From Haematococcus lacustris (lineage: Eukaryota > Chlorophyta > Chlorophyceae > Chlamydomonadales > Haematococcaceae), in contig JASKMD010000006.1 in assembly GCA_030144725.1 (NCBI GenBank), positions 198,418 to 262,417 on the forward strand: a stretch of DNA of 64,000 nt, given 5' to 3'. Positions 1 through 64,000 of this stretch are shown here, piece after piece. Position 1 is the stretch's first letter. The number at the start of each line of letters is the position of its first letter. The notes under the pieces were generated by a model, which was not told the origin of the DNA, ran no database searches, and saw only the letters and a list, made by a program, of their open reading frames with translations. A program made the position numbers and the translations under genes.

Positions 1-733
1 GTGTGCTGGTCAATGTGGGGCAGCAGGCGCAGGGCTGCACTGCTGCTTCACTCGCTAAAACACCAAGGCGCGCTGTGCGGCAAGCGGCGACCAGATCTAG
101 GCGCTTCTGCAATGACTTTAATGTTCATCATTGCTCTTGGCAATGCAGGCTGTATGGCAACTGTAGAAGAATGGAACCAGAACGATATGTCCCCAGGAAG
201 AAACATTCCCAGCCTACTGGTACCTTCAGTGCTGGTATCCCCCTTCCCCCTTGCCCAAGTCCCCCGCCTGCCCCCAACCCCTCCTGCTGCACTAGGCACC
301 AGCCCCTCCCCCCCCAGCCCCATAGGACCTCGCATGGGGCAGGTGGCTGGACCGGGACATCACCCCGTGCGTTGACTTCCAGCACATGGGGGTAGGTGGG
401 GTGCATCGCCCCCTTGACATGTGCAGTTGGAAGGGCCTGGAGGCTCTGCGTGCTCTGGCAAGGAGTACCAGCAGGGCCTAAAGCTAGTCAGCAACTGGCT
501 GCCCAAGGCCAGGTAGAGGTTGCACCGGGCAGCAGTGTATCAGCAGAGCAAGGATGGCTGGGCCGACAACCAACCATAGGGCCTAGCAGCTACACACAGG
601 CAAATTAGTGCGGATATTCGTCATCCTAGGGGGGTAGTTTTTTGATGCGGTTCGCCTCGGATTGTCCTTGCGACTCCAACGCCACTTGACGCTTGTTGAA
701 ATTCTGAGTATGTGAGCGATTGGATAGTAGGCA
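1..733. other. Unassigned unique sequence
   Basis: Short open frames occur on both strands but none has recognisable domain content, and their composition follows local C-rich stretches (about 240-330). A plus-strand frame over 3-395 reads through Arg- and Cys-rich then Pro-rich sequence and resembles nothing I know. It could be the edge of a gene that begins outside the window. From about 600 the sequence becomes more AT-rich and leads into the first palindrome cluster. No RNA gene is visible. Confidence 0.4.
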
Positions 734-784
734 CCTACAGTACTGTAGATGTATACAGTACTGTAGACATCTACAGTACTGTAG
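734..784. repeat. Small cluster of the CTACAGTACTGTAG palindrome
   Basis: Three copies of the 14-bp perfect palindrome CTACAGTACTGTAG (the middle copy altered at its left end) stand alone here. The same motif fills the arrays at 6.5-8.3, 17.5-20.6 and 27.1-28.0 kb. This looks like a seed or a remnant of such an array. Confidence 0.8.
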
Positions 785-883
785 GTCAGATTTGACAAGG
801 TCTCTTGTAAATAGGGTACCATGCTGTTCTCCACATTCAAACCACCATTTGCTACCGCGATTGCACCGCCAGCTTCTGCGTGC

Positions 884-892
884 TATAAATAG
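884..892 (+). promoter_or_regulatory. Possible TATA box
   Basis: TATAAATAG lies about 95 bp upstream of the terminal repeat of the transposon at 985. The match is good, but no transcription unit can be tied to it. Confidence 0.2.
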
Positions 893-984
893 TGAGAGGC
901 GTCGAACCGTAGGCCCGCAAGCTCGATATGGATATTTGTGCCGAAAGTTGTGTCCACGCAATAAGGTCGCCATAGGGAGCTACA

Positions 985-1131
985 CACTCACGATAAACAA
1001 GGACCGGTCGCGATTGGACCGACCATAGCTCATTGGAAAGAAGAGTAGAAGGCCGTTCGAACGGTACAAGTCTTACGCTAATTCCGTGCATCCGTTGCGA
1101 CGCAATTTGGCCGCGAATTTTATAACCACGT
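985..1131 (+). other. Transposon subterminal module A
   Basis: About 147 bp of conserved sequence between the terminal repeat and the palindrome array. It contains a GGACCGGTCGCG segment and the 12-bp palindrome CCGTTCGAACGG. Near-identical copies, each starting with the terminal repeat, are at 10706-10855 and 13591-13738, and inverted at 24868-25014. Conservation of this stretch across copies with different interiors suggests a cis-acting end region. Confidence 0.8.
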
Positions 1132-1405
1132 ATCTGTACAGATTCGCTAGGTAGCTATCTGTACAGATGTCTGCAAAGCTATCTGTACAGATGCTTCTTG
1201 CTATCTGTACAGATAGCTTCTTGAATATCTGTACAGATGCCCCTTTCAGCTATCTGTACAGATGCCTCTGAGCTATCTGTACAGATGCCTTTGAGCTATC
1301 TGTACAGATGCTTCTTTGCTATCTGTACAGATGCTTGCTTTGCTATCTGTACAGACGCTTGTTTTGCTATCTGTACAGACGCTTGTTTGAGTATCTGTTC
1401 GGACG
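1132..1405. repeat. ATCTGTACAGAT palindrome array (module A side)
   Basis: About eleven copies of the 12-bp perfect palindrome ATCTGTACAGAT separated by short spacers. The last copies decay (CAGACG, then CTGTTCGGACG). It directly abuts module A. Short open frames through it are products of the repeat. Confidence 0.9.
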
Positions 1406-1424
1406 TTTCTTACATATCTCCTTG

Positions 1425-1735
1425 TCCAAACACCCCGCAACACCTCGCTACAACCCCGCAATACACATGCATTGACGCTCAAACACCTCGCAACACCTCG
1501 CTACACCCCCGCAAAACACATGCATTGTCGCTCAAACACCTCGCAACACCCCCGCAAAACACATGTATTGACACCCAAACACCCCGCAACACCTCGCAAC
1601 ACCCCCGCAAAACACATGTATTGACACCCAAACACCCCGCAACACCTCGCAACACCCCCGCAAAATACATGCTTGGACACCCAAACACCCCGCAACACCT
1701 CGCTACACTACTCCTAAACACATGTCTTAGTCCAC
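1425..1735. repeat. AACACCCCGC-type minisatellite
   Basis: Imperfect units of roughly 50 bp built from CAAACACCCCGCAACACC and CCCCCGCAAAACACATG blocks. The same minisatellite follows the module-A array at 14125-14395 and, inverted, at 24185-24530. It is therefore a regular part of the transposon interior. Confidence 0.85.
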
Positions 1736-2269
1736 CATCACCCCGAGACACCTCCCTACGGGAATGCTAAGCATATGCATTGATGCATCAACGACTTGCA
1801 ACACCTCCGCATAAGGTGACGAGGTGACAACACCATACAACAACACAATGACATCAACAACAACAACAACACCAACAACAAGACCACCACCACACACACA
1901 CACCATGGTGACAACACAACAACACAACGATGGGTACAAGGTGACAACGTGACAACGAGGATGGACGCTACAACAAGGGTGATGCTACAACTGTCCATGG
2001 TGATGTATTACACCGGGTGCAACTTCATAGCCTCCTCTTACGTGCTCCCGCTATCCTTCACCCGCCATACTACCATTGACGCCCACCTACCACACCTATG
2101 CCATGTCGCACAACAAGCACGGGCTGACAACCATCCAGCTATCGTCCCCTTAGGAGAGGGATAAGTAGGGTCATTGTGGTGTGTGGGCATGGCATGGCAT
2201 GTGTGGGCTGGGTGGGCTGCTACTACGGGATCCCACTCCAAGCTGCCCGCTCCATGTTGCCCGCTCCGA

Positions 2270-2425
2270 GTTGCTACGCCAAGGGTAGGGTAGGGAGAGG
2301 GCTGCTACGCCAAGGGTAGGGTAGGGAGAGGGCTGCTACGCCAAGGGTAGGGTAGGGAGAGGGCTGCTACGCCAAGGGTAGGGTAGGGAGAGGGCTGCTA
2401 CGCCAAGGGTAGGGTAGGGAGAGGG
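2270..2425. repeat. 31-bp minisatellite, five copies
   Basis: Five near-perfect copies of a 31-bp unit containing CTACGCCAAGGGTAGGG. Two or three related copies are at 15117-15180 and, inverted, at 23635-23697, the equivalent interior position in the sister elements. Unique G-rich sequence follows to 2770. Confidence 0.85.
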
Positions 2426-2776
2426 CTGCAGCGTGTGTTGTGGGCGGGGGTGGGAAAGGGGGGAGGTAGGTGGGGTGGTAGACTTGGAGGTGGTGGGACA
2501 AGGTAGGGTAGGGGAAAGGGGGAAGGGGGAAGGGGGAAGGGTGAAGGAGGAAGGGGGGAAGGGGGGAGGACTGACCGTGGGACCTGCAGTAAACAATGGG
2601 CATCTTTGCGGTTAGGCTGGGCAGCGGACCACTCATGTGCAAGGGCTGGCCACTCACAGTTTGCTAGCGCCTCTTCCATACCTACTTGGCATCGCCTCCA
2701 TGGCTGCCGCTCCTGGCTGCTCCTGCGCTCCATGCACCTGCTTCTTGTGGTAGGGTGATGGAGGAGGTGGTGGTGG

Positions 2777-3264
2777 GTGGGGATGGGGGTGGGGGTGGGG
2801 GTGGGGGTGGGGGTGGGGGTGAGGGGTGGGGGTGGGGGTGGGGGTGGGGGTGGGGGTGGGGGTGGGGGTGGGGGTGGGGGTGGGGGTGGGGGTGGGGGGG
2901 GGGTGGGGGTGGGGGTGGGGGTGGGGGTGGGGGTGGGGGTGGGGGTGGGGGTGGGGGTGGGGGTGGGGGTGGGGGTGGGGGTGGGGGTGGGGGTGGGGGT
3001 GGGGGTGGGGGTGGGGGTGGGGGGGGGGTGGGGGTGGGGGTGGGGGTGGGGGTGGGGGTGGGGGTGGGGGTGGGGGTGGGGGTGGGGGTGGGGGTGGGGG
3101 TGGGGGTGGGGGTGGGGTGGGGGTGGGGGTGGGGGTGGGGGTGGGGGGGGGGTGGGGGTGGGGGGGGGGGGGGGGGGGGGTGGGGGTGGGGGTGGGGGTG
3201 GGGGTGGGGGTGGGGGGGGGGTGGGGGTGGGGGTGGGGGTGGGGGTGGGGGTGGGGGTGGGGGT

Positions 3265-3348
<84 letters not shown>

Positions 3349-4001
3349 GGGGGTGGGGTGGGGTGGGGCTGGGGGTGGGGGTGGGCGTGGGCTGGGGTGG
3401 GGCTGGGGCTGGGGCTGGGGCGTGGGCGTGGGCGTGGGCGGTGGGGGGCTGGGGCTGGGGCTGGGGCGTGGGCGTGGGCGTGGGCGTGGGCGTGGGCTGG
3501 GGCTGGGGCGGGGCGTGGGCGGGGCGGGGCGGGGCGGGGCGGGGCGGGGCGGGGCGGGGCGGGGCGTGGGCGGGGCGGGGCGGGGCGGGGCGGGGCGGGG
3601 CGGGGCGGGGCGGGGCGTGGGCGGGGCGGGGCGGGGCGGGGCGGGGCGGGGCGGGGCGGGGCGGGGCGGGGGGGCGGGGCGGGGCGGGGCGGGGCGGGGC
3701 GGGGCGGGGCGGGGCGGGGCGGGGCGGGGCGGGGCGGGGCGGGGCGGGGCGGGGCGGGGCGGGGCGGGGCGGGGCGGGGGGGGCGGGGCGGGGGGGGGGG
3801 GCGGGGGTGGGGGTGGGCGGTGGGGGCGGGGGTGGGGGGCGGGGCGGGGGGGGGGGGGGGGGGGGGCGGGGGGGGCGGGGCGGGGCGGGGCGGGGCGGGG
3901 CGGGGCGGGGCGGGGCGGGGCGGGGCGGGGCGGGGCGGGGCGGGGCGGGGCGGGGCGGGCGGGGCGGGGCGGGGCGGGGCGGGGCGGGGCGGGGCGGGGC
4001 G
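2777..4001. repeat. 1.2-kb guanine-run satellite
   Basis: GGGGGT hexamers dominate 2777-3265. An almost pure guanine run of about 80 bases occupies roughly 3267-3347, then GGGGCT/GGGCGT and GGGGC pentamers to 4001. The long Gly/Trp/Val and Pro/His/Arg frames on either strand are translations of this low-complexity DNA. G-quadruplex potential is extreme, and the true length may differ from the assembly. Confidence 0.95.
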
Positions 4002-4711
4002 GCTCCTGGCTGCTTCTGGCTGCTGCCGCCTTGCCTACGCCGCTGCCGCCTTGCCTGCAATCACCAAGCATGCTACACATGTGATGCTCATGGTTAAGGC
4101 TGCAACCACACTGCTAGCAAGCATGGAGGCATAGTTGCAACAGCCTGTGCTGATGCCACATAGCATCTGAACGCAATCAACATAGCACTCCCGGGCTTTC
4201 CTTGCTTCCCTTGCTCCTCCACTCTGGGGTACGGGCTCCGAGCTTCTCTTGGGTTGCGCCTCCTAGCTGTTTGCTACTCCTAGCTGCTGCTCTTGGCGTC
4301 TGATAATGGCTGCTCCTCCGACCTGCACTTGCACAAGCAACGCATGACACATTGATGTTATGCGATCGCACCTGTGTAGTCTTTGTACATTCTCTTGCTT
4401 CCCTTGCTCCACTTATCCGCGCCTCCCTTGCTCCTCCGATCCCACTGCTTATCGCCGCGCCTCCTGGCTACGACTTGTGCGTGCTTGTTGATCCTGAGTA
4501 CCTCTACCTCCTAGTCGCGCCTCCTCTTTGTGACTGGTCGCGGATGGCTGCGAGGCTGAGTCTTATGGTGGCTAGGATGGGGGGCTACTTCGCGAAACCG
4601 CGACTCTAAGCCTAGTTGTGAGGCTACTCGTAGCTGATCGTGGCTCCTTTGAGGATTGGGCGTAGTATGCATGCGGTTTGGCTGCATGGTACTTCAAATG
4701 CCAAGGTGTGC
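4002..4711. other. Unique interior of transposon copy 1
   Basis: Mixed-composition sequence with CTGGCTGCT-like motifs and several CTTGCTTCCCTTGCTCC repeats, but no coding signature. It has no counterpart in the other two complete copies and is probably acquired sequence. Confidence 0.5.
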
Positions 4712-5795
4712 GTCTGTACAGATAGCGTAAGGGAGCATCTGTACAGATAGCGAGGTGTGCGTCTGTACAGATAGCGACCGTCATCATCTGTACAGATACT
4801 CCGCCAATAATCTGTACAGATGCTCCCTTTCGCTATCTGTACAGATAACTATTTTACCATCTGTACAGACGGACCTTTGAATATCTGTACAGATAACACT
4901 TGTCGACATCTGTACAGATGCTACCCTTGCTATCTGTACAGATTTATTTTAGGGGCATCTGTACAGATAATTTATAGGTGTATCTGTACAGATGCTTTAA
5001 ATCGCCATCTGTACAGATAAACACCCCCGGCATCTGTACAGATACACCTATTGCTATCTGTACAGATACACCTTGTCAACATCTGTACAGATTTTACCCT
5101 TGCTATCTGTACAGATTTATTTTAGGGGCATCTGTACAGATAATTATAGGTGTGTCTGTACAGATGCTTTAAATCGCCATCTGTACAGATAAATACCCCC
5201 GGCATCTGTACAGATACACCTATTGCCATCTGTACAGATACCACTTGTCAACATCTGTACAGATTTTACCCTTGCTATCTGTACAGATTTATTTTAGGGG
5301 CATCTGTACAGATAAATATAAGTGTGTCTGTACAGATGCTTTAAATCGCCATCTGTACAGATAAGTACCCCCGGCATCTGTACAGATACACCTATTGCCA
5401 TCTGTACAGATACCACTTGTCAACATCTGTACAGATTTTACCCTTGCTATCTGTACAGATTTATTTTAGGGGCATCTGTACAGATAATTATAGGTGTGTC
5501 TGTACAGATGCTTTAAAGTTCGCCATCTGTACAGATAAATACCCCCGGCATCTGTACAGACAGCCTCTCAAAATCTGTACAGATGTTACCTTAACGCTAT
5601 CTGTACAGATTTACCTATAAATATCTGTACAGGTTCACGTATCTGTACAGATATTCCAAAATAATCTGTACAGATGACAGCAAGTGGTATCTGTACAGAT
5701 GCAAGGAAGGCATCTGTACAGATGCCGCATATCCTTGGGGCCATCGACATGCATCTGTACAGATGGCGGGGCCATTAGACGGGCATCTGTACAGA
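4712..5795. repeat. ATCTGTACAGAT palindrome array with 172-bp higher-order repeat
   Basis: Dozens of ATCTGTACAGAT palindromes with 12-13-bp spacers. From about 4918 to 5520 the array has a higher-order unit of 172 bp. Each unit holds seven palindromes with seven distinct spacers in fixed order, giving a regular 24-25-bp period. Only substitutions distinguish successive units, so amplification is recent. Not a CRISPR: the spacers themselves repeat and the host is eukaryotic. Confidence 0.95.
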
Positions 5796-5974
5796 TTCCC
5801 AAAAGGGGGGGGGTACCTCGCGCGCGGATTGTTGTATCTTCGCAACCGCTGCGAGTTAGGACTTCATTCAAGAGCGAGGTCCCCCTTAAACTCAACGCTC
5901 TATCGTCTCTATCGGAGCAGAATGTCCTTCCGATGCAAAAAAGGCCCTCGCGTCGGCCTTATTTATCGTGAGTG
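5796..5974 (-). other. Transposon subterminal module B
   Basis: Conserved stretch of about 180 bp from the last palindrome to the terminal repeat. Landmarks are a C/G homopolymer, GGTACCTCGCGCGCGGAT, CGCAACCGCTGCGAGTTAGG and a poly-A/T tract before GGCC. Other copies are at 9369-9545, 12253-12429, 16999-17175 and 21660-21836. Module B is always on the side opposite module A, which shows that the elements have two different ends. Confidence 0.85.
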
Positions 5975-5976
5975 CA

Positions 5977-6483
5977 TACATAGGTGTAAGGTCTAAGGCC
6001 GGGGCCCGTCTCTATCGCAAGCTAGGTCCGTTCTGTCGGTTGTACTGGGTACCTCGGCTTGCAAGCTCCCGCTTCCAGCTGTGGATGTTGATGATGCCCC
6101 GCAATCACAACAACCTCGTGCACCGCACCCTCCCGTGTAATATCGAGTGCGGCAGAGATTGCACCAAAAGTTGTTTGCGGTTGGCCCTCAACCATCCAAC
6201 ATTACATCTAACCTCACATCATTACATCATGACTCTTAACCTCCATCATAACATCACCACTTGTGTTCCTAACACAAGGGCTAGGCTCAGGGTCGGTAAC
6301 GAATCCTAGAGGCTGAGTAGGGCTGGGCAGGGCTGGGCTGGGCTCGGCAACATAGGCACGCTTTGTTGTCAGCGCATTTGCATAGCACTGTCGGGATAGC
6401 AAACGAGCTTGGGCTACATTGAGTTGTTCCTGCATGGGGGTGAAGGGGGCATGGGGGTTAAGGATGCATGGGGGGAAGGCAGC
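5977..6483. other. Unique flank
   Basis: Flanking DNA right of transposon copy 1. A CATCATTACATCATGAC-like low-complexity patch lies near 6215. No gene is recognised. Confidence 0.4.
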
Positions 6484-8292
6484 TACAGTACTGTAGGGGT
6501 CTACAGTACTGTAGACACCTACAGTACTGTAGACACCTACAGTACTGTAGACATTTACAGTACTGTAGACACCTACAGTACTGTAGACCCCTACAGTACT
6601 GTAGACACCTACAGTACTGTAGACACCTACAGTACTGTAGACATCCTACAGTACTGTAGACATCCTACAGTACTGTAGACCCCTACAGTACTGTAGACAC
6701 CTACAGTACTGTAGACCCCTACAGTACTGTAGACACCTACAGTACTGTAGACATCTACAGTACTGTAGACATCCTACAGTACTGTAGACCTCTACAGTAC
6801 TGTAGACACCTACAGTATTGTAGACATCCTACAGTACTGTAGACATCTACAGTACTGTAGACATCCTACAGTACTGTAGACACCTACAGTACTGTAGACA
6901 CCTACAGTACTGTAGACACCTACAGTACTGTAGACACTTACAGTACTGTAGACACCTACAGTACTGTAGACATCCTACAGTACTGTAGACATCCTACAGT
7001 ACTGTAGACACCTACAGTACTATAGACATCCTACAGTACTATAGACATCCTACAGTACTGTAGACACCTACAGTACTGTAGACATCCTACAGTACTGTAG
7101 ACCCCTACAGTACTGTAGACACCTACAGTACTGTAGACACCTACAGTACTGTAGACACCTACAGTACTGTAGACACTTACAGTACTGTAGACATCCTACA
7201 GTACTGTAGACATCCTACAGTACTGTAGACATCCTACAGTACTGTAGACACCTACAGTACTATAGACATCCTACAGTACTGTAGACATCCTACAGTACTG
7301 TAGACACCTACAGTACTGTAGACATCCTATAGTACTGTAGACCCCTACAGTACTGTAGACACCTACAGTACTGTAGACACCTACAGTACTGTAGACACCT
7401 ACAGTACTGTAGACATCTACAGTACTGTAGACATCCTACAGTACTGTAGACCTCTACAGTACTGTAGACACCTACAGTACTGTAGACATCCTACAGTACT
7501 GTAGACATCTACAGTACTGTAGACATCCTACAGTACTGTAGACACCTACAGTACTGTAGACATCCTACAGTACTGTAGACACCTACAGTACTGTAGACAC
7601 CTACAGTACTGTAGACACCTACAGTACTGTAGACATCCTACAGTACTGTAGACATCCTACAGTACTGTAGACACCTACAGTACTATAGACATCCTACAGT
7701 ACTGTAGACATCCTACAGTACTGTAGACACCTACAGTACTGTAGACATCCTACAGTACTGTAGACCCCTACAGTACTGTAGACACCTACAGTACTGTAGA
7801 CACCTACAGTACTGTAGACACCTACAGTACTGTAGACATCTACAGTACTGTAGACATCCTACAGCACTGTAGACCTCTACAGTACTGTAGACACCTACAG
7901 TACTGTAGACATCCTACAGTACTGTAGACATCTACAGTACTGTAGACATCCTACAGTACTGTAGACACCTACAGTACTGTAGACATCCTACAGTACTGTA
8001 GACACCTACAGTACTGTAGACACCTACAGTACTGTAGACACCTACAGTACTGTAGACATCCTACTGTACTGTAGACACCTACAGTACTGTAGACACCTAC
8101 AGTACTGTAGACATCTACAGTACTGTAGACATCCTGCAGCACTGTAGACACCTACAGTACTGTAGACATCTACAGTACTGTAGACACCTACAGTACTGTA
8201 GACATCTACAGTACTGTAGGTACCTACAGTACTGTAGACATCCTATTGTACTGTAGACACCTACAGTACTGTAGACACCTACAGTACTGTAG
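6484..8292. repeat. CTACAGTACTGTAG palindrome array 1
   Basis: About 95-100 copies (estimated from length) of the perfect 14-bp palindrome CTACAGTACTGTAG. The spacers are only 4-5 bp, mainly ACAC, ACAT, ACATC, ACCC and ACCT, so the period is 18-19 bp. Order blocks of spacers recur (for example from the ACCT spacers near 6787, 7449 and 7870), showing a higher-order repeat of a few hundred bp. Rare variants (CTATAG, CAGCACTG) mark individual units. Confidence 0.95.
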
Positions 8293-8796
8293 GCAGCAGC
8301 AGCATGGGTGGCAGCAGCAGCAGGGGGGGGGGGGCAGCAGCAGCAGTAGGGGGGCAGCAGCAGCAGCATGGGCGCAGCAGCAGCAGCAGGGGCGCAGCAG
8401 CAGCAGCTGTAGGGGGGGCAGCAGCAGCAGCAGCAGCAGCAGCAGGGGGGGCAGCAGCAGCAGCAGGGGGGGCAGCAGCAGCAGCAGCAGCAGAGGGCAG
8501 CAGCAGCAGCAGCAGCAGGGGGGCAGCAGCAGCAGCAGCAGGGGGGCAGCAGCAGCAGCAGCAGGGGGGCAGCAGCAGCAGCAGGGGGGCAGCAGCAGCA
8601 GCAGAGGGCAGCAGCAGCAGCAGCAGCAGGGGGGGCAGCAGCAGCAGCAGCAGCAGTAGGGGGGCAGCAGCAGCAGCAGCAGCAGTAGGGGGGCAGCAGC
8701 AGCAGCAGCAGCAGGGGGGCAGCAGCAGCAGTAGGGGGGCAGCAGCAGCAGCAGGGGCGCAGCAGCAGCAGCAGCAGCAGTGGCAGCAGCAGCAGA
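8288..8796. repeat. CAG/GCA triplet array with GGGG interruptions, copy 1
   Basis: Tracts of 4-8 GCA triplets separated by GGGGGG or TAGGGG. All reading frames give homopolymeric Ala, Gln, Ser, Cys or Leu, so none is a credible gene. It recurs at 11213-11683 and 20588-21091 with the same interruption order. Confidence 0.9.
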
Positions 8797-9368
8797 TATA
8801 GTAGGGGCACTGTAGCACCTACCTACCTTTTGGCTGCTTGATGACTGCTGCTAGGAAGGGGGGGGGATTGGAAGAGTGAAGGCGGGGAGGGGGGGTAGAT
8901 GTGGAAGGCGGGAGGTGGGAGCCAGGGAGGCGGGAGACGGGGAGGCGGGAGGCAGGGAGGCGGGAGGTGGGGAGGCGGGAGGCTCAACCGGGTTGGGCTG
9001 GGCGGGGGTGGGTTGGGTTGGGGGCATGGGTTGGGGTGGGTGGGGGCATGGGTTGGGGGCATGGGTTGGGGTGGGTGGGGGCATGGGTGGGGGTGGGGGC
9101 GGGGGCGGGGGCGGGGGAGGATGAATTGGGAGGGGGTGGTTGTTTAGGGGGAAGGGAAGTGGAAAAGAGGTGCCCACTAGACCTGCAACCAAGGGGCGCG
9201 CACGTGCGGTAGGGTGACCAGGCTGGGCACTGTGTTAGCTATCACCGTGGCCTTACCTTTGTGGTCCTCCTGGCCTCCTACCTGCTCACACCAGGCAACA
9301 TATCCCATGCGCCAGTGGGGTGGGACTGCGGTGGGGAGTGTAGGGTGTAGGGAAGGGAATGTGGGGTG
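8797..9368. other. G-rich flank of the duplicated block, copy 1
   Basis: Contains a GGGAGGCGGGAGGC-type minisatellite (about 8905-8985), a GGGGGCATGGGTTGGGGTGGG minisatellite (about 9003-9120) and a mixed-sequence tail to 9368. On the minus strand the tail shows a splice-donor-like AAAGGTAAGG (about 9252) and an acceptor-like GGTTGCAG (about 9185). The whole flank is repeated at 11686-12252 and 21095-21659. Confidence 0.7.
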
Positions 9369-10705
9369 CACTCACGATAAATAAGGCCGACGCGGGGGCC
9401 TTTTTTGCATCGGATGGACTTTCTGCTCCGATAGAACGATAGAGCGTTGAGTTTAAGGGGGACCTCGCTCTTGAATGAAGTCCTAACTCGCAGCGGTTGC
9501 GAAGATACATCGATCCGCGCGCGAGGTACCCCCCCCTTGTTGGGAATCTGCACAGATGTTGGTTAAATGAGCCCGGAATCTGTGCAGATGCATGCCGATG
9601 CCTTTAGGAAAAGCGACATCTGTGCAGATGCCGGTTATTAAATCTGTGCAGATGCTAATAAAGGCGACATCTGTGCAGATGGCGGTAATTAAATCTGTGC
9701 AGATGCACAAAAGGGCGACATCTGTGCAGATGCCGGTTATATTTAAGGACGACATCTGTGCAGATGCTAATAAAGGCGACATCTGTGCAGATGCCGGTTA
9801 TTAAATCTGTGCAGATGCTGATAAAGGCGACATCTGTGCAGATGTCGGTAATAAAATCTGTGCAGATGCACAAAAGGGCGACATCTGTGCAGATGCCGGT
9901 TATATTTTAAGGACGACACCTGTGCAGATGCTAATAAAGGCGACATCTGTGCAGATGCCGGTTATTAAATCTGTGCAGATGCTGATAAAGGAGACATCTG
10001 TGCAGATGTCGGTAATAAAATCTGTGCAGATGCACAAAAGGGCGACATCTGTGCAGATGCCGGTTATAATTTAAGGACGACATCTGTGCAGATGCTAATA
10101 AAGGCGCCATCTGCACAGATAAATACCTCGACATCTGCACAGATGCCAAGTAGTGCAGCTGTGCACATGAAGGCTACGCAAAGGCACCGCGAAGGAAGCA
10201 AAGTCACCGCGAAGGAATCAAGACTCTTCCATTATTCAACAATCTGTGTGATATCTGCATGAAGTTTTCGCAAAGGTGGCGTGAAGGAAGCCAAGGAACC
10301 GCGAAGGAGCTTGGATTGCCCCATATAGCAGCAATGAGCAGCCAGGAGCAGCCAACAAAAATCGTCGCCAAAAGGCTAGCTACGAGCCAGCCAGCCGCTT
10401 AGGCGACCAGATGCCATCAGGTTAAGCGATAGGATCAAGATATAGCGACAGAAAACGGAAGGAGGCGTAGCGATGCAGCGACACAACGATGCAAAGATGC
10501 GGCAAATGCATGAGGTGCAACTAGGACACGTAGCCCGAAGCCTGTGAGACGGAGCGGAAGAGGAGTGGAGGGGCCCGGAGGCGGTCAGGAGCCATGCATG
10601 AGACGAAGCTGGGTGCACTTGAAAAAAAGTTGGGTGCACCCACACAAACCCCACCCTAGCGAATGGTGAGTATTCTATCTTGCAGTCATGTGGCTCCAAG
10701 TACCT
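9369..10705 (+). mobile_element. Transposon end with module B, duplicated copy (interrupted)
   Basis: Begins with CACTCACGATAAATAAGG preceded by TG, then module B, an ATCTGTGCAGAT array (9546-10147) and about 550 bp of unique interior to 10705, where another family member is inserted. The same TG site and flank occur at 12253 and 21660, so these are segmental duplicates of one insertion, not separate insertions. The distal end is missing here. Confidence 0.8.
9546..10147. repeat. ATCTGTGCAGAT near-palindrome array
   Basis: Near-palindromic 12-mers ATCTGTGCAGAT with 12- and 15-bp spacers alternating (GCCGGTTATTAA, GCTAATAAAGGCGAC and relatives). Because the centre is TG rather than TA, the motif has a polarity, which is constant until the last two units. 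Equivalent arrays are at 12430-13029 and 21837-22436. Confidence 0.9.
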
Positions 10706-11212
10706 CACTCACGATAAACAAGGACCGGTCGCGATTGGACCGACCATAGCTCATTGGAAAGAGGAGTAGAAGGCCGTTCGAACGGTATAAGTCTTACGTA
10801 ACTCCGTGCATCCGTTGCGACGTAATTTGGCCGCGATTTTCCTAACCAAGCAATCTGCACAGATGTCGGTTGTCCTTTATCTGCACAGCTGCTGATAGTC
10901 GACATCTGCACAGATGCAGGCGATGTCGACATCTGTGCAGCTGCGGGAAGTCGACATCTGCACAGATGTCGTATACCGCAACCAACATCTGTGCAGCTGC
11001 TGACGACGACATCTGCACAGATGTCGACTATTACATTCAATGCTTGGCTGTGCAGATGTTGACACCTACATCTGTGCAGATGTTGACAACGACATCTGCA
11101 CAGATGTCGACTATTACATTCGAGCCTTGGCTGTGCAGATGTTGTCTATAGCATCTGCACAGATGTCGACTTTTACATTCGCGGCTTGGCTGTGCAGATG
11201 TCGTGGCTTCAT
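10706..11212 (+). mobile_element. Truncated nested transposon with module A (copy 1)
   Basis: Starts with CACTCACGATAAACAAGG directly after the target CT (10704-10705), followed by module A and an ATCTGCACAGAT/CTGTGCAG array to about 11205. It then joins abruptly to the CAG array of the next duplicate. The breakpoint shows that the tandem duplication postdates this nested insertion. Confidence 0.75.
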
Positions 11213-11293
11213 CTTCAGCAGCAGAAGGGGGGCAGCAGCAGCAGCATGGGCGCAGCAGCAGCAGCAGGGGCGCAGCAGCAGCAGCTGTAGGGG

Positions 11294-11329
<36 letters not shown>

Positions 11330-11683
11330 GGGGCAGCAGCAGCAGCAGGGGGGCAGCAGCAGCAGCAGCAGAGGGCAGCAGCAGCAGCAGCAGCAGGGGG
11401 GCAGCAGCAGCAGCAGCAGGGGGGCAGCAGCAGCAGCAGCAGGGGGGGCAGCAGCAGCAGCAGGGGGGCAGCAGCAGCAGCAGAGGGCAGCAGCAGCAGC
11501 AGCAGCAGGGGGGCAGCAGCAGCAGCAGCAGCAGCAGTAGGGGGGCAGCAGCAGCAGCAGCAGCAGTAGGGGGGCAGCAGCAGCAGCAGCAGCAGGGGGG
11601 CAGCAGCAGCAGTAGGGGGGCAGCAGCAGCAGCAGCAGGGGCGCAGCAGCAGCAGCAGCAGCAGTGGCAGCAGCAGCAGATAT
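11213..11683. repeat. CAG/GCA triplet array, copy 2
   Basis: Left-truncated copy of the array at 8288-8796, with the same order of GGGG interruptions. It marks the start of the second unit of the tandem segmental duplication. Confidence 0.9.
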
Positions 11684-12252
11684 AGTAGGGGCACTGTAGC
11701 ACCTACCTACCTTTTGGCTGCTTGATGACTGCTGCTAGGAAGGGGGGGGGATTGGAAGAGTGAAGGCGGGGAGGGGGGGTAGATGTGGAAGGCGGGAGGT
11801 GGGAGCCAGGGAGGCGGGAGACGGGGAGGCGGGAGGCAGGGAGGCGGGAGGTGGGGAGGCGGGAGGCTCAACCGGGTTGGGCTGGGCGGGGGTGGGTTGG
11901 GTTGGGGGCATGGGTTGGGGTGGGTGGGGGCATGGGTTGGGGGCATGGGTTGGGGTGGGTGGGGGCATGGGTGGGGGTGGGGGCGGGGGCGGGGGCGGGG
12001 GAGGATGAATTGGGAGGGGGTGGTTGTTTAGGGGGAAGGGAAGTGGAAAAGAGGTGCCCACTAGACCTGCAACCAAGGGGCGCGCACGTGCGGTAGGGTG
12101 ACCAAGCTGGGCACTGTGTTAGCTATCACCGTGGCCTTACCTTTGTGGTCCTCCTGGCCTCCTACCTGCTCACACAAGGCAACATATCCCATGCGCCAGT
12201 GGGGTGGGACTGCGGTGGGGAGTGTAGGGTGTAGGGAAGGGAATGTGGGGTG
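11684..12252. other. G-rich flank of the duplicated block, copy 2
   Basis: Near-identical to 8797-9368, with the same two minisatellites and the same splice-site-like sequences on the minus strand. No gene is recognised. Confidence 0.7.
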
Positions 12253-13590
12253 CACTCACGATAAATAAGGCCGACGCGGGGGCCTTTTTTGCATCGGATG
12301 GACTTTCTGCTCCGATAGAACGATAGAGCGTTGAGTTTAAGGGGGACCTCGCTCTTGAATGAAGTCCTAACTCGCAGCGGTTGCGAAGATACATCGATCC
12401 GCGCGCGAGGTACCCCCCCCTTGTTGGGAATCTGCACAGATGTTGGTTAAATGAGCCCGGAATCTGTGCAGATGCATGCCGATGCCTTTAGGAAAAGCGA
12501 CATCTGTGCAGATGCCGGTTATTAAATCTGTGCAGATGCTAATAAAGGCGACATCTGTGCAGATGGCGGTAATTAAATCTGTGCAGATGCACAAAAGGGC
12601 GACATCTGTGCAGATGCCGGTTATAATTTAAGGACGACATCTGTGCAGATGCTAATAAAGGCGACATCTGTGCAGATGCCGGTTATTAAATCTGTGCAGA
12701 TGCTGATAAAGGCGACATCTGTGCAGATGTCGGTAATAAAATCTGTGCAGATGCACAAAAGGGCGACATCTGTGCAGATGCCGGTTATATTTTAAGGACG
12801 ACACCTGTGCAGATGCTAATAAAGGCGACATCTGTGCAGATGCCGGTTATTAAATCTGTGCAGATGCTGATAAAGGAGACATCTGTGCAGATGTCGGTAA
12901 TAAAATCTGTGCAGATGCACAAAAGGGCGACATCTGTGCAGATGCCGGTTATAATTTAAGGACGACATCTGTGCAGATGCTAATAAAGGCGCCATCTGCA
13001 CAGATAAATACCTCGACATCTGCACAGATGCCAAGTAGTGCAGCTGTGCACATGAAGGCTACGCAAAGGCACCGCGAAGGAAGCAAAGTCACCGCGAAGG
13101 AATCAAGACTCTTCCATTATTCAACAATCTGTGTGATATCTGCATGAAGTTTTCGCAAAGGTGGCGTGAAGGAAGCCAAGGAACCGCGAAGGAGCTTGGA
13201 TTGCCCCATATAGCAGCAATGAGCAGCCAGGAGCAGCCAACAAAAATCGTCGCCAAAAGGCTAGCTACGAGCCAGCCAGCCGCTTAGGCGACCAGATGCC
13301 ATCAGGTTAAGCGATAGGATCAAGATATAGCGACAGAAAACGGAAGGAGGCGTAGCGATGCAGCGACACAACGATGCAAAGATGCGGCAAATGCATGAGG
13401 TGCAACTAGGACACGTAGCCCGAAGCCTGTGAGACGGAGCGGAAGAGGAGTGGAGGGGCCCGGAGGCGGTCAGGAGCCATGCATGAGACGAAGCTGGGTG
13501 CACTTGAAAAAAAGTTGGGTGCACCCACACAAACCCCACCCTAGCGAATGGTGAGTATTCTATCTTGCAGTCATGTGGCTCCAAGTACCT
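12253..13590 (+). mobile_element. Outer transposon, left part (module B side), interrupted by nested copy
   Basis: Terminal repeat, module B, ATCTGTGCAGAT array (12430-13029) and interior, offset 2,884-2,885 bp from the copy at 9369. It is split at the CT dinucleotide 13589-13590 by the complete element that follows. The interior resumes at 17176. Confidence 0.8.
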
Positions 13591-13738
13591 CACTCACGAT
13601 AAACAAGGACCGGTCGCGATTGGACCGACCATAGCTCATTGGAAAGAGGAGTAGAAGGCCGTTCGAACGGTATAAGTCTTACGCTAACTCCGCGCATCCG
13701 TCGCGACGCAAATGGGCCGCGAATTTCTTAACCAAGCA

Positions 13739-14108
13739 ATCTGCACAGATGTCGGTTGTCCTTTATCTGCACAGCTGCTGATAGTCGACATCTGCACAGA
13801 TGCAGGCGATGTCGACATCTGTGCAGCTGCGGAAAGTCGACATCTGCACAGATGTCGTATACCGCAACCAACATCTGTGCAGCTGCTGACAACGACATCT
13901 GCACAGATGTCGACTATTACATTCAATGCTTGGCTGTGCAGATGTTGACACCACATCTGTGCAGATGTTGACAACGACATCTGCACAGATGTCGACTATT
14001 ACATTCGAGCCTTGGCTGTGCAGATGTTGTCTGTAGCATCTGCACAGATGTTGACTATTACATTCGCGGCTTGACTGTGCAGATGTCGTGGCTTCATCTG
14101 CACAGATG
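13739..14108. repeat. ATCTGCACAGAT array (module A side)
   Basis: Full 12-mers ATCTGCACAGAT alternate with half-motifs such as CTGTGCAGCTGC and GGCTGTGCAGATGTTG, often preceded by GTCGAC. The same alternation of full and half sites occurs at 10856-11205 and, inverted, at 24550-24867. It therefore characterises the module-A side. Confidence 0.85.
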
Positions 14109-14124
14109 TCGACTATTTCATCGA

Positions 14125-14395
14125 CTATTACATCCGCAACACACATGCATTGACACCCAAACATCCCGCACGACCTCGCAACACCCCCGCAAAACACATG
14201 CTGTCGACGACCCAAACACCCCGCAACACCTCGCTACACCCCCGCAAAACACATGTATTGACGACCAAACACCCCGCAACACCTCGCTACACCCCCGCAA
14301 AACACATGTATTGACACCCAAACACCCCGCAACATCCCCGCAAAACACATGCATTGACACCCAAACATCCCGCAACACCTCGCTACGGGACTTGC
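14125..14395. repeat. AACACCCCGC-type minisatellite
   Basis: Units containing CAAACACCCCGCAACACC and CCCCCGCAAAACACATG, homologous to 1425-1735 and to the inverted 24185-24530. Confidence 0.8.
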
Positions 14396-14535
14396 AAGCA
14401 CATGTCTCGATGCACCATCACTCCACAACACCTCAATATGGACAATGCTAAGCACATGCATTGATGCACCCAATGACCGCAACACCTCCCTACGATGTGA
14501 CAAGGTAGCAACGACACAACACAACAAGAAGGTGA

Positions 14536-14738
14536 CACCACACCATCACCATCACCATCACCATCACCATCACCATCACCATCACCATCACCATCACCAT
14601 CACCATCACCATCACCATCACCATCACCATCACCATCACCATCACCATCACCATCACCATCACCATCACCATCACCCCACCCCACCCCACCCCACCCCAC
14701 CCCACCCCACCCCACCCCACCCCACCCCACCCCACCCC
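14536..14738. repeat. CACCAT and CCCCA microsatellites
   Basis: About 140 bp of CACCAT hexamers followed by about 65 bp of CCCCA pentamers. A much shorter inverted GGTGAT version is at 24090-24127 in the sister element, so tract length differs strongly between copies. The poly-His frame is a by-product. Confidence 0.95.
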
Positions 14739-15654
14739 ACACCAAGGACAACACAACAACATCACAACAAGGCGGCAAGATGACGAGGATGGACGCTACA
14801 ACAAGGTTGATGCTACACCTCTCCTTAGTGATGTATAACACGGGGTGCAACTTCATAGCCTCCACTTACGTGCTCCCGCTATCCTTCACCCACCACACTA
14901 CCATTGACTCCCACCTACCACACCTATGCCGTGTCGCGCAACAAGCACGGGCTGACAACCATGCAAGTGCTCCACCATCCAGCTATCGTCCCCTTTGGAG
15001 AGGGATGGGTAGGGTCATTGTGGTGAGTGTGCATGGCATGGCCAGGGTGGGCTGGGTGGGCTGCTACTACGGGGTCCCACTCCAAGCTGCCCGCTCTGTG
15101 TCGCCCGCTCCAGATTGCTACGCCAAGGGTGGGGTAGGGAGAGGGCTGCTACGCCAAGGGTGAGGTAGGGAGAGGGCTGCAGCGTGTGTCGTGGGGCGGG
15201 GGGTGGGAAAGGGGGGAGGTAGGTGGGGTGGCAGACTTGGAGGTGGTGGGACAGGGTAGAGAGGGGGGAAGGGGGAAGGGGGAAGGGGGAAGGAGGAAGG
15301 GGGGAGGGGGGAGGACCGACCGTGAGACCTGCAGCAAACGGGTGGGGCGTGGGGGTGGGGGTGGGGGTGGGGGTGGGGTGGTAGGGGAAAGGGGGATGGG
15401 TGTGGCCATTAGAACCTGCAAACACCAACAAGGGCATGACATGCGGTCAGAGTTGGGACCACACAGTTGCAAGGGCTCGCCACTCACAATTTGTTGGGTG
15501 GAGTGTGTGGAAGAAGAAGGGATTGGCAAGAAGTCCTCCTCCTTCTCATCCTCCTCGTTCTCGGATTGCGACTTACCACATGGCAGATGATTGTGATGTG
15601 GGATGAGGGATGTGAGATGATGCAAGGTAGGGGTGGGGAGGGGAGGTGACGGAG

Positions 15655-15908
15655 AGGGCTGGGCTGGGCTGGGCTGGGCTGGGCTGGGCTGGGCTGGGCT
15701 GGGCTGGGCTGGGCTGGGCTGGGCTGGGCTGGGCTGGGCTGGGCTGGGCTGGGCTGGGCTGGGCTGGGCTGGGCTGGGCTGGGCTGGGCTGGGCTGGGCT
15801 GGGCTGGGCTGGGCTGGGCTGGGCTGGGCTGGGCTGGGCTGGGCTGGGCTGGGCTGGGCTGGGCTGGGCTGGGCTGGGCTGGGCTGGGCTGGGCTGGGCT
15901 GGGCTGGG
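15655..15908. repeat. GGGCT pentanucleotide satellite
   Basis: About 50 perfect GGGCT units inside transposon copy 2. The opposite-strand form (CAGCC) is at 17245-17465 and 23066-23270, in the corresponding interiors of the oppositely oriented elements. Confidence 0.95.
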
Positions 15909-15971
15909 TGTAGGGAAGGGGAGGTTGGGACCATTGAACCTGCAACTATTCAGTGGTTGGCAAATAGTCAG

Positions 15972-16304
15972 GCAAGGTACTTGGAGCCACATGACTGCAA
16001 GATTAAATACTCACCATTCGTTAGGGTGGGGTTTGTGTGGGTGCACCCAACTTTGTTTCAAGTGCACCCAGCTTCGTCTTATGCATGGCTCCTGACCGCC
16101 TCCGGGCTCCTCCACTCCTCTTCCGCTCCGTCTCACAGGCTTCGGGCTACGTGTCCTAGTTGCACCACATGCATTTGCCGCATCTTTGCATCGCTGTGTC
16201 GCTGCATCGCTGCACCTCCTTCCGTTTTCTGTCGCTATATCTTGATCCTATCGCTTAACCTGATGGCATCAGGTCGCCTAAGCGGCTGGCTGGCTCGTAG
16301 CTAG
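15972..16304 (+). other. Recurrent 110-codon open frame in transposon interior
   Basis: A frame beginning near [15 protein letters not shown] and ending in GRLSGWLARS is open here and in three minus-strand copies (10376-10708, 13261-13593, 22668-23015). The copies differ by several substitutions but stay open. No domain is recognised and Cys/Ser/Leu content is high. It may be a captured gene fragment or chance; sequence relatedness alone would keep it open in close copies. Confidence 0.25.
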
Positions 16305-16524
16305 CCTTTTGGCGACGATTTTTGTTGGCTGCTCCTGGCTGCTCATTGCTGCTATATGGGGCAATCTAAGCTCCTTCGCGGTTCCTTGGCTTCCTTCGCG
16401 CCACCTTTGCGAAAACTTCATGCAGATATCACACAGATTGTTGAATAATGGAAGAGTCTTGATTCCTTCGCGGTGACTTTGCTTCCTTCGCGGTGCCTTT
16501 GCGTAACCTTTATGCTTACTTGGC

Positions 16525-16998
16525 ATCTGTGCAGATGTCGAGGTATTAATCTGTGCAGATGTCGACATTGTCGGCATCTGCACAGATGTCGCCCTTAAAT
16601 TATAACCAACATCTGCACAGATGTCGCCCTTTTATGCATCTGCACAGATTTAATTACCGGCATCTGCACAGATGTCGCCCTTATTAACATCTGCACAGAT
16701 GTCGCCCTTAAATTATAACCAACACCTGCACAGATGTCGCCCTTTTATGCATTTGCACAGATTTAATAATCGGCATCTGCACAGATGTCGCCCTTATTAG
16801 CATCTGCACAGATGTCGCCCTTATTAGCATCTGCACAGATGTCGCCCTTAAATTATAACCAACATCTGCACAGATGTCGCCCTTTTATGCATCTGCACAG
16901 ATTTAATAACCGGCATCTGCACAGATGTCGCTTTTCCTAAAGGCATCGACATGCATCTGCACAGATGCCGGGCTCATTTAACCAACATCTGTGCAGAT
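16525..16998. repeat. ATCTGCACAGAT array (module B side)
   Basis: Mostly full ATCTGCACAGATGTCGCCC-type units. Read from A to B, the asymmetric centre (CA) has the same orientation here as on the module-A side of the same element. Confidence 0.9.
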
Positions 16999-17175
16999 TC
17001 CTAAAAAGGGGGGGGTACCTCGCGCGCGGATGGATGTATCTTCGCAACCGCTGCGAGTTAGGACTTCATTCAAGAGCGAGGTCCCCCTTAAACTCAACGC
17101 TCTATCGTTCTATCGGAGCAGAAAGTCCTTCCGATGCAAAAAAGGCCCTCGCGTCGGCCTTATTTATCGTGAGTG

Positions 17176-17535
17176 CTTGCCAGACTATTTGCCAACCACT
17201 GAATTGTTGCAGGTTCAATGGTCCCAACCTCCCCTTCCCTACACCCAGCCCAGCCCAGCCCAGCCCAGCCCAGCCCAGCCCAGCCCAGCCCAGCCCAGCC
17301 CAGCCCAGCCCAGCCCAGCCCAGCCCAGCCCAGCCCAGCCCAGCCCAACCCAACCCAACCCAACCCAGCCCAGCCCAGCCCAGCCCAGCCCAGCCCAGCC
17401 CAGCCCAGCCCAGCCCAGCCCAGCCCAGCCCAGCCCAGCCCAGCCCAGCCCAGCCCAGCCCAGCCCTCCCCTCCCCTCCCTCCCCCACCACCACCTCCTT
17501 CATCACCCTACCACAAGAAGCAGGTGCATGGAGAT
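17176..17535 (+). mobile_element. Outer transposon, continuation after the nested insertion
   Basis: Resumes with CTTGCCAGACTATTTGCC exactly as in the unoccupied site at 22996. It continues through a CAGCC satellite (17245-17465, with a few CAACC units at 17340-17365) to GTGCATGGAG, then breaks into the palindrome array at 17537. In copy 3 the same sequence continues at 23330 for another 1.7 kb. The module-A end of this copy is therefore lost. Confidence 0.8.
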
Positions 17536-17536
17536 G

Positions 17537-20500
17537 CCTACAGTACTGTAGACATCCTACAGTACTGTAGACATCTACAGTACTGTAGACATCCTACAGT
17601 ACTGTAGACACCTACAGTACTGTAGACATCTACAGTACTGTAGACATCTACAGTACTGTAGACACCTACAGTACTGTAGACACCTACAGTACTGTAGACC
17701 CCTACAGTACTGTAGACACTTACAGTACTGTAGACACCTACAGTACTGTAGACATCCTACAGTACTGTAGACATCCTACAGTACTGTAGACACCTACAGT
17801 ACTATAGACATCCTACAGTACTGTAGACATCCTACAGTACTGTAGACACCTACAGTACTGTAGACATCCTACAGTACTGTAGACCCCTACAGTACTTTAG
17901 ACACCTACAGTACTGTAGACACCTACAGTACTGTAGACACCTACAGTACTGTAGACATCTACAGTACTGTAGACATCCTACAGTACTGTAGACCTCTACA
18001 GTACTGTAGACACCTACAGTACTGTAGACATCCTACAGTACTGTAGACATCTACAGTACTGTAGACATCCTACAGTACTGTAGACACCTACAGTACTGTA
18101 GACATCCTACAGTACTGTAGACCTCTACAGTACTGTAGACACCTACAGTACTGTAGACATCCTACAGTACTGTAGACATCTACAGTACTGTAGACATCCT
18201 ACAGTACTGTAGACACCTACAGTACTGTAGACATCCTACAGTACTGTAGACACCTACAGTACTGTAGACACCTACAGTACTGTAGACATCCTACAGTACT
18301 GTAGACATCTACAGTACTGTAGACATCCTACAGTACTGTAGACACCTACAGTACTGTAGACATCCTACAGTACTGTAGACATCCTACAGTACTGTAGACA
18401 TCTACAGTACTGTAGACATCCTACAGTACTGTAGACACCTACAGTACTGTAGACATCCTACAGTACTGTAGACACCTACAGTACTGTAGACACCTACAGT
18501 ACTGTAGACATCCTACAGTACTGTAGACATCTACAGTACTGTAGACATCCTACAGTACTGTAGACACCTACAGTACTGTAGACATCCTACAGTACTGTAG
18601 ACATCCTACAGTACTGTAGACATCTACAGTACTGTAGACATCCTACAGTACTGTAGACACCTACAGTACTGTAGACATCTACAGTACTGTAGACATCCTA
18701 CAGTACTGTAGACCTCTACAGTACTGTAGACACCTACAGTACTGTAGACATCCTACAGTACTGTAGACATCTACAGTACTGTAGACATCCTACAGTACTG
18801 TAGACACCTACAGTACTGTAGACATCCTACAGTACTGTAGACACCTACAGTACTGTAGACACCTACAGTACTGTAGACACCTACAGTACTGTAGACATCC
18901 TACAGTACTGTAGACATCCTACAGTACTGTAGACACCTACAGTACTATAGACATCCTACAGTACTGTAGACATCCTACAGTACTGTAGACATCTACAGTA
19001 CTGTAGACATCCTACAGCACTGTAGACACCTACAGTACTGTAGACATCTACAGTACTGTAGACACCTACAGTACTGTAGACATCTACAGTACTGTAGGTA
19101 CCTACAGTACTGTAGACATCCTATTGTACTGTAGACACCTACAGTACTGTAGACACCTACAGTACTGTAGACATCCTACAGTACTGTAGACATCTACAGT
19201 ACTGTAGACATCCTACAGTACTGTAGACACCTACAGTACTGTAGACATCCTACAGTACTGTAGACACCTACAGTACTGTAGACACCTACAGTACTGTAGA
19301 CACCTACAGTACTGTAGACATCCTACAGTACTGTAGACATCCTACAATACTGTAGGTGTCTACAGTACTGTAGATGCCTACAGTACTGTAGACATCCTAC
19401 AGTACTGTAGACATCTACAGTACTGTAGACATCCTACAGTACTGTAGACATCTACAGTACTGTAGACATCCTACAGTACTGTAGACCTCTACAGTACTGT
19501 AGACACCTACAGTACTGTAGACATCCTACAGTACTGTAGACACCTACAGTACTGTAGACATCCTACAGTACTGTAGACATCCTACAGTACTGTAGACATC
19601 TACAGTACTGTAGACATCCTACAGTACTGTAGACACCTACAGTACTGTAGACATCTACAGTACTGTAGACATCCTACAGTACTGTAGACCTCTACAGTAC
19701 TGTAGACACCTACAGTACTGTAGACATCCTACAGTACTGTAGACATCTACAGTACTGTAGACATCCTACAGTACTGTAGACACCTACAGTACTGTAGACA
19801 TCCTACAGTACTGTAGACACCTACAGTACTGTAGACACCTACAGTACTGTAGACACCTACAGTACTGTAGACATCCTACAGTACTGTAGACATCCTACAG
19901 TACTGTAGACACCTACAGTACTATAGACATCCTACAGTACTGTAGACATCCTACAGTACTGTAGACATCCTACAGTACTGTAGACATCCTACAGCACTGT
20001 AGACACCTACAGTACTGTAGACATCTACAGTACTGTAGACACCTACAGTACTGTAGACATCTACAGTACTGTAGGTACCTACAGTACTGTAGGTACCTAC
20101 AGTACTGTAGACATCCTATTGTACTGTAGACACCTACAGTACTGTAGACACCTACAGTACTGTAGACATCCTACAGTACTGTAGACATCTACAGTACTGT
20201 AGACATCCTACAGTACTGTAGACACCTACAGTACTGTAGACATCCTACAGTACTGTAGACACCTACAGTACTGTAGACACCTACAGTACTGTAGACACCT
20301 ACAGTACTGTAGACATCCTACAGTACTGTAGACATCCTACAGTACTGTAGACACCTACAGTACTGTAGATGCCTACAGTACTGTAGACATCCTACAGTAC
20401 TGTAGACATCTACAGTACTGTAGACATCCTACAGCACTGTAGACACCTACAGTACTGTAGACATCTACAGTACTGTAGACACCTACAGTACTGTAGACAT

Positions 20501-20588
20501 CTACAGTACTGTAGGTACCTACAGTACTGTAGACATCCTATTGTACTGTAGACACCTACAGTACTGTAGACACCTACAGTACTGTAGG
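17537..20588. repeat. CTACAGTACTGTAG palindrome array 2
   Basis: Three kilobases, about 160-165 copies by length, of CTACAGTACTGTAG with 4-5-bp spacers. The spacer order repeats in blocks, and the right end (CTATTGTACTGTAG followed by two units and then GGCAGCAGC) matches the right end of array 1 at 8240-8300. Internal echoes of this terminal pattern near 19130 and 20115 suggest successive block duplications. Confidence 0.95.
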
Positions 20589-21091
20589 CAGCAGCAGCAT
20601 GGGTGGCAGCAGCAGCAGGGGGGGGGGGCAGCAGCAGCAGAAGGGGGGCAGCAGCAGCAGCATGGGCGCAGCAGCAGCAGCAGGGGCGCAGCAGCAGCAG
20701 CTGTAGGGGGGCAGCAGCAGCAGCAGCAGCAGCAGGGGGGCAGCAGCAGCAGCAGGGGGGCAGCAGCAGCAGCAGCAGAGGGCAGCAGCAGCAGCAGCAG
20801 CAGGGGGGCAGCAGCAGCAGCAGCAGGGGGGCAGCAGCAGCAGCAGCAGGGGGGCAGCAGCAGCAGCAGGGGGGCAGCAGCAGCAGCAGAGGGCAGCAGC
20901 AGCAGCAGCAGCAGGGGGGGCAGCAGCAGCAGCAGCAGCAGTAGGGGGGCAGCAGCAGCAGCAGCAGCAGTAGGGGGGCAGCAGCAGCAGCAGCAGCAGG
21001 GGGGCAGCAGCAGCAGTAGGGGGGCAGCAGCAGCAGCAGCAGGGGCGCAGCAGCAGCAGCAGCAGCAGCAGTGGCAGCAGCAGCAGATATA
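20588..21091. repeat. CAG/GCA triplet array, copy 3
   Basis: Same organisation as 8288-8796, differing mainly in tract length and one interruption. The G-rich flank follows at 21095-21659. Confidence 0.9.
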
Positions 21092-21659
21092 GTAGGGGCA
21101 CTGTAGCACCTACCTACCTTTTGGCTGCTTGATGACTGCTGCTAGGAAGGGGGGGGGATTGGAAGAGTGAAGGCGGGGAGGGGGGGTAGATGTGGAAGGC
21201 GGGAGGTGGGAGCCAGGGAGGCGGGAGACGGGGAGGCGGGAGGCAGGGAGGCGGGAGGTGGGGAGGCGGGAGGCTCAACCGGGTTGGGCTGGGCGGGGGT
21301 GGGTTGGGTTGGGGGCATGGGTTGGGGTGGGTGGGGGCATGGGTTGGGGGCATGGGTTGGGGTGGGTGGGGGCATGGGTGGGGGTGGGGGCGGGGGCGGG
21401 GGCGGGGGAGGATGAATTGGGAGGGGGTGGTTGTTTAGGGGGAAGGGAAGTGGAAAAGAGGTGCCCACTAGACCTGCAACCAAGGGGCGCGCACGTGCGG
21501 TAGGGTGACCAGGCTGGGCACTGTGTTAGCTATCACCGTGGCCTTACCTTTGTGGTCCTCCTGGCCTCCTACCTGCTCACACCAGGCAACATATCCCATG
21601 CGCCAGTGGGGTGGGACTGCGGTGGGGAGTGTAGGGTGTAGGGAAGGGAATGTGGGGTG

Positions 21660-24600
21660 CACTCACGATAAATAAGGCCGACGCGGGGGCCTTTTTTGCA
21701 TCGGATGGACTTTCTGCTCCGATAGAACGATAGAGCGTTGAGTTTAAGGGGGACCTCGCTCTTGAATGAAGTCCTAACTCGCAGCGGTTGCGAAGATACA
21801 TCGATCCGCGCGCGAGGTACCCCCCCCTTGTTGGGAATCTGCACAGATGTTGGTTAAATGAGCCCGGCATCTGTGCAGATGCATGCCGATGCCTTTAGAA
21901 AAAGCGACATCTGTGCAGATGCCGGTTATTAAATCTGTGCAGATGCTAATAAAGGCGACATCTGTGCAGATGGCGGTAATTAAATCTGTGCAGATGCACA
22001 AAAGGGCGACATCTGTGCAGATGCCGGTTATAATTTAAGGACGACATCTGTGCAGATGCTAATAAAGGCGACATCTGTGCAGATGCCGGTTATTAAATCT
22101 GTGCAGATGCTGATAAAGGCGACATCTGTGCAGATGTCGGTAATAAAATCTGTGCAGATGCACAAAAGGGCGACATCTGTGCAGATGCCGGTTATATTTT
22201 AAGGACGACACCTGTGCAGATGCTAATAAAGGCGACATCTGTGCAGATGCCGGTTATTAAATCTGTGCAGATGCTGATAAAGGAGACATCTGTGCAGATG
22301 TCGGTAATAAAATCTGTGCAGATGCACAAAAGGGCGACATCTGTGCAGATGCCGGTTATAATTTAAGGACGACATCTGTGCAGATGCTAATAAAGGCGCC
22401 ATCTGCACAGATAAATACCTCGACATCTGCACAGATGCCAAGTAGTGCAGCTGTGCACATGAAGGCTACGCAAAGGCACCGCGAAGGAAGCAAAGTCACC
22501 GCGAAGGAATCAAGACTCTTCCATTATTCAACAGTCTGTGTGATATCTGCATGAAGTTTTCGCAAAGGTGGCGTGAAGGAAGCCAAGGAACCGCGAAGGA
22601 GCTTGGATTGCCCCATATAGCAGCAATGAGCAGCCAGGAGCAGCCAACAAAAATCGTCGCCAAAAGGCTAGCTACGAGCCAGCCAGCCGCTTAGGCGACC
22701 AGATGCCATCAGGTTAAGCGATAGGATCAAGATATAGCGACAGAAAACGGAAGGAGGCGTAGCGATGCAGCGACACAGCGATGCAAAGATGCGGCAAATG
22801 CATGAGGTGCAACTAGGACACGTAGCCCGAAGCCTGTGAGACGGAGCGGAAGAGGAGTGGAGGGGCCCGGAGGCGGTCAGGAGCCATGCATGAGACGAAG
22901 CTGGGTGCACTTGAAAAAAAGTTGGGTGCACCCACACAAACCCCACCCTAGCGAATGGTGAGTATTCTATCTTGCAGTCATGTGGCTCCAAGTACCTTGC
23001 CAGACTATTTGCCAACCACTGAATTGTTGCAGGTTCAATGGTCCCAACCTCCCCTTCCCTACACCCAGCCCAGCCCAGCCCAGCCCAGCCCAGCCCAGCC
23101 CAGCCCAGCCCAGCCCAGCCCAGCCCAGCCCAGCCCAGCCCAGCCCAGCCCAGCCCAGCCCAGCCCAGCCCAGCCCAGCCCAGCCCAGCCCAGCCCAGCC
23201 CAGCCCAGCCCAGCCCAGCCCAGCCCAGCCCAGCCCAGCCCAGCCCAGCCCAGCCCAGCCCAGCCCAGCCCTCCCCTCCCCTCCCTCCCCCACCACCACC
23301 TCCTTCATCACCCTACCACAAGAAGCAGGTGCATGGAGCGCAAGAGCAGCCAGGAGCTGCAGCCATGGAGGCGCTGCCAGGTAGGTATAGAAGTGGCGCT
23401 AGCAAAGAGTGAGTGGCCAACCCTTGCACATGGGTGGTCCGATGCCCAGCCTAACCGCAAAGATGCCCATTGTTTATTGCAGGTCCCACGGTCAGCCCTT
23501 CCCTCTTCCCCCCTTCCTCCTTTACCCTCCCCCCTTCCCCCTTCCCCCTTCCCCACCCTGTCCCACCACCTCCAAGTCTGCCTCCCCACCTACCTCCCGC
23601 CTTTCCCACCCCCCGCCCCACGACACACGCTGCAGCCCTCTCCCTACCCTACCCCTGGCGTAGCAGCCCTCTCCCTACCCTACCCTTGGCGTAGCAACCT
23701 GGAGCGGGCAACATGGAGCGGGCAGCTTGGAGTGGGATCCCGTAGTAGCAGCCCACCCAGCCCACCCATGCCATGCCATGCCCACACACCACAATGACCC
23801 TACCCATCCCTCTCCAAAGGGGACGATAGCTGGATGGTGGAGCACTTGGGTGGTTGTCAGCATGTGCTTGTTGCGCGACACGGCATAGGTGTGGTAGGTG
23901 GGAGTCAATGGTAGTGTGGTGTGTGAAGGATAGCGGGAGCACGTAAGTGGAGGCTATGAAGTTGCACCCCGTGTTATACATCACTAAGGAGAGGTGTAGC
24001 ATCAACCTTGTTGTAGCGTCCATCCTCGTCATCTTGCCGCCTTGTTGTGATGTTGTTGTGTTGTCCTTGGTGAGGTGTGGTGTGGTGTGGGGTGATGGTG
24101 ATGGTGATGGTGATGGTGATGGTGATGTGTGGTGTCACCTTCTTGTTGTGTTGTGTCGTTGCTACCTTGTCACATCGTAGGGAGGTGTTGCGGTCATTGG
24201 GTGCATCAATGCATGTGCTTAGCATTTCCATATTGAGGTGTTGTGGAGTGATGGTACATCGAGACATGTGCTTGCAAGTCCCGTAGCGAGGTGTTGCGGG
24301 ATGTTTGGGTGTCAATGCATGTGTTTTGCGGGGATGTTGCGGGGTGTTGGGTCGTCAATACATGTGTTTTGCGGGGGTGTAGCGTGGTGTTGCGGGGTGT
24401 TTGGTCGTCAATACATGTGTTTTGCGGGGGTGTAGCAAGGTGTTGCGGGGTGTTTGGTGGTCAATACATGTGTTTTGCGGGGATGTTTCGGGAGGTTTGG
24501 GTGTCAATACATGTGTTTTGCGGATGTAAGAGTCGATGAAATAGTCGACATCTGTGCAGATGAAGCCACGACATCTGCACAGCCAAGCCGCGAATGTAAT

Positions 24601-25014
24601 AGTCGACATCTGTGCAGATGCTATAGACAACATCTGCACAGCCAAGGCTCGAATGTAATAGTCGACATCTGTGCAGATGTCGTTGTCATCAGCTGCACAG
24701 ATGTCGGTCTAGACATCTGCACAGCCAAGCATTGAATGTAAAAGTCGACATCTGTGCAGATGTCGTCGTCAGCAGCTGCACAGATGTTGGTCGCGGTATA
24801 CGACATCTGTGCAGATGTCGACTAGCAGCAGCTGTGCAGATTAAGGACAACCGACATCTGTGCAGATTTCCAATTCTTGAAATTCGCGGTCCAACTACGT
24901 CGCAACGGATGCGCGGATTAGCGTAAGACTTATACCGTTCGAACGGCCTTCTACTCTAGTTTTCATAGTGCTATGGTCGGTCCAATCGCGACCGGTCCTT
25001 GTTTATCGTGAGTG
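21660..25014 (-). mobile_element. Complete TIR transposon, copy 3 (module B first)
   Basis: Terminal repeat at 21660-21677, inverse repeat ending at 25014, flanked by TG on both sides (21658-21659 and 25015-25016). Order on the plus strand: module B, ATCTGTGCAGAT array (21837-22436), 0.55-kb unique block, unoccupied target site of copy 2 (22996), CAGCC satellite (23066-23270), exon-like block (about 23280-23500), C-rich stretch, 31-bp minisatellite, unique sequence, short GGTGAT tract, inverted AACACCCCGC minisatellite (24185-24530), mixed full/half-site array (24550-24867), inverted module A. It serves as the reference structure for the interrupted copies at 9369 and 12253. No transposase is seen. 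Confidence 0.9.
23066..23270. repeat. CAGCC pentanucleotide satellite
   Basis: About 40 perfect CAGCC units. Directly upstream is ATTGTTGCAGGTTCAATGG, which looks like a splice acceptor. Directly downstream is a polypyrimidine stretch and an exon-like block ending in CTGCCAGGTAGGT (about 23381). Confidence 0.9.
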
Positions 25015-25680
25015 TGAGGTGGGGGTTGCGATGCCACGTCAATCAAAGGGTGGGAGAGGGGAAGAGGAGGCTTGACAAGTATGGGAGGGGAGAGGGAGGG
25101 AGAGGGGGAAGGGAGGGGTGGGAAGAGGGTGGGTGGGGTGGGCTTTCTCCTGGCTGCTGGGATGTCAGGGGAGAGGTGACGGGGAGGGGGGAAGTGGGGG
25201 GTGGGTAGAGGTGGAAGTGGAGGGACGACAAGCTGGGCGTTGGTGGTGGGCGTGGGAAAGGGGAGGAAAAGGGGATGGGGAAGGGTGTGACGATAAATCC
25301 TGCAGCGGGACAAGAGGCATGCTAGCGGTTAAGGTGGGTACAGGGTGCCACATACCTGCACTCACCTTTTGCTGGGGTGTGGTGTATATGTGTGTGGGAG
25401 GAAGGGGAGGAAGGGGAGGGAAGGGAAGGGGAGGTCCATGGGGAGGGCGAGAGAAGTGGGGGGGGCATTGATAGTCTCAGGTGTAGGCGCACAAGACCTG
25501 CGGCAACGGTGTGACGATTTGTCAACGGAAGCAAACATTGGACATGGGTACCGGATGCACTCACCAATAGAGTAGGGAGATGTAGAGCTGGCAGATGGAG
25601 GGGCAGGTGTAGCAGCCCTCCATTACAACCCACCTTCCTTTGTCCTCACCTCAGTAGGAAGTGCAGTGTGGGAGAGTAGG
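25015..25680. other. G-rich spacer between transposon and GGGCT satellite
   Basis: GGGAGG/GGGAAGG-rich plus strand with recurring CCTGCAGCGG and GACCTGCGGCAAC motifs that look like inverted splice acceptors. A run resembling GGAAGGGGAGGAAGGGG lies near 25400. No gene is recognised. Confidence 0.5.
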
Positions 25681-26245
25681 GTTGGGCTGGGCTGGGCTGG
25701 GCTGGGCTGGGCTGGGCTGGGCTGGGCTGGGCTGGGCTGGGCTGGGCTGGGCTGGGCTGGGCTGGGCTGGGCTGGGCTGGGCTGGGCTGGGCTGGGCTGG
25801 GCTGGGCTGGGCTGGGCTGGGCTGGGCTGGGCTGGGCTGGGCTGGGCTGGGCTGGGCTGGGCTGGGCTGGGCTGGGCTGGGCTGGGCTGGGCTGGGCTGG
25901 GCTGGGCTGGGCTGGGCTGGGCTGGGCTGGGCTGGGCTGGGCTGGGCTGGGCTGGGCTGGGCTGGGCTGGGCTGGGCTGGGCTGGGCTGGGCTGGGCTGG
26001 GCTGGGCTGGGCTGGGCTGGGCTGGGCTGGGCTGGGCTGGGCTGGGCTGGGCTGGGCTGGGCTGGGCTGGGCTGGGCTGGGCTGGGCTGGGCTGGGCTGG
26101 GCTGGGCTGGGCTGGGCTGGGCTGGGCTGGGCTGGGCTGGGCTGGGCTGGGCTGGGCTGGGCTGGGCTGGGCTGGGCTGGGCTGGGCTGGGCTGGGCTGG
26201 GCTGGGCTGGGCTGGGCTGGGCTGGGCTGGGCTGGGCTGGGCTGC
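25681..26245. repeat. Long GGGCT pentanucleotide satellite
   Basis: About 565 bp, roughly 113 units, with no visible substitution. It lies outside any recognised transposon copy. The 200-residue GLGWA and PAQPS frames are satellite translations. Confidence 0.95.
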
Positions 26246-26291
26246 AACACAAGGGAGGCAACAGTGGGAACGTTGTGGGAGGTGATGAAAT

Positions 26292-26436
26292 GGTGGTGGT
26301 GGTGGTGGTGGTGGTGGTGGTGGTGGTGGTGGTGGTGGTGGTGGTGGTGGTGGTGGTGGTGGTGGTGGTGGTGGTGGTGGTGGTGGTGGTGGTGGTGGTG
26401 GTGGTGGTGGTGGTGGTGGTGGTGGTGGTGGTGGTG
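26292..26436. repeat. GGT trinucleotide microsatellite
   Basis: About 48 uninterrupted GGT triplets, starting about 45 bp after the GGGCT satellite. Confidence 0.95.
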
Positions 26437-27125
26437 AGGGGGACTGGGAGGGGGTGGTAATCAGGGGGGTACTAGGCGTGATTGTAAGACCTGCAGCAAC
26501 CAGGTGTGGTAGCGGTTAGGCTGGATACTAAGGGCTATGCTGCGCAATGCTAGCTCCTTCTAAGCTCTTACCTTGGTCCTAAGCTCTTACCATAGTCCGT
26601 CTGGCCTCTTCGCTGCTCACAACACGTTGTACCTGCCTTGCGTTGGTGCATCAATGCTTGCGATTCATTGCGGAGAATCGTTGCGAGGAAACTGGCCGCG
26701 AGGCTAGCTGCGATGCTTGCTGCGAGGCTGGCTGCGAGGCTGGCTGCGAAACTGGCTGCGAGGCTGGCTGCGAGGAAAATGGCTGCGAGGCTGGCTGCGA
26801 GGTGAGATCCTCGCACCGAGCTGCCTCACAGGTATGCTTCTGCGCTGCTGGACCAGCTGTGTGGCCGCGAGGTTGATTGCCGAGTATGTGGCTGCGAGTA
26901 TGGGCTAGATGTGGCTGCGAGTATGGGTAACCTCGTGCGATGCCATCTGTGGACCAGCTGTGTGGCCGCGAGGTTGATTGCCGAGTATGTGGCTGCGAGT
27001 ATGGGCTAGATGCGGCTGCGAATATGGGTAACCTCGTGCGATGCCATCGCTGCAATACCGGCTACACGATGGACGGATGCCTTGAATGCAAGTGAGATGT
27101 TCAGAATTTTTCCAAGTGCTTAAAG
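26437..27125. repeat. GCGAGGCTGGCT minisatellite and 102-bp duplication
   Basis: Around 26690-26810 a 12-bp unit (GCGAGGCTGGCT, sometimes GCGAGGAAAATG or GCGAAACTGGCT) is repeated about nine times. A segment beginning ACCAGCTGTGTGGCCGCGAG is repeated with a 102-bp offset (26851-26912 and 26953-27014). The rest is unique, with no supported gene. Confidence 0.75.
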
Positions 27126-27996
27126 CCTACAGTACTGTAAGTGGTCTCTCGAGGTACCTCGAGGTACCTCGAGGTACTGTAGATGTCTACAGTACTGTAG
27201 ATGTCTACAGTACTGTAGATGTCTACAGTACTGTAGATGTCTACAGTACTGTAGATGTCTACAGTACTGTAAATGGTCTCTCGAGGTACCTCGAGGTACC
27301 TACAGTACTGTAGATGTCTACAGTACTGTAGATGTCTACAGTACTGTAGATGTCTACAGTACTGTAAATGGTCTCTCGAGGTACCTCGAGGTACCTACAG
27401 TACTGTAGATGTCTACAGTACTGTAGATGTCTACAGTACTGTAGATGTCTACAGTACTGTAGATGTCTACAGTACTGTAAATGGTCTCTCGAGGTACCTC
27501 GAGGTACCTACAGTACTGTAGATGTCTACAGTACTGTAGATGTCTACAGTACTGTAGATGTCTACAGTACTGTAGGTACCTACAGTACTGGAAATGGTCT
27601 CTCGAGGTACCTCGAGGTACCTACAGTACTGTAGATGTCTACAGTACTGTAGATGTCTACAGTACTGTAGATGTCTACAGTACTGTAAATGGTCTCTCGA
27701 GATACCCCGAGGTACCTACAGTACTGTAGATGTCTACAGTACTGTAGATGTCTACAGTACTGTAAATGGTCTCTCGAGGTACCTCGAGGTACCTACAGTA
27801 CTGTAGATATCTACAGTACTGTAGATGTCTACAGTACTGTAGATACCTACAGTACTGTAAGTGGTCTCTCGAGGTACCCCGACAGTACTGTAGACACCTA
27901 CAGTACTGTAGGTGCCTACAGTACTGTAGGTGTCTACAGTACTGTTCGTGTACTCGCGAGGTACCCCGACAGTACTGTAGACCTCTACAGTACTGT
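27126..27996. repeat. Composite array of two palindromes
   Basis: Blocks of three to five CTACAGTACTGTAG units (spacer ATGT) alternate with a GGTCTCTCGAGGTACCTCGAGGTACC-type cassette that contains the 16-bp perfect palindrome CTCGAGGTACCTCGAG. Higher-order periods of about 95 and 113 bp are visible between cassettes (27265, 27360, 27473, 27586, 27681, 27758). The right end decays into single units and stops just before the Copia fragment. Confidence 0.9.
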
Positions 27997-28117
27997 AGCA
28001 TGGCCGTATCTCACCAACCGCGCAAAATCACGAATTTTAGTTTCAACCCCCATTCTTACAATGCCTTCATTTGACTATGTACCAAGTCCGAGGCTCTGAA
28101 TCTCAAAAATGCTGTTA

Positions 28118-29119
28118 CTAATTTGCCTGAGTGCTGGGGCTTGCTGGCCTAGCTGGGCTGGAGCTTCTGACTGGGCTGGGCTTCCTGCCTGGGCTGCTGG
28201 ACTTGGCAGGGTTGCTGAACAGTGTCCTCATACGATTACGCTGGTCCCTGTCAAAGGTGAAGCACTCAGATATGATATGACCAGGTTTGGCACAGTAGTG
28301 GCAGGTCATGTGGGCATGTGAGCTGGATCTGTCTGGTGACTGGACCCTGGTCTGTTGCTGCTCTCGAGCAGGCTGCTTGCTTCTGCTCCTGCTTGACTGC
28401 CAGCCTGAGCTGCTTGCCCCCCTGTTCTCAGGGGTGGAGTAGGCCCAGAGTGAGGATGAGGAGGGGCTGAGTTGCTGCATCTGCTTGGTAAGCAGGTCTG
28501 CTTCCTTCTGCAACAGCACCCGCTTGATGCGGCTGACTGTCAAGTCGCCGCTGGTCTGATCGTAGCGCAGTCGCTCGACTGTGCCCTCATACTCGGGTGG
28601 GAGGGCTGCCAGGATGGCTAGCACGATTGTGGACTCAGAGACATCACAGCTGCAAGCCTCGAGTTCCGTAAGCAGCTGCTGTAAGCGCGCATAGAAGCGC
28701 GCTACCGACTCGCCTGGCTCCATGCGCAGCAGGCTGAGTTGCTGCTGCAGCTGTGACTGTCGCGCGACTGACGCTTGGGTGAACTGAGACTCAAGGGTTT
28801 GCCAGGCGTCCTGCGCTGAGTCCGCTGACTTGACGGTGAAGATGTGGAGATTAGAGACGTGGCGCTGGATGAAGGCTTTGGCTTTGCGATCCAGTGCGCT
28901 TTCTGCGCGAGAGCGGGTTAGCTCAGCTGCGTACGCAGCCTGCTCCTGCTGAGTGGCGTTTGCTGCTGGCGCAGTGGGTAAGGGGGTGACGCCGTCGGCG
29001 ACGACCGACCAGAGGCCTGCTTCGATCAGCAGGCCTTCTGTACGGATGCTCCAGATCGGCCAGTTGTCGTCGTCGAGAATGGTGGGCAGATTGCCAGAGA
29101 TAACGGGTGAAGCTGCCAT
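28118..29119 (-). pseudogene. Copia-type retrotransposon Gag (5' part of a truncated element)
   Basis: A 333-codon frame starting at an ATG 87 bp downstream of the LTR. Residues about 1-60 carry the Trp-rich start typical of Copia Gag (NWPIWSIRTEGLL). About residues 70-210 match the UBN2/gag-polypeptide type with FIQRHVSNLHIF and LSLLRMEPGESVARFYARL. A CCHC zinc knuckle, CHYCAKPGHIISEC, lies near residue 275. The protein would form the virus-like particle and bind RNA. The frame is intact, but no protease, integrase or reverse transcriptase follows: the sequence breaks into palindrome arrays at about 28000. The element is dead or dependent on others. Confidence 0.85.
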
Positions 29120-29206
29120 CGCTGGTCGACTCGGCTGTCAACCACACGAACCCTAGCCAGCAACTTACTGGCGTCCTATCGCGCGTCAGCGCGTGGGCCC
29201 ATAACA

Positions 29207-31386
<2,180 letters not shown>

Positions 31387-31493
31387 TTGGTGCCTTCTCT
31401 CTCGGGAACCGCAGTGCTCTTCCCTCGTCTCTCCCACTCCACCGTTCCTCTCTCCCACTCCGCATCTCTTCTCACCGCTAATCCCGCGCCGCC

Positions 31494-32424
31494 ATGAACG
31501 CGGAAGAGATCGCTCAGATGCAACGCGTATTTTCGGAGCAGCAGGCCACAATCCAGCGGCTGGAACAGCAGCTCGCGCAACTGTCCCTGCAGCAAACCAC
31601 TCCGGCGGCGCCCGCGCCTGCTCCTGCTCCTGCTCCTCCTCCTACTCCCGCTCCTGCCCCTCAGCAGCGTATGCCCCCATGCCAATCCACCCGCCACTTT
31701 CTCTGGAAGCCGCACCACGGACGTGGCGGCTTGGCTATTCGCAGTGGATCTCTTTTTCACTATCTCCGAGCTGACGGACGCCCAACGGATCATCTACGTC
31801 GCCACCCTCCTCTCCGGCCATGCTCTCCTGTGGTACCGCAGCAGCGTCAGCTCTTTCACCTCCTGGACGTGTTTTGTCGCTGCGTTCGAGCGGCAGTTCG
31901 CGCCTGTCAACCGGCTGCGCCATGCAAGGGACCGCTTGGCAGCTCTCACCCAAACGAGCTCCGTGCGGCGGTACCTTGGCGAGTTCACAGCGCTCTGCCT
32001 GGAGGTCACGGACCTCTCGCCCGCCGAACAGCTCGACCGGTTCATCCGGGGCCTCAAGCCCTCAGTGCGGCGTGAGTTGGAGCTGCGCGAGCCAACCTCT
32101 TTCTCCGAAGCCTCCACCATCGCGGATCGGGTGGACGCCATCTCCTATTCCACCTCAGCCTCCCGCTCCTCCTATCGCCCTCCCTCCACTCCCCGCCCTT
32201 CCCGCCCTGAGACTGCCGCGGTGCCCATGGAGCTGGACGCCATGCTCCACACCAGCCCAAGCCGCCGCCGTGGCACTCGTCTCTCCGATGCTCAGCGTGC
32301 GGCTCTGCGGGACAGCAAGGCGTGCTTCTACTGCCGCAAGGCGGGGCACACCATGAAGGACTGCCCCATCCGCCCTCCCCGCCCAAACGTCAGCAGCGGC
32401 CCACGGAAGGGGGACCGCCGCTAG
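31494..32424 (+). pseudogene. Gypsy Gag with one frameshift
   Basis: Starts with ATG (MNAEEIAQMQRVFSEQQATI), a short coiled-coil-like Gln-rich stretch and an Ala-Pro hinge. Near 31672-31680, at a CCCCC run, the frame must shift to continue into the retrotransposon Gag domain (AAWLFAVDLFFTISELTD, ATLLSGHALLWYRS, YLGEFTALCLEVTDL). A CCHC knuckle [14 protein letters not shown] lies near 32323-32366, and the frame stops at 32424. Gag packages the element RNA. The frameshift may be a real lesion or a homopolymer error. Pol overlaps in the -1 frame, the usual arrangement. Confidence 0.85.
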
Positions 32425-32439
32425 ACGACGCCTTCCGGA

Positions 32440-33600
32440 CCCTCCCACCACCCCCTTCCACCACCCCCTTCCACCCCCTCCCACCCCCTCTCACCACCCC
32501 CTCCCAGCCCCTCTGCTTTTCCACCTCCTCTCCTTGTCCTCCCCGGTGCGCTCGTCCCCACCGCGCACCTTACTTCCTCCTCCCTGCCCCTGCACCCTCC
32601 TACCCTGGTCTGCACTCCACCTGCCAGCCGTACACTGGTAAGGTGGACACTGCTGGCCGGCCCTCCCTGCAGGTTGTCAGATCCATGCCCTTACCCCTGC
32701 AGCATGTTAGACCTGCTGGCAGCATTCTGAAGCAGCCTTCTGTGGCTGGCTCCACGCCACCGGGACGACCTCGTAAGGTCGTGCAGTTCTCCCTGCCCCT
32801 ACCTGCAGCTCTAGGTGGCAGCCCTCCTCGCCCTCCCCAGCCTGGCCGGACAGCCCGCCCAGCTGTGTTGCAGCGTGCCAATGCTGATGCACCTGCCTTC
32901 CTCCATGTCAACCCCTTTGCCGTGCTGGCTATTCAGGACCAGCCGCCGGCCGATGCTCTCGCTCCCCGGTCCTTACCTTCTCCCCCTGCCCCTCCGTGTC
33001 CCCCTCCTGCTCCTTGTCGTTCCCATACCTCCCCGCCCACTCCCACTCCCACCCCTACCCCCACCCCTTCCCCCGCTGCTGCGCCCTCCCCCATCGTGCT
33101 CACTTCCCTTTCAGCCAGTGGCAGCAGCCCCTCCTCAGAGCTGATCATCCTCCATGGCACCTTTGCTGGTCACCCAGCCAGGTTCATGGTGGACAGCGGC
33201 GCCACCGGGAACATCGTCAGCCAGCAATACCTCATGCGCAATGGGCTGCACTTGGCTACCACCCTCTCCCCCCGTCGCCTCCTCCTCCCAGGCCCCAAAC
33301 ACACTACCCTACCCACCTACACCCTCCCACCGTGCTCCATCCGCAAGGGTAACTACCGCGATCGCTTACAGCTCTCCATGGCAAACATCCCCAAGTCCGC
33401 CTTCCGCACCCGGTACGGGCACTATGAGTTCACTGTCCTCCCCTTTGGCCTCTGCAATGCCCCAGCCACCTTCCAGCAGCTCATGAACGATGTCTTTAAG
33501 CCCCACCTAGATGACTTCGTGCTTGTCTACCTAGATGACATCCTTGTCTTCTCCAAGTCAGCTGCTGACCACGAGCGCCACCTCCACCTTACCCTCTCCC
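32440..33600 (+). pseudogene. Gypsy Pol fragment: protease and part of reverse transcriptase
   Basis: In frame -1 to gag, a Pro-rich linker leads to a retropepsin-like aspartic protease with the catalytic DSGATGNIV (about 33193-33220). Only about 55 codons later the frame is already in reverse transcriptase ([20 protein letters not shown], then the catalytic YLDDIL at about 33528). The usual 200 or so residues between the two, including the first catalytic Asp motif, are missing, so an internal deletion has occurred. After [11 protein letters not shown] the frame runs directly into the 3' LTR minisatellite at 33601. RNase H, integrase and the polypurine tract are absent. Confidence 0.85.
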
Positions 33601-35228
33601 TCTGGTGTGGTGCCAGGACCCTGTGGGCCAGGACCCTGTGGTGTGGTGCCAGAACCCTTTGGTGAGGTGCCAGGTCTCTGTGGTGTGGTGCCAGGACCCT
33701 GTGGGTGTGCGCCAGGACCCTGTGGGCCAGGACACTGTGGTGTGGTGCCAGGACCCTGTGGGCCAGGACCCTGTGGTGTGGTGCCAGGACCCTGTGGTGT
33801 GGTGCCAGGACCCTGTGGGTGTGGTGCCAGGACCATGTATGCCAGGACCCTGTGGTGTGGTGCCAGGACCCTGTGGGCCAGGACCCTGTGGTGTGGTGCT
33901 AGGACCCTGTGGGCCAGGACCCTGTGGTGTGGTGCCAGAACCCTGTGGTGAGGTGCCAGGACCCTGTGGTGTGGTGCCAGGACCCTGTGGTGTGGTGCCA
34001 GGACCCTGTGGGCCAGGACCCTGTGGTGTGGTGCCAGGACCATGTGGGCCAGGACCCTGTGGTGTGGTGCCAGGACCCTTTGGTGAGGTGCCAGGACCCT
34101 GTGGTGTGGTGCCAGGACCCTGTGGTGTGGTGCCAGGACCCTGTGGGCCAGGACCCTGTGGTGTGGTGCCAGGACCTTGTGGGCCAGGACCCTGTGGTGT
34201 GGTGCCAGAACCCTGTGGTGAGGTGCCAGGACCCTGTGGTGAGGTGCCAGGACCCTGTGGTGTGGTGCCAGGACCCTGTGGTGTGGTTCCAAAACCCTGC
34301 GTGCCAGGACCCTGTGGTGTGGTGCCAGGACCCTGTGGACCAGGACCCTGTGGTGAGGTGCCAGGACCCTGTGGTGTGGTGCCAGGACCCGGTGGGTGTG
34401 CAGCAGCCCGGTGGGTGAGTACCAGGACCCTGTGGTGTGGTGCCAGGACCCAGTGTGCTTAGACCCTGTGGTGTGGTGCCAGGACCCTGTGAGCCTGAAC
34501 CCTGTGGTGTGGTACCAGGACCCTGTGAGCCAGAACCCTGTGGGGTGGTGCCAGGAACCTGTGAGAAAGACATTCATTGTAGAATCCTGTACAGGGTCCT
34601 GGCACACATGGTCGAAAGCATCAAAACGGGGTCAACATGACCAACCAACGGCTATGTAGGAATCCTAACTGGGTTCTATCACACAGGGATGCAAGGTATG
34701 ATTAAAATATCAACACTCATAGGGTACGCAGGACCCTGTACAGGGTCGGCAGGACCCTGTACAGGGTCCTACGACCATGATGTCGCTAGGAACCTGTAGT
34801 GGACATGCGCAGCATGGGCGGCTTGCATCTTTTAGACTGACTTGCATGTCTGATCTTTAGCGAACTGAGTATTTGTTCTTTTCTTACAGTGGATGCTTCT
34901 GTTGATCTCTGTGCAAGGTGCTCCGAACCTAGGCGGATGCACCGAGCACAGAAGTTCACAGTTTACGTACACCTTTTCCCTTTCCACGTGGATGACTAAG
35001 AATGTGAATGGTTTTGAGTACTTAAGGCTCTGTGAGGGCAGAGACAGGCACCTTGGCTCAGAACTCTATCTGACCCCGGGTCCTGTCTCGCTCTCCCGCC
35101 CTCACAGGTAAGCCGTGCTCTGTTGGTCATCTCTGCTATGTTGTAACCTTGGCTCAGAACTCTATCTGACCCCGGGTCCTGTCTCGCTCTCCCGCCCTCA
35201 CAGGCTCCCTGGTCTCAGCTCCGTTACA
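33601..35228 (+). repeat. Gypsy 3' LTR
   Basis: Begins inside the minisatellite immediately after the broken pol frame and ends at GTTACA. The unique part 34563-35228 matches 30721-31386 base for base as far as I can compare. The minisatellite part is shorter than in the 5' LTR. Confidence 0.85.
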
Positions 35229-35545
35229 GAACCTGTACAGGGTCCTAGGACACGGGCCATAGCTCATCACTGGCTGAGACTTTTTGCAGGCCACCTACTA
35301 GGTTGGGCAGCTGTAACCACCCTCCACAACCTCTCATACTCACATTTCATGAAAAGTCGCTTTGGTCACACGGTGCCAACTCCCTTAGCCAAAAGCAGGG
35401 TCACAGCCCCACACCTGGCCCAGCAACTCGACACCGAGTGAGAATTACACTTTGGCCCAAGAGAGCCTTGTCATCCTCTAGGTCACAGCAACCCACATAC
35501 CAAGTTTCAGACCTCAACTCTCAAGTTTTTCAAGCCAGCCAGGCC
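35229..35545. other. Spacer between Gypsy LTR and minus-strand retroelement
   Basis: Unique sequence with AT content near balance and no recognisable features. It may be the 3' untranslated part of the minus-strand element. I see no poly-A tail. Confidence 0.4.
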
Positions 35546-36655
35546 TTAATTTGCACGAGTGTGACGGCAATCCGGCAGTGGGGCGGGGGTGTCGCCGTCG
35601 GCTTCGCTGCTGAGCCAGGTGTTGGTCTCTTTCCGTGTGGTCGGGCGGTAGGCCGGGGTGTTGGCAAGCTCTGGGTGTAACGCCGCGTGCTTGGCGAGGG
35701 CATCGGCGCCTTCGTTGCCGATAATTCCCGAGTGGGCCCGGACTTTGTAGAAGTGGATCGTGACGGGGCTGTCGGTGATGATGGTGGCGATGGCGGTCAG
35801 GATGTCGTTGTGTGTGATGAGCGACATCGGGTTAGCGAGGGCTCGGCGGATCTGGTAGATAGAGCAGAGGCTGTCGGTGGCGATGCGTTTGACCCCCGCT
35901 GTGAGTGCCGCATGTATCGCCGTGAGTTCCGCCTTGTTGATGGTGTTGCTTTCTGGGTCATCAATGGCGACGGTGACACGGACGTTACGCGGGATATAGA
36001 CCCCCGCACCGACGCGCGTTGGGTGAGCCCCCGAGGCCTTGATGCAGCTGCCATCCGTGTACGCGAGCGTAGCCCATTCGTTGATGGCCATCCGTGGCTG
36101 CGTCGTGGAGTGTTCCGTGAGCTGGCTGTGGCTACGTTGGTGCCCCGAGGTGGGGAGGTCCCTGTCCAACGGCAGGCGCATGTGTTGTTTGTGACCGCTG
36201 GGGGGTGTGGCCGGCTGACTGTGATTCGCTGGTCTGTTGCGGATTGGGTGTGTGTCTCGTTGGGAGTGGAGGGCAGTGGCAGTGCTAGCCAGCCATCCTT
36301 GGTGCTTGCCAGCCTTGTGCACAAAGGTGATGTCAAACTCCGCAAGGCGCTGGGTCCACCGCATCTGGCGCCCGGTGAGGTTGGACTGGGTGAGCACATG
36401 GGTGGTGGCGCTGTTGTCTGTCTCCACAATGAAGGGACGACCCAGTAGGTAGTGGCGCCAGGTGGTGAGGGCATGGAGCACCTCCAGGAGCTCACGCTCA
36501 TGGGCTGGGTAGTTGACCTGAGCCGGGTTGAGCTTGCGGCTCTCGTAGGCCACCACGTACTCGGCGCCGGAGGAGTCCTGTTGGGTAAGCACGGCACCAA
36601 TGGCAAAGAGGGAGGCATCAGTCTTGACAGTGAAGGGGAGGGAGAAGTCAGGGGG
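35546..36655 (-). pseudogene. Chimeric retroelement frame with two RNase H domains
   Basis: One continuous frame. Reading in: FTVKTDASLFAIGAVLTQQD (about 36650-36580), YESRKLNPAQVNYPAHERELL and FIVETDNSATTHVL are the Gypsy-type RNase H with its DAS, E and D positions. After about 60 linker residues comes a second, LINE/cellular-type RNase HI: AYTDGSC (first Asp), NKAELTAIHAAL (Glu), ATDSLCSI (second Asp) and AHSGIIGNEGADALAKHA (last Asp). Both domains would degrade RNA in RNA:DNA hybrids. No reverse transcriptase or integrase accompanies it. It could be a recombinant of Gypsy and LINE remnants or a divergent element with a genuine double RNase H. Confidence 0.7.
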
Positions 36656-37227
36656 ACATGGAGGATGATGTTGGTGACGAGTTGTTGTCCCGCTGCATTC
36701 CAGATGACGTAGATGTGGAGGTTGGCGTGCTTGCCTGGCTTGGAGCAGCTGGTCGTGGTGGGGGGTATGCTAGCCAGGTGCTGGCAATACTATAGGTAGC
36801 GTCTTAGGGTGTCAATGTGTTTGGGGTAAGAGATGCCCTTTTTCCCAGGAATCAGCATGATGGTTGCCATGGCCTCCTCTTGGGTAGCTGAGTGTATGGC
36901 ATGGTTGACGCATTTGAGTGCCACCGCATCGTCTGCCTGTACGTTCCATGTGGATAGCCCAGTGTGGCGTACCAGTAGGCAGTTGTGGTGTGCCCCAAAG
37001 GCCGTGTCATTGATGTCAGGGCTCCAGTAGGTAGTGGTTTCTGGTCTAACTGTGAGTGGGTCAGCCCACCTTTGGACGGTACTTGGAAAGCTTCGTGTGG
37101 CGTGTAGGGTGCTCAGGGCTTTGTCTTGTGCCCCTCTCATGGGGTGGTGGTTGCTCTGTGCGTCCTGTCTCCTTAGTAGGGCCACTACTTCTGTGGCCAG
37201 GTTGCGTGCGTGTGGTGTGTGTTGCAA
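36656..37227 (-). pseudogene. Retroelement-derived frame with an internal stop
   Basis: A 145-codon frame (RNLATEVVALLRRQDAQS to IPGKKGISYPKHIDTLRRYL) meets TAG at 36790-36792. It continues in the same frame for about 40 codons (YCQHLASIP, LHIYVIWNAAGQQ) up to the Gypsy-type segment. I recall similar ATIMLIPG-type motifs in volvocalean LINE proteins but cannot name a domain. It lies between the PHD frame and the RNase H frame in the same orientation, so it is probably part of the same LINE-like element. Confidence 0.5.
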
Positions 37228-37251
37228 CCAAGCGTGTAGGTGTTGGTGTTG

Positions 37252-38343
37252 TTATTTTGTCAGGAGGCCTGCTGTGCGGCCCGACTCGTCGTGAACCGTT
37301 ACGTGTTGCACTAGGTCGTGCTTTGGCATGATGGGGTCCCCCGTGCTAAGGCTCGTCGCGGGGGTGGTCATGTGCGGGTGCAGTTGGAAAAAGGTTTCGC
37401 ATTTGCCCGTTCCAACGATGTCCGTCTGCGGGTTAATAGGGTAGGTGTGGAAGGTGGCCTTAGAGTGTAGGTTGGTGCACCGGGGTAGCCAGGTGTGCGG
37501 ATCCGGTAATCCCTGCCGGGTGTGGTCCGGCAGGTTCGCGTCAGGCCTCGCATGTCTGGACTCTTGTATCTGCCTATTTTTGTCGTCGTAGACGTTGCGC
37601 TTAGCCGTGTAGTCCAGGTGTGCCGTGATGAGCGGTGCCGGTTCAAGGGTGGGGCGCCAGTGTACTCGTACGAGGTCCGATTGCGCTGACTGACGCATGG
37701 TAGTCTTGAAGTCGGTGCTGCCAAACTTGCATATGGGGCACAGCCAGTAGCCTGGTTCCTTATGTCCAGACAGGATGGCTTTCTCAAGGCAAGTTGGGTG
37801 GTAAACCCTCTTGCAGTTGTGGCACATTGGGCTTTCCCCTCTTGGTAGCCAGCACAGCTCACAAGTGCATACGTCCTTAGCCTCTTCCCTGCTGATGGTC
37901 TCTATGTGTGTGGGTGTATAGCCTTCTTCTGCACATAGTGGTAGTGCCCATCTATCTATGACTGTGGGTTTCCAGTGCACCTTGTAGTAACTTTCCTTAT
38001 AAATACCGTCCCATTGCCAACCGTCTATGTTGGTGATGGCCTCTTGGTGGTCGTACATGGCCCCGAGTGTGCGCCCTAAGTCCGTGGGTTTACACCGGCA
38101 GGCTTTGTCCACCTTCCAGCTTGAGAGCCCCGGGAGGTCAAGGCCTGGTATGCGCACGATGTCCGCCGGGATTGTGTGGACATGTCTGCCGTCCTTGTGC
38201 CGTTTAGTGCCCGCTTTGGGTCGGGTGGGCTCCGATGGGTGCGAGGATGTTGCTCGTTGCTCTCGTTGTAGCAGCCGTGAGCTCGCCCTAATGGCGTCCG
38301 GGGCTGCGGCCGCTGCTGCCCGTTCCGTCGTGTTTCCTACCAC
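37252..38343 (-). CDS. PHD-finger protein, probable retroelement ORF
   Basis: A 363-codon open frame; the first credible start is uncertain because the longest form begins at GTG. About residues 110-150 (YYKVHWKPTVIDRWALPLC) look like a chromodomain-like beta segment. A C4HC3 PHD finger follows: CTCELCWLPRGESPMCHNC, then YHPTC and WLCPIC. A second chromodomain-like VRVHWRPTLEP follows. PHD and chromo modules read histone tails and in retroelements can steer integration. The position upstream of the other minus-strand fragments and the matching orientation suggest an ORF of one LINE-like element; a domesticated host gene is less likely. Confidence 0.6.
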   Translation of the reverse strand: MVGNTTERAAAAAAPDAIRASSRLLQREQRATSSHPSEPTRPKAGTKRHKDGRHVHTIPADIVRIPGLDLPGLSSWKVDKACRCKPTDLGRTLGAMYDHQEAITNIDGWQWDGIYKESYYKVHWKPTVIDRWALPLCAEEGYTPTHIETISREEAKDVCTCELCWLPRGESPMCHNCKRVYHPTCLEKAILSGHKEPGYWLCPICKFGSTDFKTTMRQSAQSDLVRVHWRPTLEPAPLITAHLDYTAKRNVYDDKNRQIQESRHARPDANLPDHTRQGLPDPHTWLPRCTNLHSKATFHTYPINPQTDIVGTGKCETFFQLHPHMTTPATSLSTGDPIMPKHDLVQHVTVHDESGRTAGLLTK

Positions 38344-38443
38344 CTACACTATTGCCTGACCCGAGGGCTATGATGTAGAGTTGGCATGACAAGACATGCA
38401 CTAATTGTAAGCTGATGACAGCTCAAAGTGGGGGGGGCACACA

Positions 38444-39615
38444 TTACTGTGCCTCAGCAGGCTGCTGCTGCTGCTCCTGGGCCTTGGGGGGCTTGTCTCG
38501 CAGCCGCTTGTAGCCCAGGCCAGGGTACTCCTTGCCCTTGGCTGGCAGAGCTCCCTGGTCTGGCCAGTAGCACAGCTCCAGCGGCCGCCACCTGCTCTCC
38601 CCAATGCGCTGCATGTTCAGCGCTGCATTGCAGTCCCTGTCCAGCCACCTGCCAGGCTGTGGTGCTGGCTTTGCCTTGGCAGCCTTGCCCTTGCCCTTGC
38701 CCTTGGTGGGCTCAGCTGCCGGCTTGCTGCGCTTGGCTGGAGGGGGAGTGCTGGGCCCTGGCTCTGAGGCTGCTGGCTGTGTGGCTGCCTGGCTGCTGCG
38801 TGGGGCCTGTGGGGGCCTGCGGGGGGCCACTACCGGGCACCACACCAGGCCCCGCACTGGCTGGCCACGCTCCTGGCTCCAGGCTGGGCGCACCAGGCGG
38901 GGTTCCACCTGCCCTGCTGGTGGCTTCCAGCCTGCAGGTCTTGTGGCATTGAGTTTGTTCAGCTGCCTCTCACAGGGCTGCTGGCCATTCACTGCTGAGC
39001 TGACCCGGCTGGTGCGGTGCTCATCCACAAGCACCACCCTGCCCCCATCCTGGTCTTTGCCCCTGGGCCTGCACACCACCTTGCGGCAGGCACGCAGCAC
39101 CGCGTCAGCACCCCACCCACCCCCAGTGCCAATGGTAGCAGCGCCAAGGAACACCACCAGCTGCTTGGCACGCTTGTGGCGCTTCATGGACAACTCAGCC
39201 ATGCCCTCCTCCAACTGCAGCCATGCACATGAGGCACATACATGGTGGCTGACATGGTGGCACCAGGTTAGGCATGGCACAGTCAACCACTCTTTCACTT
39301 CATGCCCAACCCACCACCTCCCAGTCCCTTACCCTCCCTCCCACACCCCTACCTACCCAACCTCACCTTGTTAAAGAACTGCTCCAGCGCCCGGTCCTGG
39401 GTTCCGTACAGCCTCAGCCGCTGCCGTGCCCACTTGGGGTCCAGGTACACCTCCCACACCGCATCCCAGGTGGCCAGGGTGACGGTGATGTGCTTCAGGT
39501 TGGCCTCCAGGGAGGTGCCGGCTGAGCTTGCTGCTGCCAGGTGTTGGAGGTGGGGCTTGATCGGTGCTAGCCACCGCTCTGTGTCACGGCGGGCATTGTG
39601 GGGTGAGCAGCCCTA
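38444..39615 (-). pseudogene. Fanzor (eukaryotic TnpB-like RNA-guided nuclease), C-terminal half
   Basis: Two exons on the minus strand. Exon 1, about 39615-39367, encodes RRDTERWLAPIKPHLQHL through LEQFFNK. An intron at 39366-39215 (GTGAGG...CTGCAG, 152 bp) separates it from exon 2, 39214-38444, starting LEEGMAELSMKRHKRAKQ. Exon 2 carries WGADAVLRACRKVVC, VDEHRTS and WLDRDCNAALNM, the last being the RuvC-III DRDxNAA motif. The Glu of VDEHRTS lies where Fanzors have their relocated RuvC-II glutamate. The zinc-finger cysteines expected around these motifs are not evident (VSSAVNGQQPC). The N-terminal half with the RuvC-I aspartate is missing: an in-frame TAG lies just upstream of exon 1. Fanzors cut DNA guided by an omega-RNA and ride on transposons. 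This copy looks inactive. Confidence 0.75.
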
Positions 39616-39799
39616 GGGTTGCACTAGCCAAGGGGGGGCAGCAGAAGGGGTGAGTGGCCCAGGGGCGGCACCAGCTCCTGCCTCATGCTCATCCCTATGC
39701 GTTGCAAATGTGTTGCGAATGTGAGCTTCCCTTGGTGGGAGCAGGCTGCGCCCCAGGCGGTAGCTCCTCCCTTAATGCACGCCGGTGAATACCGGAGTG

Positions 39800-39833
39800 G
39801 TCTTCTTCTTCTTCTTCTTCTTCTTCTTCTTCT
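39800..39833. repeat. TTC microsatellite
   Basis: About eleven uninterrupted TTC triplets. Confidence 0.95.
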
Positions 39834-41492
39834 GAGCTTCCCAGTGGTGGGAGGGAGGGAGGGAGGGGCCCAGTGGGGTGAGGGCCTTGCATGTCGCTCA
39901 GCATTTAGGGTGTTGACAAGGACATGTCTGTCCGGAGGCGGCAGGGTGTGCTACCTGTGATGTTGCCGTTGGTATCCCCTCAACACGACTCTTCGACTCC
40001 ATAGCACAGCCTGGGTTCCTAACCCAAGTAGCTCACTGGGCTCCCATTGAGTCCTATGTTAATCTCTTGGCTGCGACAGCTGCCAAATGTTGTCACGCGC
40101 CCATTGCCTCTCCTTCTCTTCTCCTCTTCTTCCCTCCACTGCTTCAGCTTTACATACTGCTCATCGTCTCCCTCACCCTCCTGCTCTTCCTGCTCCTCCT
40201 CATTCCCCATGAATGGCTGAGCTTAATAGCTCATGTGGCTATTGCATGCAGCATGCTTAGCTCGCATCACAAAATGCAAACTGTCTACCAGTTGCGCTGC
40301 TGCTTAAGAATGCTATGGCCGTGGATCATTTTGAGTCATTGCGCAACTCAAGTTTGACACGGTTGCTGTGCGTGAGGAGTAAGATTTAAGCCGCTGGGGG
40401 CATACATGTGTTTTGTGATAACTCGGGTACAAAGTTAGCATTGGAAATGTCAGCATCGAGTGTCCGGGGTCGGATGAGTAGGGGTAGGATAGAGTGGGCC
40501 TGTCTTGGGCCTACAGACTCCGCTTGGCACACCACCGCCCCCCCCCCATGATCTCAGGAGGAATACTAGTAGGGCGTGCCGGGTCTTATACTACCTTCCG
40601 CTGATCTCACCAGACCCAAGTGGGTCTACACTGGCTGCACTGCCCGCCTGTTATGACTGCTTGGTTTAACTTGTTATGCCTGATCTACAATGCCGTAGCA
40701 GCCATCGGTGCACACCAAGCAGCACCGCCATACCCTCTGAGCTTGTCCTATCCTGAATATGGCCGGTGCGCGTGTCATCTGCTCATTTGTTCGGTCCCTT
40801 ACTCTCCCTGTCCCCTGATGCTTGCGCAATGAGTTGTGTTTGGCCGAACATGGTCAGGTGGCTGAACACTATTTTGGGCAAACCTGTGCATGCCATGACT
40901 TGCGCACCCGCAGGTGGTATACTCACGCATTGTGCATCACGCACGCAATAGCACAGCAAGACTGCGGTCAGAACTGGACGAGGCATAGTAGGCATAGTTA
41001 CCGAGTGCTCTTCGTTCAGTGCTCCTGGACATCTGGAACTGGTTCACCCTGTTCGACCGCAACAAAAGAGGGGCGTACACGCAGTTTTGGGAAGGTTGGT
41101 ACAAGATGCAAGGGGGACTGGCTCTTTGACTGCGGCTTTGAGTTCCGTTGTTTGAGTTGTTTAGATTGGGTCGAACCAGTCCTTCTAGCATGTCGCTAGT
41201 AGCTTGCACTTGCCATAAGCAGCACAACCTTTTAGACGCCGATGCGGCCTCAGCCGTGACTTGTTGAGAAACGCAAGAGGCTTAAGCAGATGCTGGCATG
41301 TTCGCTTTTCCGTCACAAGCTAGCAGCTCCCGTGCGTAGGTGCACCGCGACAGGGATGTCAGGGATGTCGAGCTCGGCGCACTGATGGCACGCACGGAGC
41401 ATCTACCCGCTGCCTCTGCCTTTCACGGCAGCAGGTCAGCAGGGACCCACGGCTGTCCAACAGCTTTAAGCAGTCATGCAAACCAGTCATTG
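39834..41492. other. Intergenic sequence upstream of the lectin gene
   Basis: Mixed-composition DNA, noticeably less repetitive than anything upstream. It contains a C-run at 40540-40548 but no tRNA-like fold, rRNA or domain-bearing frame that I can recognise. It should contain the promoter and 5' leader of the gene starting at 41493. No obvious TATA box stands out. Confidence 0.5.
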
Positions 41493-44400
41493 ATGCGCAG
41501 AGCCGGACAGCGACCTGTAGCTCATGCAAGGAAGTCATTATGCAAGCGGCTCATCCTACTGTCTCTACCGATGCTGGGGTTGCTGCTCAGCACCCCAGCC
41601 CTAGCCCTAGGTGCTGCGCTCAGCACCAGCAAGAGCACATCATGGGTGCAGCCATTCACGTCCTACACATTCTGGCCCAGCTCTGACCCAGCCACCAGCC
41701 AGGCTCTAGAGAACGGCTGCAGCCCTAGCAGCCACTCTCATGAGCCTTACAGCTCTGCCTGGCGTCCTGGCGAGCAGATGACTACCTTTGATTCTGTCAA
41801 GGGTGCAGCACCAGCCTATACGAACCCTGCTCTTGACACTGCCGTCAAGGCAGAAGAAGTGCTAAGGGCTGAGGGCTCGCTGCAGGGTGGCGTTGGGGAC
41901 ATGGACAGTGATCCTATTACTTTGCAGCAGAGGGTGCTGGCCCAGACACAGGCTCCTGATTATCCAAGTAAGCTTCTTTGTCACAGCAGACGTTCCATAC
42001 AGGAGGGTTACTGTGTAGAGCATGACATGACACTGTGCCACGACACAAGAGTGACATGGAGGATGTGCTTTGTGCTGCTAACCCAGATGCTGAAATCTCA
42101 TATGGGCTTTATCTGCAGGCCCACCTCCACCAGACTACCCTTCTTCCCCTCTTTTACCACCCAGCCCCCCACCCTCACCCAACCCTCCCCCACCCCGCCC
42201 ACCACGTCCTCCCCCTTCTCCCCCCCCAGCACCTCCACCTAGCCCATCCCCACCTCCATTTCCCCCGAACCCAAGACCTCCACCAAAACCTTCACCTCCT
42301 CCTGTTCCTGCCAAGTCTCCTCCTCCCTCGCCACCACCATCACCACATCCACCTTCTCCTTTCCCTCCACCTCCTGACCCCCCACCCCCCCCACCTCCTT
42401 CCCCACCTGAGCCCCCCCCGCCTAGCCCCCCCCCTCCTCCTCCTAGCCCTGAGCCGCCAAGTCCGCCCCCACCCCCACCTCCCTCTCCTGACCCGCCATC
42501 TCCTTCCCCCCCGCCACTCCCTCCCCCCTCCCCACCCCCCCCAGCTCCTCCTCCCCCACCTCCCTCTCCACCCCCACCAGACCCTCCCCCACCAGAACCA
42601 CCTCCCCCCTCTCCCCCACCTCCAGAACCCCCACCTCCTTTCCCTGACCCACCCAGCCCCCCACCTCCTTCCCCTCCTCCTCCAAGCCCCCCTCCTCCTG
42701 ACCCACCCTATCCGCCACCACCTATGCCGCCATCCCCATTGCCACCTCCCTCACCCAGTCCTCCCCCACCTGAACCTCCCCCCCCTGAGCCGCCATCACC
42801 AAGCCCACCAGACCCACCCTACCCACCAAGTCCACCACCCTCTCCTTTTCCTCCACGGCCCCCAAGACCCCCACCTTTCCCTAGACCCCCTCCTGGACCC
42901 CCGCGCCCCCCAAAGCCCCCCCCTCCCTCTCCGCCGCCTTCCCCCCCGGCCCCTCCACCCGAACCCCCCCTAGACCCCGGATTACCACCACCTAGACCCC
43001 CTCCACCTCCACCTTCTCCCCCTGATCCTTATCCACCATCTCCCCCCCCTGACCCTCCTGAACCTAACCCCCCTTCCCCACCTGACCCCCCTCCTTTTCC
43101 CCCCCCTCCGCACCCTCCCCCACCTGACCCCCCACCCCCCCCTTCACCATCGCCCTCACCCCCATCACCTCCACCCGACCCTCCTCCAAGCCCTCCATCA
43201 CCCAGGCCCCCCCCACCACCATCACCAGCTCCTCCCCCTGATCCTCCTCCACCTTCCCCACCCCCAAGCCCTCCCCCACCCGACCCCCCTCTTCCCCCAT
43301 CACCACCACCGCCAGCTCCCCCCCCTGACCCACCTCCACCTACCCCACCCCCAAGCCCTTCCCCACCCGACCCCCCTCCTCCCCCCTCCCCCTCACCACC
43401 CCCTCCCCCACCAGATCCACCTCCACCCAGCCCCCCCCCAAGCCCTCCACCCCCAAGCCCTCCCCTCCCCCCGTCACCCCCTCCCCCACCAGATCCACCT
43501 CCACCTAACCCCCCTCCTCCATCACCTGAACCACCCTCTCCTCCGCCGCACCCTCCACCTCCTTCACCTGATCCACCCCCTAGTAAGTACCTGGCCATGG
43601 GTTGCTTGTCTCCCAATCAATCTATTTCACTGTTATGAGATGTACCCCTGCATGTAACCCCTGCATGTATGCCACCGCCTTTGTCTTGCAGGCCCCCCTC
43701 CACCACCTCCCCCAAACACCCCAGACTACCCTCCACCTCCTCTTCTGCCGCCCAGCCCCCCACCCTCACCCTCTCCCCCACCACCCCGCCCACCACGTCC
43801 TCCCCCTTCTCCCCCCCCATCGCCGCCACCTAGCCCATCCCCACCTCCACTACCCCCAAACCCAAGACCTCCACCCAATCCCTCCCCTCCCCCCGTTCCC
43901 ACTAAATCTCCTCCTCCTTCACCGCCACCTTCCCCCCCTCCCCCCTCCCCTCCCTCTCCTCCTCCTTCCCCTCCCCCTCCCAGCCCCCCCCCACCTTCCC
44001 CTCCTCCTCCTCCCCCAAGTCCCCCCCCACCAGACCCTCCACCTCCCTCGCCAGACCCACCCCCTCCTTCACCCCCCCCTCCTCCTCCTTCACCCCCACC
44101 CCCCACCCCTCCCCCTCCCTCCCCCTCCCCACCTCCGCCGGTGAGTTACCCCTGAGCATGGTTGTGAAGCCAGCCTCCTGACCTCCCTCCTGCTCCCGCT
44201 CCGTCCGGTCCTATTGCAAGCTGGGACATGCGCAGCTGGGACGCTGGGGATAAGGCATGATGCCTTTCCTTTGCCACCTCAACTGCACAGCCTGAAATGC
44301 CAGCCTTAGCTTCTGTCCCTGCACGGCTGCCAAAGCTGGTGCTGCTTCTGCACGCCTCTGCAGGGACCCCCCCCCTCCAATGCCACCGTCACCCCCTCCA

Positions 44401-47400
44401 CCAAGTCCTCCCCCTCCTCCACCTACACCACCACCTGTAAGCTGCAATCCAGCTCAGCTGACATGTCATAGCTGTCGTCATTGCTAGCTCATGCAGCTTG
44501 CCAGCTTATTGCCGGTTCATGCACCTCTGTTATGCAATGCTGCCGTTGCTGACTCACATTGCAGCCCTCCCCGCCCCCTCCGGAGCCTCCCCCACCCTTG
44601 CCTCCACCACCAGAACCGCCTTCTCCTTCTCCACCCCCTCCCCCTCCTCCCTTTCCCCCACCCCCAGATCCTCCACCACCCTCACCCCCTCCGCCTCCAG
44701 TGAGTCGCCAGCTGACAGCAACACTTCAACTTGACTTTGCTTGATGCACTGGCTGTCATGCTGTCAGTGCCCATTGTTGTAGCTGAATGTAAGCACATAG
44801 CTTCTTGTTTTTATACGCAGCCAAGTCCCTTTCCACCGCCACCTCCACCGCCATCACCATACCCACCTCCTCCTTCTCCTGACCCTCCCACGCCTCCTTC
44901 ACCACCACCCTCGCCTCCCCGGCCTCCCAACCCGCGTCCTCCATCCCCCCCTCGCCCCCCTCCCCCTCCTCCCAAACCCCCCAAACCCCCTCCTCCCTCC
45001 CCACCTCCCCGCCCCCCCGCACCTCCTCCTGAAACCCCAGACAACCCTAGCCTGCCGCCCCCTGCCCCTCCTCCGTCCCCTGCCCCGCCCCCCTCACCTC
45101 CTAGCTTCGCTCAAGGTGGGCCACCTCCTTGCCACACACACCAGTGCCACTCGCCTTACTACTTGGCTCCTCTTCCCACTCCCTTCCTCCTATTTCCTTA
45201 CTCCTCCCTGCACTTCCTTCCTACCTCCTTTTCCAAACCTCCTTCCTACCTGCACTGTGTGTACCTTGCATCAGGCCCTCAGTGTCCATCCACTGGTTTG
45301 CTCCGCTACCTTCACAGGTGGCGCCAGCTACACCCCTGTGCTCCCCTACACCACCTCAGACAGTGTGCTCTTCGGCCTGTACCTGGTTGCCCCCCTGGCC
45401 TGGGCCGCTGCCCGCAGCGCCTGCCAGTCCTACGGGGGCGACCTGGCCTCCTTTGACACCCCAGCCCAGTACGCTGAGGTCATGACCTACTACGAAAACC
45501 TTGGTGTGCTGGACCCCTCACTGCTGGATGCCAGTGCCGCCTCTGCTGACGTGTGGCTGGGCCTGACGGACGCCTCCAGTGAGGGCTGGTTCTACTGGGC
45601 CGGCTCCTGGGAGAGCCCCAACACTGAAACAGGCGCATGGTATGGACTGTGGGCCAATGAGCACTACTACGCCAACAAGGACCTGTTCAACGGCTATGCC
45701 CCAGTGGACACCTCAGCCTTGAACTGTGTGGTGGCCAGGGCCTCTGGGGGGCGCACCCAGTACGCCAGTGTCGACACCCTCCCTTGGCTGGAGAAGGACT
45801 GCGCTAGCCAGCAGCTTGCTCTTTGTAGGGCAGGCAGTGCAGGCACTCTGGCGTTGCCGCCACCCTCCGCAGCACCCTCACCCCCGCCACCGTATGCAGC
45901 AGCTACGCTTGTGCAAGGTGGGGGATTTGAAATGCTATGTGGGCACTGCCGCCATGAGGACTCTGGGCTCTGCTCACAAAACTGCTTTCAAATGCATGCA
46001 TGTGCCTGGCCACCAAGGCCACTTTCTCAGTAACTTGTGAGTTGGATAGTGTTGGCCCTGCCGTTGTTCATCCCTTGCCCCCTTCCTTTGCCCCCCCATG
46101 CAGACAGCATTTCCCTTGGGTCCTGGACCTTCACCCTGCACCCCTCCCCGCTGGCGTGGGCGGATGCCGAGAGTGCCTGCATAGCTGTGGGGGGCCACCT
46201 GGCCTCCTTCACCTCCAGTGCCCAATACACCACTGTGACCAACCAGTTTGCCTCCCAGTTCCCAGCGCTGCCAGGGGGCATCATCCAGACGGTAGGTGGC
46301 GGCCTCATGCCACCACACAGTGCAAGGTGTTCAAGGTGTCCACTGGGGCATAGCTGTTGAACAGGTCCTTGTTGGCGTAGTAGTGCTCATTGGCCCACAG
46401 CTTGTACCATGCGCTTGTTTCAGTGTTGGGGCTCTCCCAGGAGCTGGCCCAGTAGAACCAGCCCAGTGCCAGTTCCAGTGCCAGGCACCTTTGCAGAACT
46501 GGACACACACAGTACTCGTTGCAGTGCTTGGTGTCTATCCTCGGGACTGACGTGCTTGGCATGCTGCTGTGCGCTCCTTGCTTGCTGCGCAGCTGGTGTG
46601 GCTGGGCTGGAACACCCTGCGCAGCCCCACCTCAGACTGGGTGTGGGTGGATGATGCCCCAGCCACCTTCATCAACTTCCAGGGGCCCCTGGCCAACCCC
46701 AGCTACTTCAACACGCGGCGCTGTGGGGCAGTGTGGTACCAGCGCTCTCGTGGCTGGCTGCCCAGGGCCTGCTCTGAGCCCCACCCCTACATATGCCGCA
46801 CCCGCACGCCAGGCAACCCATTTGCCCCGCCACCCCCTCTACCCATCGACCAGCATGGTCGCAGCTACCGCTTCAACTTCACACACAATGGGGTGCACTA
46901 CCAGTATGTCAATGACGCCCGCAGCCAGGCAGCGGCAAGGAGGCACTGCGCTGCTGCCCTGCCTGGTGGCCGCCTGGCATATGGCACGTCAGTCACTGGG
47001 GCCGGCAGCCCTGACTGGCCAGAATTCTTCAATGTCATGTCCCTCATCAACAGCTTCATTGCTCAGCAGGTGCCCTTCGCCGGCACCTCTTCCCCTCCCC
47101 TGGCCCTCAGCCCAACCCCGCCCACACCCCCAGCCACGCCTGACTCCGGCACGTTCATCACACTGCCTGGGGCGCTGCCAGTGAACGCCAGCCTACCAGC
47201 TGTGTGGATTGGCTACTATGCAGACAGCGATGGGTGGTACACCTCTACTTTACCAGGTGGGTCCAGCCCTCCTGTAGCTCTGCAAGCAAGTTGATCGGCC
47301 ACTGCCTCACCAGCCGTCGTGTTGCACCCTCCCCATTAGAATCAGGACCAATGTGTCGACCACAGTGTACCACAGTGAACTGTGCACTCGTTGCTTGGCA

Positions 47401-50400
47401 GAGGCATGCTGTTTAGGACAGGCTTGTAAGGGCAGTTGGAAGGGCAGCTCTATAACTGACCTTAGGCCTAGCTGTATGCAATTCTGAACTTATGCTGGCC
47501 CACTGCTTTGCGTGACCTTATGCTGACCTTTGCGTGACCTGCAGATGGCAGCACAGGCGCGACCTTCTGGGATGCCTCTGCGTATGCCTTGCCTGCCTTC
47601 CCTGGTCTGGGCGCCTCTGTGTCCCTCCCCACTAGGGCTTGCGCAGCAGCAGACCCAGCGCTGGGCTTCCGCTGGAACAACTACCACTGTGCCACTGAGC
47701 TGCCCTTCCTCTGCATGGTCAGTGCACGCACGCAATAACTGTAGTGGTATGCAGGAGGGTGGTCGCCAGTCGCCAGTCTGTCTCACAGTCCAGCTCAGCA
47801 CACTCAAACAGTCCAGCTCAGCACACTTTGCTCAGTCCAATGCTCCTACCCACCCCCTCACCTGCCATGAGCTTCCCAAACAGTTGCATGCTGTGTGCTG
47901 CACTCAGACCTCCTCGCTCCTGGCCCCCCCTCCCCCTCCTCCTGGCCCCCCTGCTGCCTTGGCGGTGCCCGGCGCTACCACCATATTCGGCAGCCTGTAC
48001 CGCTTCACGCTCTACTCAGACCCACAGACCTGGCATGCAGCCAGGAGCATCTGTGACGCACAGAATGGCACCCTGGCCACCTTCCGCAGGTATGTGGCCT
48101 GCAGCCAGGCATGGTGCAGCCAGTGTGCCAGCCAGTGTGTGGGGCCCAGGGTCAGTGTGCCAGCCAGTGTGTGGGGCCCAGGGTCAGTGTGCCAGCCAGT
48201 GTGTGGGGCTCAGGTTCAGTGACAACAACACTGCTGGGGCCTTGGTCGCATTGCTAGAGCCCCCTGCTTTCCCATCCCCTTCAACACAGTTGAGTGACAG
48301 TGTGCCTCATGACGTGTTTGACCTCATGATGTGTCTCCCTGCAGCACTGGTGAGTACTCCGCTGTCAGCAATGCGCTGGCATCTAGTCTCACGGCGGTGG
48401 GCTGGGCAGTGTGGATGGGCGCCAGTGCCACCGCCATTGACAGCGTGTGGACCTGGGTGGACGGTGACAGGCTGGTCTGGAGCAACTGGGATGCCAGCCT
48501 GGTGGAGCGACCCAGCAGGTGGGGTAGCAGTGAATGAGGACTTTGCTCAAGTCCCAGAGACAGCACGCAGACACCGGCTAGTGTGCTGCACACAACCTGG
48601 TGTCACATTTAGACCTCATTTAGACCACACAATGCACCTGCACCCTGGTATCACCTCCCAGATATCCCTGATCCCTGATATCCCTGATCCCTGATCCTTG
48701 ATATCCCTCCACGCATTTACACCTTCCCAGGGTGCTTGCTAGGGCTGGCCTGCGGTGCGACCATGTTCAGGCTGCCATGCTGGTGCTGCCCTGGTGCTGC
48801 GGCTGTCCGACCTGTTGCTTCTCTCACTGCTGGCCTCAGGCAATGTGGTGTGGTCCGCACACTGGGCGGTGGCTACTGGGGGCAGGCTGACTGCCTGGAC
48901 ACCCACGCCTACATCTGCAAGACACGCAGCATTGCAGCGCCAGGGCCAAGCAACCTGCCACCCCCACCCGGGTTTTACCTTCCTGCCCCAGCTGGCCCAG
49001 TTCCCCTCACCTTCACTATCAATGGGACCTGGCACTTTGACTTGTTTACGCAGCAGATGGTGGGTAAGCCCCTCACAGGCTGCAAAGAGTGAGAGGATGG
49101 AGTGAGGGGATAGTGAAATTGAGGTGCTATGTCTGCCTGCCTCGGATGTTTGCATATGGCTCATTAAACAGGAATATTGTGTGTGAACCGTGCAGCCAAC
49201 AAGCAGCAAGTCATGAGGTTGCATATGTACATTGGGCAGGCAGCAGGCAGTATAGCTAGCATCCTCACTCCTTGCTGCAATGCGTCGCTTCGATGACACC
49301 TGCTGTGCTGTGTTGCAAGCTAACAAATTTGCTACTGGCTGTGCAATGGCTGTGCAGAGCTACTTGGATGCCAGTGACATGTGCATCCACAACTGGGGCC
49401 TCTTGGCTTGGTTTGAGTCCGAGATCGAGTTCGACACTGTGATGACATACTTCAGGTGCTGGTTCAGTGTGGTGCTGGTTTAGCGTGGTGCTGGTTTGCA
49501 GTGCTGGCTGCTTGTGGTGCAGAGCTCCTTGGTCACTCACTGGTGAGGTCTCTTGGACTAGAGTCAGGGTTAGTCTGAAATTAGGTTATGACCTCCTTGG
49601 TGACATCGTGAAGGGCACTGCGTTGAGGTTGCTGGTGAATTAGCCTGCCTGGTGCCTGCGTCCCACGCTGCAGTTCCTTTGCCGCCCAGCTGACAGAGCA
49701 ATCCCTGTGGATTGGAGCCAGCCTCAACCAGCCCTCTTACACAGCTGGCCTTGGGGGCGTGCAGAACGCTGGCAACTACCCCAACCAGCTGACGTGGGGC
49801 TACACTGGCCTGCCCCTGAACAGCTCCTGGGACCGCTGGAACCCGGTGACCTGTGCAGCTTCCAGCACCAGCTTGCAGCCAGACAACTACCGTGGCGAGC
49901 AGCAATGCCTGGCCACGGACTTCAGCCCCTGCATTCGCTGGAACGACGATGTGTGCAGCAGGCCCAAGCCATTCCTCTGCAAGTCACTGCCTGCGCCTCC
50001 TTCTCCTCCGCCGCCTCTCATGCCACCTACTGCTCCACCGCCCAGTCACCCTGATCCGCCTACTCCAGAATTACCCATCCTGTCTCCACAGCCACCAAAG
50101 TCGCCACCCCCACCGCCTGACAGTGCCCCTTCTTTCCCACCAGAGGACCCAGCCCCACCAAACTGGCCAGGTGCACCTGGTAAGTCGTTATCTGTATAAT
50201 ATCACACTGTGGCGGTGGTGTGGTGGTATTGATATTTATACTACTGTACTGATCCCCAAACCATTTCGCCACCAGCTGTTTGAGCATGACATTTGGTTGG
50301 TGACACCAAATCAGCGTATTACCAACAAGGCAGTATGTTCGACGAAGTAACAAAATGTTTGTGTGACTCAATGATTCTCAATGATAGTATGTATAACCTA

Positions 50401-53400
50401 AGCTGACGACACTGCTGTAGTCCTGCATTGTTTTTGCAGTGCAATCTGCCCCCCCCCCACCCCCTCCACCTCCTCCACCCCCGCTTTCCTCCCCTCCTCC
50501 ATCCCCCTCTCCTCCCCCACCCCCCAGCCCTTCCCCCGACCCTCCCCCACCCCCACCCCCTCTGCCTTCCGAACCCCCACCCCCTCCTCCACCGCCTCCC
50601 CCACCACCTGGCAACCCCGACGCTCCTCCTCCTTCGTCACCTCCTCCTCCCCCTCCCCCTCCTCCTCCTCCCATCCTTCCACCTCCCCCCTCTCCCTCCC
50701 CCCCTCCACCCCCCAGCCCTTCCCCCTCCCCCCCTCCTCCTCCCCCCCCCATGCCTGACGAGCCTCCTCCCCCACCTCCTCCGCCGCCCCCTCCCCCACC
50801 GCAGCCCACTGTGCCTGTTCAGCACGCCCCTCCTCCTCCCCCGCCCCCCCCTCCTCCTCCTCCCAAGAGCCCTCCCCCCTCCCCTTCTCCACCCCCTCCA
50901 CCCAGCCCCTCCCCCCCTCCCCCCCCTCCTCCCCCTCCCTTCCCTGCGGATCCTCCCCCCCCACCCCCACCCCCACCGCCCCCTCCACCTGATCTCCCGG
51001 GCCTTCCAAGTAAGAGTACATGCATCTGTGTTTGCAGCAATCCAATGGATGTCTTGCTATTGTGAACCTGTGGGTGCGTCACGTTTGTGCACCATGCGAT
51101 GCTGCTTAGCTGAACAACAGTGTGGGCATCCTGATGTGCAGTATGCTGCATTGCACACAGCCAGCATTGCATGGCATGCAAGGCATGCAGGGCATGGTTT
51201 AGCTAGCAAAGCAGCGTGAGCTGTGAACTTGGGTCATTTGCTGACCTAGCGGTGGGATGCCATGTTGCTTGTGCAGCTCAATCTGTCCCCCCCCCACCCC
51301 CTCCACCTCCTCCACCCCCGCTATCCTCCCCTCCTCCATCCCCCTCTCCTCCCCCACCCCCCAGCCCTTCCCCCGACCCTCCCCCACCCCCACCCCCTCT
51401 GCCTTCCGAACCCCCACCCCCTCCTCCACCGCCTCCCCCACCACCTGGCAACCCCGACGCTCCTCCTCCTTCGTCACCTCCTCCTCCCCCTCCCCCTCCT
51501 CCTCCTCCCATCCTTCCACCTCCCCCCTCTCCCTCCCCCCCTCCACCCCCCAGCCCTTCCCCCTCCCCCCCTCCTCCTCCCCCCCCCATGCCTGACGAGC
51601 CTCCTCCCCCACCTCCTCCGCCGCCCCCTCCCCCACCGCAGCCCACTGTGCCTGTTCAGCACGCCCCTCCTCCTCCCCCGCCCCCCCCTCCTCCTCCTCC
51701 CAAGAGCCCTCCCCCCTCCCCTTCTCCACCCCCTCCACCCAGCCCCTCCCCCCCTCCCCCCCCTCCTCCCCCTCCCTTCCCTGCGGATCCTCCCCCCCCA
51801 CCCCCACCCCCACCGCCCCCTCCACCTGATCTCCCGGGCCTTCCAAGTAAGAGTACATGCATCTGTGTTTGCAGCAATCCAATGGATGTCTTGCTATTGT
51901 GAACCTGTGGGTGCGTCACGTTTGTGCACCATGCGATGCTGCTTAGCTGAACAACAGTGTGGGCATCCTGATGTGCAGTATGCTGCATTGCACACAGCCA
52001 GCATTGCATGGCATGCAGGGCATGCAGGGCATGGTTTAGCTAGCAAAGCAGCGTGAGCTGTGAACTTGGGTCATTTGCTGACCTAGCGGTGGGATGCCAT
52101 GTTGCTTGTGCAGCTCAATCTGTCCCCCCCCCACCCCCTCCACCTCCTCCACCCCCGCTATCCTCCCCTCCTCCATCCCCCTCTCCTCCCCCACCCCCCA
52201 GCCCTTCCCCCGACCCTCCCCCACCCCCACCCCCTCTGCCTTCCGAACCCCCACCCCCTCCTCCACCGCCTCCCCCACCACCTGGCAACCCCGACGCTCC
52301 TCCTCCTTCGTCACCTCCTCCTCCCCCTCCCCCTCCTCCTCCTCCCATCCTTCCACCTCCCCCCTCTCCCTCCCCCCCTCCACCCCCCAGCCCTTCCCCC
52401 TCCCCCCCTCCTCCTCCCCCCCCCATGCCTGACGAGCCTCCTCCCCCACCTCCTCCGCCGCCCCCTCCCCCACCGCAGCCCACTGTGCCTGTTCAGCACG
52501 CCCCTCCTCCTCCCCCGCCCCCCCCTCCTCCTCCTCCCAAGAGCCCTCCCCCCTCCCCTTCTCCACCCCCTCCACCCAGCCCCTCCCCCCCTCCCCCCCC
52601 TCCTCCCCCTCCCTTCCCTGCGGATCCTCCCCCCCCACCCCCACCCCCACCGCCCCCTCCACCTGATCTCCCGGGCCTTCCAAGTAAGAGTACATGCATC
52701 TGTGTTTGCAGCAATCCAATAGATGTCTTGCTATTGTGAACCTGTGGGTGCGTCACGTTTGTGCACCATGCGATGCTGCTTAGCTGAACAACAGTGTGGG
52801 CATCCTGATGTGCAGTATGCTGCATTGCACACAGCCAGCATTGCATGGCATGCAGGGCATGCAGGGCATGGTTTAGCTAGCAAAGCAGCGTGAGCTGTGA
52901 ACTTGGGTCATTTGCTGACCTAGCGGTGGGATGCCATGTTGCTTGTGCAGCTCAATCTGTCCCCCCCCCACCCCCTCCACCTCCTCCACCCCCGCTATCC
53001 TCCCCTCCTCCATCCCCCTCTCCTCCCCCACCCCCCAGCCCTTCCCCCGACCCTCCCCCACCCCCACCCCCTCTGCCTTCCGAACCCCCACCCCCTCCTC
53101 CACCGCCTCCCCCACCACCTGGCAACCCCGACGCTCCTCCTCCTTCGTCACCTCCTCCTCCCCCTCCCCCTCCTCCTCCTCCCATCCTTCCACCTCCCCC
53201 CTCTCCCTCCCCCCCTCCACCCCCCAGCCCTTCCCCCTCCCCCCCTCCTCCTCCCCCCCCCATGCCTGACGAGCCTCCTCCCCCACCTCCTCCGCCGCCC
53301 CCTCCCCCACCGCAGCCCACTGTGCCTGTTCAGCACGCCCCTCCTCCTCCCCCGCCCCCCCCTCCTCCTCCTCCCAAGAGCCCTCCCCCCTCCCCTTCTC

Positions 53401-56400
53401 CACCCCCTCCACCCAGCCCCTCCCCCCCTCCCCCCCCTCCTCCCCCTCCCTTCCCTGCGGATCCTCCCCCCCCACCCCCACCCCCACCGCCCCCTCCACC
53501 TGATCTCCCGGGCCTTCCAAGTAAGAGTACATGCATCTGTGTTTGCAGCAATCCAATGGATGTCTTGCTATTGTGAACCTGTGGGTGCGTCACGTTTGTG
53601 CACCATGCGATGCTGCTTAGCTGAACAACAGTGTGGGCATCCTGATGTGCAGTATGCTGCATTGCACACAGCCAGCATTGCATGGCATGCAGGGCATGCA
53701 GGGCATGCAGGGCATGGTTTAGCTAGCAAAGCAGCGTGAGCTGTGAACTTGGGTCATTTGCTGACCTAGCGGTGGGATGCCATGTTGCTTGTGCAGCTCA
53801 ATCTGTCCCCCCCCCACCCCCTCCACCTCCTCCACCCCCGCTATCCTCCCCTCCTCCATCCCCCTCTCCTCCCCCACCCCCCAGCCCTTCCCCCGACCCT
53901 CCCCCACCCCCACCCCCTCTGCCTTCCGAACCCCCACCCCCTCCTCCACCGCCTCCCCCACCACCTGGCAACCCCGACGCTCCTCCTCCTTCGTCACCTC
54001 CTCCTCCCCCTCCCCCTCCTCCTCCTCCCATCCTTCCACCTCCCCCCTCTCCCTCCCCCCCTCCACCCCCCAGCCCTTCCCCCTCCCCCCCTCCTCCTCC
54101 CCCCCCCATGCCTGACGAGCCTCCTCCCCCACCTCCTCCGCCGCCCCCTCCCCCACCGCAGCCCACTGTGCCTGTTCAGCACGCCCCTCCTCCTCCCCCG
54201 CCCCCCCCTCCTCCTCCTCCCAAGAGCCCTCCCCCCTCCCCTTCTCCACCCCCTCCACCCAGCCCCTCCCCCCCTCCCCCCCCTCCTCCCCCTCCCTTCC
54301 CTGCGGATCCTCCCCCCCCACCCCCACCCCCACCGCCCCCTCCACCTGATCTCCCGGGCCTTCCAAGTAAGAGTACATGCATCTGTGTTTGCAGCAATCC
54401 AATGGATGTCTTGCTATTGTGAACCTGTGGGTGCGTCACGTTTGTGCACCATGCGATGCTGCTTAGCTGAACAACAGTGTGGGCATCCTGATGTGCAGTA
54501 TGCTGCATTGCACACAGCCAGCATTGCATGGCATGCAGGGCATGCAGGGCATGGTTTAGCTAGCAAAGCAGCGTGAGCTGTGAACTTGGGTCATTTGCTG
54601 ACCTAGCGGTGGGATGCCATGTTGCTTGTGCAGCTCAATCTGTCCCCCCCCCACCCCCTCCACCTCCTCCACCCCCGCTATCCTCCCCTCCTCCATCCCC
54701 CTCTCCTCCCCCACCCCCCAGCCCTTCCCCCGACCCTCCCCCACCCCCACCCCCTCTGCCTTCCGAACCCCCACCCCCTCCTCCACCGCCTCCCCCACCA
54801 CCTGGCAACCCCGACGCTCCTCCTCCTTCGTCACCTCCTCCTCCCCCTCCCCCTCCTCCTCCTCCCATCCTTCCACCTCCCCCCTCTCCCTCCCCCCCTC
54901 CACCCCCCAGCCCTTCCCCCTCCCCCCCTCCTCCTCCCCCCCCCATGCCTGACGAGCCTCCTCCCCCACCTCCTCCGCCGCCCCCTCCCCCACCGCAGCC
55001 CACTGTGCCTGTTCAGCACGCCCCTCCTCCTCCCCCGCCCCCCCCTCCTCCTCCTCCCAAGAGCCCTCCCCCCTCCCCTTCTCCACCCCCTCCACCCAGC
55101 CCCTCCCCCCCTCCCCCCCCTCCTCCCCCTCCCTTCCCTGCGGATCCTCCCCCCCCACCCCCACCCCCACCGCCCCCTCCACCTGATCTCCCGGGCCTTC
55201 CAAGTAAGAGTACATGCATCTGTGTTTGCAGCAATCCAATGGATGTCTTGCTATTGTGAACCTGTGGGTGCGTCACGTTTGTGCACCATGCGATGCTGCT
55301 TAGCTGAACAACAGTGTGGGCATCCTGATGTGCAGTATGCTGCATTGCACACAGCCAGCATTGCATGGCATGCAGGGCATGCAGGGCATGCAGGGCATGG
55401 TTTAGCTAGCAAAGCAGCGTGAGCTGTGAACTTGGGTCATTTGCTGACCTAGCGGTGGGATGCCATGTTGCTTGTGCAGCTCAATCTGTCCCCCCCCCAC
55501 CCCCTCCACCTCCTCCACCCCCGCTATCCTCCCCTCCTCCATCCCCCTCTCCTCCCCCACCCCCCAGCCCTTCCCCCGACCCTCCCCCACCCCCACCCCC
55601 TCTGCCTTCCGAACCCCCACCCCCTCCTCCACCGCCTCCCCCACCACCTGGCAACCCCGACGCTCCTCCTCCTTCGTCACCTCCTCCTCCCCCTCCCCCT
55701 CCTCCTCCTCCCATCCTTCCACCTCCCCCCTCTCCCTCCCCCCCTCCACCCCCCAGCCCTTCCCCCTCCCCCCCTCCTCCTCCCCCCCCCATGCCTGACG
55801 AGCCTCCTCCCCCACCTCCTCCGCCGCCCCCTCCCCCACCGCAGCCCACTGTGCCTGTTCAGCACGCCCCTCCTCCTCCCCCGCCCCCCCCTCCTCCTCC
55901 TCCCAAGAGCCCTCCCCCCTCCCCTTCTCCACCCCCTCCACCCAGCCCCTCCCCCCCTCCCCCCCCTCCTCCCCCTCCCTTCCCTGCGGATCCTCCCCCC
56001 CCACCCCCACCCCCACCGCCCCCTCCACCTGATCTCCCGGGCCTTCCAAGTAAGAGTACATGCATCTGTGTTTGCAGCAATCCAATGGATGTCTTGCTAT
56101 TGTGAACCTGTGGGTGCGTCACGTTTGTGCACCATGCGATGCTGCTTAGCTGAACAACAGTGTGGGCATCCTGATGTGCAGTATGCTGCATTGCACACAG
56201 CCAGCATTGCATGGCATGCAGGGCATGCAGGGCATGGTTTAGCTAGCAAAGCAGCGTGAGCTGTGAACTTGGGTCATTTGCTGACCTAGCGGTGGGATGC
56301 CATGTTGCTTGTGCAGCTCAATCTGTCCCCCCCCCACCCCCTCCACCTCCTCCACCCCCGCTATCCTCCCCTCCTCCATCCCCCTCTCCTCCCCCACCCC

Positions 56401-59400
56401 CCAGCCCTTCCCCCGACCCTCCCCCACCCCCACCCCCTCTGCCTTCCGAACCCCCACCCCCTCCTCCACCGCCTCCCCCACCACCTGGCAACCCCGACGC
56501 TCCTCCTCCTTCGTCACCTCCTCCTCCCCCTCCCCCTCCTCCTCCTCCCATCCTTCCACCTCCCCCCTCTCCCTCCCCCCCTCCACCCCCCAGCCCTTCC
56601 CCCTCCCCCCCTCCTCCTCCCCCCCCCATGCCTGACGAGCCTCCTCCCCCACCTCCTCCGCCGCCCCCTCCCCCACCGCAGCCCACTGTGCCTGTTCAGC
56701 ACGCCCCTCCTCCTCCCCCGCCCCCCCCTCCTCCTCCTCCCAAGAGCCCTCCCCCCTCCCCTTCTCCACCCCCTCCACCCAGCCCCTCCCCCCCTCCCCC
56801 CCCTCCTCCCCCTCCCTTCCCTGCGGATCCTCCCCCCCCACCCCCACCCCCACCGCCCCCTCCACCTGATCTCCCGGGCCTTCCAAGTAAGAGTACATGC
56901 ATCTGTGTTTGCAGCAATCCAATGGATGTCTTGCTATTGTGAACCTGTGGGTGCGTCACGTTTGTGCACCATGCGATGCTGCTTAGCTGAACAACAGTGT
57001 GGGCATCCTGATGTGCAGTATGCTGCATTGCACACAGCCAGCATTGCATGGCATGCAGGGCATGCAGGGCATGGTTTAGCTAGCAAAGCAGCGTGAGCTG
57101 TGAACTTGGGTCATTTGCTGACCTAGCGGTGGGATGCCATGTTGCTTGTGCAGCTCAATCTGTCCCCCCCCCCACCCCCTCCACCTCCTCCACCCCCGCT
57201 ATCCTCCCCTCCTCCATCCCCCTCTCCTCCCCCACCCCCCAGCCCTTCCCCCGACCCTCCCCCACCCCCACCCCCTCTGCCTTCCGAACCCCCACCCCCT
57301 CCTCCACCGCCTCCCCCACCACCTGGCAACCCCGACGCTCCTCCTCCTTCGTCACCTCCTCCTCCCCCTCCCCCTCCTCCTCCTCCCATCCTTCCACCTC
57401 CCCCCTCTCCCTCCCCCCCTCCACCCCCCAGCCCTTCCCCCTCCCCCCCTCCTCCTCCCCCCCCCATGCCTGACGAGCCTCCTCCCCCACCTCCTCCGCC
57501 GCCCCCTCCCCCACCGCAGCCCACTGTGCCTGTTCAGCACGCCCCTCCTCCTCCCCCGCCCCCCCCTCCTCCTCCTCCCAAGAGCCCTCCCCCCTCCCCT
57601 TCTCCACCCCCTCCACCCAGCCCCTCCCCCCCTCCCCCCCCTCCTCCCCCTCCCTTCCCTGCGGATCCTCCCCCCCCCCCCCCCACCCCCACCGCCCCCT
57701 CCACCTGATCTCCCGGGCCTTCCAAGTAAGAGTACATGCATCTGTGTTTGCAGCGATCCAATGGATGTCTTGCTATTGTGAACCTGTGGGTGCGTCACGT
57801 TTGTGCACCATGCGATGCTGCTTAGCTGAACAACAGTGTGGGCATCCTGATGTGCAGTATGCTGCATTGCACACAGCCAGCATTGCATGGCATGCAAGGC
57901 ATGCAGGGCATGCAGGGCATGGTTTAGCTAGCAAAGCAGCGTGAGCTGTGAACTTGGGTCATTTGCTGACCTAGCGGTGGGATGCCATGTTGCTTGTGCA
58001 GCTCAATCTGTCCCCCCCCCACCCCCTCCACCTCCTCCACCCCCGCTATCCTCCCCTCCTCCATCCCCCTCTCCTCCCCCACCCCCCAGCCCTTCCCCCG
58101 ACCCTCCCCCACCCCCACCCCCTCTGCCTTCCGAACCCCCACCCCCTCCTCCACCGCCTCCCCCACCACCTGGCAACCCCGACGCTCCTCCTCCTTCGTC
58201 ACCTCCTCCTCCCCCTCCCCCTCCTCCTCCTCCCATCCTTCCACCTTCCCCCTCTCCCTCCCCCCCTCCACCCCCGAGCCCTTCCCCCTCCCCCCCTCCT
58301 CCTCCCCCCCCCATGCCTGACGAGCCTCCTCCCCCACCTCCTCCGCCGCCCCCTCCCCCACCGCAGCCCACTGTGCCTGTTCAGCACGCCCCTCCTCCTC
58401 CCCCGCCCCCCCCTCCTCCTCCTCCCAAGAGCCCTCCCCCCTCCCCTTCTCCACCCCCTCCACCCAGCCCCTCCCCCCCTCCCCCCCCTCCTCCCCCTCC
58501 CTTCCCTGCGGATCCTCCCCCCCCACCCCCACCCCCACCGCCCCCTCCACCTGATCTCCCGGGCCTTCCAAGTAAGAGTACATGCATCTGTGTTTGCAGC
58601 AATCCAATGGATGTCTTGCTATTGTGAACCTGTGGGTGCGTCACGTTTGTGCACCATGCGATGCTGCTTAGCTGAACAACAGTGTGGGCATCCTGATGTG
58701 CAGTATGCTGCATTGCACACAGCCAGCATTGCATGGCATGCAGGGCATGCAGGGCATGGTTTAGCTACCAAAGCAGCGTGAGCTGTGAACTTGGGTCATT
58801 TGCTGACCTAGCGGTGGGATGCCATGTTGCTTGTGCAGCTCAATCTGTCCCCCCCCCCACCCCCTCCACCTCCTCCACCCCCGCTATCCTCCCCTCCTCC
58901 ATCCCCCTCTCCTCCCCCACCCCCCAGCCCTTCCCCCGACCCTCCCCCACCCCCACCCCCTCTGCCTTCCGAGCCCCCACCCCCTCCTCCACCGCCTCCC
59001 CCACCACCTGGCAACCCCGACGCTCCTCCTCCTTCGTCCCCTCCTCCTCCCCCTCCCCCTCCTCCTCCTCCCATCCTTCCACCTTCCCCCTCTCCCTCCC
59101 CCCCTCCCCCCCCCAGCCCTTCCCCCTCCCCCCCTCCTCCTCCCCCCCCCATGCCTGACGAGCCTCCTCCCCCACCTCCTCCGCCGCCCCCTCCCCCACC
59201 GCAGCCCACTGTGCCTGTTCAGCACGCCCCTCCTCCTCCCCCGCCCCCCCCTCCTCCTCCTCCCAAGAGCCCTCCCCCCTCCCCTTCTCCACCCCCTCCA
59301 CCCAGCCCCTCCCCCCCTCCCCCCCCTCCTCCCCCTCCCTTCCCTGCGGATCCTCCCCCCCCCCCCCCACCCCCACCGCCCCCTCCACCTGATCTCCCGG

Positions 59401-60198
59401 GCCTTCCAAGTAAGAGTACATGCATCTGTGTTTGCAGCGATCCAATGGATGTCTTGCTATTGTGAACCTGTGGGTGCGTCACGTTTGTGCACCATGCGAT
59501 GCTGCTTAGCTGAACAACAGTGTGGGCATCCTGATGTGCAGTATGCTGCATTGCACACAGCCAGCATTGCATGGCATGCAAGGCATGCAGGGCATGCAGG
59601 GCATGGTTTAGCTAGCAAAGCAGCGTGAGCTGTGAACTTGGGTCATTTGCTGACCTAGCGGTGGGATGCCATGTTGCTTGTGCAGCTCAATCTGTCCCCC
59701 CCCCACCCCCTCCACCTCCTCCACCCCCGCTATCCTCCCCTCCTCCATCCCCCTCTCCTCCCCCACCCCCCAGCCCTTCCCCCGACCCTCCCCCACCCCC
59801 ACCCCCTCTGCCTTCCGAACCCCCACCCCCTCCTCCACCGCCTCCCCCACCACCTGGCAACCCCGACGCTCCTCCTCCTTCGTCACCTCCTCCTCCCCCT
59901 CCCCCTCCTCCTCCTCCCATCCTTCCACCTCCCCCCTCTCCCTCCCCCCCTCCACCCCCGAGCCCTTCCCCCTCCCCCCCTCCTCCTCCCCCCCCCATGC
60001 CTGACGAGCCTCCTCCCCCACCTCCTCCGCCGCCCCCTCCCCCACCGCAGCCCACTGTGCCTGTTCAGCACGCCCCTCCTCCTCCCCCGCCCCCCCCTCC
60101 TCCTCCTCCCAAGAGCCCTCCCCCCTCCCCTTCTCCACCCCCTCCACCCAGCCCCTCCCCCCCTCCCCCCCCTCCTCCCCCTCCCTTCCCTGCGGATC
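41493..60198 (+). CDS. Secreted multi-CTLD, hydroxyproline-rich-type glycoprotein gene (partial at the gap)
   Basis: Exons inferred from GT-AG sites and frame continuity: 41493-41967, 42119-43582, 43692-44140, an uncertain one near 44364-44432, 44565-44699, 44821-45115, 45318-45917, 46104-46291, 46593-47256, 47545-47717, 47908-48089, 48345-48518, 48840-49063, 49320-49455, 49674-50179, 50440-51009, 51277-51846 and ten more repeat exons to the gap. The start at 41493 gives a basic N-region and a hydrophobic core (LILLSLPMLGLLLS, ending ALA), a clear signal peptide. A Ser/Thr-rich segment, about 850 residues of Pro/Ser, five C-type-lectin-like domains and over 2,000 residues of Pro-rich repeat follow. 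Such Pro/Ser tracts are hydroxylated and glycosylated in algal walls, so an extracellular matrix or surface adhesion role is inferred. CTLD proteins are known from Chlamydomonas. Upstream ATGs in the same frame exist but precede the signal sequence. Confidence 0.8.
42119..45115 (+). CDS. Proline-rich exons 2-6 of the lectin gene
   Basis: Exon 2 (42119-43582) is almost pure PPPSPPPPDPPPP-type sequence with spaced Asp, Glu and Arg. Exon 3 (43692-44140) begins with nearly the same bases as exon 2 and repeats its opening order (PPRPPRPPPSPPP), so it arose by exon duplication. Exons 5 (44565-44699) and 6 (44821-45115) continue in phase. The small exon near 44364-44432 ends at a good GTAAGC donor but is out of phase by one base after the nearest AG; a C-run length error (44367-44375) would explain this. 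These segments would form extended polyproline-II rods. Confidence 0.75.
45318..45917 (+). CDS. CTLD 1 of the lectin gene
   Basis: One exon encodes a whole C-type-lectin-like fold: LAWAAARSACQSYGGDLASF (first helix and Cys), VWLGLTDASSEGWFYW (the WIGL-like core), LNCVVA and KDCASQQLALC (paired Cys). The calcium/sugar motifs EPN or QPD and WND are not seen, so classical sugar binding is doubtful. A short Pro/Ala linker ends the exon at a GTGGGG donor. Confidence 0.85.
46104..46801 (+). CDS. CTLD 2 of the lectin gene
   Basis: Split by an intron (46292-46592). The first part has PLAWADAESACIAVGGHLASF. The second has LVWLGWNTLRSPTSDWVWVD, CGAVWY and PRACSEPHPYIC. The intron carries an inverted copy of part of the CTLD 1 exon. 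Confidence 0.8.
46310..46466 (-). repeat. Inverted duplicate of the CTLD 1 exon inside an intron
   Basis: Read on the minus strand this 157-bp stretch encodes GWFYWASSWESPNTETSAWY and continues to YANKDLFNSYAPVDT. It is nearly the same as 45583-45734 of the plus-strand CTLD 1 exon, with few substitutions. It lies in the intron between the two CTLD 2 exons, in opposite orientation. Confidence 0.9.
46850..47717 (+). CDS. CTLD 3 of the lectin gene
   Basis: Begins with GRSYRFNFTHNGVHYQYVND and AAARRHCAAALPGGRLAYG. It has an extended loop rich in Pro and Thr, then AVWIGYYADSDGWYTS. After the intron 47257-47544 it ends with ACAAAD...YHCATELPFLCM. The long loop between helix and core is unusual for a CTLD. 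Confidence 0.7.
47908..48938 (+). CDS. CTLD 4 of the lectin gene
   Basis: Three exons (47908-48089, 48345-48518, 48840 onward). Motifs in order: TWHAARSICDAQNGTLATF, AVWMGASATAIDSVWTWVDG, LVWSNWDASL, QCGVVR and ADCLDTHAYICKTR. A Pro-rich linker precedes it. Confidence 0.8.
48113..48218. repeat. Intronic 32-bp tandem repeat
   Basis: Three copies of a unit containing GCCAGTGTGTGGGGCCCAGG in the intron 48090-48344. Confidence 0.85.
48960..50179 (+). CDS. CTLD 5 and following linker of the lectin gene
   Basis: Exons 48840-49063 (end), 49320-49455 and 49674-50179. Motifs: FATGCAMAVQSYLDASDMC, GLLAWFESEIEFDTVM, LWIGASLNQPSY, QQCLATD and DDVCSRPKPFLCKS, followed by about 65 residues of Pro-rich linker to a GTAAGT donor. 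The 49064 donor and 49319 acceptor are the least certain junctions. Confidence 0.7.
51010..60198 (+). repeat. Tandem exon+intron repeat, 837-846-bp units
   Basis: Donor sites GTAAGAGTAC occur at 51010, 51847, 52684, 53521, 54367, 55204, 56050, 56887, 57726, 58572 and 59410, giving units of 837, 837, 837, 846, 837, 846, 837, 839, 846 and 838 bp. Each unit has a 267-276-bp intron and a 570-bp exon of about 190 Pro-rich codons. Both intron phases are 1, so any number of units keeps frame. The 9-bp difference is one extra GGCATGCAG in the intron. Units are nearly identical, which points to recent unequal exchange or conversion. The units with exons starting near 57154 and 58838 have one extra C in the first C-run. 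Confidence 0.95.
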
Positions 60199-60698
60199 NN
60201 NNNNNNNNNNNNNNNNNNNNNNNNNNNNNNNNNNNNNNNNNNNNNNNNNNNNNNNNNNNNNNNNNNNNNNNNNNNNNNNNNNNNNNNNNNNNNNNNNNNN
60301 NNNNNNNNNNNNNNNNNNNNNNNNNNNNNNNNNNNNNNNNNNNNNNNNNNNNNNNNNNNNNNNNNNNNNNNNNNNNNNNNNNNNNNNNNNNNNNNNNNNN
60401 NNNNNNNNNNNNNNNNNNNNNNNNNNNNNNNNNNNNNNNNNNNNNNNNNNNNNNNNNNNNNNNNNNNNNNNNNNNNNNNNNNNNNNNNNNNNNNNNNNNN
60501 NNNNNNNNNNNNNNNNNNNNNNNNNNNNNNNNNNNNNNNNNNNNNNNNNNNNNNNNNNNNNNNNNNNNNNNNNNNNNNNNNNNNNNNNNNNNNNNNNNNN
60601 NNNNNNNNNNNNNNNNNNNNNNNNNNNNNNNNNNNNNNNNNNNNNNNNNNNNNNNNNNNNNNNNNNNNNNNNNNNNNNNNNNNNNNNNNNNNNNNNNN
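60199..60698. other. Assembly gap
   Basis: 500 N. It follows directly inside the Pro-rich repeat exon, so the repeat number is unknown and the 3' ends of both flanking genes are hidden. Frames spanning the Ns are meaningless. Confidence 1.
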
Positions 60699-60864
60699 TG
60701 GCAGGGCCAGGGCTGAACTTTTGGCTTCCATCTCCAACCAGCTCAAACTGTGAATTGGCTCTCACAACTTGTGCATTCAAGGTTGGCAATAAGTTCAATA
60801 AGCGCAGTTCTAGGTGACACAGTGACGCAATGGTAGATGCTTGCCAAACGCTCGCTTGCCAAAC
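60699..60864. other. Sequence between gap and polycystin exon
   Basis: Short unique stretch. On the minus strand it follows a GTGAGC donor at 60870-60865 and probably contains intron and possibly one more polycystin exon running into the gap. Confidence 0.4.
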
Positions 60865-63800
60865 GCTCACCGGTACCCAAACACCAGGTTGCAGATGGCG
60901 GCCAGCAGGGCTATGACGAAAATGAGCACGCCCATGAAGTGCAGGAAGTCGGGCAAAAAGTACGCCAAGGTGCCGCTGATGATGGACAGACGCGGCTGGA
61001 AGGCCACCTTGTTAATGAGCCGCAACATGAGCAGCAGCAGGACGACCGACTGCAGCACGCCGTACCACACCTGCGCCAGGGGCAGGGGCAGCACAAACAC
61101 CCTAACATGCACCCTTACATGCACCCCAATTACACCCTTACATGCACCCTTACATGCACCCCAATTGTTTGGGGTTGTTTTGTAGAGGATGCCTGTTTAT
61201 CACCAGTTGTTGCCACCATCAGGGCCAGTTGTTTGTTTGATGGGCCTGAGCCAGGACCTGAGCCTGGATGAGCCTAAGCCTGTGCCTTGCATGTTGCCAC
61301 CAGTTGTTTGTTTGTGCTGTTTGGGGAGGATCATTATCATGCCAGCTCTTTATACCATCCCCAAGTGTATCCGCCCTGCACCCTGCTCGCAGCCTGCTGT
61401 ACAAGGTGCCACTCACATAGGTGCGGTGCATCGTCCAATACTGCTTGAACATGTAGCCAAGGTCCTTCAAGGGCCCAAGGTCGTCTGGCAGGGCCCAGCG
61501 GAAGGGGGTGCCTGGCTGAGGCATGCCGCTGCTCACCAGCTTCGTCCACGCAGAGGGCACGCTGGGGAGGCCCAGGCGCTCCGCATTGAGTAAAGCCATC
61601 ATTGAGGTGGCGGCCTTAAGCTGCTGCATCTGCTCTGGGTCGTAGCGTGCCTGATCCTTGCGCAGCAAGAACATGTTGGCGGGCGCGAAAGCGTCGGCGT
61701 CGTACACATCGAAAGTTGACTTGATGGGGGCGTTGGGCGACTGATAGAAGACGTAAACGTATAGCAGGACGAGGGCGGTCAGCATCAGCACACCAACAGC
61801 CCCCTCGTACAACATCCAAAAGGGCGTGGCACGCTCACGGTACACGCGCTTGGCGCGCTGCTGCCGGGCATGAAGCTCCTCTGCACCAGCATCAGGCAGC
61901 ACGGCAGGGTGAGGGCCACCCGCCTGCCTTCCCTGCCCTCCTTTTGCCTGATTTGCTCCGCCCTGCACCCTGCTCGCAGCCTGTTGTACAAGGTGCCACT
62001 CACCTCGTGTGAGCTGCACTGCCGGTTGCACGTCCGCGTCCATGATGCGGTGCTGCGCATTGAGGGAGCGCCCGATGTCATACACAGCCCCCAGCACATA
62101 GCCAATGGTAAACAGTATCATGATCCAGTCAGGGATAAAGCGCCAGTACTGCTGCGACGCGATGTACCGTGAATAGTCTATGGCGGGCAGCGCTTTGAAG
62201 GACTGCTTAAGAGTGATGACGCTTTCCCAAGAGAATTGGCCCTCCCACAGACCGAACACCCGCAGGTCAGGGTTGTAGATGACGGCGCTGGCAGTCATGG
62301 TGCGTGTCAATTCCTTGTTCAGGTACTGCCCATCTGAGAGGTACGACAGCATCTGCATGAGAAGCAGGCACCAGCACAACCTTCACCCACTGCACTGGAC
62401 CTGAGCCACCATGTGGATGCCCTGACCTTCCCTGACACCCAAACCTCAATCCCACCCCAACCCCAGCTCCAGCTCCAGTCCCCTTGACCTTACACCCTGA
62501 CCCTGAACCTGACTTACGAGGTTGCTGCGTCAGCCATCCCAGCCTTGTCAACACAGGCAGTGTGAAGGCATCACACTCACCTGCTGCACCCGGGCCCTGG
62601 GAAGGCCTGCCGCGATGTACACTGGGTATCCATCCCCGATCTCAGTTCCCATGACTGCCTCCGGCACATACTGGAAGCCGTAAGGCATGCGGTTCGGGTC
62701 CACTGACTGCTTCACAGCGCTGACGTTGTACCACAGCTGGGGGTAGGGCGCTAGGCTGACGTCGTACAGTGTAGCCTTGGGGGAAAATACTGGGTCCAGA
62801 CCCATACCCCCTCCATCCACCGAGTTCACCACAGTAGCCTGGGCGGTGCACAGCTGCTCCAGGGGGCTGTACTTGGAGTCACAGGCTGTCCTGGCGAGCC
62901 TGGACACTGAGTGGCGGGTGGTGTGCAGCAGCAGGCCCCCCATGATGAAGCTGCTGCCGGCATCCCCCACCCTGCGGCTGAGGTTCACAACTGGGAAGGC
63001 CGGCTGCGAGGTGCCAACAGCAGCCAGGGGCACATGGTAACCCTGAGCCGGGGAGAAGGCAGGAGGGGGGTGAGGGGGAGCGGGCGAGGGAGGGGGGGGA
63101 GGGAAAGCCCACATGCCGGGCTGCTGCTGCAGCAGCTGACGCTGCGCCTGTCCTGCCAGTGAGGATGCAGCATGAGCATACAGTTGCTGGGTGTTCCGGG
63201 GGGGAGCAGGCTGCACTCTCCGAGAGGAGAAGAGCCAGTTAGCTGCTGCTGTGAGGAAGCTGTGAGCTGCACTCAAGGCAGGTTGGCTCGAGTGGCTGGC
63301 AATAGATGCCAGAGCCGCGACCCAGCCTTGTGGTGCAGGGTTAGGGAGGTCCCAGCTGCCATGCTCATCCTGCAAGCTGTGCAGCAGGCTTCGGCGGCGG
63401 CCATTGATGAGCGCAGCAAGAATGGAGGCATTGAAGGTAGTGGCGTTGAAAGCAGTGGAGTTGACTGCAGAGTACAGGTTCTGGTCTTGGCTGCCTTGCA
63501 CGCCATTTGGATCGGCGCTGTAGCGGTAAACGCTAAAGGAAACATGCCAGTTGCCAGTGCGGTCCATCAGGCAGCCCAGGTATGTGCTGTAGTCGGTTTG
63601 GCTCAGGGTGGCATCCAGCCTGCACAGCCACGTGGCAGGGACTGTGTCAAAGGCTAGATGCACTTCACACCAGCTGGGCACACTAATTTCCATTCTGTTG
63701 TTCTCAAAAGACATTGTTACCATGTCAACCCGCGTCCACCCCAGTCAGGTCACTCACCCTAGACCCTGCACCACAGCCAGAGTGTTGACCGCCACGCTCT

Positions 63801-63954
63801 CAGCCGCAGCACTGGTGGCCGCCACTGTCTCCGCCAGGAGGTTCAAACCCATGGTCAGGGCAGTGAGCTGGGCGTTGGGGACAGCCTGCACCTTCTTGAT
63901 TCGGTCATAGGCCACGAACGCACGCGCCACCATGGATGTGTACACGGTGTCAAC
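60865..63954 (-). CDS. Polycystin (PKD2-type) cation channel, partial
   Basis: Minus-strand exons: 63954-63758, about 63694-62581, 62352-62004, 61880-61417 and 61070-60871, with GT-AG introns. The second exon encodes the large extracellular (TOP-like) domain, with several N-x-S/T sites and an internal Pro-rich insert (PPPPPSPAPPHPPP), ending YPVYIAAGLPRARVQQ. The third has RTMTASAVIYNPDLRVF and a membrane span (WIMILFTIGYVLGAVYDI). The fourth has another span (VGVLMLTALVLLYVYVF) and a long loop. The fifth has VWYGVLQSVVLLLLMLRLI, FQPRLSIISGTL and FLHFMGVLIFVIALLAAICNLVFG, the S4-S5 region typical of polycystins. The pore and tail should lie beyond 60871 in the gap, and the N-terminus lies beyond the window. 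Polycystins are ciliary or plasma-membrane Ca2+-permeable channels; in Chlamydomonas PKD2 acts in flagella during mating. Confidence 0.85.
61371..61417 (-). repeat. Duplicated 5' intron segment (two introns of the polycystin gene)
   Basis: From the donor GTGAGTGGCACC inward, about 46 bp at 61416-61371 and at 62003-61958 are the same except for one base. The two introns then diverge completely. The exon sequence before the donors is unrelated. Confidence 0.85.
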
Positions 63955-64000
63955 CTGGGCGGGCAAGGGGAAGAACAGGGATGCATGTCAGTGGCGGGGC

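Follow-up and report, generated by a model that had tools for sequence, protein, structure and literature searches.

The 64,000-nt window of Haematococcus lacustris DNA analyzed here, i.e., the whole stretch, contains three complete members of a transposon family (family 1) with terminal inverted repeats (TIRs), exact 2-bp target site duplications (TSDs), and subterminal arrays of a 12-bp motif, and the same genome contains at least two sister TIR families with CACTC ends, which had been missed by an earlier note on this DNA. The elements are most likely cut-and-paste DNA transposons of a cluster of related families of the CMC type (CACTA/EnSpm-Mirage-Chapaev). We consider it probable that this assignment is correct, that family 1 is non-autonomous and mobilized in trans, and that the arrays serve as binding sites for an accessory protein encoded by a transposon.

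The three complete elements, together with the two distinct end modules A and B and the TSDs CA, CT, and TG, had already been recognized in the earlier note, and all are borne out; the TSDs are given as read on the + strand. E1 (985..5974, + strand, A end left, B end right) has the TSD CA, E2 (13591..17175, + strand) the TSD CT, and E3 (21660..25014, - strand, B end left, A end right) the TSD TG. E2 lies within another family 1 copy (12253..17534, + strand), which has its B end at 12253 and continues past 17175. The junctions of E2 read ccaagtacCT on the left and CTtgccagac on the right, and the counterpart at 22988-23005, ccaagtaccttgccagac, contains one CT (22996..22997) instead of two. The unoccupied target that had been claimed for E2 is a paralogous empty site inside E3, and the target of the E2 insertion was therefore another family 1 element. 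The region also contains large duplications: 8338-11221 corresponds to 11216-14105 with 98.8% identity, and 6477-10705 is repeated at 18765-22997 with 97.0%. A partial family 1 copy with a B end and inner part (9369..10705, + strand) lies within a segmental duplication. It is followed by a truncated A end (10706..11215, + strand), which was rejected as an independent insertion because the segment is a duplicate of the left part of E2.

The 18-bp TIR CACTCACGATAAAYAAGG has nine exact matches in the window, all at the places given in the earlier note, compared to a shuffled expectation of 0.02 in a search allowing up to three mismatches. Genome-wide there are 1,256 matches (634 + 622 ends) versus three (2 + 1) for the reversed control, and judged from these ends family 1 has some 600 copies. 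A sample of 31 elements, three of them inside the window, was picked as facing A-B pairs, and all 31 have CACTC..GAGTG termini, each element combining an A end with a B end. The 2-bp TSD is exact in all 30 elements with readable flanks, representing 13 different dinucleotides, while a 3-bp match was found in none of the 31. Family 1 ends thus coincide with the inverted repeat and the TSD is consistent, so that two of the three contrary outcomes named in the earlier note did not occur. Among open-access papers, judged by title or the start of the abstract, no literature on these elements was found.

Strict matches to ATCTGNNCAGAT number 45 in E1, 23 in E2, and 27 in E3, whereas 200 first-order (dinucleotide) shuffles of each element yielded at most one. 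In E1, the A-side array of ATCTGTACAGAT (1131..1398, + strand) has nine strict copies, the first 147 bp from the end, and the B-side array (4704..5796, + strand) has 36, the first 178 bp from the end; the arrays of E2 are at 13739..14107 and 16525..16998 (both + strand). Three long arrays that were checked span 1.06-1.14 kb with strict matches, in agreement with the previously proposed length of up to 1.1 kb. The arrays are therefore real, but their description as 12-bp palindromes is only partly correct. The motif is ATCTG-NN-CAGAT, and it is a perfect palindrome only where the center is TA, as in E1 and in 10 of 30 elements; in the other 20, including E2 and E3, the 5-bp arms flank a CA/TG center. 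The center class is identical on both sides in 30/30 elements, and this dinucleotide marks family 1 subfamilies, which the earlier note had missed.

Array statistics were compiled for 30 elements, with up to two mismatches allowed and a 110-bp copy (L011) left out. The A side has 6-15 sites, with 12-14 in 26 of the 30 elements; in 29 elements, the distance between the A end and the first motif is 146-148 bp. The B side has 6-45 sites over 258-1270 bp; in 22 of the 30 elements, a weak match located 52 bp from the end contributes to this number. Motif contexts were thinned to those with unlike flanks, 65 on the A side and 80 on the B side, and in these the motif positions carry 0.98-2.0 bits and most flank positions less than 0.3, although the values are inflated by the choice of contexts via motif matches with up to two mismatches. 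Higher-order repeats occur inside the arrays (172 bp x 3.9 and 164 bp x 3.1, both at 96%), so duplication also shapes them. The element interiors are rich in simple satellites, e.g., GGGCT and CACCAT.

These features could also mean that the transposons are real while the arrays are passive satellites, which grew by slippage or unequal exchange, bind nothing, and leave the ends alone to matter. The higher-order duplications, the satellite-packed interiors, and the wide range of B-side copy numbers are in line with such an origin, and so is L011, which has both ends and a TSD but no palindrome at all. L011 argues against a strict requirement for the arrays; it either moved without them or suffered a deletion after insertion. 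However, passive growth would not be expected to conserve the motif while the spacers diverge, to keep the first A-side motif at a fixed distance and the A-side number nearly constant, to match the center class across both sides, or to reproduce the layout in families 2 and 3, where the word is a different one, and we therefore regard it as unlikely.

Family 2 has the motif GGACCCTG-NN-CAGGGTCC and 1,156 ends genome-wide (580 + 576; control 0 + 0). Its layout is the same as that of family 1, one complete copy that was read has the TSD GA, and its interior aligns to E1-E3 in pieces of 24-180 bp at about 68-100%. A family 2 end remnant is present in the window (35230..35561, - strand), with CACTCGTGCAAATTAAGG at its tip. 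Family 3 has the motif ACTG-NN-CAGT, 386 ends (187 + 199; control 0 + 0), and the TSD TG in one complete copy read; most of its left array is made up of ACTGCTCTGT, a sequence without inverted-repeat symmetry. The core CTG-NN-CAG is common to the motifs of all three families. The region of E1-E3 probably sits inside a still larger element of a family 4 (593..28133), with CACACAGGCAAATTAGT at 593 (+ strand) and CACTCAGGCAAATTAGT at 28133 (- strand), the flanking dinucleotides of which, TA and CT, do not match each other. The family 4 motif CTACAGTACTGTAG occurs at 735..784 (+ strand), beginning 142 bp in from the left end, in arrays at 6483..8292 and 17538..20587 (both + strand), and in a further array at 27127..27998 (- strand), of which the outermost copy is 135 bp away from the right end. 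This word contains CAG-TA-CTG, the reverse of the core of families 1-3, and like the left array of family 3 it counts against the preferred explanation.

The earlier note had proposed looking for a member encoding a transposase, and none was found in family 1: none of the ORFs in 10 elements (11 sequences) was recognized as a transposase belonging to the element itself. Several candidates were rejected. The 19.4-kb element L029+L030 was dismissed as autonomous because its Josephin-bearing ORF (E = 5.9e-16) is read as a nested LINE, which we take to be Dualen-like; its second large ORF has no Pfam match. In the 10.5-kb element L024+L031, the extra length is mostly a Harbinger-like guest with the TSD TAA. 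This guest itself contains a family 2 element. The hAT-like ORFs in X11 (DUF659, E = 0.0024, below cut-off) were rejected as family 1 transposase because they sit in a TAGGG..CCCTA guest with its own 8-bp TSD ATTGACAC.

One complete family 3 element carries two genes, one of which encodes a putative Ulp1-like protease. Neither protein had a Pfam hit above cut-off; the Ulp1-like protein had no match, and its Haematococcus relatives had only sub-cut-off matches (C48, E = 0.07; C57, E = 0.047). A profile search of PDB sequences found no protease, and SENP1/Ulp1 was matched by fold (best E = 8.3e-4) with a weak model (pLDDT 38.5); the model for a relative of the second protein was unusable (pLDDT 34.7). 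Candidate exons in L059 lie about 5-6 kb inside an exact family 3 end, and their motifs CPNCNTPRF, GGDKP..YLMPVFQDL, and ADTPAR, compared only by eye, resemble those of an EnSpm/CACTA transposase. These putative transposase exons had no Pfam match above cut-off, only Auto_anti-p27 (E 0.035), and the PF02992 (TNP2 transposase) profile had no matches in the genome and none in its controls either, which makes this negative result weak.

The lack of Pfam and PF02992 matches, and ends and TSDs that differ from those of plant CACTA, would also be compatible with a mobilizing transposase from outside CMC, i.e., from another or an undescribed superfamily that likewise leaves 2-bp duplications. This seems rather improbable, because CACT..AGTG ends with a 2-bp TSD fit the CMCT group as portrayed in parts of PMC12730594, and subterminal repeats are treated as a CACTA trait in parts of PMC2613891. 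KDZ (Kyakuja-Dileera-Zisupton) transposases are present in the genome (at least 76 PF18758 matches), but they were rejected as mobilizers: no family 1-4 end, with up to two mismatches, was found in 14 KDZ loci (12 with 1.5-kb flanks, two of 10 kb), the point at which two KDZ copies begin to align is a different sequence, and KDZ TSDs are given as 7-8 bp (PMC12730594, in part), in contrast to the 2 bp of family 1.

For a CMC-type cluster, the following mechanism is proposed. A transposase supplied from elsewhere would cut the non-autonomous family 1 copies at their CACTC/GAGTG ends. An accessory DNA-binding protein of an autonomous relative would most likely bind the CTG-NN-CAG arrays as a dimer and bridge or mark both element ends. 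The motif flanks are family-specific and the center dinucleotide is subfamily-specific, and binding specificity would accordingly differ from family to family. That the palindromes act instead as cruciforms or hairpins, or as sites for host proteins, as the perfect inverted repeats of the TA type might suggest, is very unlikely, because a 2-nt loop is unfavorable for a hairpin, the center is non-palindromic in two thirds of the elements (20/30), and one host protein would not explain a word that varies by transposon family. In favor of such structures, the subterminal inverted motifs of soybean Tgmt* are described as able to form stem-loops (PMC2613891, in part).

The recognition word of the arrays might, as a tentative suggestion, have been switched repeatedly around the constant CTG-NN-CAG core, in step with the divergence of a transposon-encoded binding protein, giving a series of related families with AT-, GGACC-, or A- flanks and a TA, CA/TG, or other center. 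The specificity of transposon proteins would then have radiated within this genome, and each state would be represented by hundreds of ends. How quickly subterminal repeats and their binding proteins co-evolve in elements of the CACTA type is described as an unanswered question in a section of PMC2613891. One genome here holds several families of similar layout but different word, with hundreds of ends each, plus gene-bearing relatives, so binding specificity is directly testable. Self-nesting and the minimal 110-bp derivative are useful for finding the parts required to move.

Among known systems, hAT elements differ from family 1 in that their TSD is 8 bp instead of 2 bp. The CMCT group, with Mirage, Plavaka, ESTA, and Lanisha, is described as having mostly CA..TG termini and TSDs of 2-5 bp, which the present elements share; differences from the present elements are TGT..ACA in PlavakaA, CATCA..TGATG in PlavakaB, and TA duplications in ESTA (PMC12730594, in part). 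The CACTA-like reading of the earlier note is plausible with respect to termini and TSD length within CMCT and to the L059 exons as compared by eye, but families 1-3 end in CACTC, not CACTA, and the family 1 TSD is 2 bp, whereas that of Tgmt* is reported as 3 bp. The similarities to CACTA/EnSpm elements (maize En/Spm, Tam1, soybean Tgmt*) include CACT.. termini, a short TIR, asymmetric subterminal arrays, and a motif that varies between subfamilies (PMC2613891, in part). With regard to the claim that the arrays are far longer than in known CACTA/EnSpm elements, long arrays do have a precedent in Tgmt*, which has four subterminal repeats in 159 bp and 24 in 732 bp, in direct and inverted copies (PMC2613891, in part). 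What differs here is that in three families the motif itself forms an inverted repeat around the core CTG-NN-CAG, and that its arrays reach about 1.1 kb with strict matches and as many as 45 sites if mismatches are permitted.

The terminal inverted repeat of family 1, CACTCACGATAAAYAAGG, is present in nine copies in the window, which spans C373:198418-262417, compared to 0.02 expected copies. Family-1 ends recur throughout the genome (308 Mb, 597 contigs), with 634 plus 622 ends at up to two mismatches versus 2 plus 1 for a control pattern read backwards. A sample was drawn among the 100 end matches listed, which are all exact and stem from the first contigs. It comprises 31 elements, namely, 27 nearest facing pairs of the end modules A and B at most 20 kb apart, the locus L041, which has an A end with one mismatch, and the window elements E1 (985-5974), E2 (13591-17175), and E3 (21660-25014). 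L041 and L043 are two facing B-B pairs listed between which an A end was found; the A end in L043 was left out of the sample. All 31 elements begin with CACTC, terminate in GAGTG, and combine an A end with a B end, the A-B pairing being due to the selection. The 2-bp target site duplication claimed for the window is consistent beyond it: it is exact in 30 of 31 flanks, and the remaining one, L039, has an N in its flank. The duplicated dinucleotides are of 13 kinds, with TA in five elements and CA in four, and a 3-bp match was found for none of the 31 elements. E2 is nested within another family-1 copy; the corresponding site is unoccupied in E3. The unoccupied target that had been invoked for the ends of E2 does exist, but it is paralogous rather than allelic. 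The elements thus have precise ends and duplicate 2 bp, and one copy has jumped into its own family. Extra ends at 9369, 10706, and 12253 are explained by two segmental duplications in the window (98.8% over 2.9 kb and 97.0% over 4.3 kb). At C1:4221724-4227903 four family-1 B ends in one orientation are spaced by exactly 2054 bp; here the B end has turned into a part of a tandem repeat.

Family 1 has a fixed array architecture, with subfamilies that have matching arrays at both ends. The arrays of the motif ATCTG-NN-CAGAT are real, with 45, 23, and 27 strict copies in E1, E2, and E3, respectively, versus at most one in shuffled sequences. Their description as 12-bp palindromes has to be narrowed, because the palindrome is perfect only with a TA centre, which predominates in 10 of the 30 elements analyzed (the 110-bp copy L011 was excluded); the other 20 are CA/TG-centred. 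The centre class is identical on the A and B sides of all 30 elements. In a comparison of 20 array-bearing elements, the B arrays were mostly TG-centred in L010, L021, L022, and L027, and CA-centred in the others lacking TA. When up to two mismatches to the motif were allowed, the first A-side motif was found 146-148 bp inside the end in 29/30 elements, and the A side contained 6-15 sites (12-14 in 26/30). The B side contained 6-45 sites over 258-1270 bp; in 22/30 elements these values count a weak match 52 bp from the end, and otherwise B arrays begin about 177 bp inside. The commonest motif spacing is 23-27 bp, and 35 bp is also frequent in the CA/TG class. The motif is retained where its flanks are unlike, in contexts that were themselves selected by motif match, and the arrays also hold higher-order duplications.

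The arrays probably serve transposition: a transposase of the CMC (CACTA/EnSpm-Mirage-Chapaev) group would act in trans on family-1 elements, and an accessory protein, by analogy to TNPA in En/Spm, would bind as a dimer to the inverted repeats and aid the pairing of the unlike A and B ends. A less likely alternative is that the arrays are passive satellites. A strict requirement for arrays in transposition is argued against by L011 (C1:922607-922916), a 110-bp family-1 copy that consists of two ends only, has no palindromes, and is nevertheless flanked by an AG duplication.

Related families exist that use another array word. Family 2 was first met nested within a 10.5-kb family-1 element; it has the ends CACTCGTGCAAATTAAGG and CACTCGCGCCGATTAAGG, a GA duplication, and on both sides arrays of CCCTG-NN-CAGGG within GGACC..GGTCC (17 and 14 strict copies). 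Its interior aligns piecewise to E1-E3, and its ends number 580 plus 576 genome-wide (control, 0 plus 0). In the family-2 copy of L043 the array consists mainly of directly repeated half-sites, TACAGGGTCCT, and is nearer to classical CACTA repeats. At C11:7827591-7850231, ten B-type ends of family 2 all point the same way, and the series of spacings 2485, 2077-2078, 2464, and 2391 appears twice. By reading, a Harbinger-like guest with the ends GGCCCCGTTTCCAATGGC and TAA flanks carries a family-2 element (L024:3659-9500), and another nested guest (L025:404-5523; 304-5423 in the element X11) has inverted arms of about 1.9 kb with 92.6% identity.

A 13.4-kb element of family 3 (C2:2928905-2942337) has the ends CACTCACACAAATTAGCAGCG and CACTCACAGGAATTAGCAGCG and a TG duplication. 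Its right array is mostly ACTGCTCAGT (19), while the left array, which begins 24 bp inside, is mostly ACTGCTCTGT (12) with three ACTGCGCAGT. Family-3 ends number 187 plus 199 genome-wide (control, 0 plus 0). CTG-NN-CAG is common to the motifs of families 1, 2, and 3. However, the family-4 word contains the reverse order of this shared core, CAG-TA-CTG, and most copies in the left array of family 3 lack inverted symmetry; both facts argue against a universal core. In L058 (439-2860), this 13.4-kb element includes a 2.4-kb array of ACTGAGCAGT / ACAGAGCAGT, which seems to lie in an intron of the second gene and contains a LINE-like stretch (597-1322).

In the window, the 14-bp palindrome CTACAGTACTGTAG forms four arrays (735-784, 6483-8292, 17538-20587, and 27127-27998). 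Outside the outermost arrays, CAC(A/T)CAGGCAAATTAGT occurs in inverted orientation at 593 and 28133 (16/17 identical), and the nearest palindrome copy lies 142 bp and 135 bp further in, respectively. From this arrangement we read 593-28133 as a probable family-4 element that has gathered family-1 insertions; its flanking dinucleotides, TA versus CT, do not match. Inspection by eye revealed two gag-like ORFs with zinc-knuckle motifs (28121-29137 and 31482-32421), ORFs resembling proline-rich pherophorin or C-type lectin proteins together with a polycystin-like channel ORF (41340-63744), and intron-like GTGAGT/GTAAGT...GCAG pairs inside elements (22950-23500 and L024:6670-6930), where no coding sequence was seen. 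A long ggaccctgtggtgtggtgcc repeat is present at 29.6-30.7 kb and again at 33.6-34.6 kb.

Two spliced genes, with exon borders assigned by eye, are located in the 13.4-kb family-3 element. Matches to the transposon proteins were all from Haematococcus lacustris, with 65-90% identity (1/1, with the best 7,996 candidates scored, 8/8, and 2/2). One product has what we take to be the Ulp1 layout, i.e., HY, the D in FFDS, Q, and the C in HCAD. Pfam gave zero matches for this protein, and its relatives matched C48/C57 at sub-cut-off level only. A weak model (pLDDT 38.5) matched SENP1, Ulp1, and SENP2 among the first PDB structures, the best match having an E value of 8.3e-4, the only one below 0.001. 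The second product had only sub-cut-off Pfam matches, to DUF4403 (E 0.0047) and DUF5315 (E 0.031). The protease exon has 17 genome copies, one of them weak. After removal of the source copy and the weak copy, seven copies were on contigs with exact family-3 ends all listed. Four of the seven have a facing end 8.2/8.6 kb downstream or 14.2/14.7 kb upstream, and for three none is listed within 40 kb. These distances suggest that the element at full length measures about 22-23 kb; no copy of this size was seen to have both ends. L059, a 4-kb sample of one upstream stretch, contains exons on the opposite strand, which are also found in two Haematococcus proteins. They include CPNCNTPRF, GGDKPTSMDGYLMPVFQDL, and ADTPAR, which we judge to be similar to EnSpm/TNP2 transposases, a likeness without support from Pfam. 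Membership of L059 in a family-3 element is putative and is based on a single end.

The CMCT group is described as having mostly CA..TG termini and target site duplications of 2-5 bp (PMC12730594). In soybean Tgmt*, the arrays are asymmetric, with 4 repeats in one and 24 in the other, and include inverted motifs; the duplication is 3 bp (PMC2613891), in contrast to 2 bp in family 1. In view of these asymmetric arrays, the array length in H. lacustris represents an extension and not a new principle. The elements are filed as CMC-like, with putative membership in this group.
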